Source of the DNA: Nakazawaea peltata
Taxonomy: Eukaryota > Ascomycota > Pichiomycetes > Alaninales > Pachysolenaceae
Length of the DNA stretch: 64,000 bases
Direction of reading: 5' to 3'
Assembly (NCBI GenBank): GCA_001599355.1
Contig: BCGQ01000001.1
Coordinates: 2,297,135-2,361,134, forward strand
Shown here: positions 1 through 64,000 of the stretch, one piece after another
How positions within the stretch are numbered: position 1 is the first letter of the stretch
Layout: the number at the start of each line of letters is the position of its first letter
Position numbers and translations under genes: made by a program
The notes under the pieces: generated by a model
Told to the model about the DNA's origin: nothing
Databases searched by the model: none
The model's input: only the letters and a program-made list of their open reading frames with translations

Positions 1-1555
1 TTCTATTAATGAACCACAACCTATCAAAAATAGCACTAAGGGATCTCCGCTTTTGAAGTCACGTCCACAATCTCCAAACGGTGTACCGTCCCCTGTATTG
101 ACTGGTCTGCAAGGCCTGCCACCTTCTAGACAGTCATCTTTGAGAAAGCCAAAGACCGATGTGAAGAAACTGCATCCTGAGAGGGCCATTTCCCCGGCTG
201 GTTTGGATTCGAGTGGGCAACAACAACAACAACAACATTCCACTGTATCATCTGTTGGGTTATCCAGAACTCCTTCCTCGGTCTCTAAAAGTGGACTGGC
301 TTCTTCTCATTCTGTCCAACAGAGCAGATTCATCATGCTCGAGGATGGTTTACATGAACATCACTTGAAGAATGCAAAGAGACAAGAGAAATTAGGACAT
401 ATGATTAAAGATTTACTCGGAGCTAAGAAATTGAGAAATGAGCTGGTGAGTGCTGTTCCAAATATCCTCAGCTCCGTGATACCACCTATCAGTGAGGAAC
501 CTACTATTCATGAGACCCCTCAACTGCAAAAACCTCAAGCCAATGCTCCTCCAAGTCTTTTGACAGGGTTGGTGAACCAAGTGAAACGTGGAGAAATCAC
601 CCAATATACACCACCTACCCCTCTGCAACAGCTTGCTCAACAACAACAGATCTCACTGACATCAACAATCAAAGTGGATTCTCGTTCATTTGTCGAGAAA
701 TATGGTACTTGTCAAGAAGTGATTGGTCGTGGAGCTTTCGGTGTGGTCAGAATCTCTCATAAGAAGGATAAAACCAGCGAGGTCTTCTACGCAGTCAAGG
801 AATTCAAAAGACGTCCTCAAGAAAGTGATAAGAAATACTCTAGACGGTTGACCTCGGAGTTCTGTATCTCTTCATCATTACAACATCCGAATATTATCCA
901 CACTTTGGATCTTCTTCAAGATCTGAAGGGAGATTATTGTGAGGTTATGGAATTCTGTACAGGTGGTGATTTGTACTCTCTTATTATTACACTGGGTAAA
1001 TTGGAGTACGTTGAGGCTGATTGTTTCTTCAAACAGTTGATGCGTGGTGTCAATTATATGCATGAGATGGGTGTAGCTCATCGTGACTTGAAGCCAGAGA
1101 ACTTATTACTCACTCTGAATGGTACATTGAAGATCACCGATTTCGGTAATAGTGAGTTATTCCGTACACTGTGGGAGACTGACATTCATTTAAGTGGTGG
1201 CGTATGTGGATCTTCGCCATACATTGCCCCAGAAGAGTACACTCTGGAAGAATTTGACCCTCGTAAAGTGGATATTTGGTCATGTGGAGTGATCTACATG
1301 GCAATGAGAACCGGACGTCAATTATGGAAGTTGGCAACCCCAGAAGATGAGTTTTACTCGACTTATCTTGAGAAGAGAAAAGATGCTGAGGGTTACGAGC
1401 CGATCGAAAGTCTTAAGCGCGCAAGATGTAGAAACGTGATATATTCGATCTTAGATCCTGTTCCTTCTAGGAGAATTACATCTAAACAAATTTTAAATAG
1501 TGAGTGGTGTCGTGAGATTAAATTATGTCACGCTGGTGAAGGGAAGGTGAATTAA
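1..1555 (+). CDS. SAT4: Ser/Thr protein kinase, Sat4/Hal4 family (5' end outside window)
   Basis: Protein kinase of the fungal Hal4/Hal5 group, which in S. cerevisiae stabilises the Trk potassium transporters at the plasma membrane and affects salt tolerance. The reading frame is open from base 2, so the true start lies upstream of the window. A low-complexity Ser/Pro/Gln region with a CAA run near 220-236 precedes the kinase domain. The domain shows the glycine loop GRGAFGVV (about 727-750), AVKEF with the catalytic Lys (about 790), HRDLKPEN (about 1079-1102), the DFG Asp and PEEY. The segments [15 protein letters not shown] and [14 protein letters not shown] are typical of Sat4/Hal5. The CTG at 1169-1171 falls where Sat4 has Ala in AWE. 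Family assignment is firm; Sat4 versus a close paralogue is less so. Confidence 0.85.
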
Positions 1556-1949
1556 GGATATTAAGGATATTTAATTTATGGATAGCAGGTGTGTAGCAGG
1601 TGTGGTTTTCAGGGTATTAATTTATTTATAGTATGTGTACTATGTCATCCCCTCACTTCCACCGATCTCACCCTTTCCACCACCCCTTGCCCCGACCCCT
1701 TCACTACCCCTTTATTACCCCTTTACTAATTTATGAGTTATGACGAATATTGATTTGTAATATCCCTGTAGCAATGTACATTTCTAGTAATACAGGGGCG
1801 GTGCCAAGCCCCCCAAAACTGAGCATCATCATTTTCTGTAAAAACAGCGCTCACCCAGCGCTCAGCCTATTAGTAAAAGGAAAAACAATTTGTAAAGAGA
1901 TTGTTTTTATAAATTCAAACAGCGGTAATACCATTAGATCTATCTAAAC
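1556..1949. other. Intergenic region between SAT4 and RVS161
   Basis: About 390 bases hold the SAT4 3' flank, a C-rich pyrimidine stretch (about 1645-1730) and the RVS161 promoter. No RNA gene or convincing ORF was seen. Confidence 0.6.
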
Positions 1950-2843
1950 ATGTCTTGGGAAGGGTTCAAGAAGGCTGTCAACAGAACTGCGGGATCGGTA
2001 AGTGAGAGAGTGAGTCAATTGATGTAGAGTGATACTAACCGCCATAGGTTGTTGTTAAAAGCACCGACAAGGTACTTGACAGAGATTATGATGCCGAAGA
2101 GAGAAGATATAAGACGTAAGTTGAATCGACATTGACATAGAAGGGATGATACTAACAATGATAGTCTTGAATCGGCCGGTAACAAATTACAGAAAGCCAC
2201 AAAAGGTTACTTGGATTCCATTAGACAAGTGACCTCATCGCAGGTCAATATTGCGGAGATCGTTCACAATTTGTATGAAGACTCGAAGGGGACTTCTTCA
2301 TATGGTAATATTGGACAAGTCTATTTGCAACTGGTTCAAGAATTCGATCAAGAGACCGTCAAGCAACTTGATGGTCCTTTCAGAGAGACCGTTTTAGATC
2401 CAGTGACTAAATTCTGTCAATACTTTAATGAGATCAATGAGGCTGTCAAGAAGAGAGCTCATAAGAAACAAGATTATGAATTGGCCAAGTCTAAAGTTAG
2501 AAGACTTATTGATAAGCCAGCCAAGGATGCCTCTAAGCTTCCAAGACTGGAACGTGAATTACAACTTGCTAAAGATATTTATGATGATTTGAATACTCAA
2601 TTGAAGGAGGAGTTACCTCAATTGATTGGGTTGAGAGTACCATATTTCGACCCATCGTTCGAGCTGTTAGTTAAGATCCAATTGAAGTTTTGTACCGAAG
2701 GTTATACCCGGTTGGCACAGATACAGCAGCATTTGGATCAAACGTCTAGAGATGAGTATGCCAATGGGTTATTGGATGGAAAGATTGATGATTTGATTGG
2801 TCAAATGAACAGTTTGAATATTTGTGCTTTAGGTCATAAATAG
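1950..2843 (+). CDS. RVS161: BAR-domain protein Rvs161, three exons
   Basis: N-BAR protein that pairs with Rvs167 to bend membrane at endocytic sites; it also acts in cell fusion. Exons are 1950-1997, 2048-2115 and 2165-2843. Both introns (50 and 49 nt) begin GTAAG and carry TACTAAC just before the acceptor (2033-2039 and about 2149-2155). The spliced product is 264 aa against 265 in S. cerevisiae. It starts MSWEGFKKAVNR and is nearly collinear with the yeast protein, including VPYFDPSFE, FCTEGYTRLAQIQQ and DEYANGLL. The CTG at 2664-2666 gives FE-x-LVKIQ where the yeast residue is Ala. A single-ORF reading would wrongly begin at a Leu codon at 2211. Confidence 0.95.
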
Positions 2844-3263
2844 TAATGGATAACTAGTGGAGATGGATAGTAGACCGTAGACTGAGACTGAGACCGAGAC
2901 TGTAGAGCTAGATCTTAAACCGTAGACCACCCACCATAGACCGTTGAGTAGCTGGCTCAATGCTGACCCAGTGCCCCTACTGCGCTACTGCCCCTACTGC
3001 CCCTACTGCCCCTCTTCCTTTTTCCCTCGCATTCCCTCGCTTTCCCTTAGATTTTTCTCGCATTCCTCTTTTTCCCTCCATCTTTCCCTCCACCCTTCCT
3101 TCTGTTTTTCCTTCCGAAAATTTATTGCTAACGGCGCTTAATGAAGAATTATCACCTTAAACCCACACCTCACCACACCCACCCTCAACACCCATAGCAC
3201 CATTGGAATCAAAGGCAATCTCACATTGCCTCTCCATTGCCAGTCCCACCTCAACATTCCACC
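2844..3263. other. Intergenic, C/T-rich, SCP1 promoter
   Basis: About 420 bases of low-complexity sequence. A GAGACTGAGACC-type run (about 2880-2900) is followed by tandem CCCCTACTG units (about 2974-3012) and a long pyrimidine tract to about 3110. Overlapping short ORFs here are compositional and not believed. Confidence 0.5.
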
Positions 3264-6200
3264 ATGAAGAGGGTGCTAAAGCTCATTCACCAGATCCTCC
3301 ATGACAATGCTAACGCCAACTTCATTAGGAATTATTATAGTCGGTTGGCTCATCTGATCATTTGGAACCCGCGCCTCTTCATTATATGGCCAATTACAAT
3401 TGTCTTCATATTATCTTACCCCCTGCTCCATTCCATCTATACGTCTCCAAGGTTCAGGTTCCAGCCTTATTTATCTGATTTCAAGGGAGTCTCGGTGGAT
3501 CATCAGAATCTCTTACTATCAGATCCGGCTTTATTGGATGGTGTCAATTTACAAGTCAAGCAGATTTGGGTACAGCGATCTTTCCCAGATGACTTGGCTG
3601 ATCGCTCCTTTGGTTCTTCCAATGTATTGGACAAAGAATTTCTCCTAGAGGTGTTAGAATTACAGGATACATTGACGAACGGAATCTCAATGTCTTCGGA
3701 ATCTGCATTTATACATTCACCTTTACAATTATGGGATAATTCTAGAGACAAAATCATCAATGACTCGAAATTTTTCAAGACAGTGCATTCTTCAGCTTCA
3801 AAACAGTCTCCATTTGGCTTGACATTCTCTCATTCTACCATATTCTCAGGTATAGTCAAGGTGAATAGCTTATTGAAGTCGGCTGATAGTTTACTTATTA
3901 CGCTTGTTTATGATCCGGAGAGTGATGCTGGAGAAATTTGGGATAACAATTTGAGGTCACTTAATGGACCAGGCCATGATTTGGAGTCAGGTGAAAACAA
4001 TAGTTCGGAGTCGGCCCAGAATTCCACAGACCCTCCTAATTTTATCCTCTTCACGAATCAAGACACTCAAACCTTACAGAAATATCACATCAGTTTCTCT
4101 CCAATGCGTATTTCTGACACTCTACTCTTAATTGTGTCATACCTCGGATTATTTGTCTACTTTGTGATATCTCTTTCATGTATCAATGCGGTGAAATCTC
4201 GAGTTGGGCTTTTCGCTGCTTTTACTGTCGAAATCATTCTCTCAGTACTAGCGGCCATCTCCCTTTCGTCATATATCTTTCAAGATTTGGACTTCTTCTA
4301 TGTTCCATTGATGGTGTTGCCTTTTGTCGTCATTGTAGTAGGAATGGACAATATGCTTGGGTTAGTGAACACTGTGACGATGCTTCCTGATGAGTATCCA
4401 CTCGGACGTAAACTTTCAGACGCATTGACTACTAGGGGATTACTCTCTACATCGATTATTATGGTGGATATCTGTATCTTAATGGTGGTGATGCCATTCA
4501 TCTCACTGTCGGCATTCCAATTCTGTGTTTTCACCTCGATTTCTCTTGTGATTGATCATTTTCTTCATTTGACATACTTTGTGCTGGTTCTCAGTGTCGA
4601 TGTTCGTAGATTAGAATTAGAAGATTTGATCAGAAGGGAGCCACTGAAGGAGTTGTTGAATGATCAACTTCCTACTAGATACGGTGATAGTACCAGAAGA
4701 ATGGCTCCATGGACTAAAATAATGTCCAAATTCTTAGGTGGATCTCTGCCTCAAATGTTACCATCTCATAATCCATTATATGGATCTCAAAGATTATCAT
4801 TGAGGAGCAGAATTGGTCTGAAATTGGTGAGGATTAAAGTCGTTCCTTTCACCACCTCGGTAGTGGGGTCTATATTCCTTGTACTATTCCTCATATTTAC
4901 GAACTTGAGATGGATGAATTCTATTAAACCTGGAGGACACAGTTTGGCTCCTCATCATGCTCAACATGAGACATTGCTCAACCAAACAACCTTGGTATCT
5001 GACAATTACCATTTGACATTATCTGGTGATGGGTCACCATTCTTCCTTGGACAGAAATTGTCATCTGTCGAGTTGTCTCATATAACTGGTAAACATAATT
5101 TGACTATCCTTGTCGATGATACACAATTCCTTGTTCATAAGTCGGCATTTTTGGCCGGCAGTGAGTCTCAAAAAGACATTATCACCTCATCATCAACTAC
5201 CTACAAGTTTGATGTACATTATTTATTGGAATTTTTATCAAGTTTAGTCTTTGTGACCTCGATTCTCGGCTTGATCTTAAAGAAACTCATCAAGCAGGAA
5301 GATTATATTGAACTTCGGGAAAGAGACTCGTCCAATTCAAACTCTGTCTCATTTGATTTGAAATCAAAATTCACCTGTAAAGATTTGGTGAACGGTCATT
5401 ATTTGGATATTATCAAAGTGACTACTTCGGCCAATCCATTTGTGGTTTCTGTCGGAATGGACCATAAGATCTTTGTGTGGTCTCCAATATCAGATCCAAT
5501 TCCGTTACCTACTGAACTTCCTCTTCCCAGACAACTTTGGCATGTAACTAACGTGGTGATGTCCGACCCAGGTAACCTTATAGCCGTATTCAGCAAGTCT
5601 GGAACTATAAAATGTTGGTCACGTTTGACTATGTCATGGTGTTGGACAGTTCATATCGATGGGTTACGTGGTGGTAGTCAATTTTTAGAGCTGTTCTTCA
5701 GGAAACGTACGGCCACAATGTCGACAAAAAGAAAAGGTGTTCGGTCTAGATTCGGTCCAAGACCTTCTGAAGGTGTAGCACTTTCACGTACAATGTCCGT
5801 TGATTCGACTTTCAATCATAGTAACGACATTAAACTGTTACAAGAGAATCAAGATTATGACTTCATTATTGTCTTGAAGAGTGGTAAAATGTACACGATT
5901 CGTACTGAAGATGGGACAAAGACTGAACAAGAGATATCCCCTGTTCCTCTTATCGCAGCTAATCAAGTCATATCTCCAAGGGTTAATGATCGTTTGGTTT
6001 GTAATACCGAGACAGGAAAGCTTGTGATTGCAACAGCCATTAATAATAACTGGAAAGTGAGAAGTATCGATGTGAGGGAGGGATATAATTCAGGTCAAAG
6101 TCTTATGACACCCAAACTGATCTCTCGGACATCGAGTCTCAACAACAATTCTGTTCATCATCTACAGAAATTCCGCAGTGAGAATCGAGACAGCGATCTC

Positions 6201-7076
6201 TTTGTAGGCACGGAGATTGCAGTTGTCTCATTTGTTGGTATGATCGTAAGAACAAGAGGATTGATTGCCGAGTTGATCGATGTACAAACAGGAACCTTAG
6301 TCAAACGTTTCAATATTGGACAATTCAAGCCTGGAACCTTCAAAGTATTTCACTCGACTCCGGTGCATTGTCGTTTCTGTGGTTCAGCATCGGTCTCTTC
6401 ATTCTCAATTTGTTATACAGAACTTGATACGAATACGTTGATTCTCCAGACCTTCTCGATTGATAACAGAGCGAAGAACAATATCTGTTTACGTGTAGAG
6501 AGAGATTCCAGAGAGACCCGTTGTCTTGGTTTTGATAGTGTGACTGAACATCAACATTGGGTTGAAAATGTCGAAGGATGGTGTGTTACAGACTTGAATA
6601 TGATTTTAGGAATACACAAGAAGGACCCTGAATCCTTACAGTCTAATTCTTCTGCTTACAGTTCTTCTTTCTCCAAATCCGATAACCTTTTCACATCAAG
6701 AAATAGACGATTCAAAACTAGTGCGACATCTTCAGTTAAGAGTGATGATGCCGAACAATATCATATCGACAAGATTTGGGAGGGATTCTCCTTGAATGCA
6801 AATGGAAAAATAACATATCACGAGATACCTAATACGTCTAATGACGGGTTGCTTGTGAAAAGAATTGGGCCGGTAGCCAAGTTTGGACATAAATCGATCT
6901 TGGTGAGTTTCGGAAATATTCTCAAGGTGTTGTATACGGGAAGTGGTAATTTATTTGATCTGGAAGTTGATACAGACAACGGAGGGGGTGTTAGTAGATT
7001 AGGATTTATAAGTAGAAGGAAGAGGATGAATATAGTTAGTTATCAAATGACACATTCTACGGATTTTGGGTCATGA
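3264..7076 (+). CDS. SCP1: SCAP-like sterol sensor (SREBP cleavage-activating protein homologue)
   Basis: ER membrane escort and sterol sensor that holds SREBP-type factors and releases them to the Golgi when sterol falls. The start is the ATG at 3264, in a good ACC context, giving 1270 aa; the frame runs upstream only through a TTG. One membrane helix lies at about residues 28-56. A sterol-sensing domain of clustered helices spans about 282-447 and includes FFYVPLMVLPFVVIVVGMDN. It ends in LSVDVRRLELEDL. LELEDL at 450-455 matches the COPII-sorting MELADL of animal SCAP (447-452). Further helices lie near 530 and 660, followed by a degenerate WD40 half (about 700-1270). S. cerevisiae has no SCAP. 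Convergent with ARO8, with 61 bases between stops. Confidence 0.85.
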   Translation: MKRVLKLIHQILHDNANANFIRNYYSRLAHLIIWNPRLFIIWPITIVFILSYPLLHSIYTSPRFRFQPYLSDFKGVSVDHQNLLLSDPALLDGVNLQVKQIWVQRSFPDDLADRSFGSSNVLDKEFLLEVLELQDTLTNGISMSSESAFIHSPLQLWDNSRDKIINDSKFFKTVHSSASKQSPFGLTFSHSTIFSGIVKVNSLLKSADSLLITLVYDPESDAGEIWDNNLRSLNGPGHDLESGENNSSESAQNSTDPPNFILFTNQDTQTLQKYHISFSPMRISDTLLLIVSYLGLFVYFVISLSCINAVKSRVGLFAAFTVEIILSVLAAISLSSYIFQDLDFFYVPLMVLPFVVIVVGMDNMLGLVNTVTMLPDEYPLGRKLSDALTTRGLLSTSIIMVDICILMVVMPFISLSAFQFCVFTSISLVIDHFLHLTYFVLVLSVDVRRLELEDLIRREPLKELLNDQLPTRYGDSTRRMAPWTKIMSKFLGGSLPQMLPSHNPLYGSQRLSLRSRIGLKLVRIKVVPFTTSVVGSIFLVLFLIFTNLRWMNSIKPGGHSLAPHHAQHETLLNQTTLVSDNYHLTLSGDGSPFFLGQKLSSVELSHITGKHNLTILVDDTQFLVHKSAFLAGSESQKDIITSSSTTYKFDVHYLLEFLSSLVFVTSILGLILKKLIKQEDYIELRERDSSNSNSVSFDLKSKFTCKDLVNGHYLDIIKVTTSANPFVVSVGMDHKIFVWSPISDPIPLPTELPLPRQLWHVTNVVMSDPGNLIAVFSKSGTIKCWSRLTMSWCWTVHIDGLRGGSQFLELFFRKRTATMSTKRKGVRSRFGPRPSEGVALSRTMSVDSTFNHSNDIKLLQENQDYDFIIVLKSGKMYTIRTEDGTKTEQEISPVPLIAANQVISPRVNDRLVCNTETGKLVIATAINNNWKVRSIDVREGYNSGQSLMTPKLISRTSSLNNNSVHHLQKFRSENRDSDLFVGTEIAVVSFVGMIVRTRGLIAELIDVQTGTLVKRFNIGQFKPGTFKVFHSTPVHCRFCGSASVSSFSICYTELDTNTLILQTFSIDNRAKNNICLRVERDSRETRCLGFDSVTEHQHWVENVEGWCVTDLNMILGIHKKDPESLQSNSSAYSSSFSKSDNLFTSRNRRFKTSATSSVKSDDAEQYHIDKIWEGFSLNANGKITYHEIPNTSNDGLLVKRIGPVAKFGHKSILVSFGNILKVLYTGSGNLFDLEVDTDNGGGVSRLGFISRRKRMNIVSYQMTHSTDFGS

Positions 7077-7137
7077 ACGAATAAAGAAGTGGTTAATAAA
7101 TGAATATTATACGTGGTGTAGTCTAGTGGTCTGGAGT

Positions 7138-8565
7138 CTAGTTAATCTCCTCAAATAATCTAGTAATACATTTACCAAATCTATCAGCTGCCTCCTTCAA
7201 CATCTCATTATCTTCAGCTGCTGCAACGGTTAATCTAACAAAGTTGACACGATCTGGTCCCATACTCTTATCAGATTGCATATTAGTTCCAATAACGAAA
7301 GTAACACCTTCTTCAATAGAGATGGTATGGAGCTTCTGCATGTACTCAACATGTTTGGATTCCTTGCCTGGACCGAAATTGATGATAACAGTGGTGAACA
7401 TACCAGCCATTGGGTCGATGACAGTGATTTGCTTCTTTTTATAACATTCGGAGCTCATCAAACTGGTTAACAAGACATCACGTCTTTCAATGTACACTTT
7501 TCTGACACCCATCATCCACTCGATCCAACCGTCAAAACCACCAAGATGTTGGATGGTGTTGTTGACCAACACTTGAGAAACACCAGAAGGAGTTCCACTG
7601 GCAATAGCAGAATAGGTGTCGATATACTTGATGAACTCTTTGTGAGCAACGATGAAACCGAGTCTTAAACCTGGAGCGAACACCTTGGAGAAGGTCTCGA
7701 TTCTCATAACTCTACCCTTGGTGTCAATGGTCAAGTATGAAGGAGACAATGTCTTGATGTACTCTTCTTTGGAGATATCAGGAATACCGTCCTTGGTTTC
7801 TTGGTATGGAGGCAATGAAATGTATCCATATGGATCATCTTCAATGATGATAAGATCATGTTTGTCACAGAGATCGTAGATCTTCTTTCTGGTCTCCAAA
7901 CTTTGAGAGACACCGGCTGGGTTTTGACCAGTTGGAATCATATAAATACATTTAGGTTTCTTTTTATCTGGGTGGATAGAGTCCCAGTTTTCTAACACGT
8001 TGGCCAAACGATCGTAATCGACACCTTCAGTTTGCATATCGAGTTCCATTCCGACAACTACACCACCTACAGATCTGACATGACCCAAGAATGGAGTGTA
8101 AGTGAACTCTTCAACCAAAACGGTATCCCCTTTGTTCATAAGAGTTTCGATGGCCTTATTCAAACCACTACCAGCTCCATTGGTAAGAGTGACACCCCAA
8201 TTCTCGAAAGCAGGTGGATGAACCTTGGAAATGAACTCGGTGATGAATCCTAATATTGACTGATGACCACCAGTCCAATAGTAATTCAAGGCCTTCTTCA
8301 ACTCAAGTTGTTTTGGGTCGTCGATGAGTCTTTCGATAACATATGAAGTTTCGGATTTTTCAAAAGGTTTTGGCTTGACAGCAACTTCAAAAGAGTGAAT
8401 TGGGAATACTCCATAGTTTGGATCACCATAACTGATCTTAATCGGATCTGGATGCAGCTTGACTTTGCTTAAAAGATCCTTATCAATAGTGAACTCGGAG
8501 CCTGATCTGGCAAGAGCTCTGTCTGAGACGTAGGTTTTTGGAGAAAATGAGACTGATTCTGGCAT
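7138..8565 (-). CDS. ARO8: Aromatic amino acid aminotransferase I
   Basis: PLP-dependent fold-type I transaminase. It makes phenylalanine and tyrosine from their keto acids, starts their catabolism (Ehrlich pathway), and acts on 2-aminoadipate in related enzymes. 475 aa, slightly shorter than yeast Aro8 (500). The predicted PLP lysine is K294 in ETFSKVFAPGLRLG. PTGQNPAG (211-218) and EDDPYGY (242-248) are the usual PLP-contact motifs. The C-terminal half contains VNFVRLTVAAAED. The start ATG (8563-8565) is unambiguous. Two GATAAG sites about 100 bases upstream suggest nitrogen control. Aro9 is the alternative paralogue; overall length and motifs fit Aro8 better. Confidence 0.9.
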   Translation of the reverse strand: MPESVSFSPKTYVSDRALARSGSEFTIDKDLLSKVKLHPDPIKISYGDPNYGVFPIHSFEVAVKPKPFEKSETSYVIERLIDDPKQLELKKALNYYWTGGHQSILGFITEFISKVHPPAFENWGVTLTNGAGSGLNKAIETLMNKGDTVLVEEFTYTPFLGHVRSVGGVVVGMELDMQTEGVDYDRLANVLENWDSIHPDKKKPKCIYMIPTGQNPAGVSQSLETRKKIYDLCDKHDLIIIEDDPYGYISLPPYQETKDGIPDISKEEYIKTLSPSYLTIDTKGRVMRIETFSKVFAPGLRLGFIVAHKEFIKYIDTYSAIASGTPSGVSQVLVNNTIQHLGGFDGWIEWMMGVRKVYIERRDVLLTSLMSSECYKKKQITVIDPMAGMFTTVIINFGPGKESKHVEYMQKLHTISIEEGVTFVIGTNMQSDKSMGPDRVNFVRLTVAAAEDNEMLKEAADRFGKCITRLFEEIN

Positions 8566-9331
8566 TTTTAGGTTTTGGTTCTTGGAAAATTCAAGATTGC
8601 CCCGCTTACATGTGGTTCTTATATAATAAATTGAAATTTTTCACTCCGATGGGCTTTGTCTGCTTATCAGCTTATCTGTAAGGAAGAATGTTGTTTTCGT
8701 TCCGAGCGCGCTTAACGCGGCTATAACGGGGACGGGGACTGGTTAAGATGGAGTAAGTTTGGGGTCGGATTATTCGGATGATCTGAATGTGGGAGACAAT
8801 CATGCCGTGTAAGAGGGTGCTTGAATTGGGATTAGAAGATAATTGGTCATCGATAGGTCTTTGAAGTTGTGTATCTATCGGCTAAGATAGTCAATCGGCA
8901 AAGATACTTGTAAGGGTAATTAGAAAGGTAGTGTGTGGGTTAAAGAAAAACTGGATTAGGAAATTTAGCCAGGAAGGTATTATGGGGGGAGTATTTTATG
9001 AATTAAGATCTGAGAAGATATCAATTGGATGGAGTTCATCTTAATTCATTCCGTTCTCTGGGCCCTGGTCATGTGAGTATGATGAGCATTATAAACTTCA
9101 TTAGCACTCTAAGTCCCTGCCTCTGTTCCTGCTCTGTTCCTGCTCTGTGTCAACTTTGCGTGCCCTGCCCGCTCCTCTCTATGCCCTATTTTTCTCCTTC
9201 AATGCTCTATTTCTGCCCTTCCCAATTCAGCCATTTCCTGCCCCCTCAATCAAAAAATCATAACTAAAATCTCTAAACTTAATAAATTCACACCTTCACA
9301 CTACTACTATCACTCTCGAATCCATCCAACC
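8566..9331. other. Divergent intergenic region ARO8 / SNF6-like
   Basis: About 770 bases serving both divergent genes. It holds the GATAAG pair near ARO8 and, nearer the + strand gene, an 11-base tandem run CTCTGTTCCTG (about 9121-9153) followed by CTCTGTG. No RNA gene seen. Confidence 0.5.
8663..8676 (-). promoter_or_regulatory. Paired GATAAG sites upstream of ARO8
   Basis: Two CTTATC hexamers on the + strand (8663-8668 and 8671-8676) read as GATAAG toward ARO8, 8 bases apart and about 100 bases from its ATG. GATAAG is the core site for Gln3/Gat1-type activators. Function is inferred from motif and the nitrogen role of the gene. Confidence 0.5.
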
Positions 9332-10534
9332 ATGGCCCCTCCCGCTGGATATCGTAAAAGAAGACAAAGGTCCACTCATCAGGCCCAACCATACAACGTC
9401 CATCATTCCCATCATGGAATGCAAAGACTGCAACCAGTCCGCCAATTACACCAACTTCGAGAGGACGTTCACGATGAAATGGATATAATCAGTGTCAAGC
9501 AGGAAGCTAGTAAGAAGTACACTTTGAATCATAACCTTTTAGAGAACATCACAAGCAAATATATATCATTGGAGGGAGTGATTCCTCCAGATTCATTCCC
9601 AGGAGCTGTCATTCAGGGCATCAAGTACTCTGAACCACCAAGAAACACAGAAGATACAAGTAATAAAGAGCTTATTGAAAGAGAAGAGTTGATATTAAAG
9701 AGTAAATTGTTCAATTTATTCCCAAATGACATCACATTTGGAGATTTGAAGTTGATGAAGTTGAAACTCCGGATGTTAGAAGAAGAAATTGAGCCTTTGG
9801 AAGCCGAGAAGGATTTACCATACGGTTTTGGTGAAGAGTTTAACTACCAACAGCTGAAAACTGAGGAAATGGCCAAAAGTTTCGGAGAATTGGGGTCTAC
9901 TGATTCCTACAAGAAACTCGAGACCCTTGTGGATACCATCATATCCAAGGATTATGGAGGAGAGAAGTTCCCTAAGAAGAAAATCATTGAAGCCGATCGT
10001 TTCTCAGTCTTTTCACAACCAAATCTCATGAAGAATAAGATCACAAGAGCTGCTGTTGAAGAGGAACGTAAGAAAGTGCAACCTCCTATACTGCAACCAT
10101 CTCAACCAGCTCCAGCTCCTCAACCATCTCTTCTGCCTCCAACACCTCACTCCAATGATAATATCTCCAGACCTTTGGATTTGCTGCCCACTGGACCTCC
10201 TTCTCAACCACAAGAGTTCGGTCCGGATCCTAACTTTGACATTTATCCACAACATCCACCGGCTCCTATAACGGCTCTGGCTGGGGACAATGACGATCAG
10301 CCAATTGCACCTCTGCCTGAGATGACTGCTCCAGAACCACAAACCCAAGCTCCTCCACCACCACCATCTCAATTCCCATCAGGTGATTTAGACAATTTCG
10401 CAATGTTCCCTGGAAATGACAAGGACTTATTTGGAGACCATGCAGAGGATGATATGTTGATGGACGATTCCGCATTCAATGGGTTGCAATCCACTTTAGA
10501 TGACCAGATATTCTTCGACCATAGTTTGGAGTAA
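9332..10534 (+). CDS. Putative SWI/SNF subunit, Snf6-like
   Basis: 400-aa protein with no catalytic domain. A basic N-terminus (YRKRRQRSTH) is followed by HDEMDIIS, close to the HDESDTIS of yeast Snf6. Next comes a helical central region (about 60-240, LNHNLLENITSKYISLEG and charged Leu/Glu helices). A Pro/Gln-rich linker (about 250-355) leads to an acidic, aromatic C-terminus (MFPGNDKDLFGDHAEDDM). This order of basic head, DxxDxIS motif and acidic DLFGD-type tail resembles Snf6, a small SWI/SNF chromatin remodeller subunit that acts in the nucleus. Similarity is weak, so another nuclear coactivator subunit is possible. Convergent with GPI13. Confidence 0.45.
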   Translation: MAPPAGYRKRRQRSTHQAQPYNVHHSHHGMQRLQPVRQLHQLREDVHDEMDIISVKQEASKKYTLNHNLLENITSKYISLEGVIPPDSFPGAVIQGIKYSEPPRNTEDTSNKELIEREELILKSKLFNLFPNDITFGDLKLMKLKLRMLEEEIEPLEAEKDLPYGFGEEFNYQQLKTEEMAKSFGELGSTDSYKKLETLVDTIISKDYGGEKFPKKKIIEADRFSVFSQPNLMKNKITRAAVEEERKKVQPPILQPSQPAPAPQPSLLPPTPHSNDNISRPLDLLPTGPPSQPQEFGPDPNFDIYPQHPPAPITALAGDNDDQPIAPLPEMTAPEPQTQAPPPPPSQFPSGDLDNFAMFPGNDKDLFGDHAEDDMLMDDSAFNGLQSTLDDQIFFDHSLE

Positions 10535-10599
10535 CCCAACCAGCTTCTCCTACTTATGCTACTTATAACTTAAATGTATTATTATCTATTATATTTGTT

Positions 10600-13593
10600 C
10601 TACTTTCCAAAAATCTTATTAATCTTTTTGACAATCCGGCCAGTAGCGATGCAGCTGATGATATTAACGATATTAATCACTATCAAAGTCATGGCATTGA
10701 ACATAAATCTAGGAGCAAAGATCTTCCATACCATCAAATGTCTTCTGAAATGAGCAGTCATTATAAAACTGCAAACTGTCGTAGTGAGAGCCACAAAATT
10801 GTAGAATGCCAAGTTCTCATTCACTTTGGAGATCAACGTTGTTGGTTTTAAAGATGGAGGGGTTTTATAAATAGCAACCATTGCAACTGCTAATCCACAA
10901 ATGATGAAACTACCAAAAGTATTCAATACAATGAGTAAATGGGTGAATGGGAAACGAATCTTATCACTTATGACGAAAGCAATGTCCCATTGGATCGCTT
11001 GTAAAGTGGCCTGGTGACCTGTAGAGAAGAAATGAGAGAACAGAAGGAGCATTAGCACTATTGTGACGATGGAATGACTCTTCAACTTCAATAAGTCCGA
11101 CATCTCCATAAGTGACATGATCTGCATCATTAATAAAAAGATGGACAATCCAGCCATTGGCTTACTTACCATCAAAATGGCCAGTAAGAAGTTAATGATC
11201 AAGAGGAAATAAGTCGATGCATAAACGTTTCCATATCCTAAGATGAAAGCTTCTTTATTGGAGCGATCACCCAGTTTGGAAAGTTCAAGTTTGATACATA
11301 TTGGACCAAAGGACCAACTGATATTGGCAGCTACTAATGCAATACACAACACTGTTCTGGAGATGGTATGTTTAACTATCTTGACCAGAGTCTCATTCAA
11401 ATAGATGGACAAATTATCATAGTGATCGGCAAGCTCTAAACTCCAATAGACAGCAATCAATACCATCAACGGTCTTAATCCTTTGGCTACCCAGAGGGAT
11501 GCTGCTGTTTGATATGATGATGAGATCTGGTAGAACGCTTTGATAGTTTGAGGCAATAAAAATGCCGAGATATATAATAACACAACAGCCCACCAAGTGA
11601 TATTAAATGTAGGTTGACATTGTTGCTGTTCTTCTCTACAGATTCTGATCATCGATGATAATCTCTGACAAACAATAAACACTAATGAATTGTAAATCCC
11701 CAATACTTTGACCAATTTAAGACTCTTCTCACGGGTGATAAATTTCAATAAAGCCAAGAACCCAAACGTAGTGATCATGAAAGACACTATCTGATCCTCC
11801 CAAACAGTGAATGAGTTCGAGGTGAAAATGATACAATAAATAGACAAGAATATGATACTAAGGACAGACCAGCCACCATCGAAGATATTCTCACTGATTC
11901 TCGAATAAAGCCAAGGCAACGAGTATCTGTCCATGATTGGCACCAAAATTCCAATGATGATTCCAACCAGGACTCCTAAAACAGAGGCCCAAATGAAATC
12001 TAAATTGTCAGGACGTAATACAAATGCTATTGAGTTGGTGATGGTGATTCCTAAGAACATCGACAATACACCGATAGTGAAGAATTGGTCATTTAATTGA
12101 GAAACGACAATACTTGGAATCAATTTGGAGTAAGTGAACATCAATCCCAGAGACATGAAGATCAATGAGATTCCAATTGAGATACTTGTCAAGTCGAAAC
12201 GAGCCCACATATCTTTACATTTCTCCAAATTGACTCGTTGATAGATTTCAGTATACTTATTGAATTGGGGCGAGTCGGAGACTCCAGAAGGATTGAATAT
12301 CTTGTCAATGGTATCAAAGGCGACCTCTGTGTCTGCCTCTTCTATATTTGACAGCTTGAAATAAGTGTGCAATTGTTTAACTGTAAGGAAATTGGCAGTG
12401 ACCAAATCTTTGACCAGAGCGAAACATTCCGCAATCGGATAACCCAAATTGTTAAATGGGATTGGAATCCCCATCAATAATGAAATCGTAGGTACTAAAT
12501 CGATCTGATTAACAAATCTGTGGAATTTTCCCCCTTGTTCAATATTATACTCCTCTTTTCCAACTCTTCCAAAGAATGGCTTCTTGGAATACATGAATAA
12601 AGTACTTTCTAACTCATCTTGAGATTCTCCCCCATGGTTCCCTGTATAGTCCATTCCATGATCACCCATCACGATCAATAAAGTCTTATCATCGATCCTA
12701 TCTATAACACTGGAGATAAACTCGTTCATCTGTTGTAATTTTTGCTTCATTGAGAAGTGGTCAGGTCCATATCTATGGCCAGCATGATCGACTCCAAGTA
12801 AATGTCCGATAAGAACATCCCAATTGTCCTTTTCTGAAGAGAGAAGAGTGTCGAAATGATCTATCACACCATTGTCGACGGTATGCAAATCCCATACGTT
12901 CAATGATTCGAATGGATAAGTCAATTCTGGATGTAAATATGGATGGAATAATGAATACCAAGTATCATCCCCTACAAATGAGACTCTCTTGTCGTTCAAA
13001 TAGAGCTGTTTTACCCAGTTATCCTCTTCGATCAAATCACCATCGAAATTCGATCCCGCGTCGATGAATGTAGGTAATGATCCGGTAGTTAATCCTTTCA
13101 ATCTTTGTAATGTTGTGGTTGGTGGATCAGCCATGAATTTCAATAATAAAGAGTTTTGAGGTCTCTTAGACGCAAGGTCGTAGAGTAATGGGAAATTATT
13201 ATGGTATAATTCTTGAGAATTCTCGTTTGGGATGACGAAATCAAACCGCAAGGCATCAATCACGACCATCACTGTCTTATCGAAATGTGATGGCTTGAAG
13301 CAATTGCCCTCGGCACATACGGCGATGTCATCTAAGACCGGGCGGGAGAGCAAGAAACCTCTAGTGAAAAATACAACGCCAATCACTTGGAGAATAGCAA
13401 ATAACACGAGTACCTTGACGTAATACCAATGAGATATGTCTAATTTGCGAGCTCTAAAATATGATCTATCACTCATCTGTTTTAAGATGCGTTCTCTTAG
13501 TTGAGGGTCTATTTTGTCAGGTGTGGAAGCGGGAGGTGGTGGATCTTTGACATGAGCGCTGGGAGGTGTGGGTGGCGCGGGTGATACTGACAT
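10600..13593 (-). CDS. GPI13: GPI ethanolamine phosphate transferase 3
   Basis: ER enzyme that adds the bridging ethanolamine phosphate to the third mannose of the GPI precursor, the group later joined to proteins. 997 aa from the ATG at 13593; the frame extends 2 codons upstream to a TTG that is not the start. A cytosolic Pro-rich head is followed by a signal-anchor helix (about 56-77) and FFTRGFLLSRPVL, a PIG-O/Gpi13 signature. A lumenal alkaline-phosphatase-like domain then carries VVIDALRFDF (110-119), GVDHAGHRYGP (about 267-277) and GDHGMD (310-315), which supply metal ligands. The C-terminal half is a multi-helix membrane domain. Length matches yeast Gpi13 (1017), not the shorter Las21. 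Confidence 0.9.
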   Translation of the reverse strand: MSVSPAPPTPPSAHVKDPPPPASTPDKIDPQLRERILKQMSDRSYFRARKLDISHWYYVKVLVLFAILQVIGVVFFTRGFLLSRPVLDDIAVCAEGNCFKPSHFDKTVMVVIDALRFDFVIPNENSQELYHNNFPLLYDLASKRPQNSLLLKFMADPPTTTLQRLKGLTTGSLPTFIDAGSNFDGDLIEEDNWVKQLYLNDKRVSFVGDDTWYSLFHPYLHPELTYPFESLNVWDLHTVDNGVIDHFDTLLSSEKDNWDVLIGHLLGVDHAGHRYGPDHFSMKQKLQQMNEFISSVIDRIDDKTLLIVMGDHGMDYTGNHGGESQDELESTLFMYSKKPFFGRVGKEEYNIEQGGKFHRFVNQIDLVPTISLLMGIPIPFNNLGYPIAECFALVKDLVTANFLTVKQLHTYFKLSNIEEADTEVAFDTIDKIFNPSGVSDSPQFNKYTEIYQRVNLEKCKDMWARFDLTSISIGISLIFMSLGLMFTYSKLIPSIVVSQLNDQFFTIGVLSMFLGITITNSIAFVLRPDNLDFIWASVLGVLVGIIIGILVPIMDRYSLPWLYSRISENIFDGGWSVLSIIFLSIYCIIFTSNSFTVWEDQIVSFMITTFGFLALLKFITREKSLKLVKVLGIYNSLVFIVCQRLSSMIRICREEQQQCQPTFNITWWAVVLLYISAFLLPQTIKAFYQISSSYQTAASLWVAKGLRPLMVLIAVYWSLELADHYDNLSIYLNETLVKIVKHTISRTVLCIALVAANISWSFGPICIKLELSKLGDRSNKEAFILGYGNVYASTYFLLIINFLLAILMVSKPMAGLSIFLLMMQIMSLMEMSDLLKLKSHSIVTIVLMLLLFSHFFSTGHQATLQAIQWDIAFVISDKIRFPFTHLLIVLNTFGSFIICGLAVAMVAIYKTPPSLKPTTLISKVNENLAFYNFVALTTTVCSFIMTAHFRRHLMVWKIFAPRFMFNAMTLIVINIVNIISCIATGRIVKKINKIFGK

Positions 13594-13968
13594 TTCCAAT
13601 GGAAGTGATACGAAATCACTTTGACCTTTATTGACGTGAAGAAGAAAGGAATGAAATAAGCGCCGTTGGAATTATTTATTTATTTTAGGGGCGCGCAGAG
13701 GGAGGGCAAGAAAGGAGTTGAGGCAAATTCTAGGGCAACCAAGAAAGTAAGGGCATTTAAGGGGCTAAGAACTAAGGGCAATTAGACAACTACGGACATT
13801 TAGGGGCATAAGAATTAAGGGCATTTGAGGGAAGTGAGAAACAATGGCAGTTCAAGATGGCTACGAGAACTAAGGAACTAACAGAACTAACAGAACTAAG
13901 AAACACATCACACTATCATTAATATCATTCACCACACTATACACCTAACTTAATCACTATCCTAGTAA
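13594..13968. repeat. Intergenic region with degenerate AAGGGCATTTA repeats
   Basis: Between the GPI13 start and the NPR3 stop. From about 13740 to 13835 a degenerate unit like TAAGGGCATTTAGGGG recurs four times at roughly 25-30 bases. At about 13870-13905 the heptamer GAACTAA repeats about four times. No gene seen; the rest is GPI13 promoter. Confidence 0.5.
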
Positions 13969-16188
13969 TCACCAATGCTTAACCGATATTATATAATCAT
14001 CAATACTAGATAACAACCTCTTAATATCTTGTCGACTGATATTCTCCTTGAATAATATCATCTCCAATGAATGCTTCCCATTGAGATACTTCAAAATATT
14101 ATAAAACAACGTGATCATTTCCGGAGGCTTGCCCTCGATGATCTTACCGATCCATCTCCTTTCAATTGCCGTAGCCCTTTCCGGCTCCAACAAAACAATA
14201 TCTTCATCCTCCACGGTAACTATTCGGCTATGTTTCTTTTTCTTTGATCTGGAGCTGAGTTTCAATTTTTCAAGGTCCTGCGTCGTGTTGTCGACCAAAT
14301 TGTCTGTGGCAACTGTAGAACTGCCATTGGTAGTGCCATTAGTGGAGGTGGCAGTTTTGTCATTCTTTTTCTTGAAATTTTCCATCTCTATTTCTTCTTC
14401 TACAGCCAAGCGAATCTTAGGGGTGATCTTTAACCAAAGGAATGTATGGAGGGGCAAAGCGTAGCCTGCTTTAATGAGCCAAGCTAAAGCATCTAAATAT
14501 AAATCCCGATGATCTCTCGAAGGTAATAAAGCAGAATACGATTTCGGTTTCGAATGCTGTGAAAGCATTGATAAAAATATAGATAGTGATGGTAATGAAG
14601 GGAATTGTTTCTTGAATACTTCCAGATCACTAGGTATATTCTTTAAGGGAGCGAGGGGGGATACAATATAAATATTTCTAGTTTGAAGAGGGGGTACCAC
14701 GATGGCTCTTCTCCATACAACTAAATGGAGACAAAATGAAACGATTTGTGATAATTCTAATCCGCTGATTGTTGCCAATTTACTTAAACTCTCTGTAGGT
14801 TTGATTAACTTGATGAAATTAGCAATAATACTGTCTTTATCAACCTGAATATCATTGATGATCACTTCGGGCTCCTCTAATAAAAGAATAGCAAAATGCA
14901 TTAACATCTCGTTATCATCCAATTCCTGTCCTTCTTTAAATAATGGGTTAATTGATGATAAATATGAGCCTTTTAATATGGAAACCGTTGTTGGGGGTAA
15001 CGAGGTGAATTCATTTTTCAATGGGATTTGGAACGACCGTGTCTTACCATTCACATCAACCGTTACAATATCATTATTACATACAGATTGGTATGTTTGG
15101 AAGATGATATTCAGTAACGAAGATTCGTTGATCAATTTGAACCAAAGATCTTTCAACGGAATATCGGCATTTTGTTCTTTAATATTCAATATCTTCATCG
15201 ACTCATTATATACGAAATTGGATTTATGCTGTTCATGTCTAAGTACTAAAGTTAATCTCGAGATGATATAATGATACATCTCGTCAATTCTATGATTGTA
15301 TTCAACCACGGGAGGATTCATGGCAAATACTAAATGGAACATATTCATCGGACATTTATCATCTTTTTCATGGACATCTTTGGACTCTGTACCTTCTTCA
15401 GCATGATCATCGTTACCATCATCATCACTATCACTACTTGATACTGCAAAACTCTTCTTACTCATCTTCTTAGAGGTCTTAGTTTTACGGCTTTTCTTCC
15501 AAGATCCATCCTCATAAGCATGGATAGGTAAACCCAAAAATGACATATCATCGATTGTGACTTCAAATCTTGTATTACATAACCTTTTAGAAGGTGTAAT
15601 AAGTTCACTTAGGAAGTCAATCTCCACCCCAAATAATTTATCCAAACTTGATAACGAATCTTGTTTGTTATTAGTGAACGACGTTGTCCTTGAGTTGGTA
15701 TCTTTATATTTTGACAGACTCAGTTGACTGGCCCCTGTTATTTCAATGGAATTATCAACATTATTCAACATGATATTCTTCATCAACAGTTTCTTTTTGT
15801 TCTCTCTTTTCCTTCTCTTCCTATCTTGATCATCCAATATATCCAAGAGCGCTTTCCCACTAACATAATTATCATCATCGGTATTATAAGACCGATGAGT
15901 GTTGAAACTATCGGTTCTATTGGAATTATTCTTGGACTCTGTGTCTTTACTGGCAGTATCATCATCCATATCCAAACCTGATTCATCATCATCGGAGGAA
16001 TCATCGGAAGACGAAGAATCAACTGCTCCTGATGTCACTAAATAACTCTTGTCTTGAGCAAGAGGAGTCAGTTTATACCCATATTCATTTGGTTTGGGTG
16101 GGTATTGGAAAACTAATTGAGGTCCGTCGTAGGTTGATATTGTTAGGAAGATCCCTAGTAAGCATGGATTGGGTAGAAATAAACTCAT
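13969..16188 (-). CDS. NPR3: Nitrogen permease regulator 3 (SEACIT/GATOR1 subunit)
   Basis: With Npr2 and Iml1 it forms the GTPase-activating complex that turns off the vacuolar Gtr GTPases and hence TORC1 when amino acids are scarce. 739 aa. It opens with the longin-type start of the family (LLGIFLTISTYDGPQLVFQYPP). Acidic Ser/Asp insertions lie at about 55-100 and 245-280. The conserved core resumes at CPMNMFHLVFAMNPP. The C-terminus (IIEGKPPEMITLFYNILKYLNGKHSLEMIL) matches the winged-helix-like end of Npr3. The acidic insertions are common in fungal Npr3. Two genes away lies MEP2, itself under nitrogen control. Confidence 0.85.
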   Translation of the reverse strand: MSLFLPNPCLLGIFLTISTYDGPQLVFQYPPKPNEYGYKLTPLAQDKSYLVTSGAVDSSSSDDSSDDDESGLDMDDDTASKDTESKNNSNRTDSFNTHRSYNTDDDNYVSGKALLDILDDQDRKRRKRENKKKLLMKNIMLNNVDNSIEITGASQLSLSKYKDTNSRTTSFTNNKQDSLSSLDKLFGVEIDFLSELITPSKRLCNTRFEVTIDDMSFLGLPIHAYEDGSWKKSRKTKTSKKMSKKSFAVSSSDSDDDGNDDHAEEGTESKDVHEKDDKCPMNMFHLVFAMNPPVVEYNHRIDEMYHYIISRLTLVLRHEQHKSNFVYNESMKILNIKEQNADIPLKDLWFKLINESSLLNIIFQTYQSVCNNDIVTVDVNGKTRSFQIPLKNEFTSLPPTTVSILKGSYLSSINPLFKEGQELDDNEMLMHFAILLLEEPEVIINDIQVDKDSIIANFIKLIKPTESLSKLATISGLELSQIVSFCLHLVVWRRAIVVPPLQTRNIYIVSPLAPLKNIPSDLEVFKKQFPSLPSLSIFLSMLSQHSKPKSYSALLPSRDHRDLYLDALAWLIKAGYALPLHTFLWLKITPKIRLAVEEEIEMENFKKKNDKTATSTNGTTNGSSTVATDNLVDNTTQDLEKLKLSSRSKKKKHSRIVTVEDEDIVLLEPERATAIERRWIGKIIEGKPPEMITLFYNILKYLNGKHSLEMILFKENISRQDIKRLLSSIDDYIISVKHW

Positions 16189-16234
16189 TATATGGAGGTC
16201 CAGTGCTTCACTGCTATACGAACATTAGTTTTAG

Positions 16235-16570
16235 TAGTTTCCTCTATATTTTCCTAAGTATTTTCCTATATATTTTCCCTATGTATTTTCCTAAGTATTT
16301 TCCTATAGAGTTCTCGCTATACATTTTCCTATGTATTTTCCCCAAGTATTTCCCCAAGTATTTCCCTATATATTTTCCCTTTATATTTCTCCCTATAGAT
16401 TTTCCCCATATATTTTCCCTATATATTTTCCCTATATAACTCTTCCTATAGATTTCCCTGTATATTTCTCTCTATGTATTCTCTATATGTATTTTCCTCT
16501 ATATTTCCCTATATATTTTTCCCTATATTTCCTCATCTTTTCCTTCATAATTTCCCATATTTCTATATAT
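16235..16570 (+). repeat. T-rich degenerate minisatellite (TATTTTCCCTATA-like)
   Basis: About 335 bases made almost wholly of imperfect copies of a 10-17 base unit around TATTTTCCCTATA, pyrimidine-rich on the + strand. It fills most of the divergent region between NPR3 (-) and the next gene (+), so it sits in both promoters. Short ORFs across it encode only repeats such as FPLYFPIYF and are not genes. Confidence 0.8.
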
Positions 16571-16631
16571 TTGGCTACTCCGATACCCCTCTCTGAAGGA
16601 TGAGATAGTCAAATACAATTCCTCTATCATC

Positions 16632-17219
16632 ATGTCATTCATTGCAAAACTGTTAAATTTAAAACGTTACGACCCAGAACAACTTAAAGTAGTACCCAAA
16701 TGTACCAAATGTTCAAAACCTTTGAGAATCTCAAAATACAAAAGATGTGACGAATGTAGAGGCTCTCTGATGAAGTATATGAGGAAATACAGGTACACAC
16801 AACAGCATGAGTTGAATGAAGAAGAGTTGCTGATGCCGAAGATTAAGAAAATCGATAATAATTTCGAGTTATTTCTTCAGTCATTGAAATCCAATCGAGA
16901 TCATGATATTCTCAAGTTGGAAGTGACCATTCAAGTTCCTGATTACGCGATATCAAGGGATCTTGGACTAGAAGAGAAGAAAAGGCTTTTGAAAATACAT
17001 TACACAGGCCGGATTTTGGCCACGTTGAGTACTAAATTCTTGCTCCGATCCACAGCGGTACGATCAGATAAATTGTACTTATTATTTGTATGTGATCAGG
17101 ATATTAAATTGAAACGTAGGAGCACAGGAACCAAGGTAAACTGCCGTTCCAAGTTAAGCATGACTTTAGACTTGGAGAGTCACCTCCTAAAAGTCGACTT
17201 CAACCATAATTGTCACTAA
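16632..17219 (+). CDS. Hypothetical protein with a four-cysteine zinc-ribbon-like motif
   Basis: 195 aa, not recognised. The N-terminus holds C24-x2-C27 and C39-x2-C42 separated by 11 residues, inside a basic segment (KCTKCSKPLRISKYKRCDEC), which suggests a small zinc knuckle or ribbon. The middle is charged and helical. The C-terminal third looks like alternating beta strands (KIHYTGRILATL, KLYLLFVCDQ, LSMTLDLESHLLKVDF). No signal peptide or membrane helix. The ATG at 16632 lies directly after a T-rich minisatellite. Convergent with MEP2, with 103 bases between. A nucleic-acid or protein-binding role is possible but unproven. Confidence 0.65.
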   Translation: MSFIAKLLNLKRYDPEQLKVVPKCTKCSKPLRISKYKRCDECRGSLMKYMRKYRYTQQHELNEEELLMPKIKKIDNNFELFLQSLKSNRDHDILKLEVTIQVPDYAISRDLGLEEKKRLLKIHYTGRILATLSTKFLLRSTAVRSDKLYLLFVCDQDIKLKRRSTGTKVNCRSKLSMTLDLESHLLKVDFNHNCH

Positions 17220-17322
17220 TAACCATTCTACATCGTCATTGTTATGTATAAATTATATTATTAACACTATTTTGGATAAAATAATTGAAAAAAATGAAAA
17301 GCAAACAGGGGAATTAAGGTAT

Positions 17323-18756
17323 TTATTGTTTCTCCTCAGAGTTGGAGTTCTCAGTAGCAGCCTCTTCATCTGGAATAGTAGCACCTTGGAGAGACTTAAC
17401 AGATCTGATTGGCTCTGGAATGTACATCTCCTCTTCTTGGTAGGTGAATTCACCGATTTGAGCAGAGTCGGTACCTAATTCTTCCTCGTCCTCAGATAAT
17501 CTGATCTTCAAGAATGGAATTCTGTTGAAGACCAACAATAAGATAGCGGTTACACAGAAGGACCAGGCGAAAGTGGCGCAACAAGCAGCCAATTGGTAAC
17601 CCAATTGGACGTAGTTGTGGTTAATCCAACCACCGGCAATTTCGGCACCGTTCAAAGCGGCAACGTAGTCGGCAGCGAACAAACCAGTACAGATGGAACC
17701 AACGAAACCACCGATACCGTGCAAGGCAAAGACATCCATACCGTCATCGATACCTAAGACACCCTTCAAGTCGACACCAAAGTTACAAGCAATGGCAGTG
17801 ACAATACCGATTGGAACGGCAAAGTAAACTGGGACGAAACCGGCAGCTGGAGTAATACCAACCAAACCAGCAATGGCACCAGAACACATACCAACGGTGG
17901 TCCATTTCTTACCACATCTGAAGTAGTCGACAACCATCCAAGTCAAACCACCAACGGCAGCAGCCAAGTTGGTGTTAACGTTGGCGTAGTAAGATCTCAT
18001 ACTAGCATCACCGGTAGAACCACCGTTGAAACCGAACCAACCGAACCACAAGAAAACGGTACCAAGAACAACAGAGGTAACACTGTGTGGTCTGTATTTT
18101 GGTAAACCTTTTTGAGCAACTGGGTCATTTCTCTTACCACAAATCAAAGCGTAAGCAAGAGCACCGACACCAGAGTTGATGTGAACAGGTCCTCCACCGG
18201 CAAAGTCCAAAGCACCCAAAGTACATAACCAACCGTTAGCGTTCCAAGTCCATTGCAGAATTGGACAGTAGACAACGGTAATCCAACAGAACAAGAAGAC
18301 CATCATTGGACCCAATCTAGCTCTCTCGGCAGCACCACCCAACATCAAAATACCAGTGACACCAGCGAACATACCTTGGAAGTTACAGAAAAGAATTTCT
18401 GGAACAGTGGTAGCAACAGCCAGGTTACCAAGAACCTCCTTCAAACAGAAGTTCTTCATGGTACCAAGGAAAATAGAAGCGTCTTCGGCGAAAACTAAAG
18501 AGTAACCCCAGAAGAACCATTGGAAAGAAATCAAAGACAGAGCCATCATAGAAGCCCATAAAAGAGACAAAGCATGCTTCTTTCTAGATAAACCAGAGTA
18601 TAACAAACCAATACCTGGAATCATAATCCACACAAGGGCGGCACTAACACCAACCCAAACCATATCGGCTCTGTCGAAACGTTGGTTCAAGTCAGTGGTA
18701 AGGGAGTCACCTCCGGTACCGTAGTCGGTCAATCCCGATGCTAATCCAGTAGACAT
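17323..18756 (-). CDS. MEP2: Ammonium transporter, Mep2 type
   Basis: Plasma-membrane ammonium transceptor of the Amt/Mep/Rh family. 477 aa with about 11 helices. The pore twin histidines are H192 (GGPVHINSG) and H346 (FALHGIGG); H192 favours Mep2 over Mep1/Mep3. The C-tail retains ELGTDSAQIGEFTY and IPEPIRSVKS. S452 after R451 lines up with the Npr1-dependent phosphoserine that opens yeast and Candida Mep2. Codon use is strongly biased, suggesting high expression. The CTG at 18256-18258 (codon 167) is in CPI-x-QWTW, where Mep proteins have Ala. GATAAG sites lie upstream. Start ATG is clear. Confidence 0.93.
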   Translation of the reverse strand: MSTGLASGLTDYGTGGDSLTTDLNQRFDRADMVWVGVSAALVWIMIPGIGLLYSGLSRKKHALSLLWASMMALSLISFQWFFWGYSLVFAEDASIFLGTMKNFCLKEVLGNLAVATTVPEILFCNFQGMFAGVTGILMLGGAAERARLGPMMVFLFCWITVVYCPILQWTWNANGWLCTLGALDFAGGGPVHINSGVGALAYALICGKRNDPVAQKGLPKYRPHSVTSVVLGTVFLWFGWFGFNGGSTGDASMRSYYANVNTNLAAAVGGLTWMVVDYFRCGKKWTTVGMCSGAIAGLVGITPAAGFVPVYFAVPIGIVTAIACNFGVDLKGVLGIDDGMDVFALHGIGGFVGSICTGLFAADYVAALNGAEIAGGWINHNYVQLGYQLAACCATFAWSFCVTAILLLVFNRIPFLKIRLSEDEEELGTDSAQIGEFTYQEEEMYIPEPIRSVKSLQGATIPDEEAATENSNSEEKQ

Positions 18757-20335
18757 TTTAAAGTTCTTAAATTTTTATACTTAAACTTTATCAAGAATAA
18801 TTATAAAAATATACTGATACAGAAGAAAATAAAAACACCGAATAATGGATAAGCCCTTAGATTTATATATGTAAATAGAGATGCACAAAGTTTTCGAAAT
18901 CTGCAAGTTAAAATTTGGGAAGGCAGGAAAACAGGTAAAACAAAACAATAGATGCTGGATGTGATAACATGATATGACTATTTCCAGCAAATTATTCGAG
19001 AGAAGATAAGTTTTTCTTGGATTTTTTGTCTTACGTAACATCGGAACAAGATGAGGTGCTGCGATGCATTGGTTTTTTTTGTATGTGGTTGGTCGATGAT
19101 ACCAACTTGCATTACGTTCTGACGGAACAAAGTTTGTTCTCTTCACCTTCTATATGCGTATTTTTTAGATGTTCTGATAAGGAAAAAGTTGATAAGAAAA
19201 ATAGAGCATCTGCGGAAACGGAAATAATCTCTGACCAATAAGAATCGAGGATTAGGTATCTACGTATAGTATTTTTGTGTGAATTTTTCTTAAGTATTCT
19301 AGAGCTGGGGTATTGTTCATTCTGGGAACGCTTTTATTCAAAGCCGGTCTTTCGTATCTAAAAATCAGGTCTCCGATTCAGAGCCGTCATCGGCATGTAC
19401 AAGCAGATAGTCAATATAGATCTCAGGTGGTGTGGTCTTTTTGCACCCACATATCTGCATTAGATAGTAATCAAAGCCTTCTAATTAACTAGAAATCGAA
19501 TTGGATTTTGTGTGCGTTATGGTCATGTGAAAGACCCTGTCCACCGGGGTAATGATATGAGGTTTTAAACTGTTCCTCGGTTTTAATTTCGTTTCTTTTT
19601 AGTCCATATTCCTCTGATCATTAATTGGTTCTTTGGCGTTCATTTCCCTCAATTATCCCTATCGTTATCGCGGCCGAGTGAGGAGAACGACTCAATTCGT
19701 GACTCCTCAGCAAACTAACGTAGTCAACTAAACTTTTGAGCAAGCTAACGTAGTCAACCATAACTTATGTTTATCAATCGTCATCAATTCCCTTTTTTTC
19801 TTGGTATTCTCATGTGCCCCCTACACCCAAACTATCTCTTCTAATCCTCTTTACCCTGATAATAAGCGCAAAATGTTCTCCTCCGCCAAAAAGCGGCAAG
19901 AGCTGGTGCATTCTGAAAGATGTTCGCAAGAAAAAATTCTATTTGCTGAGTGAGTCGCAAACTGATACCACTCTCTGCCGCATATTCTCAGTTGTAAAAT
20001 TTTGATACATTACCCGTTTGGGAGATTTTTGCATCTCATCTCAAGCACTGAACGGATGATGTGCGGGAGGCTTGAAAATAGAACACAAGATTAAACAAGC
20101 CACTGAGAGAAGATTGATTGGAAGGTATGAGGCATTGTCCACTCTACTTTTAATGAGAGTGTAACTGACGCGAGTGCAACGTTATAATCAGAGATCATAT
20201 TTGAATTAAATGGTAAATTTTATCGTAGATGCTCATCCGGCCTTTAAAAGCATATATATCTTATATAATATAAATCATATATTCTAACACATTTCAAAAT
20301 AAAATTATTATACATGGTAAATAGACTAGCTACTT
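18757..20335. promoter_or_regulatory. Long MEP2 upstream region with GATAAG sites
   Basis: A 1.58-kb gene-free stretch between MEP2 and the 3' end of the Ldb16-like gene. GATAAG occurs at 18848-18853, 19005-19010, 19176-19181 and 19191-19196, the last two 15 bases apart. These are the expected GATA-factor sites of a nitrogen-repressed gene. A hairpin and a 30-base-spaced direct repeat lie further up (19679-19758). Small ORFs here begin at non-ATG codons or lack any recognisable content. Confidence 0.55.
19679..19758. repeat. Hairpin followed by 30-base-spaced direct repeat
   Basis: TGAGGAG (19679-19685) pairs with CTCCTCA (19703-19709), with an inner ACGA/TCGT pair and a 6-base loop. Immediately after come two copies of GCAARCTAACGTAGTCAAC, starting at 19710 and 19740. 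Seen directly; function unknown. Confidence 0.7.
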
Positions 20336-21043
20336 TTATTCTTCTTCTTGAATTGTACTGATTTCTCTTGATACTGCAGATACAGCTTCCAGTTTTAATT
20401 GTCTATGCCTTAATTTTGGCGCCTCTGCCGAATCTGTAGCACTAGTCATACTACTACTACTGCTTGAACCATGAGCTGAAACGATCACCGTCAAAGATGT
20501 ACTGTCCTCAGTAGGATGATCTTCACTACTCATTATATTATAACCGTCATCATCTTCATAGAATGTCAGTTGGTGAGTATCATTATCCAGTGAAAGTGAA
20601 TAATCAAACGGTTCTTTTTTCACTATGGTGGATTCACTTGCATCATCTTCATCACCATTTGTATGCAGTGATAATCTTCCAGAACTCTGGGATGTATTCT
20701 CTTCTTCTGAATTCGACCAAATTCGAACATAATCATGAACAAAACCTATAAGTGTACCAGACACAACACCCAACAGTATTCCAAATATCACAGCACTACA
20801 CAAAAATTTGTACACGACGATTAAATCTTGTGTGGCATACTTCAAATCGAACTCAATCGATGGCTTCATAAATGAGAACGGATAAAACAGTACTTTACAT
20901 ACTGTTTGTATTAACTTGAAAGGCACTATAACTAGTCCATACTGTAAAATGTCGACAAACGTGTATACTGGGCTAATAAAACAGAGCCAAAACACTCGAA
21001 ATGGCAATAAAACGAGATATCGTACACTCTCATATACTGTCAT
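20336..21043 (-). CDS. Ldb16-like membrane protein (seipin partner), tentative
   Basis: 235 aa. The N-terminal half is hydrophobic: a long membrane-embedded stretch (about 7-55) and a clear helix (about 78-105, FLCSAVIFGILLGVVSGTLIGF). The C-terminal half is polar, acidic and Ser-rich, probably cytosolic. This matches the architecture of Ldb16, which works with seipin Sei1 at ER-lipid droplet contacts. The gene is next to VMA9 on the same strand, as LDB16 and VMA9 are neighbours in S. cerevisiae (YCL005W and YCL005W-A), though the order is swapped here. Sequence identity is too low to be sure; it could be another ER membrane protein. Confidence 0.55.
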   Translation of the reverse strand: MTVYESVRYLVLLPFRVFWLCFISPVYTFVDILQYGLVIVPFKLIQTVCKVLFYPFSFMKPSIEFDLKYATQDLIVVYKFLCSAVIFGILLGVVSGTLIGFVHDYVRIWSNSEEENTSQSSGRLSLHTNGDEDDASESTIVKKEPFDYSLSLDNDTHQLTFYEDDDGYNIMSSEDHPTEDSTSLTVIVSAHGSSSSSSMTSATDSAEAPKLRHRQLKLEAVSAVSREISTIQEEE

Positions 21044-21614
21044 TGTCTACTCCTTAGTCTCTCCAGTCTCACTACATAGCATAACAATCTGTAAGCTTGT
21101 GACTTCTCTGAGTGAACTAAAAGGTCGTTCATAACTGCCCAATTCCCAATTAGGAGCCCTAAATATTCCATATTTAAGGTGAAAAAATTTTCTAAAGGAG
21201 GTTTCAATTATCCTTTACAAGATTAGCGAAGAGCTAAACTTATGGATTACGTATAGTTATGGTGAAAATTGTATTGAACAGTAGTTCTATACACCGTTCT
21301 CCATTTATATGTAAACTTACACTCCTACTTCTGCCCCACTTTCTTAAAATAAATAGATTACTGGGTTCTGTTTACGGAGAAGATCAAGCCAATGGTCATG
21401 AATTTATGATTTGATACTTCGTGAATTCTATATGATCATTGGATCGTGTGGATTTGATGGCTTATTTTAGAGGGAGATTTTAATTCTCTATAATTTTCCC
21501 CTCGCCAAGTTACATCGTCACTACATTTTCTAAGTGTAAAACCAGTGAAAAATGGATCTTTATTTAGTAAATCTTTTGTCTAATATAAATCGAAAACAGC
21601 CCTTAATGGAATTC
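21044..21614. other. Intergenic region Ldb16-like / VMA9
   Basis: 570 bases, AT-rich, holding the Ldb16-like promoter and the VMA9 3' flank. No repeat, RNA gene or believable ORF was seen. Confidence 0.5.
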
Positions 21615-22190
21615 TTAACTTGATTCTGGCCTTAAATCTGAACGTTTTGGTTGAATTAAAGGATGTAATTGACATAAATAGGTAATGGCCCACATCAAAT
21701 AACACATGGCCATGGTCAAGATAACAGAGGATCTCCAAACACTAGATAACTTGTTAGTAATGGTTGTAGACTTCTTGATGGAACTCTTGATACTCACGTT
21801 TGGTTCTCCTTAGGAGCAAAATTCCAGAATACTGCAGATGCAATAATCACAACGATTAAAGCTGATATAACTGTCCATCTATTGAGGTGATTGCAATAAT
21901 ATAGGCAAGTGAGTGGACAAGATAGGCAAGACACGATCCTCTATAACTATTCTGGACTATTCTATAACTATTCTGAACTATTCTATAAGGATTGTCGAAG
22001 TATTCTCGAAGTACTCGAAGTACTCTCGAATCTCCCTCTATCATTATCTAGGCTGCTCTCTTGTCCACCTTCCCCATACAATGCAATTGTTATCCTAAAG
22101 TTAGTAACTCATCCAAATATCATCCCTCCTTCTCTCACTTCTCCTCTCCACCACCTCACAACCTCAATATCACCCTACTTACCCACTCAT
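21615..22190 (-). CDS. VMA9: V-ATPase Vo subunit e, three exons with an 8-nt first exon
   Basis: Small membrane subunit of the V-ATPase proton pump. Exons on the minus strand are 22190-22183 (ATGAGTGG, 8 nt), 21878-21798 and 21741-21615. Intron 1 (304 nt) starts GTAAGT. Intron 2 (56 nt) starts GTGAGT and has TACTAAC at 21759-21753. The 71-aa product begins MSGWTVISALIVV. It has APKENQTVWRS, then AITYLCQLHPL and RSDLRPE, almost as in S. cerevisiae Vma9 (73 aa), which as I recall also has two introns and a tiny first exon. Two membrane helices. The intron 1 acceptor lacks a TACTAAC; a CACTCAC about 30 nt upstream may serve. An unrelated-frame ORF covers only exon 3. Confidence 0.9.
21941..22030. 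repeat. Short tandem repeats inside VMA9 intron 1
   Basis: CTATTCTATAACTATTCTGG-type units recur across about 21941-21990, followed by TCGAAGTACT-type units to about 22030. These expand intron 1 and resemble slippage products. Confidence 0.6.
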
Positions 22191-22380
22191 CGTTCAAACT
22201 ATATCGCTTCCTCTCAATTATTAACCGTCAACCGCTGTCTTTTATCTTTTTCCTCTGTCAATTTTTGATTTTTGCAACAGCTTTAGGCGGGAGCTTTAGG
22301 CGGAAGCGCACACAGTTGGGGCTTTCAGAAGGAGAGATTTAAATAAGCGAACGGCGGTTAGCTCTAGCAGACTTCAAGAA

Positions 22381-23706
22381 ATGGCAAACGCATTACCTTT
22401 GGAACTTTTGCAATGGCTATACAAGGTTTTGTTGAATGAATATCGTGACCCCAAAAAGACATACCAAGATGTTTGCTTGCTATTGTTAAATCACGCTGGA
22501 TTTAAACCGCGGACTCGGATCTTTAATAATGAACAGGGGCAAAGTCAATTGTTATTGAATTTGTATGGTTCACTTCTGACGGGTCAATTCCCATTGCCGT
22601 TGGAGATTTGGATCCCATTCGAGTATCCTTCGCGTCCTCCAATTATATACGTGATAAAAGATGATCGGTATGTCATTAGACCTACAAATTATGTACTGCT
22701 GGATGGGTTGGTATTTCATCCGATGTTATATGAATGGGGGACGATTGAAGATGATCCTCCGCTGCATAAGTTCAAGATTTTGAATCTCTTTGAATCGTTG
22801 AGACTGGTTTTTTCAAGTGATTTGCCAATTAGGGGACATCATGAAGCTTCACTGGATGCTCCTCAATTACCACCTAAACCAAAACCTGTTCCTCCGATTC
22901 CGGAACAGAATCAGCAAGAGGTTGCTGGACAGAGGGTACCATTGGCATCACCAGCATCACCGACACCACCACCACGTCCTCCAATAATTCAACTGCCTCG
23001 ACCAACAGAAGCTCTGCGTTATTTACCACAACATCAGACCCAACTCCATCAGTCAACAGATCCCCTGCGTTATATCCACCAAACTCAACCAGCTCTGCCA
23101 GTTAATACTTTAAAGACCCCTCCTCCTTTATATAAGGAATTTGAACAGATATCTCTTATGGATCAAGACGATTCCCTGAGAAACACCCCTCAACTTCCTC
23201 CAAACCCAACAAAACAGCAACTGTTAGATACTTTACAAAGTCACCTTTTGCATATCCAAAACACCGAGGTGAAATCCAGTATTGAGAACGGAATTTTAAG
23301 ACTGCTAGACAGATCTACTCAAGAGTTATCTCATTTACAGAAGGAAATATTAGAAATCGAACATTACCAAGAGGAACTTGAATCTAAGATCAAATCAAAT
23401 AATGAAATTTTGGACTCAAAAATCCCACAAATTGAGGCATTAAACAAAGGCTTAAAAGAACTGCCCGAATTAGATCTTGATGAAGTTATCACCGCTCCTA
23501 CTCTACAATACCAACAATTATACAAGCTTGTACTGAAGGACAATGCGCTTTCCGACGGAATTGAACTGGTTGTCCGGTTATACGAGCAAGAACGTATCCA
23601 ATTACCTCAAATGATCAAATTCACCCGTCAATTGGCTCGTGATCAATTCTTCTGTCGAGCCTTGATCAATAAGATCTGCCTCAAATTGCATCTATCTAAA
23701 GAATAA
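22381..23706 (+). CDS. STP22: ESCRT-I subunit Vps23/Stp22
   Basis: ESCRT-I component that binds ubiquitinated cargo at endosomes for sorting into multivesicular bodies. 441 aa. The N-terminal UEV domain (about 1-150) has the family's PLPLEIWIPFEYPSRPPIIYV and GLVFHPMLYEW. A Pro-rich linker (about 155-275) follows, then a coiled coil (about 285-345). The C-terminal steadiness box (about 375-441, DNALSDGIELVVRLYEQERI and FTRQLARDQFFCRALI) completes it. Length is typical. It shares a 190-base divergent promoter with VMA9. Tandem CTG codons in NYV-xx-DGL read as Ala-Ala in the inferred code. Confidence 0.92.
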   Translation: MANALPLELLQWLYKVLLNEYRDPKKTYQDVCLLLLNHAGFKPRTRIFNNEQGQSQLLLNLYGSLLTGQFPLPLEIWIPFEYPSRPPIIYVIKDDRYVIRPTNYVLLDGLVFHPMLYEWGTIEDDPPLHKFKILNLFESLRLVFSSDLPIRGHHEASLDAPQLPPKPKPVPPIPEQNQQEVAGQRVPLASPASPTPPPRPPIIQLPRPTEALRYLPQHQTQLHQSTDPLRYIHQTQPALPVNTLKTPPPLYKEFEQISLMDQDDSLRNTPQLPPNPTKQQLLDTLQSHLLHIQNTEVKSSIENGILRLLDRSTQELSHLQKEILEIEHYQEELESKIKSNNEILDSKIPQIEALNKGLKELPELDLDEVITAPTLQYQQLYKLVLKDNALSDGIELVVRLYEQERIQLPQMIKFTRQLARDQFFCRALINKICLKLHLSKE

Positions 23707-23786
23707 TGACCAAATATACACACCAAATCAACCTTTCAGCGTAAACCTCAGAACATCTCAATTTTAATATTCCGCTCACCATCACT

Positions 23787-23879
23787 AAAAATTTTGCTTT
23801 CTTTTTTCGCTATTCTCCCCCTTAGTTAAGGAAGGAAAATTTTTTCTGCGTAAAATTTTTTTTTGTATTTGAAAATTTT
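23787..23879 (+). promoter_or_regulatory. RRPE-like AAAATTTT boxes upstream of CBF5
   Basis: AAAAATTTT at 23787-23795, AAAATTTTTT at 23836-23845, a third box at about 23852 and GAAAATTTT at 23871-23879 lie within 145 bases of the CBF5 start. They resemble the rRNA-processing element of ribosome-biogenesis promoters. The region is AT-rich, so chance is not excluded. Confidence 0.4.
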
Positions 23880-23927
23880 GTGATTATTAGGGGGATACAG
23901 TTAAAGAGAGGTTGAAGATCATACGAG

Positions 23928-25337
23928 ATGAGCACTGAAGAGTATATGATCAAGCCGGAAAGCGTTGCTCCAAGCAATGACACCTCTGACTGGCCATTAT
24001 TGTTGAAGAACTACGACAAGTTATTGGTCAGATCTGGACATTACACTCCTATCCCACTGGGATGTTCCCCTTTGAAGAGAGATTTGAAGTCCTATGTTTC
24101 ATCTGGTGTTATCAACTTGGATAAACCATCCAACCCATCTTCCCACGAGGTTGTAGCATGGATCAAGAGAATCTTGAGAGTTGAGAAGACCGGTCATTCT
24201 GGTACTTTGGATCCTAAAGTTACTGGTTGTTTGATCGTCTGTGTTGACAGAGCTACCAGATTGGTCAAATCCCAACAAGGAGCTGGTAAAGAGTATGTCT
24301 GTATTGTCAGATTACACGACGCCTTGAAAGATGAGAAGGACATGGCCAGAGGATTGGAGAATTTGACTGGTGCTTTGTTCCAAAGACCACCTTTAATTTC
24401 TGCCGTCAAGAGACAATTAAGAGTTAGAACCATCTACGATTCCAATTTGATAGAATTCGACAACAAGAGAGGGTTGGGTGTTTTCTGGGCCTCTTGTGAA
24501 GCCGGTACCTATATGAGAACCTTGTGTGTCCATCTTGGTATGTTATTGGGTGTTGGTGGTCACATGCAAGAATTGAGAAGAGTAAGATCTGGTGCTTTGG
24601 GTGAGAACCAAAACTTGGTTACTTTGCATGACGTTATGGATGCTCAATGGACTTACGATAACTCTAGAGATGAAAGTTATTTGAGAAGAATTGTCCAACC
24701 TTTGGAAACTTTGTTGGTTGGTTACAAGAGAATTGTCGTCAAGGATTCTGCCGTTAACTCTGTTTGTTACGGTGCTAAATTGATGATCCCAGGTTTGTTG
24801 CGTTATGAAGCTGGTATTGAATTGTACGACGAGGTTGTCTTAATGACCACTAAGGGTGAAGCCATTGCCATTGCCATTGCTCAAATGACCACCGTTGATT
24901 TATCCACTTGTGACCACGGTACCGTTGCCAAGGTCAAGAGATGTATTATGGAGAGAGACACATACCCAAGAAGATGGGGATTGGGTCCAGTTGCTCAAAA
25001 GAAGAAGCAAATGAAGGCCGACGGAAAGTTGGACAAATTCGGTAGAGCTAATGAGAACACTCCAGAATCATGGAAGAAGGAATACAAGAGTCATGAAGAT
25101 GAGGTCCCACCTCCAGTACCTGAAGCTAAATTGCAAGACCCAGAAGTTCAAAAATCTAAATCCTCTTTATTGAGTACTTCCTCTGACGTCTCTGAATCTC
25201 CAAAGAAGGAGAAGAAGGAGAAGAAAGAGAAGAAGGAAAAGAAAGAGAAGAAGGAAAAGAAGGAGAAGAAGAGAAAGCTGGATGATGGCGAAGAAGACGG
25301 TGAAAAGAAGAAGAAGAAGAAGTCCAAGAAGGATTAG
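23928..25337 (+). CDS. CBF5: H/ACA snoRNP pseudouridine synthase (dyskerin)
   Basis: Catalytic subunit of box H/ACA snoRNPs; it makes pseudouridines in rRNA and snRNA in the nucleolus. 469 aa, near-identical over its core to S. cerevisiae Cbf5. The TruB catalytic aspartate is D95 in [16 protein letters not shown] domain follows (about 260-340), with [15 protein letters not shown]. The C-terminus is a KKE/KKEK repeat tail, normal for the family. Codon 44 (CTG, 24057-24059) in HYTPIP[10 protein letters not shown] is Ala in yeast. Codon bias is strong. Start ATG at 23928 matches the family N-terminus in length. Confidence 0.97.
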
Positions 25338-25757
25338 ACTACCCTACCAACATGCAAATAACGCTGATTTGGAAACACAGTGTATTTTTATAAAGCACAT
25401 TCATCTAAATCTATCACGGTTTTTATGTAACTTTTCATTATTTTTATAGTTTATTAATTTTATATTGTTCTTTGTGAAAATTTCCTATCATGGTAATAAT
25501 GGGGCGGCGCACATACATTTTATTCTAGGCTATTCCAGAATGTTCTACCACTAGCGTGGAAAAGCTTAGAGTTTCTGCGCAACTCATTGAACGAATCATC
25601 TCCATCTTGGAGCGCCTGATTTCTTTTATATAGAGACGAGTTTGGTTAACTGTAGCATATATATATCTGTGCCAGAGATCCGAATTTAATAAGATTCAAT
25701 TGGTTTTTCCTGTGATTCGATTGTATATAGAGCTTATTAGAACACATATAGATCAAA
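25338..25757. promoter_or_regulatory. SIS1 promoter with perfect heat-shock element
   Basis: TTCcaGAAtgTTC at 25533-25545 is a perfect three-unit HSE about 213 bases before the SIS1 ATG, with another TTC at 25523-25525. SIS1 is a known Hsf1 target in yeast. The rest of the 420-base gap is AT-rich, with no other feature recognised. Confidence 0.7.
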
Positions 25758-26765
25758 ATGGTTAAAGAAAGCAAATTATATGACTTGTTAGGAGTCTCGC
25801 CTTCTGCAAGTGACCAAGAGATTAAGAAGGCATATAGAAAATCGGCTTTGAAATACCATCCTGATAAACCAGGAGGAAATGAAGAGAAGTTCAAGCAAAT
25901 TTCAGAGCTGTTCGATATCTTGTCGAACCCAGACAAAAGAGAGGTATATGATCAATATGGATTAGAGCTGGCCAGAGGTAATGCACCAGCTGGTGGTAAC
26001 CCATTTGCAGGCGCTGGAGGAGCTGGCGGTCCTCAATTCAATTTCTCATCAGGATTCCCAGGTGGAGGTGCTGGTGGTCATCCATTCTCGCGTGCTGATC
26101 TGTTCAATATCTTTTCTCAATTTGGAGGATTCGGCGGGGGNGATGAAGATATGTTCTCCGGATTTGGTGGTGGTGGAAGTCCATTTGGAGCTGGTGGAAT
26201 GCCAGGTGGATATCAACAATCAAGACCTAAGAGAGAACCAGAAGTTGTCACTATGAAGTTGCCTTGTACATTAGAAGAATTATATGAAGGTAAGGTTAAA
26301 AAGATGAAAGTTAATAGTAAGAACCCAAGTGGTCAAATACAATCTAACATTTTACAAATCGATGTCAAACCAGGTTATAAAGCGGGAACTGCCGTAAGTT
26401 TCCCTAATCAAGGTGATTATCAACCTGATGGTCAACGTCAAACCATCAAATTTGTCGTTGAAGAGAAACCACATCCTTTGTTCCAAAGAGAAGACAACAA
26501 TTTAAAGATGACAATCCCATTATCATTTAAAGAGAGTTTATTGGGATTCCAAAAAGAGATCACCACCATTGATGGAAGAAAAATCTCATTAGCCAAATCC
26601 CAACCAGTACAACCTGGTTTAATAAGTACATACCCTGGCTTAGGAATGCCTATCCGTAAGGGAGGTCAAGTCACCGGTAGAGGAGACTTGATTATTCAAT
26701 TCAAGGTAGACTATCCTCTTACTTTGTCACCAAACCAAAGAGAGGCTATCCAATCTTACTTTTGA
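25758..26765 (+). CDS. SIS1: Class B J-domain co-chaperone Sis1
   Basis: Hsp40 partner of cytosolic Hsp70 (Ssa), essential in yeast for translation, prion propagation and misfolded-protein handling. 335 aa. The J domain (1-70) has HPD at 34-36. A Gly/Phe-rich region (about 75-160) is followed by two beta-sandwich substrate domains and a short dimerisation tail. There is no zinc finger, so it is Sis1 rather than Ydj1. The opening [17 protein letters not shown] differs from the yeast protein at few positions. Three CTG codons (25908, 25968, 26100) fall on yeast Ala residues. One ambiguous base at 26141 leaves a residue undetermined in the Gly-rich part. Confidence 0.96.
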
Positions 26766-27080
26766 ATAAGATCAATCATCATACAATAACATATCACGAT
26801 CATCATATTTAACCTAGATGACTTTAGGAACGTATAATTAATGAATTTCTGATTTTATCTTAGAATTTTGTAGTAGAGTGCTGGTGTTTCTGGTATATCG
26901 TAGTTCTTCTGTTGCGATCTGCCCTCGGTTTTCTTGATCCACCCTCGGTTTACCCCCGGCTCACCCCCGGCTCACCCCTAACAAATTTCATAAACTGCTC
27001 ATAAAATACATAAAAAATCTTACTATTACAATTGACCAGCGGTTAAAGGTAACCAAATACAACAGACAATACCATCAATC
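26766..27080. other. Intergenic region SIS1 / LST8
   Basis: 315 bases with the SIS1 3' flank and LST8 promoter. A short tandem of ACCCCCGGCTC-like units lies at about 26941-26980. Nothing else seen. Confidence 0.5.
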
Positions 27081-27992
27081 ATGTCTGTCATATTGGCATC
27101 AGCAGGTTACGATCATACGATCAGATTCTGGGAAGCGTTGACCGGTGTTTGCTCAAGAACTATCCAACATACAGACAGTCAAGTTAACCGGTTGGAAATT
27201 ACTTCCGACAAGAGATACTTAGCAGCAGCAGGTCATTTGCACGTTAGATTATATGATATCAAGGCATCCAATCCTAACCCTGTCGTATCATTTGAGGGGC
27301 ACACCACCAATGTGACATCAGTACAGTTTCAAACCGATAATAAATGGATGGTAACTTCATCTGAAGATGGTACTGTTAAAGTATGGGACACCAGATCTCC
27401 TGTGGTGCAGAGAAATTATAAGCACAACTGCCCTGTGAATGAAGTAGTGATACATCCTAATCAGGGAGAATTGATTTCATGTGATCAAGATGGTAATGTT
27501 AGAATTTGGGATCTTGGAGAAAATCAATGTACTCATCAACTTATTCCTGAAGATGATGTTCCAGTCAAGAGTGTTAGTGTTGCTTCTGATGGTAGTATGC
27601 TTGTTGCAGGTAATAACAAAGGTAACTGTTATGTATGGAAGATGATTAATCAGAAGGATGTTACATCATTGCAGCCTATTACCAAGTTTAAATCACATTC
27701 AAAATATATAACTAGAGTGCTATTAAGTTCAGATGTTAAACATCTTGCTACATGTTCTCTGGATCATACCGCTAGATTATGGGATGTCGACAACAACTTT
27801 AGTATAGAGACAAGTCTCCGTGGACATCAAAGATGGGTATGGGATTGTGCATTCAGTGCTGATAGTGCGTATTTGGTTACTGCCTGTTCAGATCATTACG
27901 TTAGATTATGGGATTTGGCTACAAGTGAGACCGTAAGACAATATAACGGCCATCACAAAGGAGCTGTTTGTGTAGCACTTAATGATGTATAA
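27081..27992 (+). CDS. LST8: TORC1/TORC2 subunit Lst8 (WD40)
   Basis: Seven-bladed WD40 protein that binds and stabilises the Tor kinase domain in both TOR complexes; also needed for amino acid permease sorting. 303 aa, the family length, beginning MSVILASAGYDHTIRFWEALTG and ending GHHKGAVCVALNDV, both nearly invariant. The CTG at 27759-27761 (codon 227) gives CS-x-DHTARLW where yeast has Ala. The stop codon lies inside the 3' end of the convergent SET/MYND gene, with a 14-base overlap. Confidence 0.97.
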   Translation: MSVILASAGYDHTIRFWEALTGVCSRTIQHTDSQVNRLEITSDKRYLAAAGHLHVRLYDIKASNPNPVVSFEGHTTNVTSVQFQTDNKWMVTSSEDGTVKVWDTRSPVVQRNYKHNCPVNEVVIHPNQGELISCDQDGNVRIWDLGENQCTHQLIPEDDVPVKSVSVASDGSMLVAGNNKGNCYVWKMINQKDVTSLQPITKFKSHSKYITRVLLSSDVKHLATCSLDHTARLWDVDNNFSIETSLRGHQRWVWDCAFSADSAYLVTACSDHYVRLWDLATSETVRQYNGHHKGAVCVALNDV

Positions 27993-29715
27993 ACTCTGAA
28001 TCTAATAAATCGGCCATTTGTTCATTAGTTGGTATGTCCGTTGGGCTATAGCAAAATGGTGATGCTTTTAAACATTTCCAACTTTTGTTCTGCTCTTTCA
28101 ATCTCGTGACAAAATTGAAGATATCATCGTTGATAGTATTGAAAGTGAGGCTTTCAAGCCAGTCTTCTGAAATAAACACTTGATACCGACAATCTCTTTG
28201 TCTTCTAAGAACAGTATGTACAACATTTCGAATGATAACCAGACAATGTTGACTTATTTTAGCATCAGACCCAAGAATTGAATGGGTCCTTAGATAACAT
28301 CTTAAAGACAAGTAATAACAGAATCTTAAAACCAGAATTTCTCCTTCGATTCCAGGTAGAGGGTAGCTACCATCCAAACAGAGCCGATATAACTTTACTA
28401 GGAGTTCGAAAAATGGAAGAATATGAAATTCTTTGTGGTTCTGTGGAGTTCCAAAGAAGATGACAAATGCTAACAAGAAACTATCGAGGGGGTTTGAAAT
28501 GGTCAAATATTCTTCAAGATTCATCATGATCATAGACATCGGAAATACTTGAGGTGGTATAATATCACCATCAGAACCAAGATAGGTAATAAAATCTTTC
28601 ACAAGATCAAATATCTGTAACTGGTCTTCGAAGGACTCATAAGTGAGCTCCCCAAATTGGAGACATATTTCTTTCAGACTCAAGCCATCTGTTTTTACAA
28701 AGCAACTGAAGACTTTGAATACATGAATTTGGAACTCGGACACTTTCAGATAACTTCTATGACAACAAGTATTTACCTTGACACTCAGAAGCTTCACTGG
28801 TTTATTCTGTAAAAAATCAAAGATATCATAATCCCATATCTTGGTGCCGCAGACTTGACAACTGATATCTTTGTGAATATCAAAATCATCCATACACTTC
28901 TCACATTTACAAAAAAAGAAGAATCTCTCTAAAAGACTGACTCTTCTTATCTTGGTAGGAACATTAGTGAATACGTAGTTGACAAAAATCTCCTCATCAA
29001 CCTTGAGATCTCTCAGTGCCACAATAGACATCATTTTCTTGTTATAATAAACGTGGACATTAGGGGAACAGGAATGATTAATTAAAGAGAAGGTCGGATC
29101 AAACATTTGTCCTATAGAATCTCCAAAAGAATTTAGAAACATTGCGGAATTGACAAACATAATATCACAAAACTTGGTGATCTGCCCCTCTCCCCAAGTG
29201 GATATTCCTAGTAATTTGAAGATATCTAATACACCCTGAATCGCAGATCTATAGGTAGCTCTTGTTCGGATAAGTGAACTATGCGAGCACATTAGGTCCA
29301 CCTGGTTTTTAAACCGGGGAACAAAAGAACACATAATGAGAACTTTCAATACCAATCTAAATAAACTAAACAGTCCCAATTTCTCAGGATTGTCCACTTT
29401 CTGAAATCTCAGAAGATATCGACACTCACGACTATGGTTTCTATCGGATTCAAGACAATTCTTAGAGCAATACAACTCCATTCGGCATCCAGGACATATC
29501 ATTTGGTCTCCGGGAGAGTAGCAATAAGAACATACCCTGTTATTCAGAGCATGGATAACACAATGATCATGGACTTGAACGGCCGGTTCATATCTGAGGA
29601 GAACAGATCCAGCCGGGAAATTCCTCGTCACGAAGACACCACGTCCAGCCGACCGAGTCACTCCTATATCAAGTCCATCCTCTACATTAAAAAGCAAATT
29701 CAAATCTGGAGCCAT
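27979..29715 (-). CDS. SET/MYND (SMYD-like) protein
   Basis: 578 aa, a probable protein lysine methyltransferase of the SMYD group. A split SET domain begins at about residue 15 (GRGVFVTRNFPAGSVLL). It is interrupted by a MYND zinc finger (about 52-98, CSYCYSPGDQMICPGC). It resumes with PTFSLINHSCSPN and DEEIFVNYVF, the SAM-binding NHxCxPN and the closing Tyr motif, then a post-SET CKCEKC. The C-terminal half is helical, as in SMYD proteins. Budding yeast relatives are Set5 and Set6; length and MYND finger do not settle which. The substrate cannot be inferred. Its 3' end overlaps LST8 by 14 bases. Confidence 0.85.
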   Translation of the reverse strand: MAPDLNLLFNVEDGLDIGVTRSAGRGVFVTRNFPAGSVLLRYEPAVQVHDHCVIHALNNRVCSYCYSPGDQMICPGCRMELYCSKNCLESDRNHSRECRYLLRFQKVDNPEKLGLFSLFRLVLKVLIMCSFVPRFKNQVDLMCSHSSLIRTRATYRSAIQGVLDIFKLLGISTWGEGQITKFCDIMFVNSAMFLNSFGDSIGQMFDPTFSLINHSCSPNVHVYYNKKMMSIVALRDLKVDEEIFVNYVFTNVPTKIRRVSLLERFFFFCKCEKCMDDFDIHKDISCQVCGTKIWDYDIFDFLQNKPVKLLSVKVNTCCHRSYLKVSEFQIHVFKVFSCFVKTDGLSLKEICLQFGELTYESFEDQLQIFDLVKDFITYLGSDGDIIPPQVFPMSMIMMNLEEYLTISNPLDSFLLAFVIFFGTPQNHKEFHILPFFELLVKLYRLCLDGSYPLPGIEGEILVLRFCYYLSLRCYLRTHSILGSDAKISQHCLVIIRNVVHTVLRRQRDCRYQVFISEDWLESLTFNTINDDIFNFVTRLKEQNKSWKCLKASPFCYSPTDIPTNEQMADLLDSEFIHH

Positions 29716-29915
29716 GGCCGTTTATTATTATAATCATTATGTCCACTCAAAAATTATATAAAGCTCACAAACGAAAAAAAGGGATGCACAGGTCTCTAAG
29801 GTGCACAAAGAGAAAAAGAAAATAATATAGGGAGAAGATGAGAAGAAGGGGTGCGATCGTGCGCAAAATGCTAATGAAGACGGATGCGGAAATTCTGAAA
29901 AGGGGGTGTTGGTGT

Positions 29916-32219
29916 TCATAGGCGCAAGAGGTCCAGTTCCGATTCGGAACTCAAATGCGACATACTTCTTTCAGAAATGGAAATTATACGAGCAATGGAT
30001 TCTGTGTTTTCGGAGATCGGGTCAGCGGAAGAAAATCCTTGATGAGTATCGAAGCTTAGATGATCCGAGATAATTGGTGTGATATTCTTGTCTTCCAAAA
30101 ATGAGGTCAGCTCCGCACACCACACCAACAAGTCATCTACCCAGCATCTTACTATCCACCAAGCTCCAAAACTCTTCCCTTCAAGTAATGTTATTTCCCG
30201 TAAAACATTTGTAAGGAGGGAACTAAGACAAAGTAAAAACATCCTTGGGGCTATTGAGGGGAATTTTGTAGGTAAGTTAACTAGGAAACTAGTCCAAAGA
30301 GTAAATGACTTTGGAAGCGATTCGGAGCTCGCTTGTAATAAATTCGGAACTTCGACGGTACAAATCTCGTGGACCAACTCAATGTATGATTCATCAGCAC
30401 AAGGAATCTCCTTATCGATAATATCTCTGAAATTGCAACTGTTCCAATCATGTTTCATTTTCAGGATCTCCATAGGATCGCTTAAAATCTTCAACAGAGG
30501 CTGCGCGGATTTTGACACTCTCATCAACCTGTTGAGGAGGGAGCAAAAATTAGAGGCTTGATCCACCTTGGCTTTGGTGAAATCATTGGGAGCTGGGAAG
30601 CTTTTTAAAGAAACACTTAACTCCGATGCAAAACTGTCTGAAAATTCCTTCAACTTACGGACATAGTTGGACGGAATAACTTCGGAATCGAACCTCGCTA
30701 AAACCTTGATTATGTGCTGATAAACAACCAAATCACAATGAAGAACCCATGGCCTTGCAGGCATAGAAACATAAACCTTGAATATTCCTGGTGGTAAATG
30801 CGAATGAAATGAATTTATGTAATTAATAAGAGTCTTGATGCTTAAAAATCTAAAATGCCGAAGACTCGTCATGCAGTAGACGTTATAGAGATACTCGAAT
30901 GCTGCAACGTCAGGAGAGTTTGTAATGGGATGAAAAAATGGGAGGAGAGGCTCAAATTTCAATTGGGAAAAGTTACCTTGTTGAATACTCTTTTGATTCA
31001 GTTTCATGTCTTCATAAGACCGGAAGTTAAACTTCATAGATGGCCTAATAAGCTGTTTCAAATCGGTGTCCAAGGTGGAGGAGACGGATGTCGAACTAGT
31101 GATCGAGGGGAAATGAGCACTAGATGAAGCACATGAGGTTATAGAAACTGGTGAACTGGCTGGTTGATCGGGTGGACTATTAAATTGTAATCCTTCAAGC
31201 AGCTCAGAACTCTGTTTAGGTGATGAATTCTCGGTATAAGATTCGTGGAACTCATCTTCGATGCCATTGTCAACTAATTCAATACCGACATAATGATATT
31301 TACTCTTCCCACGGACACCCAATCGCCTTGTGGAGATAGCGGGAAATAAAATCTTGACTAATTTACCCAAAGAAGCTGCTGACATGGAACTCAATTTGCT
31401 GGATGAACAGATCCGGACATATCTCAGATAAATATAACCTCGAGGAACCTTCAGCACAGGATTTGATACACAGTTCTTCATTAAGTAGCACATGGCAAAT
31501 AATTGGCGTCTTCTGTCAGTGATATAATTTGAGTCACGAACCTTTTTTGCAGCTGGGAAAAGAGTAGAGAGCCAAGGGGGAATTGATTCACGACTAACAT
31601 CATCCAGAACCAATAAAAGATGAGCCAATTCGTCTAAACTCATCTCATTGACCAGTTGCAGAGCTATTTTACGAAGCTCATTATCAAACTCATCGCCAGG
31701 AAGAGCATGATCCGAGCGTCGTCTTTTATGTTTCATATGATCGGCAGGAGCCTCTGAGGGATTACTTACGATGGCTGATGCAAGAGGAGGATACCTTTGA
31801 GGTTGTGACAAAGGGAACTGGTAGGTAGGCATAGGAATGGAAATATCGGAATGGACCACAACGGGCCGCTGAGGGAATGCAGGATTGCGTGGTTGTAATG
31901 AATTGTTGGCAATTTGTTGCTGAATGATCTGATTCCTCTGATGCTGCAGAAATTGTAATTGTAATTGTTGTTGTTGCTGTTGTTGTTGCTGCATTAGACG
32001 AACCAAATATGCCTGATATGCTGGTGAATCAAGAGAAAGTTGTTGGGAAAGATCATGGTTTGAAGAACCTCCATCTGCCTCCGCCAATGGAGCCAAATCC
32101 AAGTCTGTGACAGCGCCATCGTGTTGAAATACTGATCCGGTATTATCACGAGACATACCATAACCGCCAACAGAATCATGCTCGGACTTCATAGAAATCT
32201 TCCTAGAGGAGTCGGCCAT
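29916..32219 (-). CDS. RFX1: RFX-family transcription factor
   Basis: Winged-helix RFX DNA-binding protein. In yeast Rfx1/Crt1 represses DNA-damage genes such as the RNR genes through Tup1-Ssn6. 767 aa (811 in S. cerevisiae). A Gln run lies at about 77-100. The RFX DNA-binding domain (about 259-313) is clear: PRGYIYLRYVRICSS and TRRLGVRGKSKYHYVGI, the latter being the recognition helix and wing. The long C-terminal part contains the conserved extended-dimerisation-like segment of the family. RFX1 and RFX2 paralogues exist in some yeasts, so the exact orthologue is uncertain. Head-to-tail with the SET/MYND gene, 200 bases upstream of it. Confidence 0.85.
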   Translation of the reverse strand: MADSSRKISMKSEHDSVGGYGMSRDNTGSVFQHDGAVTDLDLAPLAEADGGSSNHDLSQQLSLDSPAYQAYLVRLMQQQQQQQQQLQLQFLQHQRNQIIQQQIANNSLQPRNPAFPQRPVVVHSDISIPMPTYQFPLSQPQRYPPLASAIVSNPSEAPADHMKHKRRRSDHALPGDEFDNELRKIALQLVNEMSLDELAHLLLVLDDVSRESIPPWLSTLFPAAKKVRDSNYITDRRRQLFAMCYLMKNCVSNPVLKVPRGYIYLRYVRICSSSKLSSMSAASLGKLVKILFPAISTRRLGVRGKSKYHYVGIELVDNGIEDEFHESYTENSSPKQSSELLEGLQFNSPPDQPASSPVSITSCASSSAHFPSITSSTSVSSTLDTDLKQLIRPSMKFNFRSYEDMKLNQKSIQQGNFSQLKFEPLLPFFHPITNSPDVAAFEYLYNVYCMTSLRHFRFLSIKTLINYINSFHSHLPPGIFKVYVSMPARPWVLHCDLVVYQHIIKVLARFDSEVIPSNYVRKLKEFSDSFASELSVSLKSFPAPNDFTKAKVDQASNFCSLLNRLMRVSKSAQPLLKILSDPMEILKMKHDWNSCNFRDIIDKEIPCADESYIELVHEICTVEVPNLLQASSESLPKSFTLWTSFLVNLPTKFPSIAPRMFLLCLSSLLTNVLREITLLEGKSFGAWWIVRCWVDDLLVWCAELTSFLEDKNITPIISDHLSFDTHQGFSSADPISENTESIARIISISERSMSHLSSESELDLLRL

Positions 32220-32574
32220 GGCTGCCTTAGAGGCGACACAAAATAAAAAAAAAATGCAATGAAATGTGCAACAAGCTATTGATTCAGCTTAAAATGTCCA
32301 AGACCCTCTCTACCTATCTAATTCCAACAACTCACAAATCACCAATGGCTCGTTTACGGTCCTCTATATATATGCAGCAGGAGTGGGATCAGAAAAAAAT
32401 GTATCAGAGAAGAGAAATAGCCCGAATCAAAAAATTTCCTAAATAGGCACAATGGCTTAGAAAGTGAGACATTTTGAAGGGATCAGAGACATAAAGAGAG
32501 ACAATTTATTAAGAAGCGCAGGGGGGTTTAAAATTGGAAGTTAGGAGTTCGGAAGTGATTAAACGCCGAGGAGA
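32220..32574. other. Intergenic region RFX1 / CENP-B-like
   Basis: 355 AT-rich bases with the RFX1 promoter. A short + strand ORF here shows no coding signature. Nothing else seen. Confidence 0.5.
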
Positions 32575-34683
32575 TTATTTATTTGGATCTCTTCTAAATA
32601 GACTTTTGCCCGCCAATTGAGTGCCGAATTGGTTGCCGTCGCGCGGGAAGCTCCCCCAGTTGGTTTGGCTCAGAGATGTCGCCAGATCTGCGCTCGTCAT
32701 CCCTATTTTGTTGCCCGGTTGCGCATACGAAGGATAAGGAAATATTTGTGGGACGGAGGGCTCTTTATCCAGCAGATTGTTAGTATCGAAAGTGAAAACC
32801 TGAGGAAGATCACTTTTGTTTTTCTCTGCCTCAAATTGTCGCTGTTGATATTGGTTGAATTCTATAAACATATTATTTGTTGAGATATTTTCATCCCGAC
32901 GTCTCTTACGTTCCACTTTCTCTTTGATCGCTTCATCATTCATATATTTCTCTAGGAAACTGAGATTCGATTCTCGAACAAAAGTCGACATGAACATACT
33001 AAACATTACCAGTGATTCACTTGTTTGATGCAGATCAAAAAATGGTTTAATTTGATGCAATAAAGCTTGTGTAGTTTCTTGTAATTCAGATAAATCCCCG
33101 TGATCCCCGAATAATTTTTGCGTAGGACCCTTTTCGGACAATTCAGTCTCTTCGTTTCCTAAGCCGGTTGCACCTGCAATTCCCGACCCGACATCTTCTG
33201 CTATCTCATTTTTTACAAGGAGTACAATATCAATATCGGACATCCGCTCATTCCCCACAGCCTCCTCGGCCGGAAAGATAAATCTATCGATTGTAGTAGT
33301 GAACCGAATTAAGTTCCGATCATCAAAGATCTTGAGCAATCCAATTAATTGAGATTCTTTATTTTTGTCTCTAAATGTGAACATCCGATGATCGTTATTT
33401 TCATTAGAATCATTGTTCTCTCCCATAGATGGCATCAATCCGGAAAATTGGAAACATTGTTCCCGTAGATCTTTATATTCCACCACCAATTCTTCCCACA
33501 GTCGATATATGAATCCTATTAGATCTACTTTAGTAAATTTAAGATCACTAAGCCCACAAACTAATCGCTTCAAGCACAATTGTAAAATATTATCTTTCAC
33601 CATGACTTTGAAAAGTCTCGATATTCCATAAGATAATGGGCTATATTTAAGATCATTTAATGACTTGGCAAAAAATATCAACTCTATGTTGGGAATCTCA
33701 GTCATTGGAATAAAATGCAGGTACAAGTTATCGACCAATATAGCAATCTTCTCTCCCTTTGGAATACTATCATGTAACAGTTTCAAGTAATGGTAGAAGA
33801 TTTCCTCTGTGACCAAACAATTTTTGTTAATAAATAAATTTCTATGGTGTGTTACCCCTTGAAATCGAGTATTTGTCACAATCATTGGAGGAAATCTGCT
33901 TGAACCATCACCATTAACTAATAAACCAACTACAACTCTACGACTAGGATCCGGAAAAGACAAATCGCTCAATGAAGAGATTCTTGAGGGTACTTGTTGT
34001 TTAGAATGGAGATAATCCAAATGATCACAAAAGCTGACCTCATCAAAATTATAAATCTGATGAGGTTTATAGCCTTGAAGTAAAGCTTTAATACGAGCTT
34101 TTTCTTGATCCAAGGTCACAATTCCCTGTTGAGCTGGATCCGAGTGATATTCCTGCATGATATCTCTTGTTGTAGCATGTCTCTTCTTGAAATGATGTAA
34201 CCAACCAGTGGATTTGTCTATCAAACCTGTTTCGTCCGAAAATGATCTATGAAATTCTGCCCATTTAGTCAAGAGCATCCTCTCAGTACAACGTAAGTTT
34301 TCATTTAACAGTTGTTTATAGTAATATTCAAGGCATTTATTAGGCCCTGGAAATTTGAACTTGGGTTTAGTCTTGTACAGATTAGTACCACCAGTGATCC
34401 TAAATTGTTCATATTCTTTCCTAAGAGCCGGCTCTTGAGACACCCATCTATTCAAACTAGATCTAGTCACTGCAAACTCCCCCAATCTTTTGAAATGTTC
34501 CACTGTAGCGATTTGACTTTTCTTATCTGATTGTTGATGCCAATCCAAGACCTCGATCTTTTGCAGTAACGTAGCACGAGGAAGCTTCTTGTCCTCTAAG
34601 TCTCTCTTTTCCTGACCACTCGAAGATGTCCCCGAAAGCAATTCCGGGTCTGCAACAATAGTTCCACTGCTCTCGACACTCAT
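32575..34683 (-). CDS. Domesticated CENP-B/pogo-type transposase, probable DNA-binding regulator
   Basis: 702 aa. An N-terminal psq-type helix-turn-helix (about 38-90, LLQKIEVLDWHQQSDKKSQI) is followed by a second CENP-B HTH (about 108-178, LTKWAEFHRSF and STGWLHHFKKRH). A DDE-1 endonuclease fold spans about 205-360. The first two acidic positions are present (D214 in YNFDEVSF, D318 in ILVDNLYLH). The third, normally in a LDQGI motif, is Ser351 in SPLSYGISRLFK. The loss suggests a non-catalytic host protein. Budding yeasts keep such genes as PDC2/RAG3-like thiamine and glycolysis regulators, and fission yeast as Abp1/Cbh1. No terminal repeats were noticed and the frame is intact. Which regulator it is cannot be told. 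Confidence 0.75.
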   Translation of the reverse strand: MSVESSGTIVADPELLSGTSSSGQEKRDLEDKKLPRATLLQKIEVLDWHQQSDKKSQIATVEHFKRLGEFAVTRSSLNRWVSQEPALRKEYEQFRITGGTNLYKTKPKFKFPGPNKCLEYYYKQLLNENLRCTERMLLTKWAEFHRSFSDETGLIDKSTGWLHHFKKRHATTRDIMQEYHSDPAQQGIVTLDQEKARIKALLQGYKPHQIYNFDEVSFCDHLDYLHSKQQVPSRISSLSDLSFPDPSRRVVVGLLVNGDGSSRFPPMIVTNTRFQGVTHHRNLFINKNCLVTEEIFYHYLKLLHDSIPKGEKIAILVDNLYLHFIPMTEIPNIELIFFAKSLNDLKYSPLSYGISRLFKVMVKDNILQLCLKRLVCGLSDLKFTKVDLIGFIYRLWEELVVEYKDLREQCFQFSGLMPSMGENNDSNENNDHRMFTFRDKNKESQLIGLLKIFDDRNLIRFTTTIDRFIFPAEEAVGNERMSDIDIVLLVKNEIAEDVGSGIAGATGLGNEETELSEKGPTQKLFGDHGDLSELQETTQALLHQIKPFFDLHQTSESLVMFSMFMSTFVRESNLSFLEKYMNDEAIKEKVERKRRRDENISTNNMFIEFNQYQQRQFEAEKNKSDLPQVFTFDTNNLLDKEPSVPQIFPYPSYAQPGNKIGMTSADLATSLSQTNWGSFPRDGNQFGTQLAGKSLFRRDPNK

Positions 34684-34932
34684 CCTCGATCTTTGGCGAT
34701 GACCTTACTGAAAATGGGACTCTTTGCTATATAAACAACAAAAAATGTATTGCGGATACTTCCAAGAAATGGGAATTTTGTTTTTACGAAATCTTATTTT
34801 TATGCGCTTAATAACAATTTTAGGGATAAAGCTATTTATTACTGCAAGAAAATGATAATTATGGAGAAGGGGAAATGCAAAAACTAATATGGGGCGAATT
34901 GAAAGGGTGGGACAAGTCCTGGCTGGCAAGAT

Positions 34933-36183
34933 TCATCTCCTTGGGGAAGGTGTGAAAACAGAAGAAACGAAATCGTTAAGAACAAATCCGCTTCCTCTCT
35001 TTCCAGGAGTAACAGGGGGGCTAAATTTATGAGCACCTCCTGGAACAAGTCCACTAGCACTTATGGCACTGCCAGGGACACCTGAACTTGACAGACCAAA
35101 GAAATGCAGTGATGAACCCAAAGGAGTGGATCCTAACGCGTTTGCAGCCAGGATTCCCAGCGATGTAGGAGGTGTGGAGTTAATAATACTGTTATTTGCA
35201 ACAGCAGAACTTGACAGGAATAATCTTTTTGGTGTAGTTGGTAAGATCTTCCTTGATTGCAGAGACAGTGAAGGCAGTGGAGATGGAGAGTTGGCAAAGA
35301 ACATCAATAACTCTGCAGCATGTCCTGGGGTGCCGAATTTTTGTTGTTTCGATTCAGATCCTTTCTTATCTCCATGAGCATTAGGGGTCTTATTTGGATA
35401 CAAAACCTTATGGGAGAAGGTGGAAGTAGGAGTCTTAAAGTTGGAATTCCTGGAACTGGTGATTTTGGCCTTAGGAGTCGAGAGTAACTCGGACATCAGA
35501 GAATTTGCATGAGGATCATCTGGTAAATTAATTGTAGGTACATTACTTCTGTCCTGATCCCTGCCTTCATTAGATACTAATGTGGCCAGCTTTCTTGGAG
35601 GAGTCGAAGGTACTTGTGGCTTATTCATATTGTATAAAGGAGACAATGATCTGTTAGAATGTGGCAAGTCATCAGACTCCGGATGTAAATTGTTATGTTT
35701 TTTAGTTGGCGACTCATAGTCGTCAGTTTCGTAATCGTCATAAAATTCACCCATCGACATGCTAGATTTATTAGAGGAGGATCTTGGTAGAACATTACCA
35801 GCCTTGTTGTTGTCAACTCCAACCAGACCAAGAGACTGATGTGATCTCTTTCTTGAAGGATGTGCTTGTGAAGATGGAGGTGTAGGCAAAGTTGGTTGTT
35901 GATTGAACTTAATTGGGGACGAACTTAAACCATTGAAATTGGAAGGCGAATTTGATGCATATTGTTCAGTCTTATTTTTGGCCTTCAATAAACGAGACTT
36001 CAATTGGCGAGTTATTCTGGCAATCTCGGCTCTTTTCAAAATGGTCTCAGCAATAACCTTTTCGTCTGGTAAAGAGGCGCTTCTCGCGTTGATCTGACCA
36101 GTACCAACCGCGCTTCCAGTTGAGGTCGGATCCATCGAAAGATGTGCCGAGTGTTCGGAAATATCTTGTTGTGGAATTCTCAT
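34933..36183 (-). CDS. Whi5/Nrm1-like G1/S transcription repressor
   Basis: 416 aa, mostly disordered and Ser/Pro-rich, with many SP/TP sites suggesting CDK control. Two conserved blocks are visible. A basic helix (about 46-75, ILKRAEIARITRQLKSRLLKAK) resembles the GTB box of the Whi5/Nrm1 family that binds SBF/MBF. The segment FGTPGHAAELLMFFANSPSP with the following TTPKRLFLSS resembles Candida Nrm1/Whi5 proteins. Such proteins bind Swi4/Mbp1-Swi6 and repress G1/S genes. Nrm1 versus Whi5 is unresolved, but MluI boxes upstream favour an MBF-autoregulated Nrm1. The start ATG at 36183 is clear. Confidence 0.6.
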   Translation of the reverse strand: MRIPQQDISEHSAHLSMDPTSTGSAVGTGQINARSASLPDEKVIAETILKRAEIARITRQLKSRLLKAKNKTEQYASNSPSNFNGLSSSPIKFNQQPTLPTPPSSQAHPSRKRSHQSLGLVGVDNNKAGNVLPRSSSNKSSMSMGEFYDDYETDDYESPTKKHNNLHPESDDLPHSNRSLSPLYNMNKPQVPSTPPRKLATLVSNEGRDQDRSNVPTINLPDDPHANSLMSELLSTPKAKITSSRNSNFKTPTSTFSHKVLYPNKTPNAHGDKKGSESKQQKFGTPGHAAELLMFFANSPSPLPSLSLQSRKILPTTPKRLFLSSSAVANNSIINSTPPTSLGILAANALGSTPLGSSLHFFGLSSSGVPGSAISASGLVPGGAHKFSPPVTPGKRGSGFVLNDFVSSVFTPSPRR

Positions 36184-37608
36184 TCTAATGGTCTGAGATC
36201 CTTCTTATACGTCAGAACAGTATCTGATCTATAAAATCAAAGTAGTTTCTATTAGTTTCGCAATTTTAGTTTAACCCAAGCGGAACACCAGTTTATTTTA
36301 TTTAAGAAGGAAAATTCCTGTCGTATTATGACAAAAAAAATTTTCTTTCTTTTGTTTGGCCTCCTTCCTAATTCTGTTAGGACCTATTATGTGCAGAGAG
36401 ACCAGCGGAAAAAAATGGAATTTCAGAGTTGCTGTTCTTGGTATAAGTGAAACCTTGATGCAGAGGTTGGTTGATTGAGGGAGGAACCGGAGCAATGTTA
36501 TTTGCAACGGCAATTACTTTAAATTTATTATTTGTCGGCAGTAATCCTTAAAAAGAAATTAGACAATAAAAACCTCCCTCCCAAAGGGAGAGGAAAATAT
36601 TTAAGACGCACACCGGTGTTCTCTGTACGTTATTTATCGTCCCGATTAGGAAAAATACGTGAGGATGGCACGCGCGTCGGTGTGCTGGATTATGGAAGTT
36701 TGCCTCAATTTTAGTGCAGATGCCTAGAATATCTGTATGGTGATGTGTAATATCGATCCTGAAATGGATGGTAGATCTTACATAACGTTAATAAGGATGG
36801 CTTGGATTGAGGATTTAGAGGAGGCTGTTTGAGAAAATAGTATCAGACATACGCGTATTAGGAGGAGATAACACACCAACGGATGATCACAACGGCACCA
36901 GTTCTAGACCCAATATCAATATACATCAAAGCTCTAGGCATGGTTCCATCTAATGCTATTATTCAACCTTCTCTCACATATAGTATGTGCATGGCATTAA
37001 TTTAGCACTCGGACGATCCTAGGCGACGCGTTAATTTAGGCAAATTTTTTTCTTCATTCTGTTCACCACAAGGGAAACGCGGCATATTATAGGCAGCCCA
37101 ATGCAAGACGATAAGGCCGGAGAAATTACGAAGAGTTAATGTGACATATTCTACGGCATATAGTACAAGTGACTGGAACTCCACAATGCTCAATAGCAGA
37201 TTCCACCATGTATCTGCAATGTTAATCCTTTACCTATTAAGGTATTGATTGTCTCTGGTATGAGTTTTGTTAAACAAAAATTATGTCACGGGATAATAAA
37301 AGTGGCACTCTAAAAGCGGGTATTGACAAATTATTATACCACACCACCCTACATACTCTTCTTCTCAGATTTGTTACTTCGCAGTCTCCTTAACTTCCCT
37401 TTTCCCTTAACTTCCTGAACCTCCCTAAACTCTCACTTCTCATTTCGTCTATATTGGCCATTCACACACGACCTCAATCCCCTTTCCCACACAAAAAATG
37501 TAAGGAAAAATTTTCGTAAGTAAAAATTTTCCCTATAAATTGAACCAACTATTGAAGCACTTCTTAATATATTAGTGGATCTCGAAAGCTGAGAATCTTA
37601 TAGAAGAG
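36184..37608. other. Long divergent intergenic region
   Basis: 1.4 kb without a believable gene. It holds poly-A/T tracts (about 36330-36360), the MluI boxes and C/T-rich sequence near 37380-37480. Short ORFs (for example 36532-36714) lack homology and codon structure. An unannotated ncRNA is possible but not supported. Confidence 0.5.
36851..37031. promoter_or_regulatory. MluI cell-cycle boxes (ACGCGT)
   Basis: Perfect ACGCGT at 36851-36856 and 37026-37031, plus ACGCGCGT at 36670-36677, in the divergent region between the Whi5/Nrm1-like gene and SEN2. ACGCGT is the MBF site. The boxes are about 490-850 bases from the repressor ATG. Function is inferred. Confidence 0.45.
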
Positions 37609-37803
37609 ATGAATTCATTTTGGTAAGTTGATCACAATGCTCAAACGAAATTTACATGATGATAAAACTTTTGTTGCTTGAATAATCAATGTGAGCACAA
37701 TGATTTCTCAATAGACTACAACGGTATCTGACAGTTACAAAATTTCTATGAAAGGGCGGTTAAGATGGAGGAAGTTTGCAAGTACTAACATTAGGATATA
37801 AGA
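37609..37803 (+). promoter_or_regulatory. Probable SEN2 5'-UTR intron with junction-spanning uORF
   Basis: GTAAGT at 37623 and TACTAAC at 37784-37790 followed by ATTAG (acceptor 37794-37795) define a 173-nt intron just upstream of SEN2. The only ATG before it (37609) starts ATGAATTCATTTTG. After splicing it reads MNSFWI and stops at TAG (37800-37802), one base before the SEN2 ATG. No in-frame extension of SEN2 results. Confidence 0.6.
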
Positions 37804-38901
37804 ATGTCGAAGAGAAAAGCTCATCTCTACGGATTATATGCTAGTCCATTGCCTATCTCCTTGACTAAATGGAGTATAAAGCAAGTTATATTTGGGTTTG
37901 ATATAGAACAATCCCAGATCGATGTCATTTATAAAGAATCGTGTTTCCAAGCACTGGATGAGGTTTCATCTTATAAGCTTTGGCATTCTGGATTCTTTGG
38001 CAAAGGGTCTTTAAGTAGATCTGAGCCGACTTTTGCTATGCGTACCACCAAAAAATTGGAACAATTACTGCTGGGAGAAGGGCTGGCCCCAACACCGGAA
38101 GAAATTACCCATTTCAGACGTTTAGAGCGACTGGATTTCAAGAAGAAACGTCTTGAGCTTGAAAAATTAGAAAATGAGTTCAAGATCTCAGGAGATAAGG
38201 ATGAACTTGAAAGAGTAGAACAGATGAAGCTGAATTTGACTGCTTTACAGAAAGTCAAGACACCTATCGAAGAGCTTCGTCGGAAATACAAAGGAGTTTA
38301 TGATTCTTCGAGTTTGTTACAGACTCGTGAGTATCAGGAGTTGGTTGAGAGTCCTGAATTGGTGGGGACCCTCGAGTATTTACAACTTTCTGGTTACGAG
38401 ACATTGTTTCTTTCTTTGATCAATCGTATCGAAGTGAAACATGAGGATGGTACTCTAATTCTATTCAAAGAATTAGTATCCCTCTGTCTTGGTGTCAATC
38501 GGAAGCTCTTGTATAAATTCATTGTATATTATTATTACCGTTCTTTAGGATGGTGTGTCAGAAGTGGAGCGAAATTCGCCTCGGATTTCATCATCTATGA
38601 CAAAGGACCGGTCTTTTCACATGCTCAATTCTCAATTTTGGTCGTCGATAACGAATCGTCGATACCTTGGGTTCAGATGACTTCCATTAACAGAGTAGTT
38701 AATGGTGTTAAGAAACAATTGGTGTTGCAGTATGTAGAACCTATTCATGATCTGAACCTTTTAACACTTGGAGAGTTTGATGCACTTGAATTCCAGGATG
38801 AATTCGATGTACGCTCAAGTTTTGTAACTCACATACTTAAGGCTTATAAAGTTCGTGAGATTGGTTTCAATAGATGGAATAGTACGAGAAATCGGGATTA
38901 A
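37804..38901 (+). CDS. SEN2: tRNA-splicing endonuclease subunit Sen2
   Basis: Catalytic subunit that cuts the 5' splice site of pre-tRNA introns; in yeast the complex sits on the mitochondrial surface. 365 aa (377 in S. cerevisiae). The C-terminal nuclease domain (about 225-350) has YYYYRSLGWCVRSGAKFASDF. The predicted catalytic triad is Tyr265 (IIYDKGP), His273 (FSHAQF) and Lys304 (GVKKQLVL). Y-to-H and H-to-K spacings (8 and 31) equal those of the yeast enzyme (289/297/328). A charged coiled-coil insert lies at about 95-165. The ATG at 37804 directly follows the acceptor of a predicted 5'-UTR intron. Confidence 0.93.
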   Translation: MSKRKAHLYGLYASPLPISLTKWSIKQVIFGFDIEQSQIDVIYKESCFQALDEVSSYKLWHSGFFGKGSLSRSEPTFAMRTTKKLEQLLLGEGLAPTPEEITHFRRLERLDFKKKRLELEKLENEFKISGDKDELERVEQMKLNLTALQKVKTPIEELRRKYKGVYDSSSLLQTREYQELVESPELVGTLEYLQLSGYETLFLSLINRIEVKHEDGTLILFKELVSLCLGVNRKLLYKFIVYYYYRSLGWCVRSGAKFASDFIIYDKGPVFSHAQFSILVVDNESSIPWVQMTSINRVVNGVKKQLVLQYVEPIHDLNLLTLGEFDALEFQDEFDVRSSFVTHILKAYKVREIGFNRWNSTRNRD

Positions 38902-39317
38902 TTTGGGGGGTAAGATTTATTTAATATTAATTAATTGCATTCTATTATAAGTGTAAGGTGTGGGTAGTAACTGTGCTTCTCGGTATTAGGCTTCTCGGTA
39001 CTGGCCTGCTTGGTACTGGCCTGCTTGGTACTGGCCTGCTTGGTACTGGCTTACATGGCTACTTGGATTCCGTCCTTGGATTCCTCCTTCGGCTTTTCTT
39101 TTAATTTCCCTATTAGGTAAAAAATTGAAAATGACAACTAAGAGATTTTGTTAGTGGTTTTGTTAGCGATTTGTAAGGGAATTTGTTAGGGAACTTACTG
39201 AGATTTTACTAGGAATTTACTAAGATTTTCCTAGGAATTTTACTGAGACTTCTAGATTTTACTTGAGAACACTTCACCAACTCCCAGTATTTACATCAAT
39301 ACACACCATACTATACG
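38902..39317. other. Intergenic region SEN2 / LCL2
   Basis: 415 bases. Beyond the 15-bp tandem array it holds a second degenerate run around TTACTAGGAATTT / TTTGTTAGGG (about 39145-39245) and then the LCL2 promoter. Confidence 0.5.
38966..39055 (+). repeat. 15-bp tandem repeat (TGGTACTGGCCTGCT)
   Basis: Exact 15-base period. Clean copies begin at 38996, 39011 and 39026, a variant at 39041, and degenerate copies at 38981 and 38966. Lies in the SEN2-LCL2 intergenic region. Confidence 0.85.
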
Positions 39318-39653
39318 ATGATTTACCTGACGTTATTGTTATTAGGAGGAGCTTCAGTGACATCTGCCAACATCTTCGATTTCTTCCATGGAGGTCAGTT
39401 TGGTGGAGAGCATAGAGAACAACACAGACAAGCTCCATTCAATTTACTGGAACAACTCTCGAAGGCAAAGTGTGATAAATATTTATGTCAAGACACGATG
39501 AAATGTGTGGAAAAGAAGGTGGATTGCCCTTGTCCTTTCCCTGATCTGCAATTGAAATGTGTATTACCAGATCAATCGAATTACTTCTGTTTGAGCAAGG
39601 ATAGTGGGAAGGATTGTGGGTACGTTGAGAAGGCATGGAAAGGATTAATTTAA
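39318..39653 (+). CDS. LCL2: Lcl2-like secreted/ER protein
   Basis: 111 aa with a signal peptide (about 1-17, MIYLTLLLLGGASVTSA) followed by a Gly/His-rich stretch. A Cys-rich core (CDKYLCQDTMKCVEKKVDCPCPFP, then LKCVLPD, FCLSK and DCG) matches the fungal long-chronological-lifespan protein 2 family, thought to act in ER quality control. Slightly shorter than S. cerevisiae Lcl2 (131). Start and stop are clear. Convergent with SCS2, with 159 bases between. Confidence 0.88.
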   Translation: MIYLTLLLLGGASVTSANIFDFFHGGQFGGEHREQHRQAPFNLLEQLSKAKCDKYLCQDTMKCVEKKVDCPCPFPDLQLKCVLPDQSNYFCLSKDSGKDCGYVEKAWKGLI

Positions 39654-39812
39654 TAAAATAGAGGATAATTTATGATCGATTTACAATGTAGTCAGTGGTA
39701 AAAGGTAATCTTTATTTTATATTCAGATAAACACAAATAATGGAGAACAGACTTTAGGGACCAGGAAGATGGCAAATGATATATGTGGATGATAATAATT
39801 TTGGACCAAGAT

Positions 39813-40055
39813 CTAAAGGAAGTACTTTCCGATCAAGATAGCCAAGATGGCAATAGCCAAAGCCAATGGTAAAGGAATTCCACCCTTTGAAGCAGGAGTA
39901 GAGGCGGTAGTGGTGGTGGTAGCAGACTTCTCAGATACAGATTCCGCTACAGGTACAGGATCAGCTTTCTCTGAAGAAGCGATAACAGGTTCAACTGGAG
40001 CATCAGACTTAGTGGACTCTTGAGTTGGGATAGCCAGAGCAACTGGAGCAGCAAC

Positions 40056-40094
<39 letters not shown>

Positions 40095-41092
40095 CTTGGA
40101 ATCAGAAGATCCAAAGACATAGTTAACCTTTATCTTTTTACTGGAAGCCTTGAACTCACTTTCCAATTGAGGCCACAACTCAGCGACCTTAGTTTCAACA
40201 TCATCATATGGACATGGCAAAGTAACTAACAAAAACTTATCCTTACATTTGTAATCCAGTGGTGGCTCTTGCTTCAAACCTTGAGAAATAATGGCAACCT
40301 CTAAGGATTCACCTGGTTGAATAATCGAAGCATTTGGTCTGACACAATATAATTTTGGAGCCGTTGTCTTAACCTTGAACAGTAAAGTCTCATTAGAGGT
40401 GTTGGTTAAAAGAAGCTTCTCAGTAGAAGTCTTGGTAAATGGGGCTGATTGGAAAGTTAGTAAATTGCTCAGTAAACACACGAAAAAAATAGAGGGAAAA
40501 AATGTAACCGAAACAGGGCAAAATGCGATGCAAATCAGCGCCAAACAAGTTGAAAGGAGAACAGCGCAAATGAAGGGCAAACGATTATTTCAGAGCGGTA
40601 AGCAAAAGGCAAAAAAAGGACAAGTCCAATGGCTATGTGGATCAGACGAGTCAATGGGTGGGGGGCGTCATGGTGATGGAATATATATCGCGTAGTGTGA
40701 ATGGATTTGAATTCCTTGTGTAATCCACAGTTAAGCCTTTAAATGCCGTACATAGTAACTTTGAATAATTTAATAGTAGGAAATTTCATCTTGAAAAAGG
40801 CGATAATGGTACTTGAAGTAATGGATAAATGAGAAATTGGAGTTGAAATTGAAACTCCAATAGCATCAAAACATCCGCCATATCCATCTAATCACAATTC
40901 TACTTTGAATCAAACACTTCCCCCTGTTTATTACCCAGATCATTGACATCTCAAACCACTCCAATACATATCCGGATCGAGGCAGTCGCCTTACAATCAT
41001 CCCATAATTTGTCGGTGGATCACATTCTTTCATCCCTCTATAATATCATAATACATACCTTTGAACTCTAAAGCACTTGGAGAAACTTCCAT
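39813..41092 (-). CDS. SCS2: VAP-family ER contact protein Scs2, two exons
   Basis: ER tail-anchored protein whose MSP domain binds FFAT motifs; it tethers ER to plasma membrane and regulates Opi1. Exon 1 is 41092-41059 (MEVSPSALEFK plus one base) and exon 2 is 40444-39813. The 614-nt intron starts GTATGT and has TACTAAC at 40462-40456 before CAG. The spliced 221-aa protein runs MEVSPSALEFKAPFTKTSTE then FKVKTTAPKLYCVRPNA, as in Scs2. A Pro/Ala linker holds a (GCT)n poly-Ala tract, and a C-terminal helix (about 200-221) is the anchor. Reading through the intron gives a spurious hydrophobic N-terminus. Confidence 0.93.
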
Positions 41093-41418
41093 CTTGATTA
41101 TCTGTTTGTACTATACAGTTGTATTGAAGTCAATATTACAAATAAACAGATATCCAAAGAAAAACATAACAAGTTGAGAGAGTTTTTTTTCTCCTTTCCT
41201 TGACAGTTTAGGAGGCCTAATTTGGTTAAAATGTACACGACCTCGCTTTATGCAGAGTAGCATGAAATTTCTATACAGACGCGGTTAGGCAGATGCGGCG
41301 TCTATTGTTGGGGGAAGCCACGAATTGGGATATACAAAGCAGGACGTACAAACAGGAGTTCACAGATTGGATTTACAGATGGACTACAGCTCGGATTACA
41401 TATTTTCATTCTCATTAC
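41093..41418. other. Intergenic region SCS2 / MAP2
   Basis: 326 bases with the SCS2 promoter (AT-rich, TTTTTTTTCTCC tract near 41183) and MAP2 3' flank. No other feature seen. Confidence 0.5.
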
Positions 41419-42699
<1,281 letters not shown>

Positions 42700-42888
42700 C
42701 TACTTACCCACCAATTCCTTCACTATGTAAGTGCAGTTGCGGAAATAAGAGCAGGATTCTGCCTAAAAAATTTTCATTTTCCCATACTAAAAATCCCGTG
42801 CCAATAAGGATGAAAAATCAAGGTGAAAAAAGTTTGGATAAATCTGGTTCAAGATGGTATTGAGGAGTAAGAGATTCAACAGATCATA

Positions 42889-43368
42889 ATGTTAAGATTG
42901 ACTGGACTTCGTTATAATCAGCTGTTGTTGATCGGGAAACGTTTCAACTCGACAGGATCGGCTCCTTTCGATATTCTCAAAGCTGCTACTCAAGGTACCA
43001 GAACCGAGACTGGCTCCAGATTGAGTAATCCTTATTTGGACCATGCTGCCAGAAGAACCAGAGATATAATGAGTAAGAGTACTTTTGAAGAAGATCCTAA
43101 AGTGGTGCTGCGTCAGTTACCTAGAACTGGACCTGGAATGGGAACTTCTGTCGAAGTAAGAAATGGTAACGTTAAGAGTGCATTAAGTCAATTGGCTAGG
43201 CTGGTAAGAACAGAAAAAGTAAGAGAGACTTTCCATAAACAAAGATACCATTTGAAACCAAGTAAGGTGAAGGGAGAATTGAAACTGCAAAAGAGAAAGG
43301 AATGGTTCCATGCTGGTTTGAAACAATTATTCAAATCTGTTAATGATGCTAAAAGAAGAGGTTACTAA
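42889..43368 (+). CDS. MRP21: Mitochondrial small ribosomal subunit protein bS21m
   Basis: 159 aa. The basic N-terminus (MLRLTGLRYNQLLLIGKRFNST) is a mitochondrial targeting sequence. The bS21 core is in the C-terminal half: GTSVEVRNGNVKSALSQLARLVRTEKVRETFHKQRYHLKPS, with the typical GxSVxVxNGNxxxAL start and the R-R/KxKPS stretch, ending in a basic helix. Length is near yeast Mrp21 (177). It likely acts in the mitoribosomal small subunit. The start ATG follows an A-rich leader. Confidence 0.88.
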   Translation: MLRLTGLRYNQLLLIGKRFNSTGSAPFDILKAATQGTRTETGSRLSNPYLDHAARRTRDIMSKSTFEEDPKVVLRQLPRTGPGMGTSVEVRNGNVKSALSQLARLVRTEKVRETFHKQRYHLKPSKVKGELKLQKRKEWFHAGLKQLFKSVNDAKRRGY

Positions 43369-43660
43369 GTTACCTTACCCACTGTATATAACTATAATAT
43401 GAACATTGATATTTGATGCACGACTGTATAGTATCTTTCCTATTTTTTTTATCTTAATTTGATATTTATACACGACTTTATCAAACTCTCATTCGTTATT
43501 ATCATATCTTATTTGATATTTCATACACGACCTTATCGGCTACTAGTACCCATCTCTCCCTTATCTGAAGCCTCATAGAATTGCGGCAGAGAAAAGAAGG
43601 AATCAAAATTGTGGCTAGAGCAGTTAGGACTAGAGCAGCGGTTAATAGTCTGGTCAAACC

Positions 43661-45043
43661 ATGTCATCCAGTAGTACTTCTGCAGTCATCAACTTGTTGA
43701 ATACCATTGTCGGGAGCGGTATGCTCCTGATGTCTTATGGTATTAAACTGAACGGGTTGGTTTTAGGCTGTTGTGTTATTCTTTTCAGCGCTAGTACTTC
43801 TCTGTTGGGGTTGTATTTACAGAATAGAAGTTCTCAATTTGTTAGTGAAGGACATGCTTCGTTCTTTGCCTTATCCCAGTTAACATATCCCTCTTTAAGT
43901 GTGGTTTTCGATCTGGCTATCGCTATCAAATGTTTCGGTGTTGGTATCTCTTATCTTGTTGTTATTGGAGATTTGATGCCAAAGATTGTTCAATCGCTTT
44001 CTGATATAGATTCAGGTTTATTGGTACATAGAAACTTCTGGGTATCACTTTTCATGCTCATTGTCGTACCGTTATCATTCTTAAGAAAACTTGACTCTTT
44101 AAAGTATGCCTCTATGGTTGCTCTTTCGTCTGTTTTTTACCTTGTTGTGTTGGTATTTGTACATTTCTTTAGACATGACATTGCTGATAAGGGACCAGTT
44201 CGTGTTTTGGAACCTCTGGGTTTCCTTTCAGTTGTGTCTCTGTTCCCAATTTTTGTATTTGCCTATACCTGTCATCAAAATATGTTCTCTCTTATCAATG
44301 AATTGGAGAATAAATCTGTTAAGAACGTCAATAAGGTGATCTTGACAGCCATTGGAACAGCCCTGATGTTATATATAGCTGTGGGAGTATCAGGATACTT
44401 AACATTTGGTGATCATGTTGGTGGAAATATCATTGTGATGTATCCTGATTCCAAATCTTCAACCTTTGGAAGAATGGCCATCGTTGTTCTTGTTACACTT
44501 TCGTATCCATTACAATGTCATCCATGTAGAGCTTCTGTGAATCATGTTATTCACCATTTCAAGCATCGTCATGAACAGAATAAAGTCAATCAAAGAAAGA
44601 TAAAGAGATTTAATGAAAGATTAGAATCAGATACAAGTACTATGACCACTGGAACTACTACATCAGAGAGACAAAGTTTATTGAATTGGCACCATGATGA
44701 ACTTTTAGAAGAAGGAGCTATCAACCAAGTACAAGTAGTCCCGTTGAATACCAAGAGGTTCATAATCTTGACAAGTTCCATTTTAACCCTCTCGTATTTA
44801 GTCGCCATCACAGTCACGTCTTTAGAAAAAGTGTTAGGATTTGTTGGGTCGACTGGATCCACCTCGATCAGTTTTATCTTGCCTGGTATTTTTGGTTATA
44901 AATTGATTGGATCTGATCTGGTGGGCCCAATATCTCTCCAAGATAAGATTCTCCGTTATTTAGCATTGGCATTAAGCTTTTGGGGGGTCATCGTCATGAT
45001 TGTGAGCCTTTCAGCCACAATGTTCCTTGGGGCCAAACATTAG
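43661..45043 (+). CDS. AVT7: Vacuolar amino acid transporter, Avt7 type
   Basis: AAAP-family transporter that exports neutral amino acids from the vacuole in yeast. 460 aa with about 11 helices and a central hydrophilic loop (about 305-365). It aligns well to S. cerevisiae Avt7: the first helix NLLNTIVGSGML, CFGVGISYLVVIGDLMP, ELENKSVKN, SGYLTFGD and GSTGSTSISFILPGIFGYKLIGSD. The CTG at 43727-43729 (codon 23) is Ala in yeast (TLAIPY). Another CTG in FD-x-AIAIKCFG is Leu in yeast, a position that varies in the family. Avt5/Avt6 are less similar. Confidence 0.87.
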   Translation: MSSSSTSAVINLLNTIVGSGMLLMSYGIKLNGLVLGCCVILFSASTSLLGLYLQNRSSQFVSEGHASFFALSQLTYPSLSVVFDLAIAIKCFGVGISYLVVIGDLMPKIVQSLSDIDSGLLVHRNFWVSLFMLIVVPLSFLRKLDSLKYASMVALSSVFYLVVLVFVHFFRHDIADKGPVRVLEPLGFLSVVSLFPIFVFAYTCHQNMFSLINELENKSVKNVNKVILTAIGTALMLYIAVGVSGYLTFGDHVGGNIIVMYPDSKSSTFGRMAIVVLVTLSYPLQCHPCRASVNHVIHHFKHRHEQNKVNQRKIKRFNERLESDTSTMTTGTTTSERQSLLNWHHDELLEEGAINQVQVVPLNTKRFIILTSSILTLSYLVAITVTSLEKVLGFVGSTGSTSISFILPGIFGYKLIGSDLVGPISLQDKILRYLALALSFWGVIVMIVSLSATMFLGAKH

Positions 45044-45342
45044 ACCTTTTTTGCCCTCTATTGTATTCTTAACGCGTACTATAAATGTTTGTGCATTGTA
45101 GCTTTAAATTCGATATTTGCCCCCTTTTTTTAATGCGTTTTGCCCCTTTTTTCTGTCCTAACGCCTAACCTTTCCGGTGCAGTACTAATAAAATAAAAAT
45201 TTTCGTGTTTTTCTGCCCTGATCCCCCATTTTTGTTTGTTTTCATTTTCTTGCTCGTGATCCATAAGAAGAGTTGTTGATTTATTACATTGGGAAGACGG
45301 GACTTTAAGACGATATAAACACATTTCAGCTATTATTCCGCG

Positions 45343-46236
45343 ATGCCTTTCGTTATTTCCAACATTACAGCTGATCCATTTGCCATCGGTACCTTATCGG
45401 TGATGTCGGTAGCATGGTTGATCTCGTTCATTGGCGCGATTGCTTCGGATGTCAAAGGGTCATTTCCTACTCTTTCATGGTGGGGACTTGTATGGCAGTT
45501 ACTTACCAATATCTCTATTACTGTGTTGTATTTGACTGATACTCTTGAATATTACCGTGTATTGATCGTTGGTATGATTAGTGTTGCTTTTGTTTATAGT
45601 ACCAACTCATCTAACTATTTAGTTTATGGTACTTCTTCTGCTGCTCTGGCTGCCGCCGCTGGTTTCATCTTAACTTCCATGGTTAATGTATTTTGGTTAG
45701 TTTATTTCGGTGGTGATCCTTCTAGTCCAACTTCTCAGTGGGTTGACAGTTTCTCTGGTGCTCCTAGAGCTTCGGGCGTTGCCCGTGGAGGTATGCAACA
45801 ACCACCACTGAAGATGATGACTGAAAACTCTACTAATCTGAATCCATTCGCATATTCTACAGCTGCTGAAAACACTGCCCTGGTTCAACATCCACCTTAT
45901 ATGGCTTCTTCTACTCACTTGAATGGATTGGAAAATGGAGAAGAACCAACTGGTCCAGGTTATTACAGTTCTACAGCTCTGGCCGTTAACGCTAACAATG
46001 ATTTGAGTGATGATGATCTTGAAAATGATGACATCGAAGAGGTTGAGAGCTATCCATACACTGTTAGACTGTTATACGATTATGAGGCCAACCCAGCTGA
46101 TGCCACCGAGTTGTCTTTCAGTAAAGGTGAAATCTTGAAGGTTCAATCTACAGATGGAAGATGGTGGCAAGCAAAGAATTCTCTGGGTAAGGTAGGTATC
46201 TTGCCTAGTAATTACGTTGAGAAAGTGGATCAGTAA
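45343..46236 (+). CDS. SHO1: Osmosensor Sho1
   Basis: Plasma-membrane adaptor of the HOG, filamentous-growth and polarity pathways. 297 aa. Four membrane helices lie in residues about 14-120, with PFAIGTLSVMSVAWLISFIGAIAS and VYSTNSSNYLVYGTSSAA. A Gly/Ser/Asn linker leads to a C-terminal SH3 domain (about 238-295) that binds Pbs2; it has GRWWQAKN and GILPSNYVE. The SH3 hallmark ALYDY reads x-LYDY with CTG at 46069-46071 (codon 243), the clearest single case for CTG as Ala. Length is shorter than yeast Sho1 (367) through a shorter linker. Confidence 0.95.
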   Translation: MPFVISNITADPFAIGTLSVMSVAWLISFIGAIASDVKGSFPTLSWWGLVWQLLTNISITVLYLTDTLEYYRVLIVGMISVAFVYSTNSSNYLVYGTSSAALAAAAGFILTSMVNVFWLVYFGGDPSSPTSQWVDSFSGAPRASGVARGGMQQPPLKMMTENSTNLNPFAYSTAAENTALVQHPPYMASSTHLNGLENGEEPTGPGYYSSTALAVNANNDLSDDDLENDDIEEVESYPYTVRLLYDYEANPADATELSFSKGEILKVQSTDGRWWQAKNSLGKVGILPSNYVEKVDQ

Positions 46237-46539
46237 AGACTTTCTCCAACAGAAAGACCTTATGAAATATGAAAATGACATCCATCTTGGATTTCTACCC
46301 TGCTAACGTTCCATTTCTTTGATACCCTTTTTCCCTTATTTAATGTGTAAATGTATTACTCTTTTTATAACTTATTGATATGTAGAGGGATGATATTTAT
46401 TGTAGGGTTGTTTTGGTTGTGTGGAGATGTTACTAATTAAATAGAGGGTTCCTGTCCAGATTAACCCCAGTTAAATTCCCCAGCCTAAATTCCTCAGTTA
46501 AAATTCCCCAGCCAAAATACTCCATTTGATTGTGATTTT
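46237..46539. other. Intergenic region SHO1 / 154-aa gene
   Basis: 303 AT-rich bases between convergent genes, with AATTCCCCAG/C-type short repeats at about 46465-46520. Nothing else seen. Confidence 0.45.
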
Positions 46540-47004
46540 TCAAGCCAAATTTACATGTTGACACCTGCCAAATCCGGATGATGGATCAAATGAAATATTA
46601 TAGTACTCATCCGGAATCGATTTCTTATGGATACGAGATAAACGATGAAGCATAAGATGAGGTCTCGAACTCCATTGTTCAGATTTTGATACCAGTTTGT
46701 TATCATCAATCACTTCGTCCATCTCGTCCATCTCGTCCACCTTTGTACTTCTCTCAGTAAGCTGTTTAATAACAGAAAATGACACTAAAATGAAAAATAT
46801 GCTTAGATATGCCAACCCAAAACCACCAATATACATCCCACTGAAATATACTCCAGTGATCTTATGACTGCCATATCTTTGATCTAGAAGATCTAATAGA
46901 GATTTCGCTAAAATAGCTATATAATATTCAACTTCAAATGACCTTCTGCTCTCATTATGAAATACCTCAAAATGGGGGTAATTAACGAAAAAAGGTGATT
47001 TCAT
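46540..47004 (-). CDS. Hypothetical single-span membrane protein
   Basis: 154 aa, not recognised. The N-terminal half is polar, with aromatic residues (FEVFHNESRRSFEVEYYIAILAKSL). One membrane helix lies at about 58-80 (MYIGGFGLAYLSIFFILVSF). A charged cytosolic-like tail follows, with DEMDEMDEV encoded by a 9-base tandem repeat (about 46715-46741). No signal peptide was identified. The start ATG (47002-47004) is clean. It could be one exon of a larger gene, but no donor or branch site was found. Divergent from CDC27. Confidence 0.5.
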   Translation of the reverse strand: MKSPFFVNYPHFEVFHNESRRSFEVEYYIAILAKSLLDLLDQRYGSHKITGVYFSGMYIGGFGLAYLSIFFILVSFSVIKQLTERSTKVDEMDEMDEVIDDNKLVSKSEQWSSRPHLMLHRLSRIHKKSIPDEYYNISFDPSSGFGRCQHVNLA

Positions 47005-47351
47005 AATATAGAGAACAGAAGTTCCGTTTACTCAGGGATTAAGTTAATTTTATAAATAAATTCATACGGATATTCAGTTCTGCATAATCTCGCTTACAAT
47101 CCCCCCAATCTCATATATCACCTCACTTCTATCTCATCCCCCACAATCACCTTATTATTCCTGTAATATTCCTGTAATAATCATTTGATTTTCGCTTCAC
47201 CCCCATAATAAAACCTCTCTTAACTGGATCAGTAGATTAGCATTTTACGAATCCCACGTCACAAAACAAAAACAAAAACAAAAAACCTCTCTATATCAGG
47301 ACACAAATAATAGCGCATCTAAGAGAAGCAGTTAAGCTGGGGGAAGCAAAG
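47005..47351. other. Divergent intergenic region before CDC27
   Basis: 347 bases with C-rich stretches near 47099-47150, an ACAAAAACAAAAAC run (about 47262-47285) and the CDC27 promoter. No gene seen. Confidence 0.5.
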
Positions 47352-49433
47352 ATGAATAACTCGACGACGCCTGTGGTACGGTCGCCGATGGTGGGTGATT
47401 ACGTTGTGAAACAGTTGCGTTCCCAAATCTTTTATTTGATCGATAATGACCTTTTCCAATCGGCTGAATTTGCTTGTGAGCGGTTGATTCTGCAAACTGG
47501 ATCCGACGATGATTCTATTCATTTGTATGGATATGTATTATTTAAGAGACGTCGATTTGCTGCTCTGCTCAACCAAACTATCAATCGGCCACATGTCGGC
47601 TGTGCTTATGTCTGCGCGAAAGCCGCTATAGAACTAGGTGAATACGATTGTGGAGAGAGAGTGCTATCGGGCGTTACTCATCTTTGGCAGAACAATGTCA
47701 ATTTCAATTCTGAGTTCGAGAGGAATATCGTACCAGATGCCGCTGCTTGTTTCACCTTGTTGGGAAAGTTACATTTTCATTTGCATAATAAGCTGAAATC
47801 TGCTTGGGCTTATTCAGAACTGCTTAAATTGAATCCTTATATATTCGAGGCATTTGAGGCATTATGTAAGATGGGTGTCACAGTCAGAACTAGGGCGATC
47901 TATAAGGTTTCTAATGATGAGGAGAATCTTATGGTACCTGATGGAAATTCTGCTTCAGGAGTGGAGAATTTACAACTGCTGCAACCCGAAGAGCTGGTTC
48001 AACATCTTTACACGACTCCCAACTTCAAACCTACACGTAATTTCTTTTCTGGTGCTTTTAGTACACCGGATAATAGCTCTACAAGGTCTAGGCAGCAATC
48101 TCTGAGACCACCTGAAGCACCAACAAGGAAACCAAACAAACAGAGAGTCTCTTATGATGCATTTACTAAGCCGTCTGATACTGTGGTTAGGAGGAATCAT
48201 CGACTTTCAGCATCAAAAGTGACTTCTCGTTTGATATCTCAACCTTTAAACAATTTAGGAACCAATTCTTCATCTAGCGGAGGACAACTGTCGCTGTCAT
48301 CAGTGGCACAAGATCTGCTACCTATGCAACTGCCAAGCTCGCTCAAAAGAACGAGACTGCCAAGCATATCCAATAATACATCTCTTCAGAGTATCAACTT
48401 GAGAGATCTCACTGGTGATAATTATCTCATGAACCTTTACTTAATATTTGCCAGGGCTTATAAATCTAGTTGCAGTTATGATTGTTATAAAGCTATTAGA
48501 TTATTGGAGTCACTCCCAGATAATGAGAAGAACACCCCTTGGGTCTTGAGTAAATTGGGATTATTGCATTTTGAAATAGTAAATTACGAGCAGTCTTTAT
48601 TATTCTTCAACAAATTAAGAGAATTAGATAGAACCAGAATGGAAGATATGGAATATTTCTCTACTTTATTATGGCATTTGCACGACGAAAGTACGTTGAG
48701 CTTTTTGGCGCATGAATTACTGAGCATAGATGACAAGGCCCCACAAACTTGGGTAGCTTTGGGAAACTCGTTCTCTTTAGGAAAAGATCCGGATCAGGCA
48801 ATCAAATGTTTCCAAAGAGCAGTCGATTGTGATAGCACCTTCACATATGCTTACACACTTCAAGGCCATGAGCACGTGACCAACGATACCTTCGAGAGTG
48901 CTTTACAAAGTTTCAGAAGTGCCCTTGCAGTAGATGATCGCCATTATAATGCATTATACGGAATAGGGATGGTTTATTTGAAGTTGGGTGATTTTGTTAA
49001 AGCAGAATATCATTTTAGGAAGCTGTTGGAAATTAATCCGGTCAATTGTATTTTGATCTGTTGTCTTGGTATGGTGTTAGAGAAGTTAAACAAGAGAGAA
49101 CTTGCATTGAAACAATATGTATTTGCCCATAGATTACAACCATTGTCTGCTCTTCTGCTCTTCAAAAAACTGCAATTATTGTTCGCTATGGAAGATTTTG
49201 ATAGTGCGACTGCGGACTTTGAAAAATTGGTAAATATTGCTCCAGATGAGGCTTCGGTCCACTTTTTATTAGGTCAACTCTATAAAATTAGTGGGAAAAG
49301 ATTTGCCGCAATCAAAGAGTTTACGATCGCGTTGAATTTGGATCCGAAGGGGGCTCATCTTATTAGAGAGGCGATGGAATCTCTTGGTGAATTTTCCAGA
49401 GAAGCAGAGGATGAGAAAATTTCCTCGATTTAG
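47352..49433 (+). CDS. CDC27: Anaphase-promoting complex subunit Cdc27/Apc3
   Basis: TPR subunit of the APC/C that docks Cdh1/Cdc20 and Doc1 through their C-terminal IR tails; nuclear. 693 aa (758 in S. cerevisiae). An N-terminal TPR dimerisation part (about 15-185) includes the APC3 signature YLIDNDLFQSAEFACERL and NPYIFEAFEALCKMG. A Ser-rich variable linker spans about 190-350. A C-terminal array of about seven TPRs (about 355-680) has APQTWVALGNSFSLGKDPDQAIKCFQRA, HYNALYGIGMVYLKLGDF and similar units. Start ATG at 47352. Confidence 0.93.
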   Translation: MNNSTTPVVRSPMVGDYVVKQLRSQIFYLIDNDLFQSAEFACERLILQTGSDDDSIHLYGYVLFKRRRFAALLNQTINRPHVGCAYVCAKAAIELGEYDCGERVLSGVTHLWQNNVNFNSEFERNIVPDAAACFTLLGKLHFHLHNKLKSAWAYSELLKLNPYIFEAFEALCKMGVTVRTRAIYKVSNDEENLMVPDGNSASGVENLQLLQPEELVQHLYTTPNFKPTRNFFSGAFSTPDNSSTRSRQQSLRPPEAPTRKPNKQRVSYDAFTKPSDTVVRRNHRLSASKVTSRLISQPLNNLGTNSSSSGGQLSLSSVAQDLLPMQLPSSLKRTRLPSISNNTSLQSINLRDLTGDNYLMNLYLIFARAYKSSCSYDCYKAIRLLESLPDNEKNTPWVLSKLGLLHFEIVNYEQSLLFFNKLRELDRTRMEDMEYFSTLLWHLHDESTLSFLAHELLSIDDKAPQTWVALGNSFSLGKDPDQAIKCFQRAVDCDSTFTYAYTLQGHEHVTNDTFESALQSFRSALAVDDRHYNALYGIGMVYLKLGDFVKAEYHFRKLLEINPVNCILICCLGMVLEKLNKRELALKQYVFAHRLQPLSALLLFKKLQLLFAMEDFDSATADFEKLVNIAPDEASVHFLLGQLYKISGKRFAAIKEFTIALNLDPKGAHLIREAMESLGEFSREAEDEKISSI

Positions 49434-49673
49434 TGGAGGCTCATGATGTATTGTATAGTGGTTAGATATGAATTAAGTGCGATAACTCCATTGTAGATCC
49501 GATAATTTACGGTAGCCGTATTGGTTTGCTCCTTTACTCTTCTTTACCCCTCCCCCTTTACCCCCCCTTTACGAAAAATTCCGGAAAAATCATCCCATCG
49601 CATCACGTCACTTTTTTTTTCTGCGGGATCTGATCGTCCTTCGCAGGAACAAAAAAAGGGGATACACAGAGGG

Positions 49674-50123
49674 ATGGAAGGGTATTTAATGGGTGGTAAT
49701 CCGGGCGGAGTAGGTAAGTTGGGGTCACGGATTAATCTCCAAAACATTATGCTTCCAGTCATTCAAACTTCAATCTCAAATTTTGTAACCCCAGCCATCC
49801 AACAGCTGATGGTGTTGGCACCTCTAGCTCGTCATTACTCTATGTTTAATAAGGGGATGCAGGGTGCGCAGACCAAGACAAGGTTCGAGACTATGGAGAA
49901 GAGAATGAGATCTGATCTTGCCGGTGCTGATTTGAACTCAAGAGATGTAGAAATCACTATCGAAAATGCAACTTTTGGTTTTTCTAAACTGTCCAAAGAA
50001 GAAATAGACCGGTACAACACCGGTCAAAGATTGGTATATTTAAGAGGTCAATTGGAGCTCCATAAAAGACTTACCGAGGATTTGGAACTGAAGATCGAGG
50101 AGTTCAAATCCAACTTTTTATGA
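49674..50123 (+). CDS. Hypothetical 149-aa protein
   Basis: Not recognised. The frame is open from 49521, but the first ATG is 49674 (MEGYLMGGNPGG); the upstream part begins at TTG and overlaps a C/T-rich promoter-like sequence. The N-terminal third is Gly-rich then amphipathic (INLQNIMLPVIQTSISNFVTPAIQQLMVLAPLARHY), suggesting membrane association. The C-terminal half is charged and helical (RLVYLRGQLELHKRLTEDLELKIEEF), possibly coiled coil. Regular codon structure supports a real gene. Convergent with the arrestin gene, 60 bases apart. Mitochondrial or ER roles are conceivable but unsupported. Confidence 0.6.
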   Translation: MEGYLMGGNPGGVGKLGSRINLQNIMLPVIQTSISNFVTPAIQQLMVLAPLARHYSMFNKGMQGAQTKTRFETMEKRMRSDLAGADLNSRDVEITIENATFGFSKLSKEEIDRYNTGQRLVYLRGQLELHKRLTEDLELKIEEFKSNFL

Positions 50124-50182
50124 TTATATGACATTTACGGGAAGCAAAGAGTTTATATGTATATAATGAAAATACAAATTCT

Positions 50183-51736
50183 TTAATAATTAGGTATAGA
50201 TGATCTGGTTCGGGTCATTCCTTCTTTGATAACGTCATGATAGCTAGGTAAATCACCTGACAGTTCCGAAAGTGAAGATTCGGGTAATGATGGAGACTGT
50301 GAATGTTCTGCTGTGAATGCTGGTGGAGGACTGGATAAGATCTCTGCATTTGTATGTCCGGCAGGAGTCCCTTGTAATCCACTGTAAACCTTCGCATCTA
50401 TTTCTAATGATACCGAGACTTCGGGGTCGAGCTTTGAAGGTGTTTTAGATGCACAAAATGACATTTTGATTTTTAAAAGATGAGTCTTGGTGATATTACA
50501 ACTTTCAAATGTCGGTGCTACATCATCTGGCACAATTGCGTCTTTATACAAATTTGGTGGGATTTCCAACTCGTACCTATCAGACTTGAACCTTGAAGGT
50601 TTCACTTTGAATAAATCCAATTTGTAATTTATGTCGATCAGATCAAATAATATGATTTTTTTCGCCAGTGTCTGACTAAACTCATTGATAGTCACAGTTG
50701 TAGTATCAAAAAGTGTCACTGTCATAGACTTCACATATAAATAACCCAATCCAGATGTCTCTCCATTTGGTAATGCGAAATAATCAGATTTATGCTTAGA
50801 AATGAGATAAAGCTTGAAACTTGGACTCTTTGTGGGGATTAAGAACAGTGAATCTTTAGACCTGAATTCAAAATCCAATGACAAGTCTACAGGCTTAATC
50901 TTTGGTCTGTATATTCCTTTCTCTTGTGGTCTTGGTTGGGCTTTAGGCAGACTACTAACGGGAACTTCACTACTTTCACTTCTGAATAGTCTTTGGAAGA
51001 AGCTAGTCAGAGCAGGTGCCGGCAGCTTATTTCTGTGATTGTAGTTCTGTTTCTCGTATTTCACGACACTCTTCTCTGCTGGAGAAGAGTAACATGCCAC
51101 TATATCAGGGATCTTATTTGTGACTACAAAAGGTCTCAAGTAACTCAGGTACCTTCCTGCAGACTCATAATTCAATACTGAAGGTGAATCGATAGGAAGG
51201 AACAAAAACGGATCATAAGACCTCAAGTTGGCTTTAAAGAGACTGGCCCTCTTGGCCGTGGCTTTGATGAAATATTTGACACTGGCAAACCCGTCTAGTC
51301 CATTCAATGACGGTGGTAATTGATGCTCCTTGTGAACTGAACTGTTATTCCTCCAAGAGTACGTCTCTTTGAAGCATTGGCTGTTCAAAGGTATCACGAA
51401 CTCAAATGGATACTTGTACTCTCCTGGTACCAAGGTGAATTTGGCGGATTTGGACACCTCTCGCACATTCTTCGGTGGGAAAACTATGGCTGTATCATAG
51501 AGCAAACGATGGTTACTCGTAATTCTCTTTCTTTCGGTACGATTACGTTGCTTATTGAACGTCACCACCGTCAATTCCGTCTCGGAATTGCCCTCTAACT
51601 TCACCTGGATAGACTCTAAAGTGATCTCAGTACTGTTCTTGAAGATAATGTTTCCACGAACTGTATCATAGTTGGTGAATGTACCTCCGGTTTGAGATCT
51701 GTCTATCTCGATTGACAACTGATACTGTGACACCAT
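50183..51736 (-). CDS. Alpha-arrestin (ART family ubiquitin-ligase adaptor)
   Basis: 517 aa. The N-terminal arrestin domain (about 5-185) has TVRGNIIFKNSTEITLESIQVKLEG and LVPGEYKYPFEFVIPL, and an arrestin-C-like half extends to about 430. The PY-like LPSYHDV near residue 499 would recruit the Rsp5 WW domains, so it probably targets plasma-membrane transporters for ubiquitin-driven endocytosis. A basic/Ser linker lies at about 225-280. S. cerevisiae relatives of this length are Art10 and Art5; I cannot choose between them from memory, and no cargo can be inferred. Start ATG at 51736 is clear. Confidence 0.82.
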   Translation of the reverse strand: MVSQYQLSIEIDRSQTGGTFTNYDTVRGNIIFKNSTEITLESIQVKLEGNSETELTVVTFNKQRNRTERKRITSNHRLLYDTAIVFPPKNVREVSKSAKFTLVPGEYKYPFEFVIPLNSQCFKETYSWRNNSSVHKEHQLPPSLNGLDGFASVKYFIKATAKRASLFKANLRSYDPFLFLPIDSPSVLNYESAGRYLSYLRPFVVTNKIPDIVACYSSPAEKSVVKYEKQNYNHRNKLPAPALTSFFQRLFRSESSEVPVSSLPKAQPRPQEKGIYRPKIKPVDLSLDFEFRSKDSLFLIPTKSPSFKLYLISKHKSDYFALPNGETSGLGYLYVKSMTVTLFDTTTVTINEFSQTLAKKIILFDLIDINYKLDLFKVKPSRFKSDRYELEIPPNLYKDAIVPDDVAPTFESCNITKTHLLKIKMSFCASKTPSKLDPEVSVSLEIDAKVYSGLQGTPAGHTNAEILSSPPPAFTAEHSQSPSLPESSLSELSGDLPSYHDVIKEGMTRTRSSIPNY

Positions 51737-51857
51737 TGTTGGGGTTCTCCTCTTAGCTTCTCACTATAACTTGAGTTGCCCTTCACCGAAATCTGCCTGC
51801 GCCCTGCCCTTGTTATCGTTTGTGTTATCGGGCATATTCGTAAATTGCTGAGTGTGA

Positions 51858-52382
51858 CTAGTGGTTAGGATTGGGGGTGAGGATTGGGAGTGAAGATTGG
51901 GAGTGAAGATTGGGGGTTAGACTTAATGCCAGTGAGGCAAATACAAATAAATAACAGCGATTATGGTTATATTGATTTTGATTGCGTTCCCTTATATGAC
52001 ATTTCTGAGCTAGAAAATATAATTTCGTTCTTCTTGGGAACCATATACTATGTTCATATCCTTCCACGACAGATCGTAAATTGGACGGAACTATAGGTTG
52101 GTGTAAACACAAACAGCGGCCGATATTTAAATGAGGACATCTCCGTGAACGGTCATCCAAGATACCACGAAATTTACCCCACTGAATGACTTTTACCGAT
52201 TCCTGTCTGAATCCACTGTGTTTGCGACGTCCCAAATATAATTTGTTTAACCGTTGAACTTCAAGATTGAGCCGGGTTAAATCAAGTGCAGAATCACAAC
52301 TATTAGAATTAAGATGATGACGTTCCTGATCATTAGGGAGTTTGAAGCTAATAGATTTTTCAGATAATTCCAGACGGTTCAT
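51858..52382 (-). CDS. Doubtful hypothetical ORF
   Basis: 174 codons with a clean ATG (52382) but no recognised domain. Its 3' end is made of a 13-bp tandem repeat, giving LTPNLHSQSSLPILTPNPN. Its codon content (many Arg, Cys, His, Trp) looks less regular than neighbouring genes. It occupies most of an 880-base gap between the arrestin and TM9 genes. It may be a fortuitous ORF, a spliced gene I could not resolve, or a fast-evolving short gene. Confidence 0.25.
   Translation of the reverse strand: MNRLELSEKSISFKLPNDQERHHLNSNSCDSALDLTRLNLEVQRLNKLYLGRRKHSGFRQESVKVIQWGKFRGILDDRSRRCPHLNIGRCLCLHQPIVPSNLRSVVEGYEHSIWFPRRTKLYFLAQKCHIRERNQNQYNHNRCYLFVFASLALSLTPNLHSQSSLPILTPNPNH
51868..51919 (+). repeat. 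13-bp tandem repeat (GGATTGGGAGTGA), four copies
   Basis: Copies at 51868-51880, 51881-51893, 51894-51906 and 51907-51919, differing by one to three bases. G-rich on the + strand. Confidence 0.9.
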
Positions 52383-52618
52383 GGGAGATGAGATCCAGCT
52401 ATTGAATGATCTTTAAATACTTTTGAACCACAATCTGCATATTTTTGTGGCAGGGNAAATTGGGGGNGCAGAAAAATACGTGGAAATATGTAACAAATAT
52501 AGACTTGGACTAAATATAGATAGAAGTGAGCCTAAATTAGTCTTATCAATGGAAACTACAATAGTCCAAATATTATATGCTTTATTTATGTTCTTTTATA
52601 TATAAGAAACCCGAGCCC
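52383..52618. other. Intergenic region with undetermined bases
   Basis: Contains N at 52456 and 52467, each directly after a G-run. Otherwise AT-rich 3' flank of the TM9 gene. No feature seen. Confidence 0.5.
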
Positions 52619-54756
52619 TCAATCAGCCTTAATGGCTCCATAAATTCTCGAGATAAATATGACAGCCGCAACAAGACCAATACTTCCACATGATAACCCA
52701 ATGGCAGCACTGATGATGACAATGTAAACAAAGTAGAGCAATGCTGAGATGAAATCAACCACCTTCAAATATGTGAAGAAATAATAGATTCCATAGAGGA
52801 ATATGTAGAATGCAATTGAACCCCCAGACACAATAAATGATCTCCACTGCCATTGATAATTTTTTTGATTCAAAGCCAAATACGTCGACACAATACTGAT
52901 CTCCAAGACAACAATGATCAATAAGATGATAGTGACTAGAAGGAAACTGTACATGTAGTAGAAAGTCGTTTTCTCCAACCATAAAGATTTGAGGATGAAC
53001 AACAATTCGACATAAATGATACCAAATGGTATCAATCCAAATACCGGAATTGTGAATGCCAATCTATTGTAGAATGGTTGCTTAGGGATTGGAGTAGATG
53101 GTCTCATCGTAGCTTTAGCCGGTAAAAATGATGTCGATGGAGATACCGAGACAGAAGAGGCAAAGTTTTTGCGGATTCCGAAATACCCTCCTAAAATTGA
53201 TAATGGAATCTCAAGTAAGATGAAGAAGAGAACAAGGACCATAATTGTACCAAAAGGTAAAGCACTTGACGAGTCTTTGGCCCAAACAAAGAGATTCAAC
53301 ACCATAACAATCGAGAATATCAGACCTGTCAAACCTCCACCACAGTAGACGGAAACTTGAACCCAGCTGACATTGGTGAAACCATCACCGGAGAATTTTC
53401 TATAAAATTGAACACCGGAGAATCCGGCTGTGAATCCGGCTAAGAAGAATAATACAAGAGACAGTGATATCACACTACCTCTATATTCTGGTCCCAGAAT
53501 TCCGGAAGCACAAAGAATCGATACAGCAACTGAAGTAAACAGCAATTGGATACCAGTACCGGCCAAAACCAGTAATACAAGAGGTTGTTCTGGAGTGATA
53601 TTGACATCGCTAGCAATGGATCTCCATCCTGATTCAAACTGCTGTTGCAGTTGATACAGAGAAAGCTCAGGGATATCTGAAGGTCTTTCTCTTTGATCAT
53701 CATCAAAATTGAACATCTTATTGACCTCTTCAGCAAATGAATCCGTAGAAGCAGAAGACATCAAATTGAAAGTGGCCCTAGGACCAGATCTTTTGGATAC
53801 ATATTTCCATTTCCTGTAAGATGTGATATCATTGTTCAAAGTTCTCAACAATACAACAAGAACAATAGCAGATAAGAATAATACCAAGACAAATGAATTG
53901 ATCAAAGATATCCAATGAATCTTTTCCTGACTAAACTCACCAGCAAAATACAAATCCCATCTATCATGCCAGCTGACATCCTTCTCCTCTCTCCAATAAA
54001 CGGCATAAGTGAATGGGATCAAAACATTATGTTCGGCAGTGGTATTCAACTCGAAATTCATGAAATTCCTCGAAGCACCAGGACAGTGGAAGTCACTAAC
54101 AGATCTCGGATACACTTCAAAGCCTACGATGGTCTTTTTATTTGGATCACCACCTTCTTTATGCCATCTAATGACTAACATGACATGGTTATGTAAATAA
54201 GTCTTGTCATTCTGGACAAATCCCAACGGGAATCCAGCGGCGTAATACTTGTTATTATTAGTGGAGCTAATAAAAGTAGTTGCTCCAGGAAGATCATCTA
54301 TGATCCATTCCACTACATAACCTTGTCTAATCAACTCATCAGCTCTTCTGATACCTTCTGGTTTTGTTCTCCGGTCACAAATACGTTTACATGCCTCGTC
54401 TTTCTCGAAGAATATATGGTAATCTGAATCGTAAATTCTATCACCCCTTATGATCTCACCCAAAGAGAGATGAAGCAGCTTCTTGTTATCCTTGGGACAA
54501 ATGAAAGGCAAATCGTAATACGAATACGGGAGCTCGGTGGAATCAGATTCCACTTTATTCACATATAACGTAACCGCCTCACCTTCCTGATAATAGTTTG
54601 GAGACCAGCCTAAAAATTAAGCGCCGTTAGTATTATAGATAGCAATGATACAAGGATAAAACACATACCAAGTCCTCTAGCGGTACCGAGACACAACCCT
54701 AGTTGTGCCTGAAGTAGCAAGAGCAGGCCGCCTGCACCAAATCGCGAGATCCACAT
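52619..54756 (-). CDS. TMN3: TM9/Emp70-family (nonaspanin) protein, two exons
   Basis: Endosome/Golgi nine-span protein linked to sorting, adhesion and metal homeostasis. Exon 1 is 54756-54669 (a signal peptide, MWISRFGAGGLLLLLQAQLG) and exon 2 is 54609-52619. The 59-nt intron starts GTATGT and has TACTAAC at 54632-54626. The spliced product is 692 aa. The lumenal domain carries YYQEGEAVTLYVNKVES, LPYSYYDLPFICP and GEIIRGDRIYDSDY. Nine helices follow from about residue 275. The C-terminus RIYGAIKAD holds the KxD/E Golgi-retention signal. LPYSYYDLPF and EWIIDDLPGAT favour Tmn3 over Emp70/Tmn2. Starting inside exon 2 would lose the signal peptide. Confidence 0.85.
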
Positions 54757-55298
54757 CACCGTTCCTGCTTATCAACCACCTCTGTTTCAAACTTGAAAAT
54801 GACAACAAAATGTAAAGGAAAAAATCGGTACAAAATTCACGTAATATTTCAAAGGCACAAAAAATAGTACGGGATGGAAATGATGGGAATGATGGGCAAT
54901 GAGGGCAATGATAAGGGGCATGGATAAGAGGGGGCACTCAGTTTATGATCTGTGTTTGGGTTCTTTGTTTGGGATCTCTGTGTGGGTTCTGTAGAGATGC
55001 TCTCTAAGAATGATAAATCCAATTTTACCTTATTTAACTACTGCCATTTGTTCTTTATGGTCTCCAATATCATCTCATCGTTTTGACTCTCGCTTAAACT
55101 CATATGCCCACTATATCCCTTGAATAAAATGCCCCCTGCCGATCCCAGCGGGGCACATTATTACAAATGGTAGTGTACGAAATCCGAATTTCCGAATTCT
55201 CGCTCGAGGAAAAATTGGTCGTTCACTTTGGCGCTAGCCACTCTTTTAAAGTGAGAAATTGGTACAGAGAAGAACAAGTGTGAAGACAACAAGATATA
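54757..55298. other. Divergent intergenic region TMN3 / LSM4
   Basis: 540 bases with a short GATGGGAATGATGGGCAATGA repeat-like run (about 54876-54920), a TGTTTGGGTT/TGTGTGGGTT stretch (about 54953-54990) and both promoters. No RNA gene seen. Confidence 0.5.
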
Positions 55299-55802
55299 AT
55301 GGTAAGTGGGATTAATTCTTGAATAAGAATGATGTTCAACACTCCTAGATTCAATTATACTAACTGATTACACCTGTTTTAGTTGCCTTTATACCTTTTA
55401 ACGTCTGCTAAAGGCCAACTGATTTTGATCGAATTAAAGTCAAATGAGACAGTCAATGGAAAACTTGTCAACTGTGACTCTTGGATGAACTTGACATTGT
55501 CTGATTGCATCAAGGTGGACGCCGATGGCGAAACCTTTGTCAAATACCCAGAAATATACGTCAGAGGTACTCAAATCAAGTACTTGAGATTAGGAAATGA
55601 CGTGATTGACCAATTGAAGGAGAGTCAACAGAATGACCAGAATATGAACAGAAGAAGAGGTCCACAAAATGGTCAACAAGGAGGGAGATATAACAATGGT
55701 AATAACAACAACAGAAGATATAACCAACAAGGTGGTAGATACAACAATAATAAGGGAGGGCAGAGTAATAACAGAGGAAGATATCAGAAGAATCTGCTGT
55801 AA
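55299..55802 (+). CDS. LSM4: U6 snRNP / Lsm2-8 subunit Lsm4, two exons
   Basis: Sm-fold subunit of the Lsm1-7 (mRNA decay, P-bodies) and Lsm2-8 (U6 snRNA) rings. Exon 1 is only the ATG (55299-55301). The 81-nt intron (55302-55382) starts GTAAGT and has TACTAAC at 55358-55364 before TTTTAG. Exon 2 is 55383-55802. The protein is 140 aa and begins MLPLYLLTSAKGQ, as in yeast. Sm1 is IELKSNETVNGKLVNCDSWMNLTL and Sm2 is IYVRGTQIKYLRL. The C-terminal tail is Asn/Gln/Gly/Arg-rich, the type that drives P-body assembly in yeast. Convergent with TEL1. Confidence 0.96.
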
Positions 55803-55991
55803 GCTCTCTTGTGTACTATAATTGACGATAATTGTTGAATAGTGTAGATGTAAGGATTGTAGTTAGGGTAGAAGTAGTATAGCATGTGACAAGGTAGAGC
55901 CTCATATAGATATATGCCACATAGTTACTCTTACTATTATATATCATATATAATCTATTATATCATATATTTTATTCTGTTGATATTTATA

Positions 55992-58900
55992 TTAATAGAA
56001 TGGAGACCACCCCAAGTATATACATGCTAATCTCTCAGGATCAATAGCCTGTTGAGTCAATTCACGAACAGTAGCTTCTACGGTTAAATTATTCAGATTC
56101 AATTTCGCCCGCACCCCCTCAATGGCATCTGTAGCTTCAATGTCTTGATAATCATTCATATCACCTTGCTCTTGTAACTTCTGTTTACGGATTGGAGAAA
56201 GAGTCCAGGAATACAACGGGTCATATTTCAAGATCTTGAGTACATCCATGATTCTCTCGCTTTCTAACCTCAAAACTCCCAAAACATGCTCTGAAGTTTT
56301 ATAGAAACACCCCTCTGGGCCAGTTATACCGAACCCATCTACAATATCTCGGGTCAATCTGAAGGGAACAGTCTCTGGAATGGGTAATCGACGACCTTGA
56401 TCAAAAGTTATACCGAAATCAATATGAATAGGTTCTCCGGTCCTTTTATCAAGTAATATATTGTTCGTATGACGATCCCCTATCCCTAAAATATATCCTA
56501 CAAATGAAGTTACTGCTACTCCTCTAGTGTATGTTACTTTACTGTTGAACCAATCCTCGGAGTTCAAGAAATTATCAAAGAAGTAGGACCTCATCACCGG
56601 TGAAATCCTTTCGGTGATGCTATGGAACAGCTTTATTCTGTCACTGAGTGATCCTCTTTCTACTTTTTTCATCGATGATCGAGCATTTTCTAACCTTATT
56701 TTATCTTTCTTCTCATGTAATGGTCTTAAAATGTCATTCAAGGTCACAGAATCCAAAACATGTTCAATTATACCAGCTTGAGGTCCTAATGGAACTACTT
56801 TATATGTACGAACTCTCAAATGTCTTTTACGAGTGTCTTTATAATTTTGGAACATCTGATTTACTTTCTCAAAGACTTGGATCATGATCGCATCTTGTCT
56901 TAAATCGTCACTTCCACCTTTAAACAAGGTTTTGTGCTTTTCTCCATTGGAGAGATTGAAAGTCATGATCTTAGGTCTGGAAATACCAGAAGTTGCTACA
57001 CGGAGAATCGGATCACATGAAATCACATGAGGGACCGAGGAATAATCACAATCTTTCAGTACAGGAATAGCTCTAGTCAGAATAGGAAGCAGATGTAAGG
57101 CAAGCTCTTTCTCCCAGAATTCACTGGATTCTAATTTGGTAATAGGAACTTCCGCAATTTTACCAAGTTTCTCATTAGAAATCTGTATAGAGGCCTCGCA
57201 GAAATGGTCAATTGGTTCTAAGATCTGCTCGTAGAATTTGTGATCCCTTGAACTCAATGAAATCCAAAGCTTTTCAGAAGCTGCAGCTCTGGAGATGATC
57301 GAAGAATCCGTGGTTTGGATATTCATATGCAACCTAAGAGATTTCAAGAGGTAAAGACAATGGTAAGGATGCATATAACTCAACTTCTCAAGTAACGGAA
57401 CCAATATTCGTTGGAAACCAGTGCTCTCATTGGATAACCTGGACATCAATTGACTCACCCAAGGAATGAACTTGAACGACGGTATATGTTTAATCAAATT
57501 CAGTACTACTAAACTAGAGACTTCTAAGTTGAAATATTCCAACCATAATCCACAGAATCTATCTACATCGGTATCGTCATACTCCTCACTTACTGCAAGT
57601 CCCTTAAGATAGAACAGCAAAGCGTTCTCTACAAATCTATCTCTATTGGTGGTGAGATGTTGAAGCTCTTCTTTATCATGAGACCTCAATCTATGGATAA
57701 TCGCATATTTAGATTTAGCTGCAGATCTCTCCTCTTTAGTGTTCCTTCTATTATCATAGAACTCTTTGAGCTTTTGGAGCTCTCTGGTCTTTGTAAGGAT
57801 CAGTTGTGAGAGTTTTTGGACATCTTGTTCTAAACTTTCCTGTCTTAAGAAATTATTACAAAATGTAGCAAAATGATGGTACACTTTGGAGGCAGAAGTG
57901 TCATTGGAAGGAGAAACACCTTCGATCTCTTCTAAATAATTGTTAATTAAGGATGAATAAGATTCTTGCCGAGATTCTGACGACCATTTTACAATCATAG
58001 CCGATATATATGGAATACTTAGGTCTAACAGGGGGTTACTGAGGTTGACCAAGCTAGACGATTGACTTGGACTATAAATAGATTCCAAATTGATCTTTCT
58101 ATCTTTCTTAATAATGTCTTGAAGTACGGCAACAGGGAACCCCGTTTCTCCTTGAGCCCAAAAGGTAGCTGCAAGTTGGAATTTCAGTGCCTTACTTACA
58201 TACTGGATTAAATCGGAACCAAAGACCTCTCTTTTAGTGTCAACAATATGATTAAAATACAATGCAGAATTAATGGACCGTTGGGTATCGTTATGACTAC
58301 GAGTAATTTCTCCATAAACAGAAAGATCTGCTAACAATGATACCAACGACAGAGGAGATTCTTCTTTATGATTTACAAATTCGAGCAGAGCCCTTCTGGT
58401 CAATAAAATATTCTCGAAATCCGACAATTCAGCAGTCTTAACCCAGGTGAAATTTCTCACATCATAAGGTTGAGAACCAGTCAAAAGCCGTTCAATATTT
58501 GATATTGCAGAAAGAGATCTAAGCCAGCTCTTAGCTTTTAAAGCTTGATCTTTTGAATTTTTATGATCTAAGAAGACACCCTTGAAATCGATCAAATCTT
58601 GTAAAGACTTGGATGGGATTTGGGCTGATATCTCGGGAGAATCATACATTTGTTTTAAGGTTTTATAAATGATCCCATTCTCAGAATTAACATTCTCATT
58701 AATTGGAATATTCCACTGGTTCAATTTCCATGCCCATTCATATGTTTGATCTGGGGATCTCACCGATTCATTTCCTAAAGTATTTTGATCGATAAGTTTG
58801 GATATTCCGTTTAATCCTACAGAGAGAGAAGACTCGACCATTTTTGATCCAGACGAGTTGCCAATATCGAAAAGTCCACTATTGAATTGAACATTTGTCC

Positions 58901-61900
58901 ACAGATTCTTTTTATCCATATTTAATAAATTCATACCATATTGGAAGGTGGGTTCTAGCGGAAGACCATACTGAAGATCTGTCCAATCATCAAGACCTTT
59001 ATAGATTTCCGATAATTGGGATCTCTCTTGTTTCCAAAGATCATTTTGACGACGTGAAGGCTCTGAAAAGTGATTCTCAAGTAACATCAATGCTGTTTCC
59101 GGATATCCTAACGATATAGCATCGGAATAAACTGCTTGAATATCAATTGACTCGTATAAATATTGATATATCTTTGGTTTACGTTGAGAACCTATTCTTA
59201 ATACTAAGACTACCTCGAGAAACAGTTTCTTATACTCATCAGACACATCATTCCTTGGTAATGAATAGAATTTAGAGACTAACTGTTGGATCTTTGAAGG
59301 AGCTTCCTTCACAAAATAAGTATAGAAAGTAACGAGATGAAGAAGGATTTTAGGGGCGATCTGTGGTAATCTGATAATAACTGATTGGATAATTTCAACT
59401 AATGGAGCCACTGAACGTAATTCATAAAGAATTGCTTGACAGACTGCCGAAATAAAGTGATCCATTGTCTCCATTCTCAATGCAAGATCTATGACACTAC
59501 CAGAATATACAAATTTGGACTCGATTATCGTATCCATCAACACTATAGAACGTCTAGATTCCATTGGAACAAGTAACCCCTCATAATGTTTAAAACAGCT
59601 AGTGTAATTTATGATATTCTCATCCAAATCATGATTCTTCAGTTTCCAAATAAGTACCCCCAACATATAATCTATACAATTTGATTCTGCGAAGGTCAAA
59701 CCTTCTAATCTTGCAATAGATAACAATACACTATCCAAGGAGACACAGAGATCGAAATTCTGCTCATAAAGGCCTACTAAATCCATATTATCTTTACTAA
59801 TACTAGGGATATCCCCTTGTGCCAAATAGAAGTCTCCTAAACATCTCGCTTTCCATAGTTTGAAATTTTGTGAGCTTACTCCATCATGATCGAATAGACA
59901 TGTCGCAACTTTAGCACTAATCTGAGTTGAATGATTCATGGCCTGGTCAAACTCAGGACAGAACTCAAACAAACTCGATATTAATACTAAGAAGTCTTGT
60001 CCTTTGTTTAAATCTAATTTACTAATGTCTTGTTCTAATAAGTTACATATCTCTTGTGGATCAATTATTGGAGTCTGTGATTTGAAATATTGCAAAACTA
60101 TGGATAAGATATGAGAATCCAATGGTAAAAATTCAGACACCCAAGCAGTCAACTCCTGAACCAGATGCTCATCTCTACATTGAGGATCAATTAATCTAGA
60201 AAATACAGAGGCAAGACATGAAACATAAACGGAAAGTTCACTCATTGCTTGAGAATTACGCCATAAATGAACTAAAAATCCACAAATTTCAGATCTTAGA
60301 AGTTCAGATCTATCTAAATATCGATAGCATCCAGTTGTGATGATTTTTAGAACCTCTTCATGGTAGAAACATGAAGGATATTTACTAACCACCATTTTTA
60401 ATCTTCTTAAACTACTTACAATGGCCTGAGAGTTTGCTGACAGTTCCATCTCCAGGACAAATCTCCTTGAAATGAAGCGACAATGATGAATATTCCAAAA
60501 CATACCCAGATTAGATCCGTACAGTATATCTATGACCATTTTAATAGCTTCAAAACAAGTCGCAGGAGAGATATAAATATGTAAACGAGATGGAGGAAGA
60601 TCTTGGGTGGAGAAAAGATGGGGCAATTGGTCATTCCCAGGCACCAGTTTGATTATCAGTTGCTCATCTGAAGTTTCTGTGAATTTTAGTATCTCAAATA
60701 CGGTCAAATGCAGACTTTTCAGCATCTCTTGTTTAAAAGATGAGTCGGAACTAAACAACCCTCTAACTACTCTAAATATCTTGACTTTCATATCACTAAC
60801 AGTATATCCAAGAGCTACGATCAAAGGAATACTATCAGAAAAAGTATCCCCTTGGTTGAAATTTACACCTGTTTCTACGATCATTTTACACATTGTCTTA
60901 TAATCACCCCCAATGGCAAAGTTCAATGCCACCAACTCACGATAATTATCCAGGATAAACTCCGAGAAACCAGCATATCCAAATATACCAAATGGAAATT
61001 TCTTCACGTCCATTTCGTAACACCCCCAAAATTTGAAAATCTCTACTCTAAATGTTCTGAATAGAAGTTTACGATCGGGGATATTGTGGTAATTACAGAG
61101 ACTCTGGAGTGACATTTGGATATAAGGAAGAACATGCTCGAAATGAGAGAGTTCTGTCAAATTGAACACTGTGGCTGATAAGAGTTGAGAAGATTGTTCA
61201 CAGAGTCTTGTCATGAACATACAATAAGAAGCTGCCGATTCGTTGCTCTCTTGAGGAGCAGGGAACATCTCCTGGATTTTATTATAGAAATTAGAAGATC
61301 TTGAAGAGAGCTGGTTACTGAATAAGGTATTGAATTCCCCGACTAACGAACAAGCGAGATATTTATGATCATGAGTCGGAATTTCACGGACAATATCATC
61401 TAATATGTCATCTGTAGATGTTTCTACTTGATTCTGCAGTGTTCCTAAAACCATTTGATAATAAGATCTGACCGCTTGCTCCCCAAACACAAGCTTGGTG
61501 TCTATCAACTTTTTGAGAAATAAATATATATCGGAAGTATCATCATGAACAGGTGAGTTCGGCTGAACCCAAATATGTTGGAATTGCACAAGTAATTTTG
61601 ATGCTACCACAACTATCATCTCATTTCTCTCAAATTCGAAACTTGACAATAATCTTTCAGCAAATACTCTTATTAACTCTGCCAATACCTCTGCAGTTTC
61701 AGCTGACAGAGGGAGTTCATCAAAAACTTTGTGATTTAAAATGAACAGTATTGACCGGAGTAATCGAAAGTTAGAAGAAAGCTTAGAAGCCGCTTTTATA
61801 CACTCAGAGAAGATCTGAATATTAGAACGTCTAGAAGCCATGAAAGACTCAATTATGAAGTTGATCGTAAGATCCTCAGACGTTTCAATTCTCGGATATT

Positions 61901-64000
61901 GGAATACGTTGGGAGATTCTGGAGAAGAGCTTCTCTCAGAGGATGTTCTACGAACAGACCCAAACCCTCTTAAAGAGTCTACAGTTTTAGCACCCTGTTC
62001 CTCTTGATCTACCATATTCAATTGTCTGGTTACGGAATGGACAATTGGGGAAATTGGCATATCTCGAAGGAGTTCAGTGAGAATTGAATTATGTGCTGAT
62101 GATGATACTCGTTTTATCAACCCCAAGAGGCCAATTAAATCATCATTATGAGAAGAGGTGTCTCTCAAAATGGTATTCAAATAGTTGTTAAGGTGATTTC
62201 TAAGAATTAGGTTCTGCTTTTGGCATGAGAATTGCGAGTGAGTTAGCTCCGTAGTTCTGATTAGCAATTCTAACCTATGAATCTTCATGGATGAATCCCA
62301 TTTACTTGCTGACAGTATGATATGCTCCACTAATTGGGTATCATTAGCATCTACAGTGAGATTTGATATTGAGTACTCAATATCAGGACTAATTAACAGG
62401 GACTGTACGTTAGGTTTCTGTAACATGAACTCTCTTAACTCGTCATACACCATCCATCTCTCATTGAACTCAAGTAGTGGTCCTTCATACTGGGAAGAAG
62501 ATATCTCTGAGTCAATTTTCAACAGTTGGGCACCCAAAAGCCATGCTAATGTCAAGGCAAGTAAATTGTAGTCTGAAAACGAAACCGAAGTTACTTGATC
62601 CCATCTCGAAAGAAGCCAGTCTTGAATCTTCAGTCTTAAAATTCCCAGTGATGAGATCTGAGCTGTTGAAATACAATTCTCGGTCAGAATACGGAACCAA
62701 AAGTAACACGAGTGTTTGCTAAGAACATTAGGACCATTGACTTCAGCTAATTGAAGAACAGAGTGAACTAATCGTTGAGATTCTTGATCCATGGATCTAT
62801 CACTATGTCCTAATCTACAAATCTCTAAAATGGTACTGATTACACTACAGGCTACATCACTTACTAGGGCTCCTCTCATCATATCCATAGCATATCTGAA
62901 TACACGATTAATCTCAGAATTGTCGATATGTTGATGATTTTTAGTAAAAGTTGAGAGGTGGTGATCTAAAATTATGGCTTCTCGTGAACAAAGGAAAGCC
63001 CAAAATGTCACTTCTGGTATTTGAGATTCAAATAATCCAAGAATATCTTGATATACTTCATTGAGATGCACGTTTAGATCGGTACAAGATGCTAATGCAA
63101 ATGTCAAAACTTGTAAAAAGACTACCGGCAGATTGTCATGAGTCGATGAGTCTTTGAACAGTTTTAAAGCTGACCAAAATGAATTCTGGCCCTTTAATAA
63201 ATCTGAAAATGAATCGATAGTAGAATTTTGTAACTTTTGACGTTTTACCAGGGGATACAGCCCGTCTCCGTCGTCATTCAAACTCATAAATATGTCTTCA
63301 TCATGCAAAATGTAATACTCCGTCATTAAAAGGTATATGCCTCTTCTTAAGAGCCAGGCCTTGTCTGAGGAAGTGGTTTTCTTCAAACCAAAATGCAGAA
63401 ACTGGAACCAATTGGTTTCCAGGGGGTTATTCAGGGGAATTATTTGTATAGATACATCATCGGGTTCCAATTTGTAGTCATTATTCCCACTGATCAGAAA
63501 TTCGAGAAGTTTGGCAACCAAGGTATTCAAATCTTGATCCAAATAGTTATCTATACTATTATTAGTAGAGTCTTGGAATTCGAAATGGGAACTAAGACTC
63601 CAATTGTCTCCTAATTGTCTATTGAACCCGATCAAATTGATGAAGGGAGGAATAATATTGATGAACAACACTATCTGAGTTCTAATACTTTCAAAAGAAA
63701 TGAAGGTAAGTCCATTTATCAACCGGATCCCCATTCGACTCAATGCATATGCGTATTTTATATCTCTTGCTGATAAAGATAGAATCAATTGGTTGATAAT
63801 TCGAAATACTGAGAGTAATAAGAGAGACTCTTTCCTGCTATTGAGAAATGATCGAGCGTAGAATCGGCTAACAAGACTGTAGATCTTGGGGATATAACCA
63901 AACCTTGGTTCAAATAAATAAAGTGGTACCGATGATCTTTCAGGAAAACAGATCTGAAGAATTACATTGAAGAACTCAGCAAGAGTCTTATCTGAATCGA
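55992..64000 (-). CDS. TEL1: PIKK checkpoint/telomere kinase Tel1 (5' end outside window)
   Basis: ATM-type kinase recruited by MRX to double-strand breaks and short telomeres. The frame is open from the stop at 55992 to the window end, so the N-terminus is missing; about 2,670 residues are visible (yeast Tel1 is 2787). A long HEAT-repeat solenoid is followed by a FAT domain. The kinase domain (about 57000-56130) has GGSDDLRQDAIM, GIGDRHTNNILLD with the catalytic Asp/Asn, and IHIDFGITFDQG as the metal-binding DFG. IPETVPFRLTRDIVDG is typical of ATM/Tel1 rather than Mec1/Tor. The FATC end is RLACIYLGWSPFY. A TTG-initiated start at 63788 would be an artefact. Confidence 0.95.
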   Translation of the reverse strand, partial: DSDKTLAEFFNVILQICFPERSSVPLYLFEPRFGYIPKIYSLVSRFYARSFLNSRKESLLLLSVFRIINQLILSLSARDIKYAYALSRMGIRLINGLTFISFESIRTQIVLFINIIPPFINLIGFNRQLGDNWSLSSHFEFQDSTNNSIDNYLDQDLNTLVAKLLEFLISGNNDYKLEPDDVSIQIIPLNNPLETNWFQFLHFGLKKTTSSDKAWLLRRGIYLLMTEYYILHDEDIFMSLNDDGDGLYPLVKRQKLQNSTIDSFSDLLKGQNSFWSALKLFKDSSTHDNLPVVFLQVLTFALASCTDLNVHLNEVYQDILGLFESQIPEVTFWAFLCSREAIILDHHLSTFTKNHQHIDNSEINRVFRYAMDMMRGALVSDVACSVISTILEICRLGHSDRSMDQESQRLVHSVLQLAEVNGPNVLSKHSCYFWFRILTENCISTAQISSLGILRLKIQDWLLSRWDQVTSVSFSDYNLLALTLAWLLGAQLLKIDSEISSSQYEGPLLEFNERWMVYDELREFMLQKPNVQSLLISPDIEYSISNLTVDANDTQLVEHIILSASKWDSSMKIHRLELLIRTTELTHSQFSCQKQNLILRNHLNNYLNTILRDTSSHNDDLIGLLGLIKRVSSSAHNSILTELLRDMPISPIVHSVTRQLNMVDQEEQGAKTVDSLRGFGSVRRTSSERSSSPESPNVFQYPRIETSEDLTINFIIESFMASRRSNIQIFSECIKAASKLSSNFRLLRSILFILNHKVFDELPLSAETAEVLAELIRVFAERLLSSFEFERNEMIVVVASKLLVQFQHIWVQPNSPVHDDTSDIYLFLKKLIDTKLVFGEQAVRSYYQMVLGTLQNQVETSTDDILDDIVREIPTHDHKYLACSLVGEFNTLFSNQLSSRSSNFYNKIQEMFPAPQESNESAASYCMFMTRLCEQSSQLLSATVFNLTELSHFEHVLPYIQMSLQSLCNYHNIPDRKLLFRTFRVEIFKFWGCYEMDVKKFPFGIFGYAGFSEFILDNYRELVALNFAIGGDYKTMCKMIVETGVNFNQGDTFSDSIPLIVALGYTVSDMKVKIFRVVRGLFSSDSSFKQEMLKSLHLTVFEILKFTETSDEQLIIKLVPGNDQLPHLFSTQDLPPSRLHIYISPATCFEAIKMVIDILYGSNLGMFWNIHHCRFISRRFVLEMELSANSQAIVSSLRRLKMVVSKYPSCFYHEEVLKIITTGCYRYLDRSELLRSEICGFLVHLWRNSQAMSELSVYVSCLASVFSRLIDPQCRDEHLVQELTAWVSEFLPLDSHILSIVLQYFKSQTPIIDPQEICNLLEQDISKLDLNKGQDFLVLISSLFEFCPEFDQAMNHSTQISAKVATCLFDHDGVSSQNFKLWKARCLGDFYLAQGDIPSISKDNMDLVGLYEQNFDLCVSLDSVLLSIARLEGLTFAESNCIDYMLGVLIWKLKNHDLDENIINYTSCFKHYEGLLVPMESRRSIVLMDTIIESKFVYSGSVIDLALRMETMDHFISAVCQAILYELRSVAPLVEIIQSVIIRLPQIAPKILLHLVTFYTYFVKEAPSKIQQLVSKFYSLPRNDVSDEYKKLFLEVVLVLRIGSQRKPKIYQYLYESIDIQAVYSDAISLGYPETALMLLENHFSEPSRRQNDLWKQERSQLSEIYKGLDDWTDLQYGLPLEPTFQYGMNLLNMDKKNLWTNVQFNSGLFDIGNSSGSKMVESSLSVGLNGISKLIDQNTLGNESVRSPDQTYEWAWKLNQWNIPINENVNSENGIIYKTLKQMYDSPEISAQIPSKSLQDLIDFKGVFLDHKNSKDQALKAKSWLRSLSAISNIERLLTGSQPYDVRNFTWVKTAELSDFENILLTRRALLEFVNHKEESPLSLVSLLADLSVYGEITRSHNDTQRSINSALYFNHIVDTKREVFGSDLIQYVSKALKFQLAATFWAQGETGFPVAVLQDIIKKDRKINLESIYSPSQSSSLVNLSNPLLDLSIPYISAMIVKWSSESRQESYSSLINNYLEEIEGVSPSNDTSASKVYHHFATFCNNFLRQESLEQDVQKLSQLILTKTRELQKLKEFYDNRRNTKEERSAAKSKYAIIHRLRSHDKEELQHLTTNRDRFVENALLFYLKGLAVSEEYDDTDVDRFCGLWLEYFNLEVSSLVVLNLIKHIPSFKFIPWVSQLMSRLSNESTGFQRILVPLLEKLSYMHPYHCLYLLKSLRLHMNIQTTDSSIISRAAASEKLWISLSSRDHKFYEQILEPIDHFCEASIQISNEKLGKIAEVPITKLESSEFWEKELALHLLPILTRAIPVLKDCDYSSVPHVISCDPILRVATSGISRPKIMTFNLSNGEKHKTLFKGGSDDLRQDAIMIQVFEKVNQMFQNYKDTRKRHLRVRTYKVVPLGPQAGIIEHVLDSVTLNDILRPLHEKKDKIRLENARSSMKKVERGSLSDRIKLFHSITERISPVMRSYFFDNFLNSEDWFNSKVTYTRGVAVTSFVGYILGIGDRHTNNILLDKRTGEPIHIDFGITFDQGRRLPIPETVPFRLTRDIVDGFGITGPEGCFYKTSEHVLGVLRLESERIMDVLKILKYDPLYSWTLSPIRKQKLQEQGDMNDYQDIEATDAIEGVRAKLNLNNLTVEATVRELTQQAIDPERLACIYLGWSPFY

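Follow-up and report, generated by a model that had tools for sequence, protein, structure and literature searches.

The 64,000-nucleotide stretch analysed here (the window) is, judging from its coding sequences, almost certainly budding-yeast nuclear DNA in which the codon CUG is translated as alanine, as in NCBI code 26. The constraint acting at conserved CTG positions is that of alanine and not that of leucine or serine, and the conserved leucines are encoded by codons other than CTG. This reading is a sound and supported interpretation, but the code itself has been described before, in one order of yeasts. Sense codons of nuclear genes very seldom change their meaning, and alanine as the meaning of CUG came to light only in 2016 (PMC5951914). 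The clade with this code, the order Alaninales, was defined by BLAST-based prediction in 52 species together with LC-MS/MS of 18 of them, and includes Pachysolen, Nakazawaea and Peterozyma (PMC5951914). A preliminary description of the window had named the same three genera, in agreement with the account of Krassowski et al. 2018 (PMC5951914).

The preliminary description had pointed to eleven CTG codons said to face alanine in the orthologues. These sites had been picked by eye, and we therefore tabulated all CTG codons that could be aligned. The alignments took in 36 of the 237 CTG codons present in the window's 31 open reading frames (15,944 codons); regions or genes that were not aligned account for the remaining 201. 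The 36 aligned codons face alanine 13 times, proline, methionine, lysine and serine three times each, leucine and tyrosine twice each, and glutamine, glycine, threonine, arginine, histidine, asparagine and aspartate once each. We then compared the likelihood of the 20 possible meanings of CTG, using one chosen solved orthologue per region to which the CTG codons were realigned; the second Cdc27, DKC1, the further Lst8 and Sis1 chains and the second Tel1 were left out of this test, and background amino-acid frequencies served as a weak prior. Alanine was the best of the 20 meanings over the 36 aligned codons, exceeding serine by a factor of 10^8.9 and leucine by a factor of 10^24. It would have counted against alanine, according to the preliminary description, if CTG fell mainly opposite conserved leucine or serine. 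Instead, the 11 CTG codons of the five better-conserved alignments face alanine in eight cases, proline in two and methionine in one, and never leucine or serine; for comparison, GCN codons in these alignments face alanine at 73 of 107 positions.

The same likelihood test returned the standard meaning for 57 of the 60 other sense codons, with the single codons of methionine and tryptophan resting on the prior alone. The three misses were TCG, AGG and CCC, by small margins (10^0.16, 10^0.25 and 10^0.53, respectively). We do not claim a second reassignment: TCG faces serine at only 3 of 20 positions, but when the positions are divided by conservation its difference from the other serine codons is not significant in either part (p = 0.10 and 0.24). 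No alternative residue is prominent opposite TCG.

Under the standard code CUG would encode leucine, and the sites listed earlier would owe their alanines to chance or to faulty recall. The probability that we give to this explanation is negligible. Leucine is found opposite only 2 of the 36 aligned CTG codons as compared to 206 of 328 for the five other leucine codons (p = 8e-12), whereas alanine is found opposite 13 of 36 CTG codons and 4 of 328 of these leucine codons (Fisher p = 1.7e-11). Moreover, CTG occurs at none of the 113 conserved leucine-coded positions in the better-conserved alignments, for which the standard code predicts a share of roughly 13% (p = 1.3e-7). The two CTG codons opposite leucine are both in TEL1, which was aligned at 32% identity. 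One of them, at 58029, faces leucine in our realignment, but HMMER's own alignment places a gap there. The TEL1 codon at 57801 faces leucine in a second Tel1 chain that stands outside these counts. In profile searches, leucine was nominally the best meaning for two Pfam domains, M24 (by 0.6 bits) and EMP70 (by 0.1 bits), and one of the two NCBIfam models for Cbf5 favours leucine by 0.7.

Serine is the more delicate rival since many alanine sites tolerate this residue, which could mislead a reading based on alignments. CUG encodes serine in the CUG-Ser1 yeasts (Candida) and in the CUG-Ser2 yeasts (Ascoidea and Saccharomycopsis). We consider this meaning extremely unlikely for the window. Beyond its deficit in the likelihood test, serine is absent opposite the CTG codons of the better-conserved alignments, in which true serine codons face alanine at only 7 of 93 positions as compared to 8 of 11 for CTG (p = 3e-6). 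Across all alignments, serine codons face alanine at 18 of 232 positions (p = 2e-5 relative to CTG). In the six less-conserved alignments, which hold 25 of the CTG codons, alanine and serine are barely separated and alanine is ahead by just 10^0.46.

Profile scores gave the same ranking in sum. Summed over 20 Pfam domains, with one model for each domain selected after the scores were seen, alanine was the best of the three meanings and exceeded serine by 23.2 bits and leucine by 82.3 bits. Four of the 35 open reading frames, which overlap others, were not used; the open reading frame at 9332 was scored with alanine only and that of the GPI transferase with alanine and serine only. The largest effect of any gene came from CDC27 (47352..49433, plus strand), whose open reading frame carries 17 CTG codons: against TPR_2 it scored 107.2 bits with alanine, 101.5 with serine and 89.2 with leucine, and against ANAPC3 75.2, 69.4 and 62.6 bits, respectively. 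Without CDC27, the sums decrease to 11.7 bits over serine and 51.7 bits over leucine. Individual domains do not all agree: serine is favoured for Pkinase (by 3.0 bits), Aa_trans (2.0), Arrestin_C (1.4), SET (1.1) and UEV (0.7), alanine and serine are tied for RFX_DBD, and the NCBIfam model amt slightly favours serine (434.8 versus 434.2 for alanine). Several propeller models of LST8 also prefer serine. The WD40 model used in the sum gave 168.9 for alanine, 167.7 for serine and 168.2 for leucine, but PF25173 gave 174.8, 218.8 and 173.5 and PF24807 gave 108.5, 136.9 and 115.4, respectively. These scores jump with the number of stretches that the model joins, and we took the 44-bit jump of PF25173 as a scoring artefact because a single residue cannot yield 44 bits. 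The choice of model matters for the total: with PF25173 substituted for WD40, the alanine-minus-serine sum becomes approximately -22 bits rather than +23. The single CTG codon of LST8, in the context ATCS[CTG]DHTAR (27759..27761, plus strand), is opposite alanine in all three chains among the matches listed, which speaks against serine.

A last possibility is that CUG is ambiguous and is read mainly as alanine, with some serine or leucine inserted by competing or mischarged tRNAs. Alignment methods reveal only the main meaning of a codon, and ambiguity has been reported in some species of Ascoidea and Saccharomycopsis (PMC8629427). We regard it as very improbable here: neither leucine nor serine occurs opposite any of the 11 CTG codons of the better-conserved alignments, and nothing that we saw in the window requires a second meaning.

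The individual sites support the alanine reading to different degrees. All eleven positions of the preliminary description are indeed CTG codons in the frame and context given there. Its statement that the orthologue carries alanine was borne out at seven of them, where the best solved orthologue has this residue: the LST8 codon above and one or two codons in each of MEP2, CBF5, SIS1, MAP2 and SHO1. In MEP2 (minus strand), the codon of YCPI[CTG]QWTW (18256..18258) faces alanine in Mep2 5aez, as does a codon absent from the earlier list, SMMA[CTG]SLIS (18538..18540). We take 5aez to be the Mep2 of C. albicans. The CBF5 codon, TPIP[CTG]GCSP (24057..24059, plus strand), faces alanine in the Cbf5 chains 9g25 and 3u28, presumably both from yeast, and cysteine in DKC1 7bgb. 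In the J domain of SIS1 (plus strand), QISE[CTG]FDIL (25908..25910) is opposite alanine in all five chains among the matches listed, including Sis1 4rwu, and YGLE[CTG]ARGN (25968..25970) in four of the five chains among the matches listed, again including 4rwu, with glycine in DNAJB1. In MAP2 (minus strand), NHCA[CTG]HYTP (42166..42168) and the newly found KYLL[CTG]LNQL (41563..41565) both face alanine in MetAP2 5jfr, and the whole open reading frame scored 385.0 bits with alanine, 382.1 with serine and 377.5 with leucine against the NCBIfam model TIGR00501 (MetAP2). The codon of the SHO1 SH3 domain, TVR[CTG]LYDY (46069..46071, plus strand), faces alanine in 2vkn; over the two CTG codons of this domain, SH3_1 scored 46.8, 43.0 and 41.1 bits with alanine, serine and leucine, respectively.

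The remaining sites of the earlier list are less clear. For RVS161, the BAR-domain codon DPSFE[CTG]LVKIQ (2664..2666, plus strand) is slightly in favour of alanine, both for the fragment in which it is the sole CTG (55.6 bits with alanine, 55.1 with serine and 52.6 with leucine) and for the BAR domain in Pfam (147.1, 145.2 and 141.7). For the SAT4-like kinase and the AVT7-like transporter, Pfam slightly favours serine, and the accompanying claim that none of the sites is serine is not demonstrated for these two, serine being marginally better in these broad Pfam families. Scored singly, FRT[CTG]WET of the kinase (1169..1171, plus strand), the sole CTG of a Pkinase fragment, gave 18.3 bits with alanine, 19.2 with serine and 17.2 with leucine; the gene name SAT4 is that of the preliminary description and the Pfam match is to a protein kinase. 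Likewise, GSGML[CTG]MSYGI of the transporter (43727..43729, plus strand), the sole CTG of an Aa_trans fragment, gave 22.7, 23.2 and 19.5 bits. Leucine scores lowest at both sites, which do not decide between alanine and serine. Finally, the codon of SRAD[CTG]FNIFSQF (26100..26102, plus strand), in the glycine-rich linker of SIS1, is in frame and falls outside the coverage of the Sis1 chains among the matches listed; three distant DNAJB13-type chains present glycine once and a gap twice there, in poorly aligned stretches.

Several further alanine matches came from two genes absent from the earlier list. In CDC27 (plus strand), AYSE[CTG]LKLN (47820..47822) faces alanine in Cdc27 8a3t and serine in the 5g04 chain, and HFRK[CTG]LEIN of the TPR region (49023..49025) faces alanine in both. 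In TEL1 (minus strand), VSKA[CTG]KFQL (58185..58187) faces alanine in Tel1 6s8f and isoleucine in the 6sky chain, and DRIK[CTG]FHSI of the kinase region (56628..56630) faces alanine in 6s8f. The two Cdc27 chains differ from each other at several sites. In TEL1 and CDC27, our realignment also differs from that of HMMER at 58350 (tyrosine versus lysine) and 47490 (not aligned versus lysine), in addition to the leucine versus gap at 58029.

Among the known codes, the window is most directly comparable to NCBI table 26, the nuclear code of Pachysolen tannophilus: CTG is likewise opposite alanine rather than leucine or serine, nearly all other sense codons (57 of 60) test as standard, and no difference was demonstrated. 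The CUG-Ser1 code (order Serinales, e.g., Candida albicans; NCBI table 12) took the same codon from leucine, and the synthetase of the new amino acid is likewise described as needing no particular anticodon bases (PMC5951914). It differs from the window in that serine is rejected here as the main meaning (3 of 36 aligned codons and 0 of 11 in the better-conserved alignments). In the mitochondria of Ashbya, CUU and CUA are reported as reassigned to alanine (PMC3874161), so that alanine captured codons of the leucine box there too; however, this concerns other codons and a mitochondrial genome, and in the window both CTA (n = 7) and CTT (n = 50) come out as leucine codons.

No tRNA gene was detected in the 64-kb window, either with ARAGORN under its default and two intron-allowing settings or with Rfam above the gathering score. 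Scaling the ARAGORN thresholds to 80% returned 107 matches that we took as noise, at least one of them inside the coding sequence of RVS161. If the window's source resembles the published CUG-Ala yeasts, its ancestral leucine tRNA for CUG would have disappeared or fallen silent, and the codon would now be decoded by the product of a duplicated alanine tRNA gene in which the anticodon mutated to CAG. Alanyl-tRNA synthetase requires no particular anticodon bases (PMC5951914) and could thus charge such a tRNA. The source of the DNA would probably belong to the order Alaninales.

In recoded clades, CUG is described as rare and biased toward poorly conserved positions (PMC5951914). CTG is not obviously rare in the window (237 of 15,944 codons) and is a common alanine codon, accounting for approximately 25% of the total (237 of 956) and present at some conserved alanines as well. 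Its share among alanine codons is 10% at conserved alanines, 22% at other aligned positions and 28% outside the alignments. This share is lower in aligned than in unaligned regions (p = 2e-4) and lower at conserved alanines than at other aligned positions (p = 0.018). The site-level difference is absent from the better-conserved alignments (8 of 81 conserved alanines versus 3 of 37 other positions; p = 1.0), and the depletion of CTG at conserved alanines is confined to the less-conserved alignments (5 of 44 versus 20 of 67; p = 0.035). Across 26 of the 27 listed genes, those with at least ten alanine-type codons, the share of CTG falls as that of TTG rises (Spearman -0.47, p = 0.016); the relation to the share of GCT and GCC is less clear (-0.37, p = 0.065), and both shares are proxies of codon bias. 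Gene-level codon preference thus explains part of the depletion of CTG at conserved alanines.

CTG is at best two base changes away from any GCN codon, and there is therefore no single-step synonymous route to it. At sites that do not face alanine, residues one step away from CTG (proline, glutamine, arginine, methionine, valine and leucine) are found opposite 10 of 23 CTG codons as compared to 16 of 81 GCN codons (p = 0.03). Together with the lower share of CTG at conserved alanines, this suggests that CTG, a reassigned and isolated codon, is still spreading, mostly from non-alanine ancestors. We find this likelier than a second, independent origin of the alanine meaning in a yeast outside Pachysolenaceae, which we hold to be most unlikely.

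These results indicate that 64 kb of sequence alone suffices to recognise a CUG-Ala code. Translating this DNA with the standard code or with that of Candida would place a wrong residue at each CTG, i.e., at approximately 1.5% of codons (237 of 15,944), including conserved positions such as NHCAAH of MetAP2. The division of CTG between conserved and free alanines bears on how a reassigned codon spreads when it has no one-step synonymous neighbour, a question that genome-wide data from the CUG-Ala clade could answer.

The window (64,000 bases, G+C 39%) contains 35 ORFs of at least 100 aa, of which 31 were used after four that overlap longer ORFs were dropped. With stops counted in, these comprise 15,944 codons, 237 of them CTG. 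Judged from its sequence, the gene set is that of a budding yeast, because it matches Mep2 (71% identity in the solved-structure search), Cbf5 (90% across the first 324 residues), Lst8 (79%) and the Sis1 J domain (72%), more weakly Cdc27, Sho1, Vps23 and Tel1, and two yeast snoRNA families, snR43 (21320-21528, +; Rfam, 105 bits) and snR79 (37652-37733, +; Rfam, 84 bits), both over the gathering score. We also observed a 1,270-aa protein (3264-7076, +) whose sterol-sensing domain resembles the one in SREBP cleavage-activating protein (Pfam PF12349, 89 bits), a protein apparently lost from S. cerevisiae. A 702-aa ORF (32575-34683, -) looks by eye like a relative of CENP-B/pogo-type transposases. 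Single ambiguous bases (N) occur at 26141, 52456 and 52467, one of the three within SIS1.

The preliminary description had picked out eleven in-frame CTGs as facing alanine, and never serine, in orthologues. All 11 codons are indeed CTG in the frame and context described. The best solved chain has Ala at seven of them (MEP2 18256, CBF5 24057, SIS1 25908 and 25968, LST8 27759, MAP2 42166 and SHO1 46069); relatives are not unanimous, DKC1 having Cys at the CBF5 site and DNAJB1 Gly at SIS1 25968. For RVS161 (2664), SAT4 (1169) and AVT7 (43727), single-CTG fragments were scored against Pfam with the codon as Ala, Ser or Leu, yielding 55.6/55.1/52.6, 18.3/19.2/17.2 and 22.7/23.2/19.5 bits, respectively. 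Leu scored lowest at all three and Ala was marginally top for RVS161, but Ser was marginally above Ala at SAT4 and AVT7, where the exclusion of serine is not supported. SIS1 26100 lies outside the stretch covered by the Sis1 chains compared.

Since these sites had been selected, we tabulated every CTG. Each was masked as X, solved structures were searched with ten query proteins or fragments from nine genes, and one orthologue per region was realigned, resulting in 11 alignments and 3,157 codons, with every aligned codon tabulated. Aligned columns held 36 of the 237 CTGs. Tabulating the residues opposite CTG, as had been proposed, revealed Ala as the commonest (13/36), against Pro, Met, Lys and Ser (3 each), Leu and Tyr (2 each) and Gln, Gly, Thr, Arg, His, Asn and Asp (1 each). 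In the five alignments of at least 67% identity, 11 CTGs face Ala 8 times, Pro twice and Met once. CTG positions are under alanine constraint. Residue profiles were built from the remaining codons, and on these Ala was the most likely of 20 candidate meanings for CTG (36 codons), ahead of Ser by a factor of 10^8.9 and of Leu by 10^24; when the six less-conserved alignments were taken by themselves, the lead over Ser was just 10^0.46. As a control, the standard meaning was recovered for 57 of the 60 other sense codons and missed by small margins for TCG, AGG and CCC. CTA, CTC and CTT came out as Leu, with margins of only 10^0.85 for CTC and 10^1.27 for CTA, so the evidence for reassignment is limited to CTG. 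TCG, in contrast to the remaining Ser codons, faces Ser at only 3 of its 20 aligned positions; once the data are split by conservation, the difference is non-significant. Finally, the better-conserved alignments include 113 positions at which a Leu in the orthologue is matched by a Leu-family codon in the window, and CTG occurs at none of them; if CTG encoded Leu in proportion to its share of such codons in the window (237/1,811), the chance of this would be 1.3e-7.

We then translated the same ORFs with CTG as Ala (NCBI table 26), Ser (table 12) or Leu (table 1) and scored 20 Pfam domains, each with a single model. The summed differences favor Ala over Ser by 23.2 bits and over Leu by 82.3 bits (11.7 and 51.7 bits without CDC27). 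Ala is top or tied in 13 of 20 domains, Ser in six (Pkinase, UEV, SET, Aa_trans, Arrestin_C and RFX_DBD, the last tied with Ala), and Leu is top in M24 by 0.6 bits and in EMP70 by 0.1 bits. LST8 is a repeat protein whose gene holds a single CTG, and its result depends on the model: Ala/Ser/Leu scores are 168.9/167.7/168.2 for WD40, which was used for the sum, 174.8/218.8/173.5 for PF25173 and 108.5/136.9/115.4 for PF24807. The Ser score jumps with PF25173 because four stretches are joined instead of three, and swapping this model for WD40 would bring the Ala-Ser sum to about -22 bits. We treat this preference as an artefact of repeat summing, because 44 bits is more than a single residue can contribute and orthologues have Ala there. 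The Pfam sum therefore tells more strongly against Leu than against Ser. With the family-specific NCBIfam model for MetAP2 (385.0/382.1/377.5), the M24 preference for Leu disappears; Ser leads by 0.6 in the NCBIfam amt model, and one of two NCBIfam models for Cbf5 favors Leu by 0.7. The RVS161 BAR domain scores 147.1/145.2/141.7.

Several gene structures were also noted. RVS161 appears by eye to be split by two introns of ~50 bases (1998-2047 and 2116-2164, +), both carrying GTAAGT, a branch-point-like GATACTAAC and a terminal TAG. The TMN/EMP70 frame (-) stays open upstream of the ATG at 54181 up to a GTATGT...ATACTAAC...TTTTTAG stretch (54610-54668); an intron probably separates this frame from its first exon, so that the ATG-based ORF would lack its true start. 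An LSM4-like ORF has two consecutive CTGs (55794-55799, +) directly before its stop, and its terminal residues would therefore be Ala-Ala.

CTG represents 237 of 956 Ala codons (24.8%; 31 ORFs). Its share is 13/125 where the orthologue has Ala, 23/104 at other aligned positions and 201/727 outside the alignments. No single base change leads from GCN to CTG, and slower entry of CTG at conserved alanines is therefore expected. At non-Ala sites, the one-step neighbours P/Q/R/M/V/L face CTG in 10/23 cases versus 16/81 for GCN (p 0.03, from small numbers and one p-value among several). Gene-level codon bias adds to this distribution. The same CUG tendency is reported for recoded clades in PMC5951914. 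Slower entry at conserved alanines, with origins from one-step neighbours, is a testable idea and not a result.

The CTG likelihood, the Pfam sums and the conserved leucines all support the originally proposed alanine reading, and we are highly confident that CUG is read as Ala in this organism. NCBI taxonomy places Nakazawaea in Alaninales, Pachysolenaceae, and PMC5951914 assigns Nakazawaea, Peterozyma and Pachysolen to the Ala clade. The code, first described in two papers of 2016, is thus already known; the window matches it with no departure found, and the novelty is low. Work published in 2014 on motor and cytoskeletal proteins (PMC4986446) found that highly conserved Leu positions lack CUG in Pachysolen and assigned this to the then-known alternative (serine) usage. 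Codetta predictions of CUG fit the known distribution in 453 of 462 yeasts, as its authors report (PMC8629427). No tRNA genes were found in the 64 kb by ARAGORN (including intron settings) or by Rfam above the gathering score. The simplest reading is the mechanism described for the clade in PMC5951914, in which tRNA-Leu(CAG) was lost and a tRNA-Ala copy has a CAG anticodon. In N. peltata, the ancestral tRNA-Leu(CAG) would likewise have disappeared, and CUG would be read by the product of a tRNA-Ala gene copy that acquired a CAG anticodon. This tRNA would be charged by AlaRS, which may tolerate the CAG anticodon, since its recognition of the tRNA does not depend on specific anticodon bases (PMC5951914).
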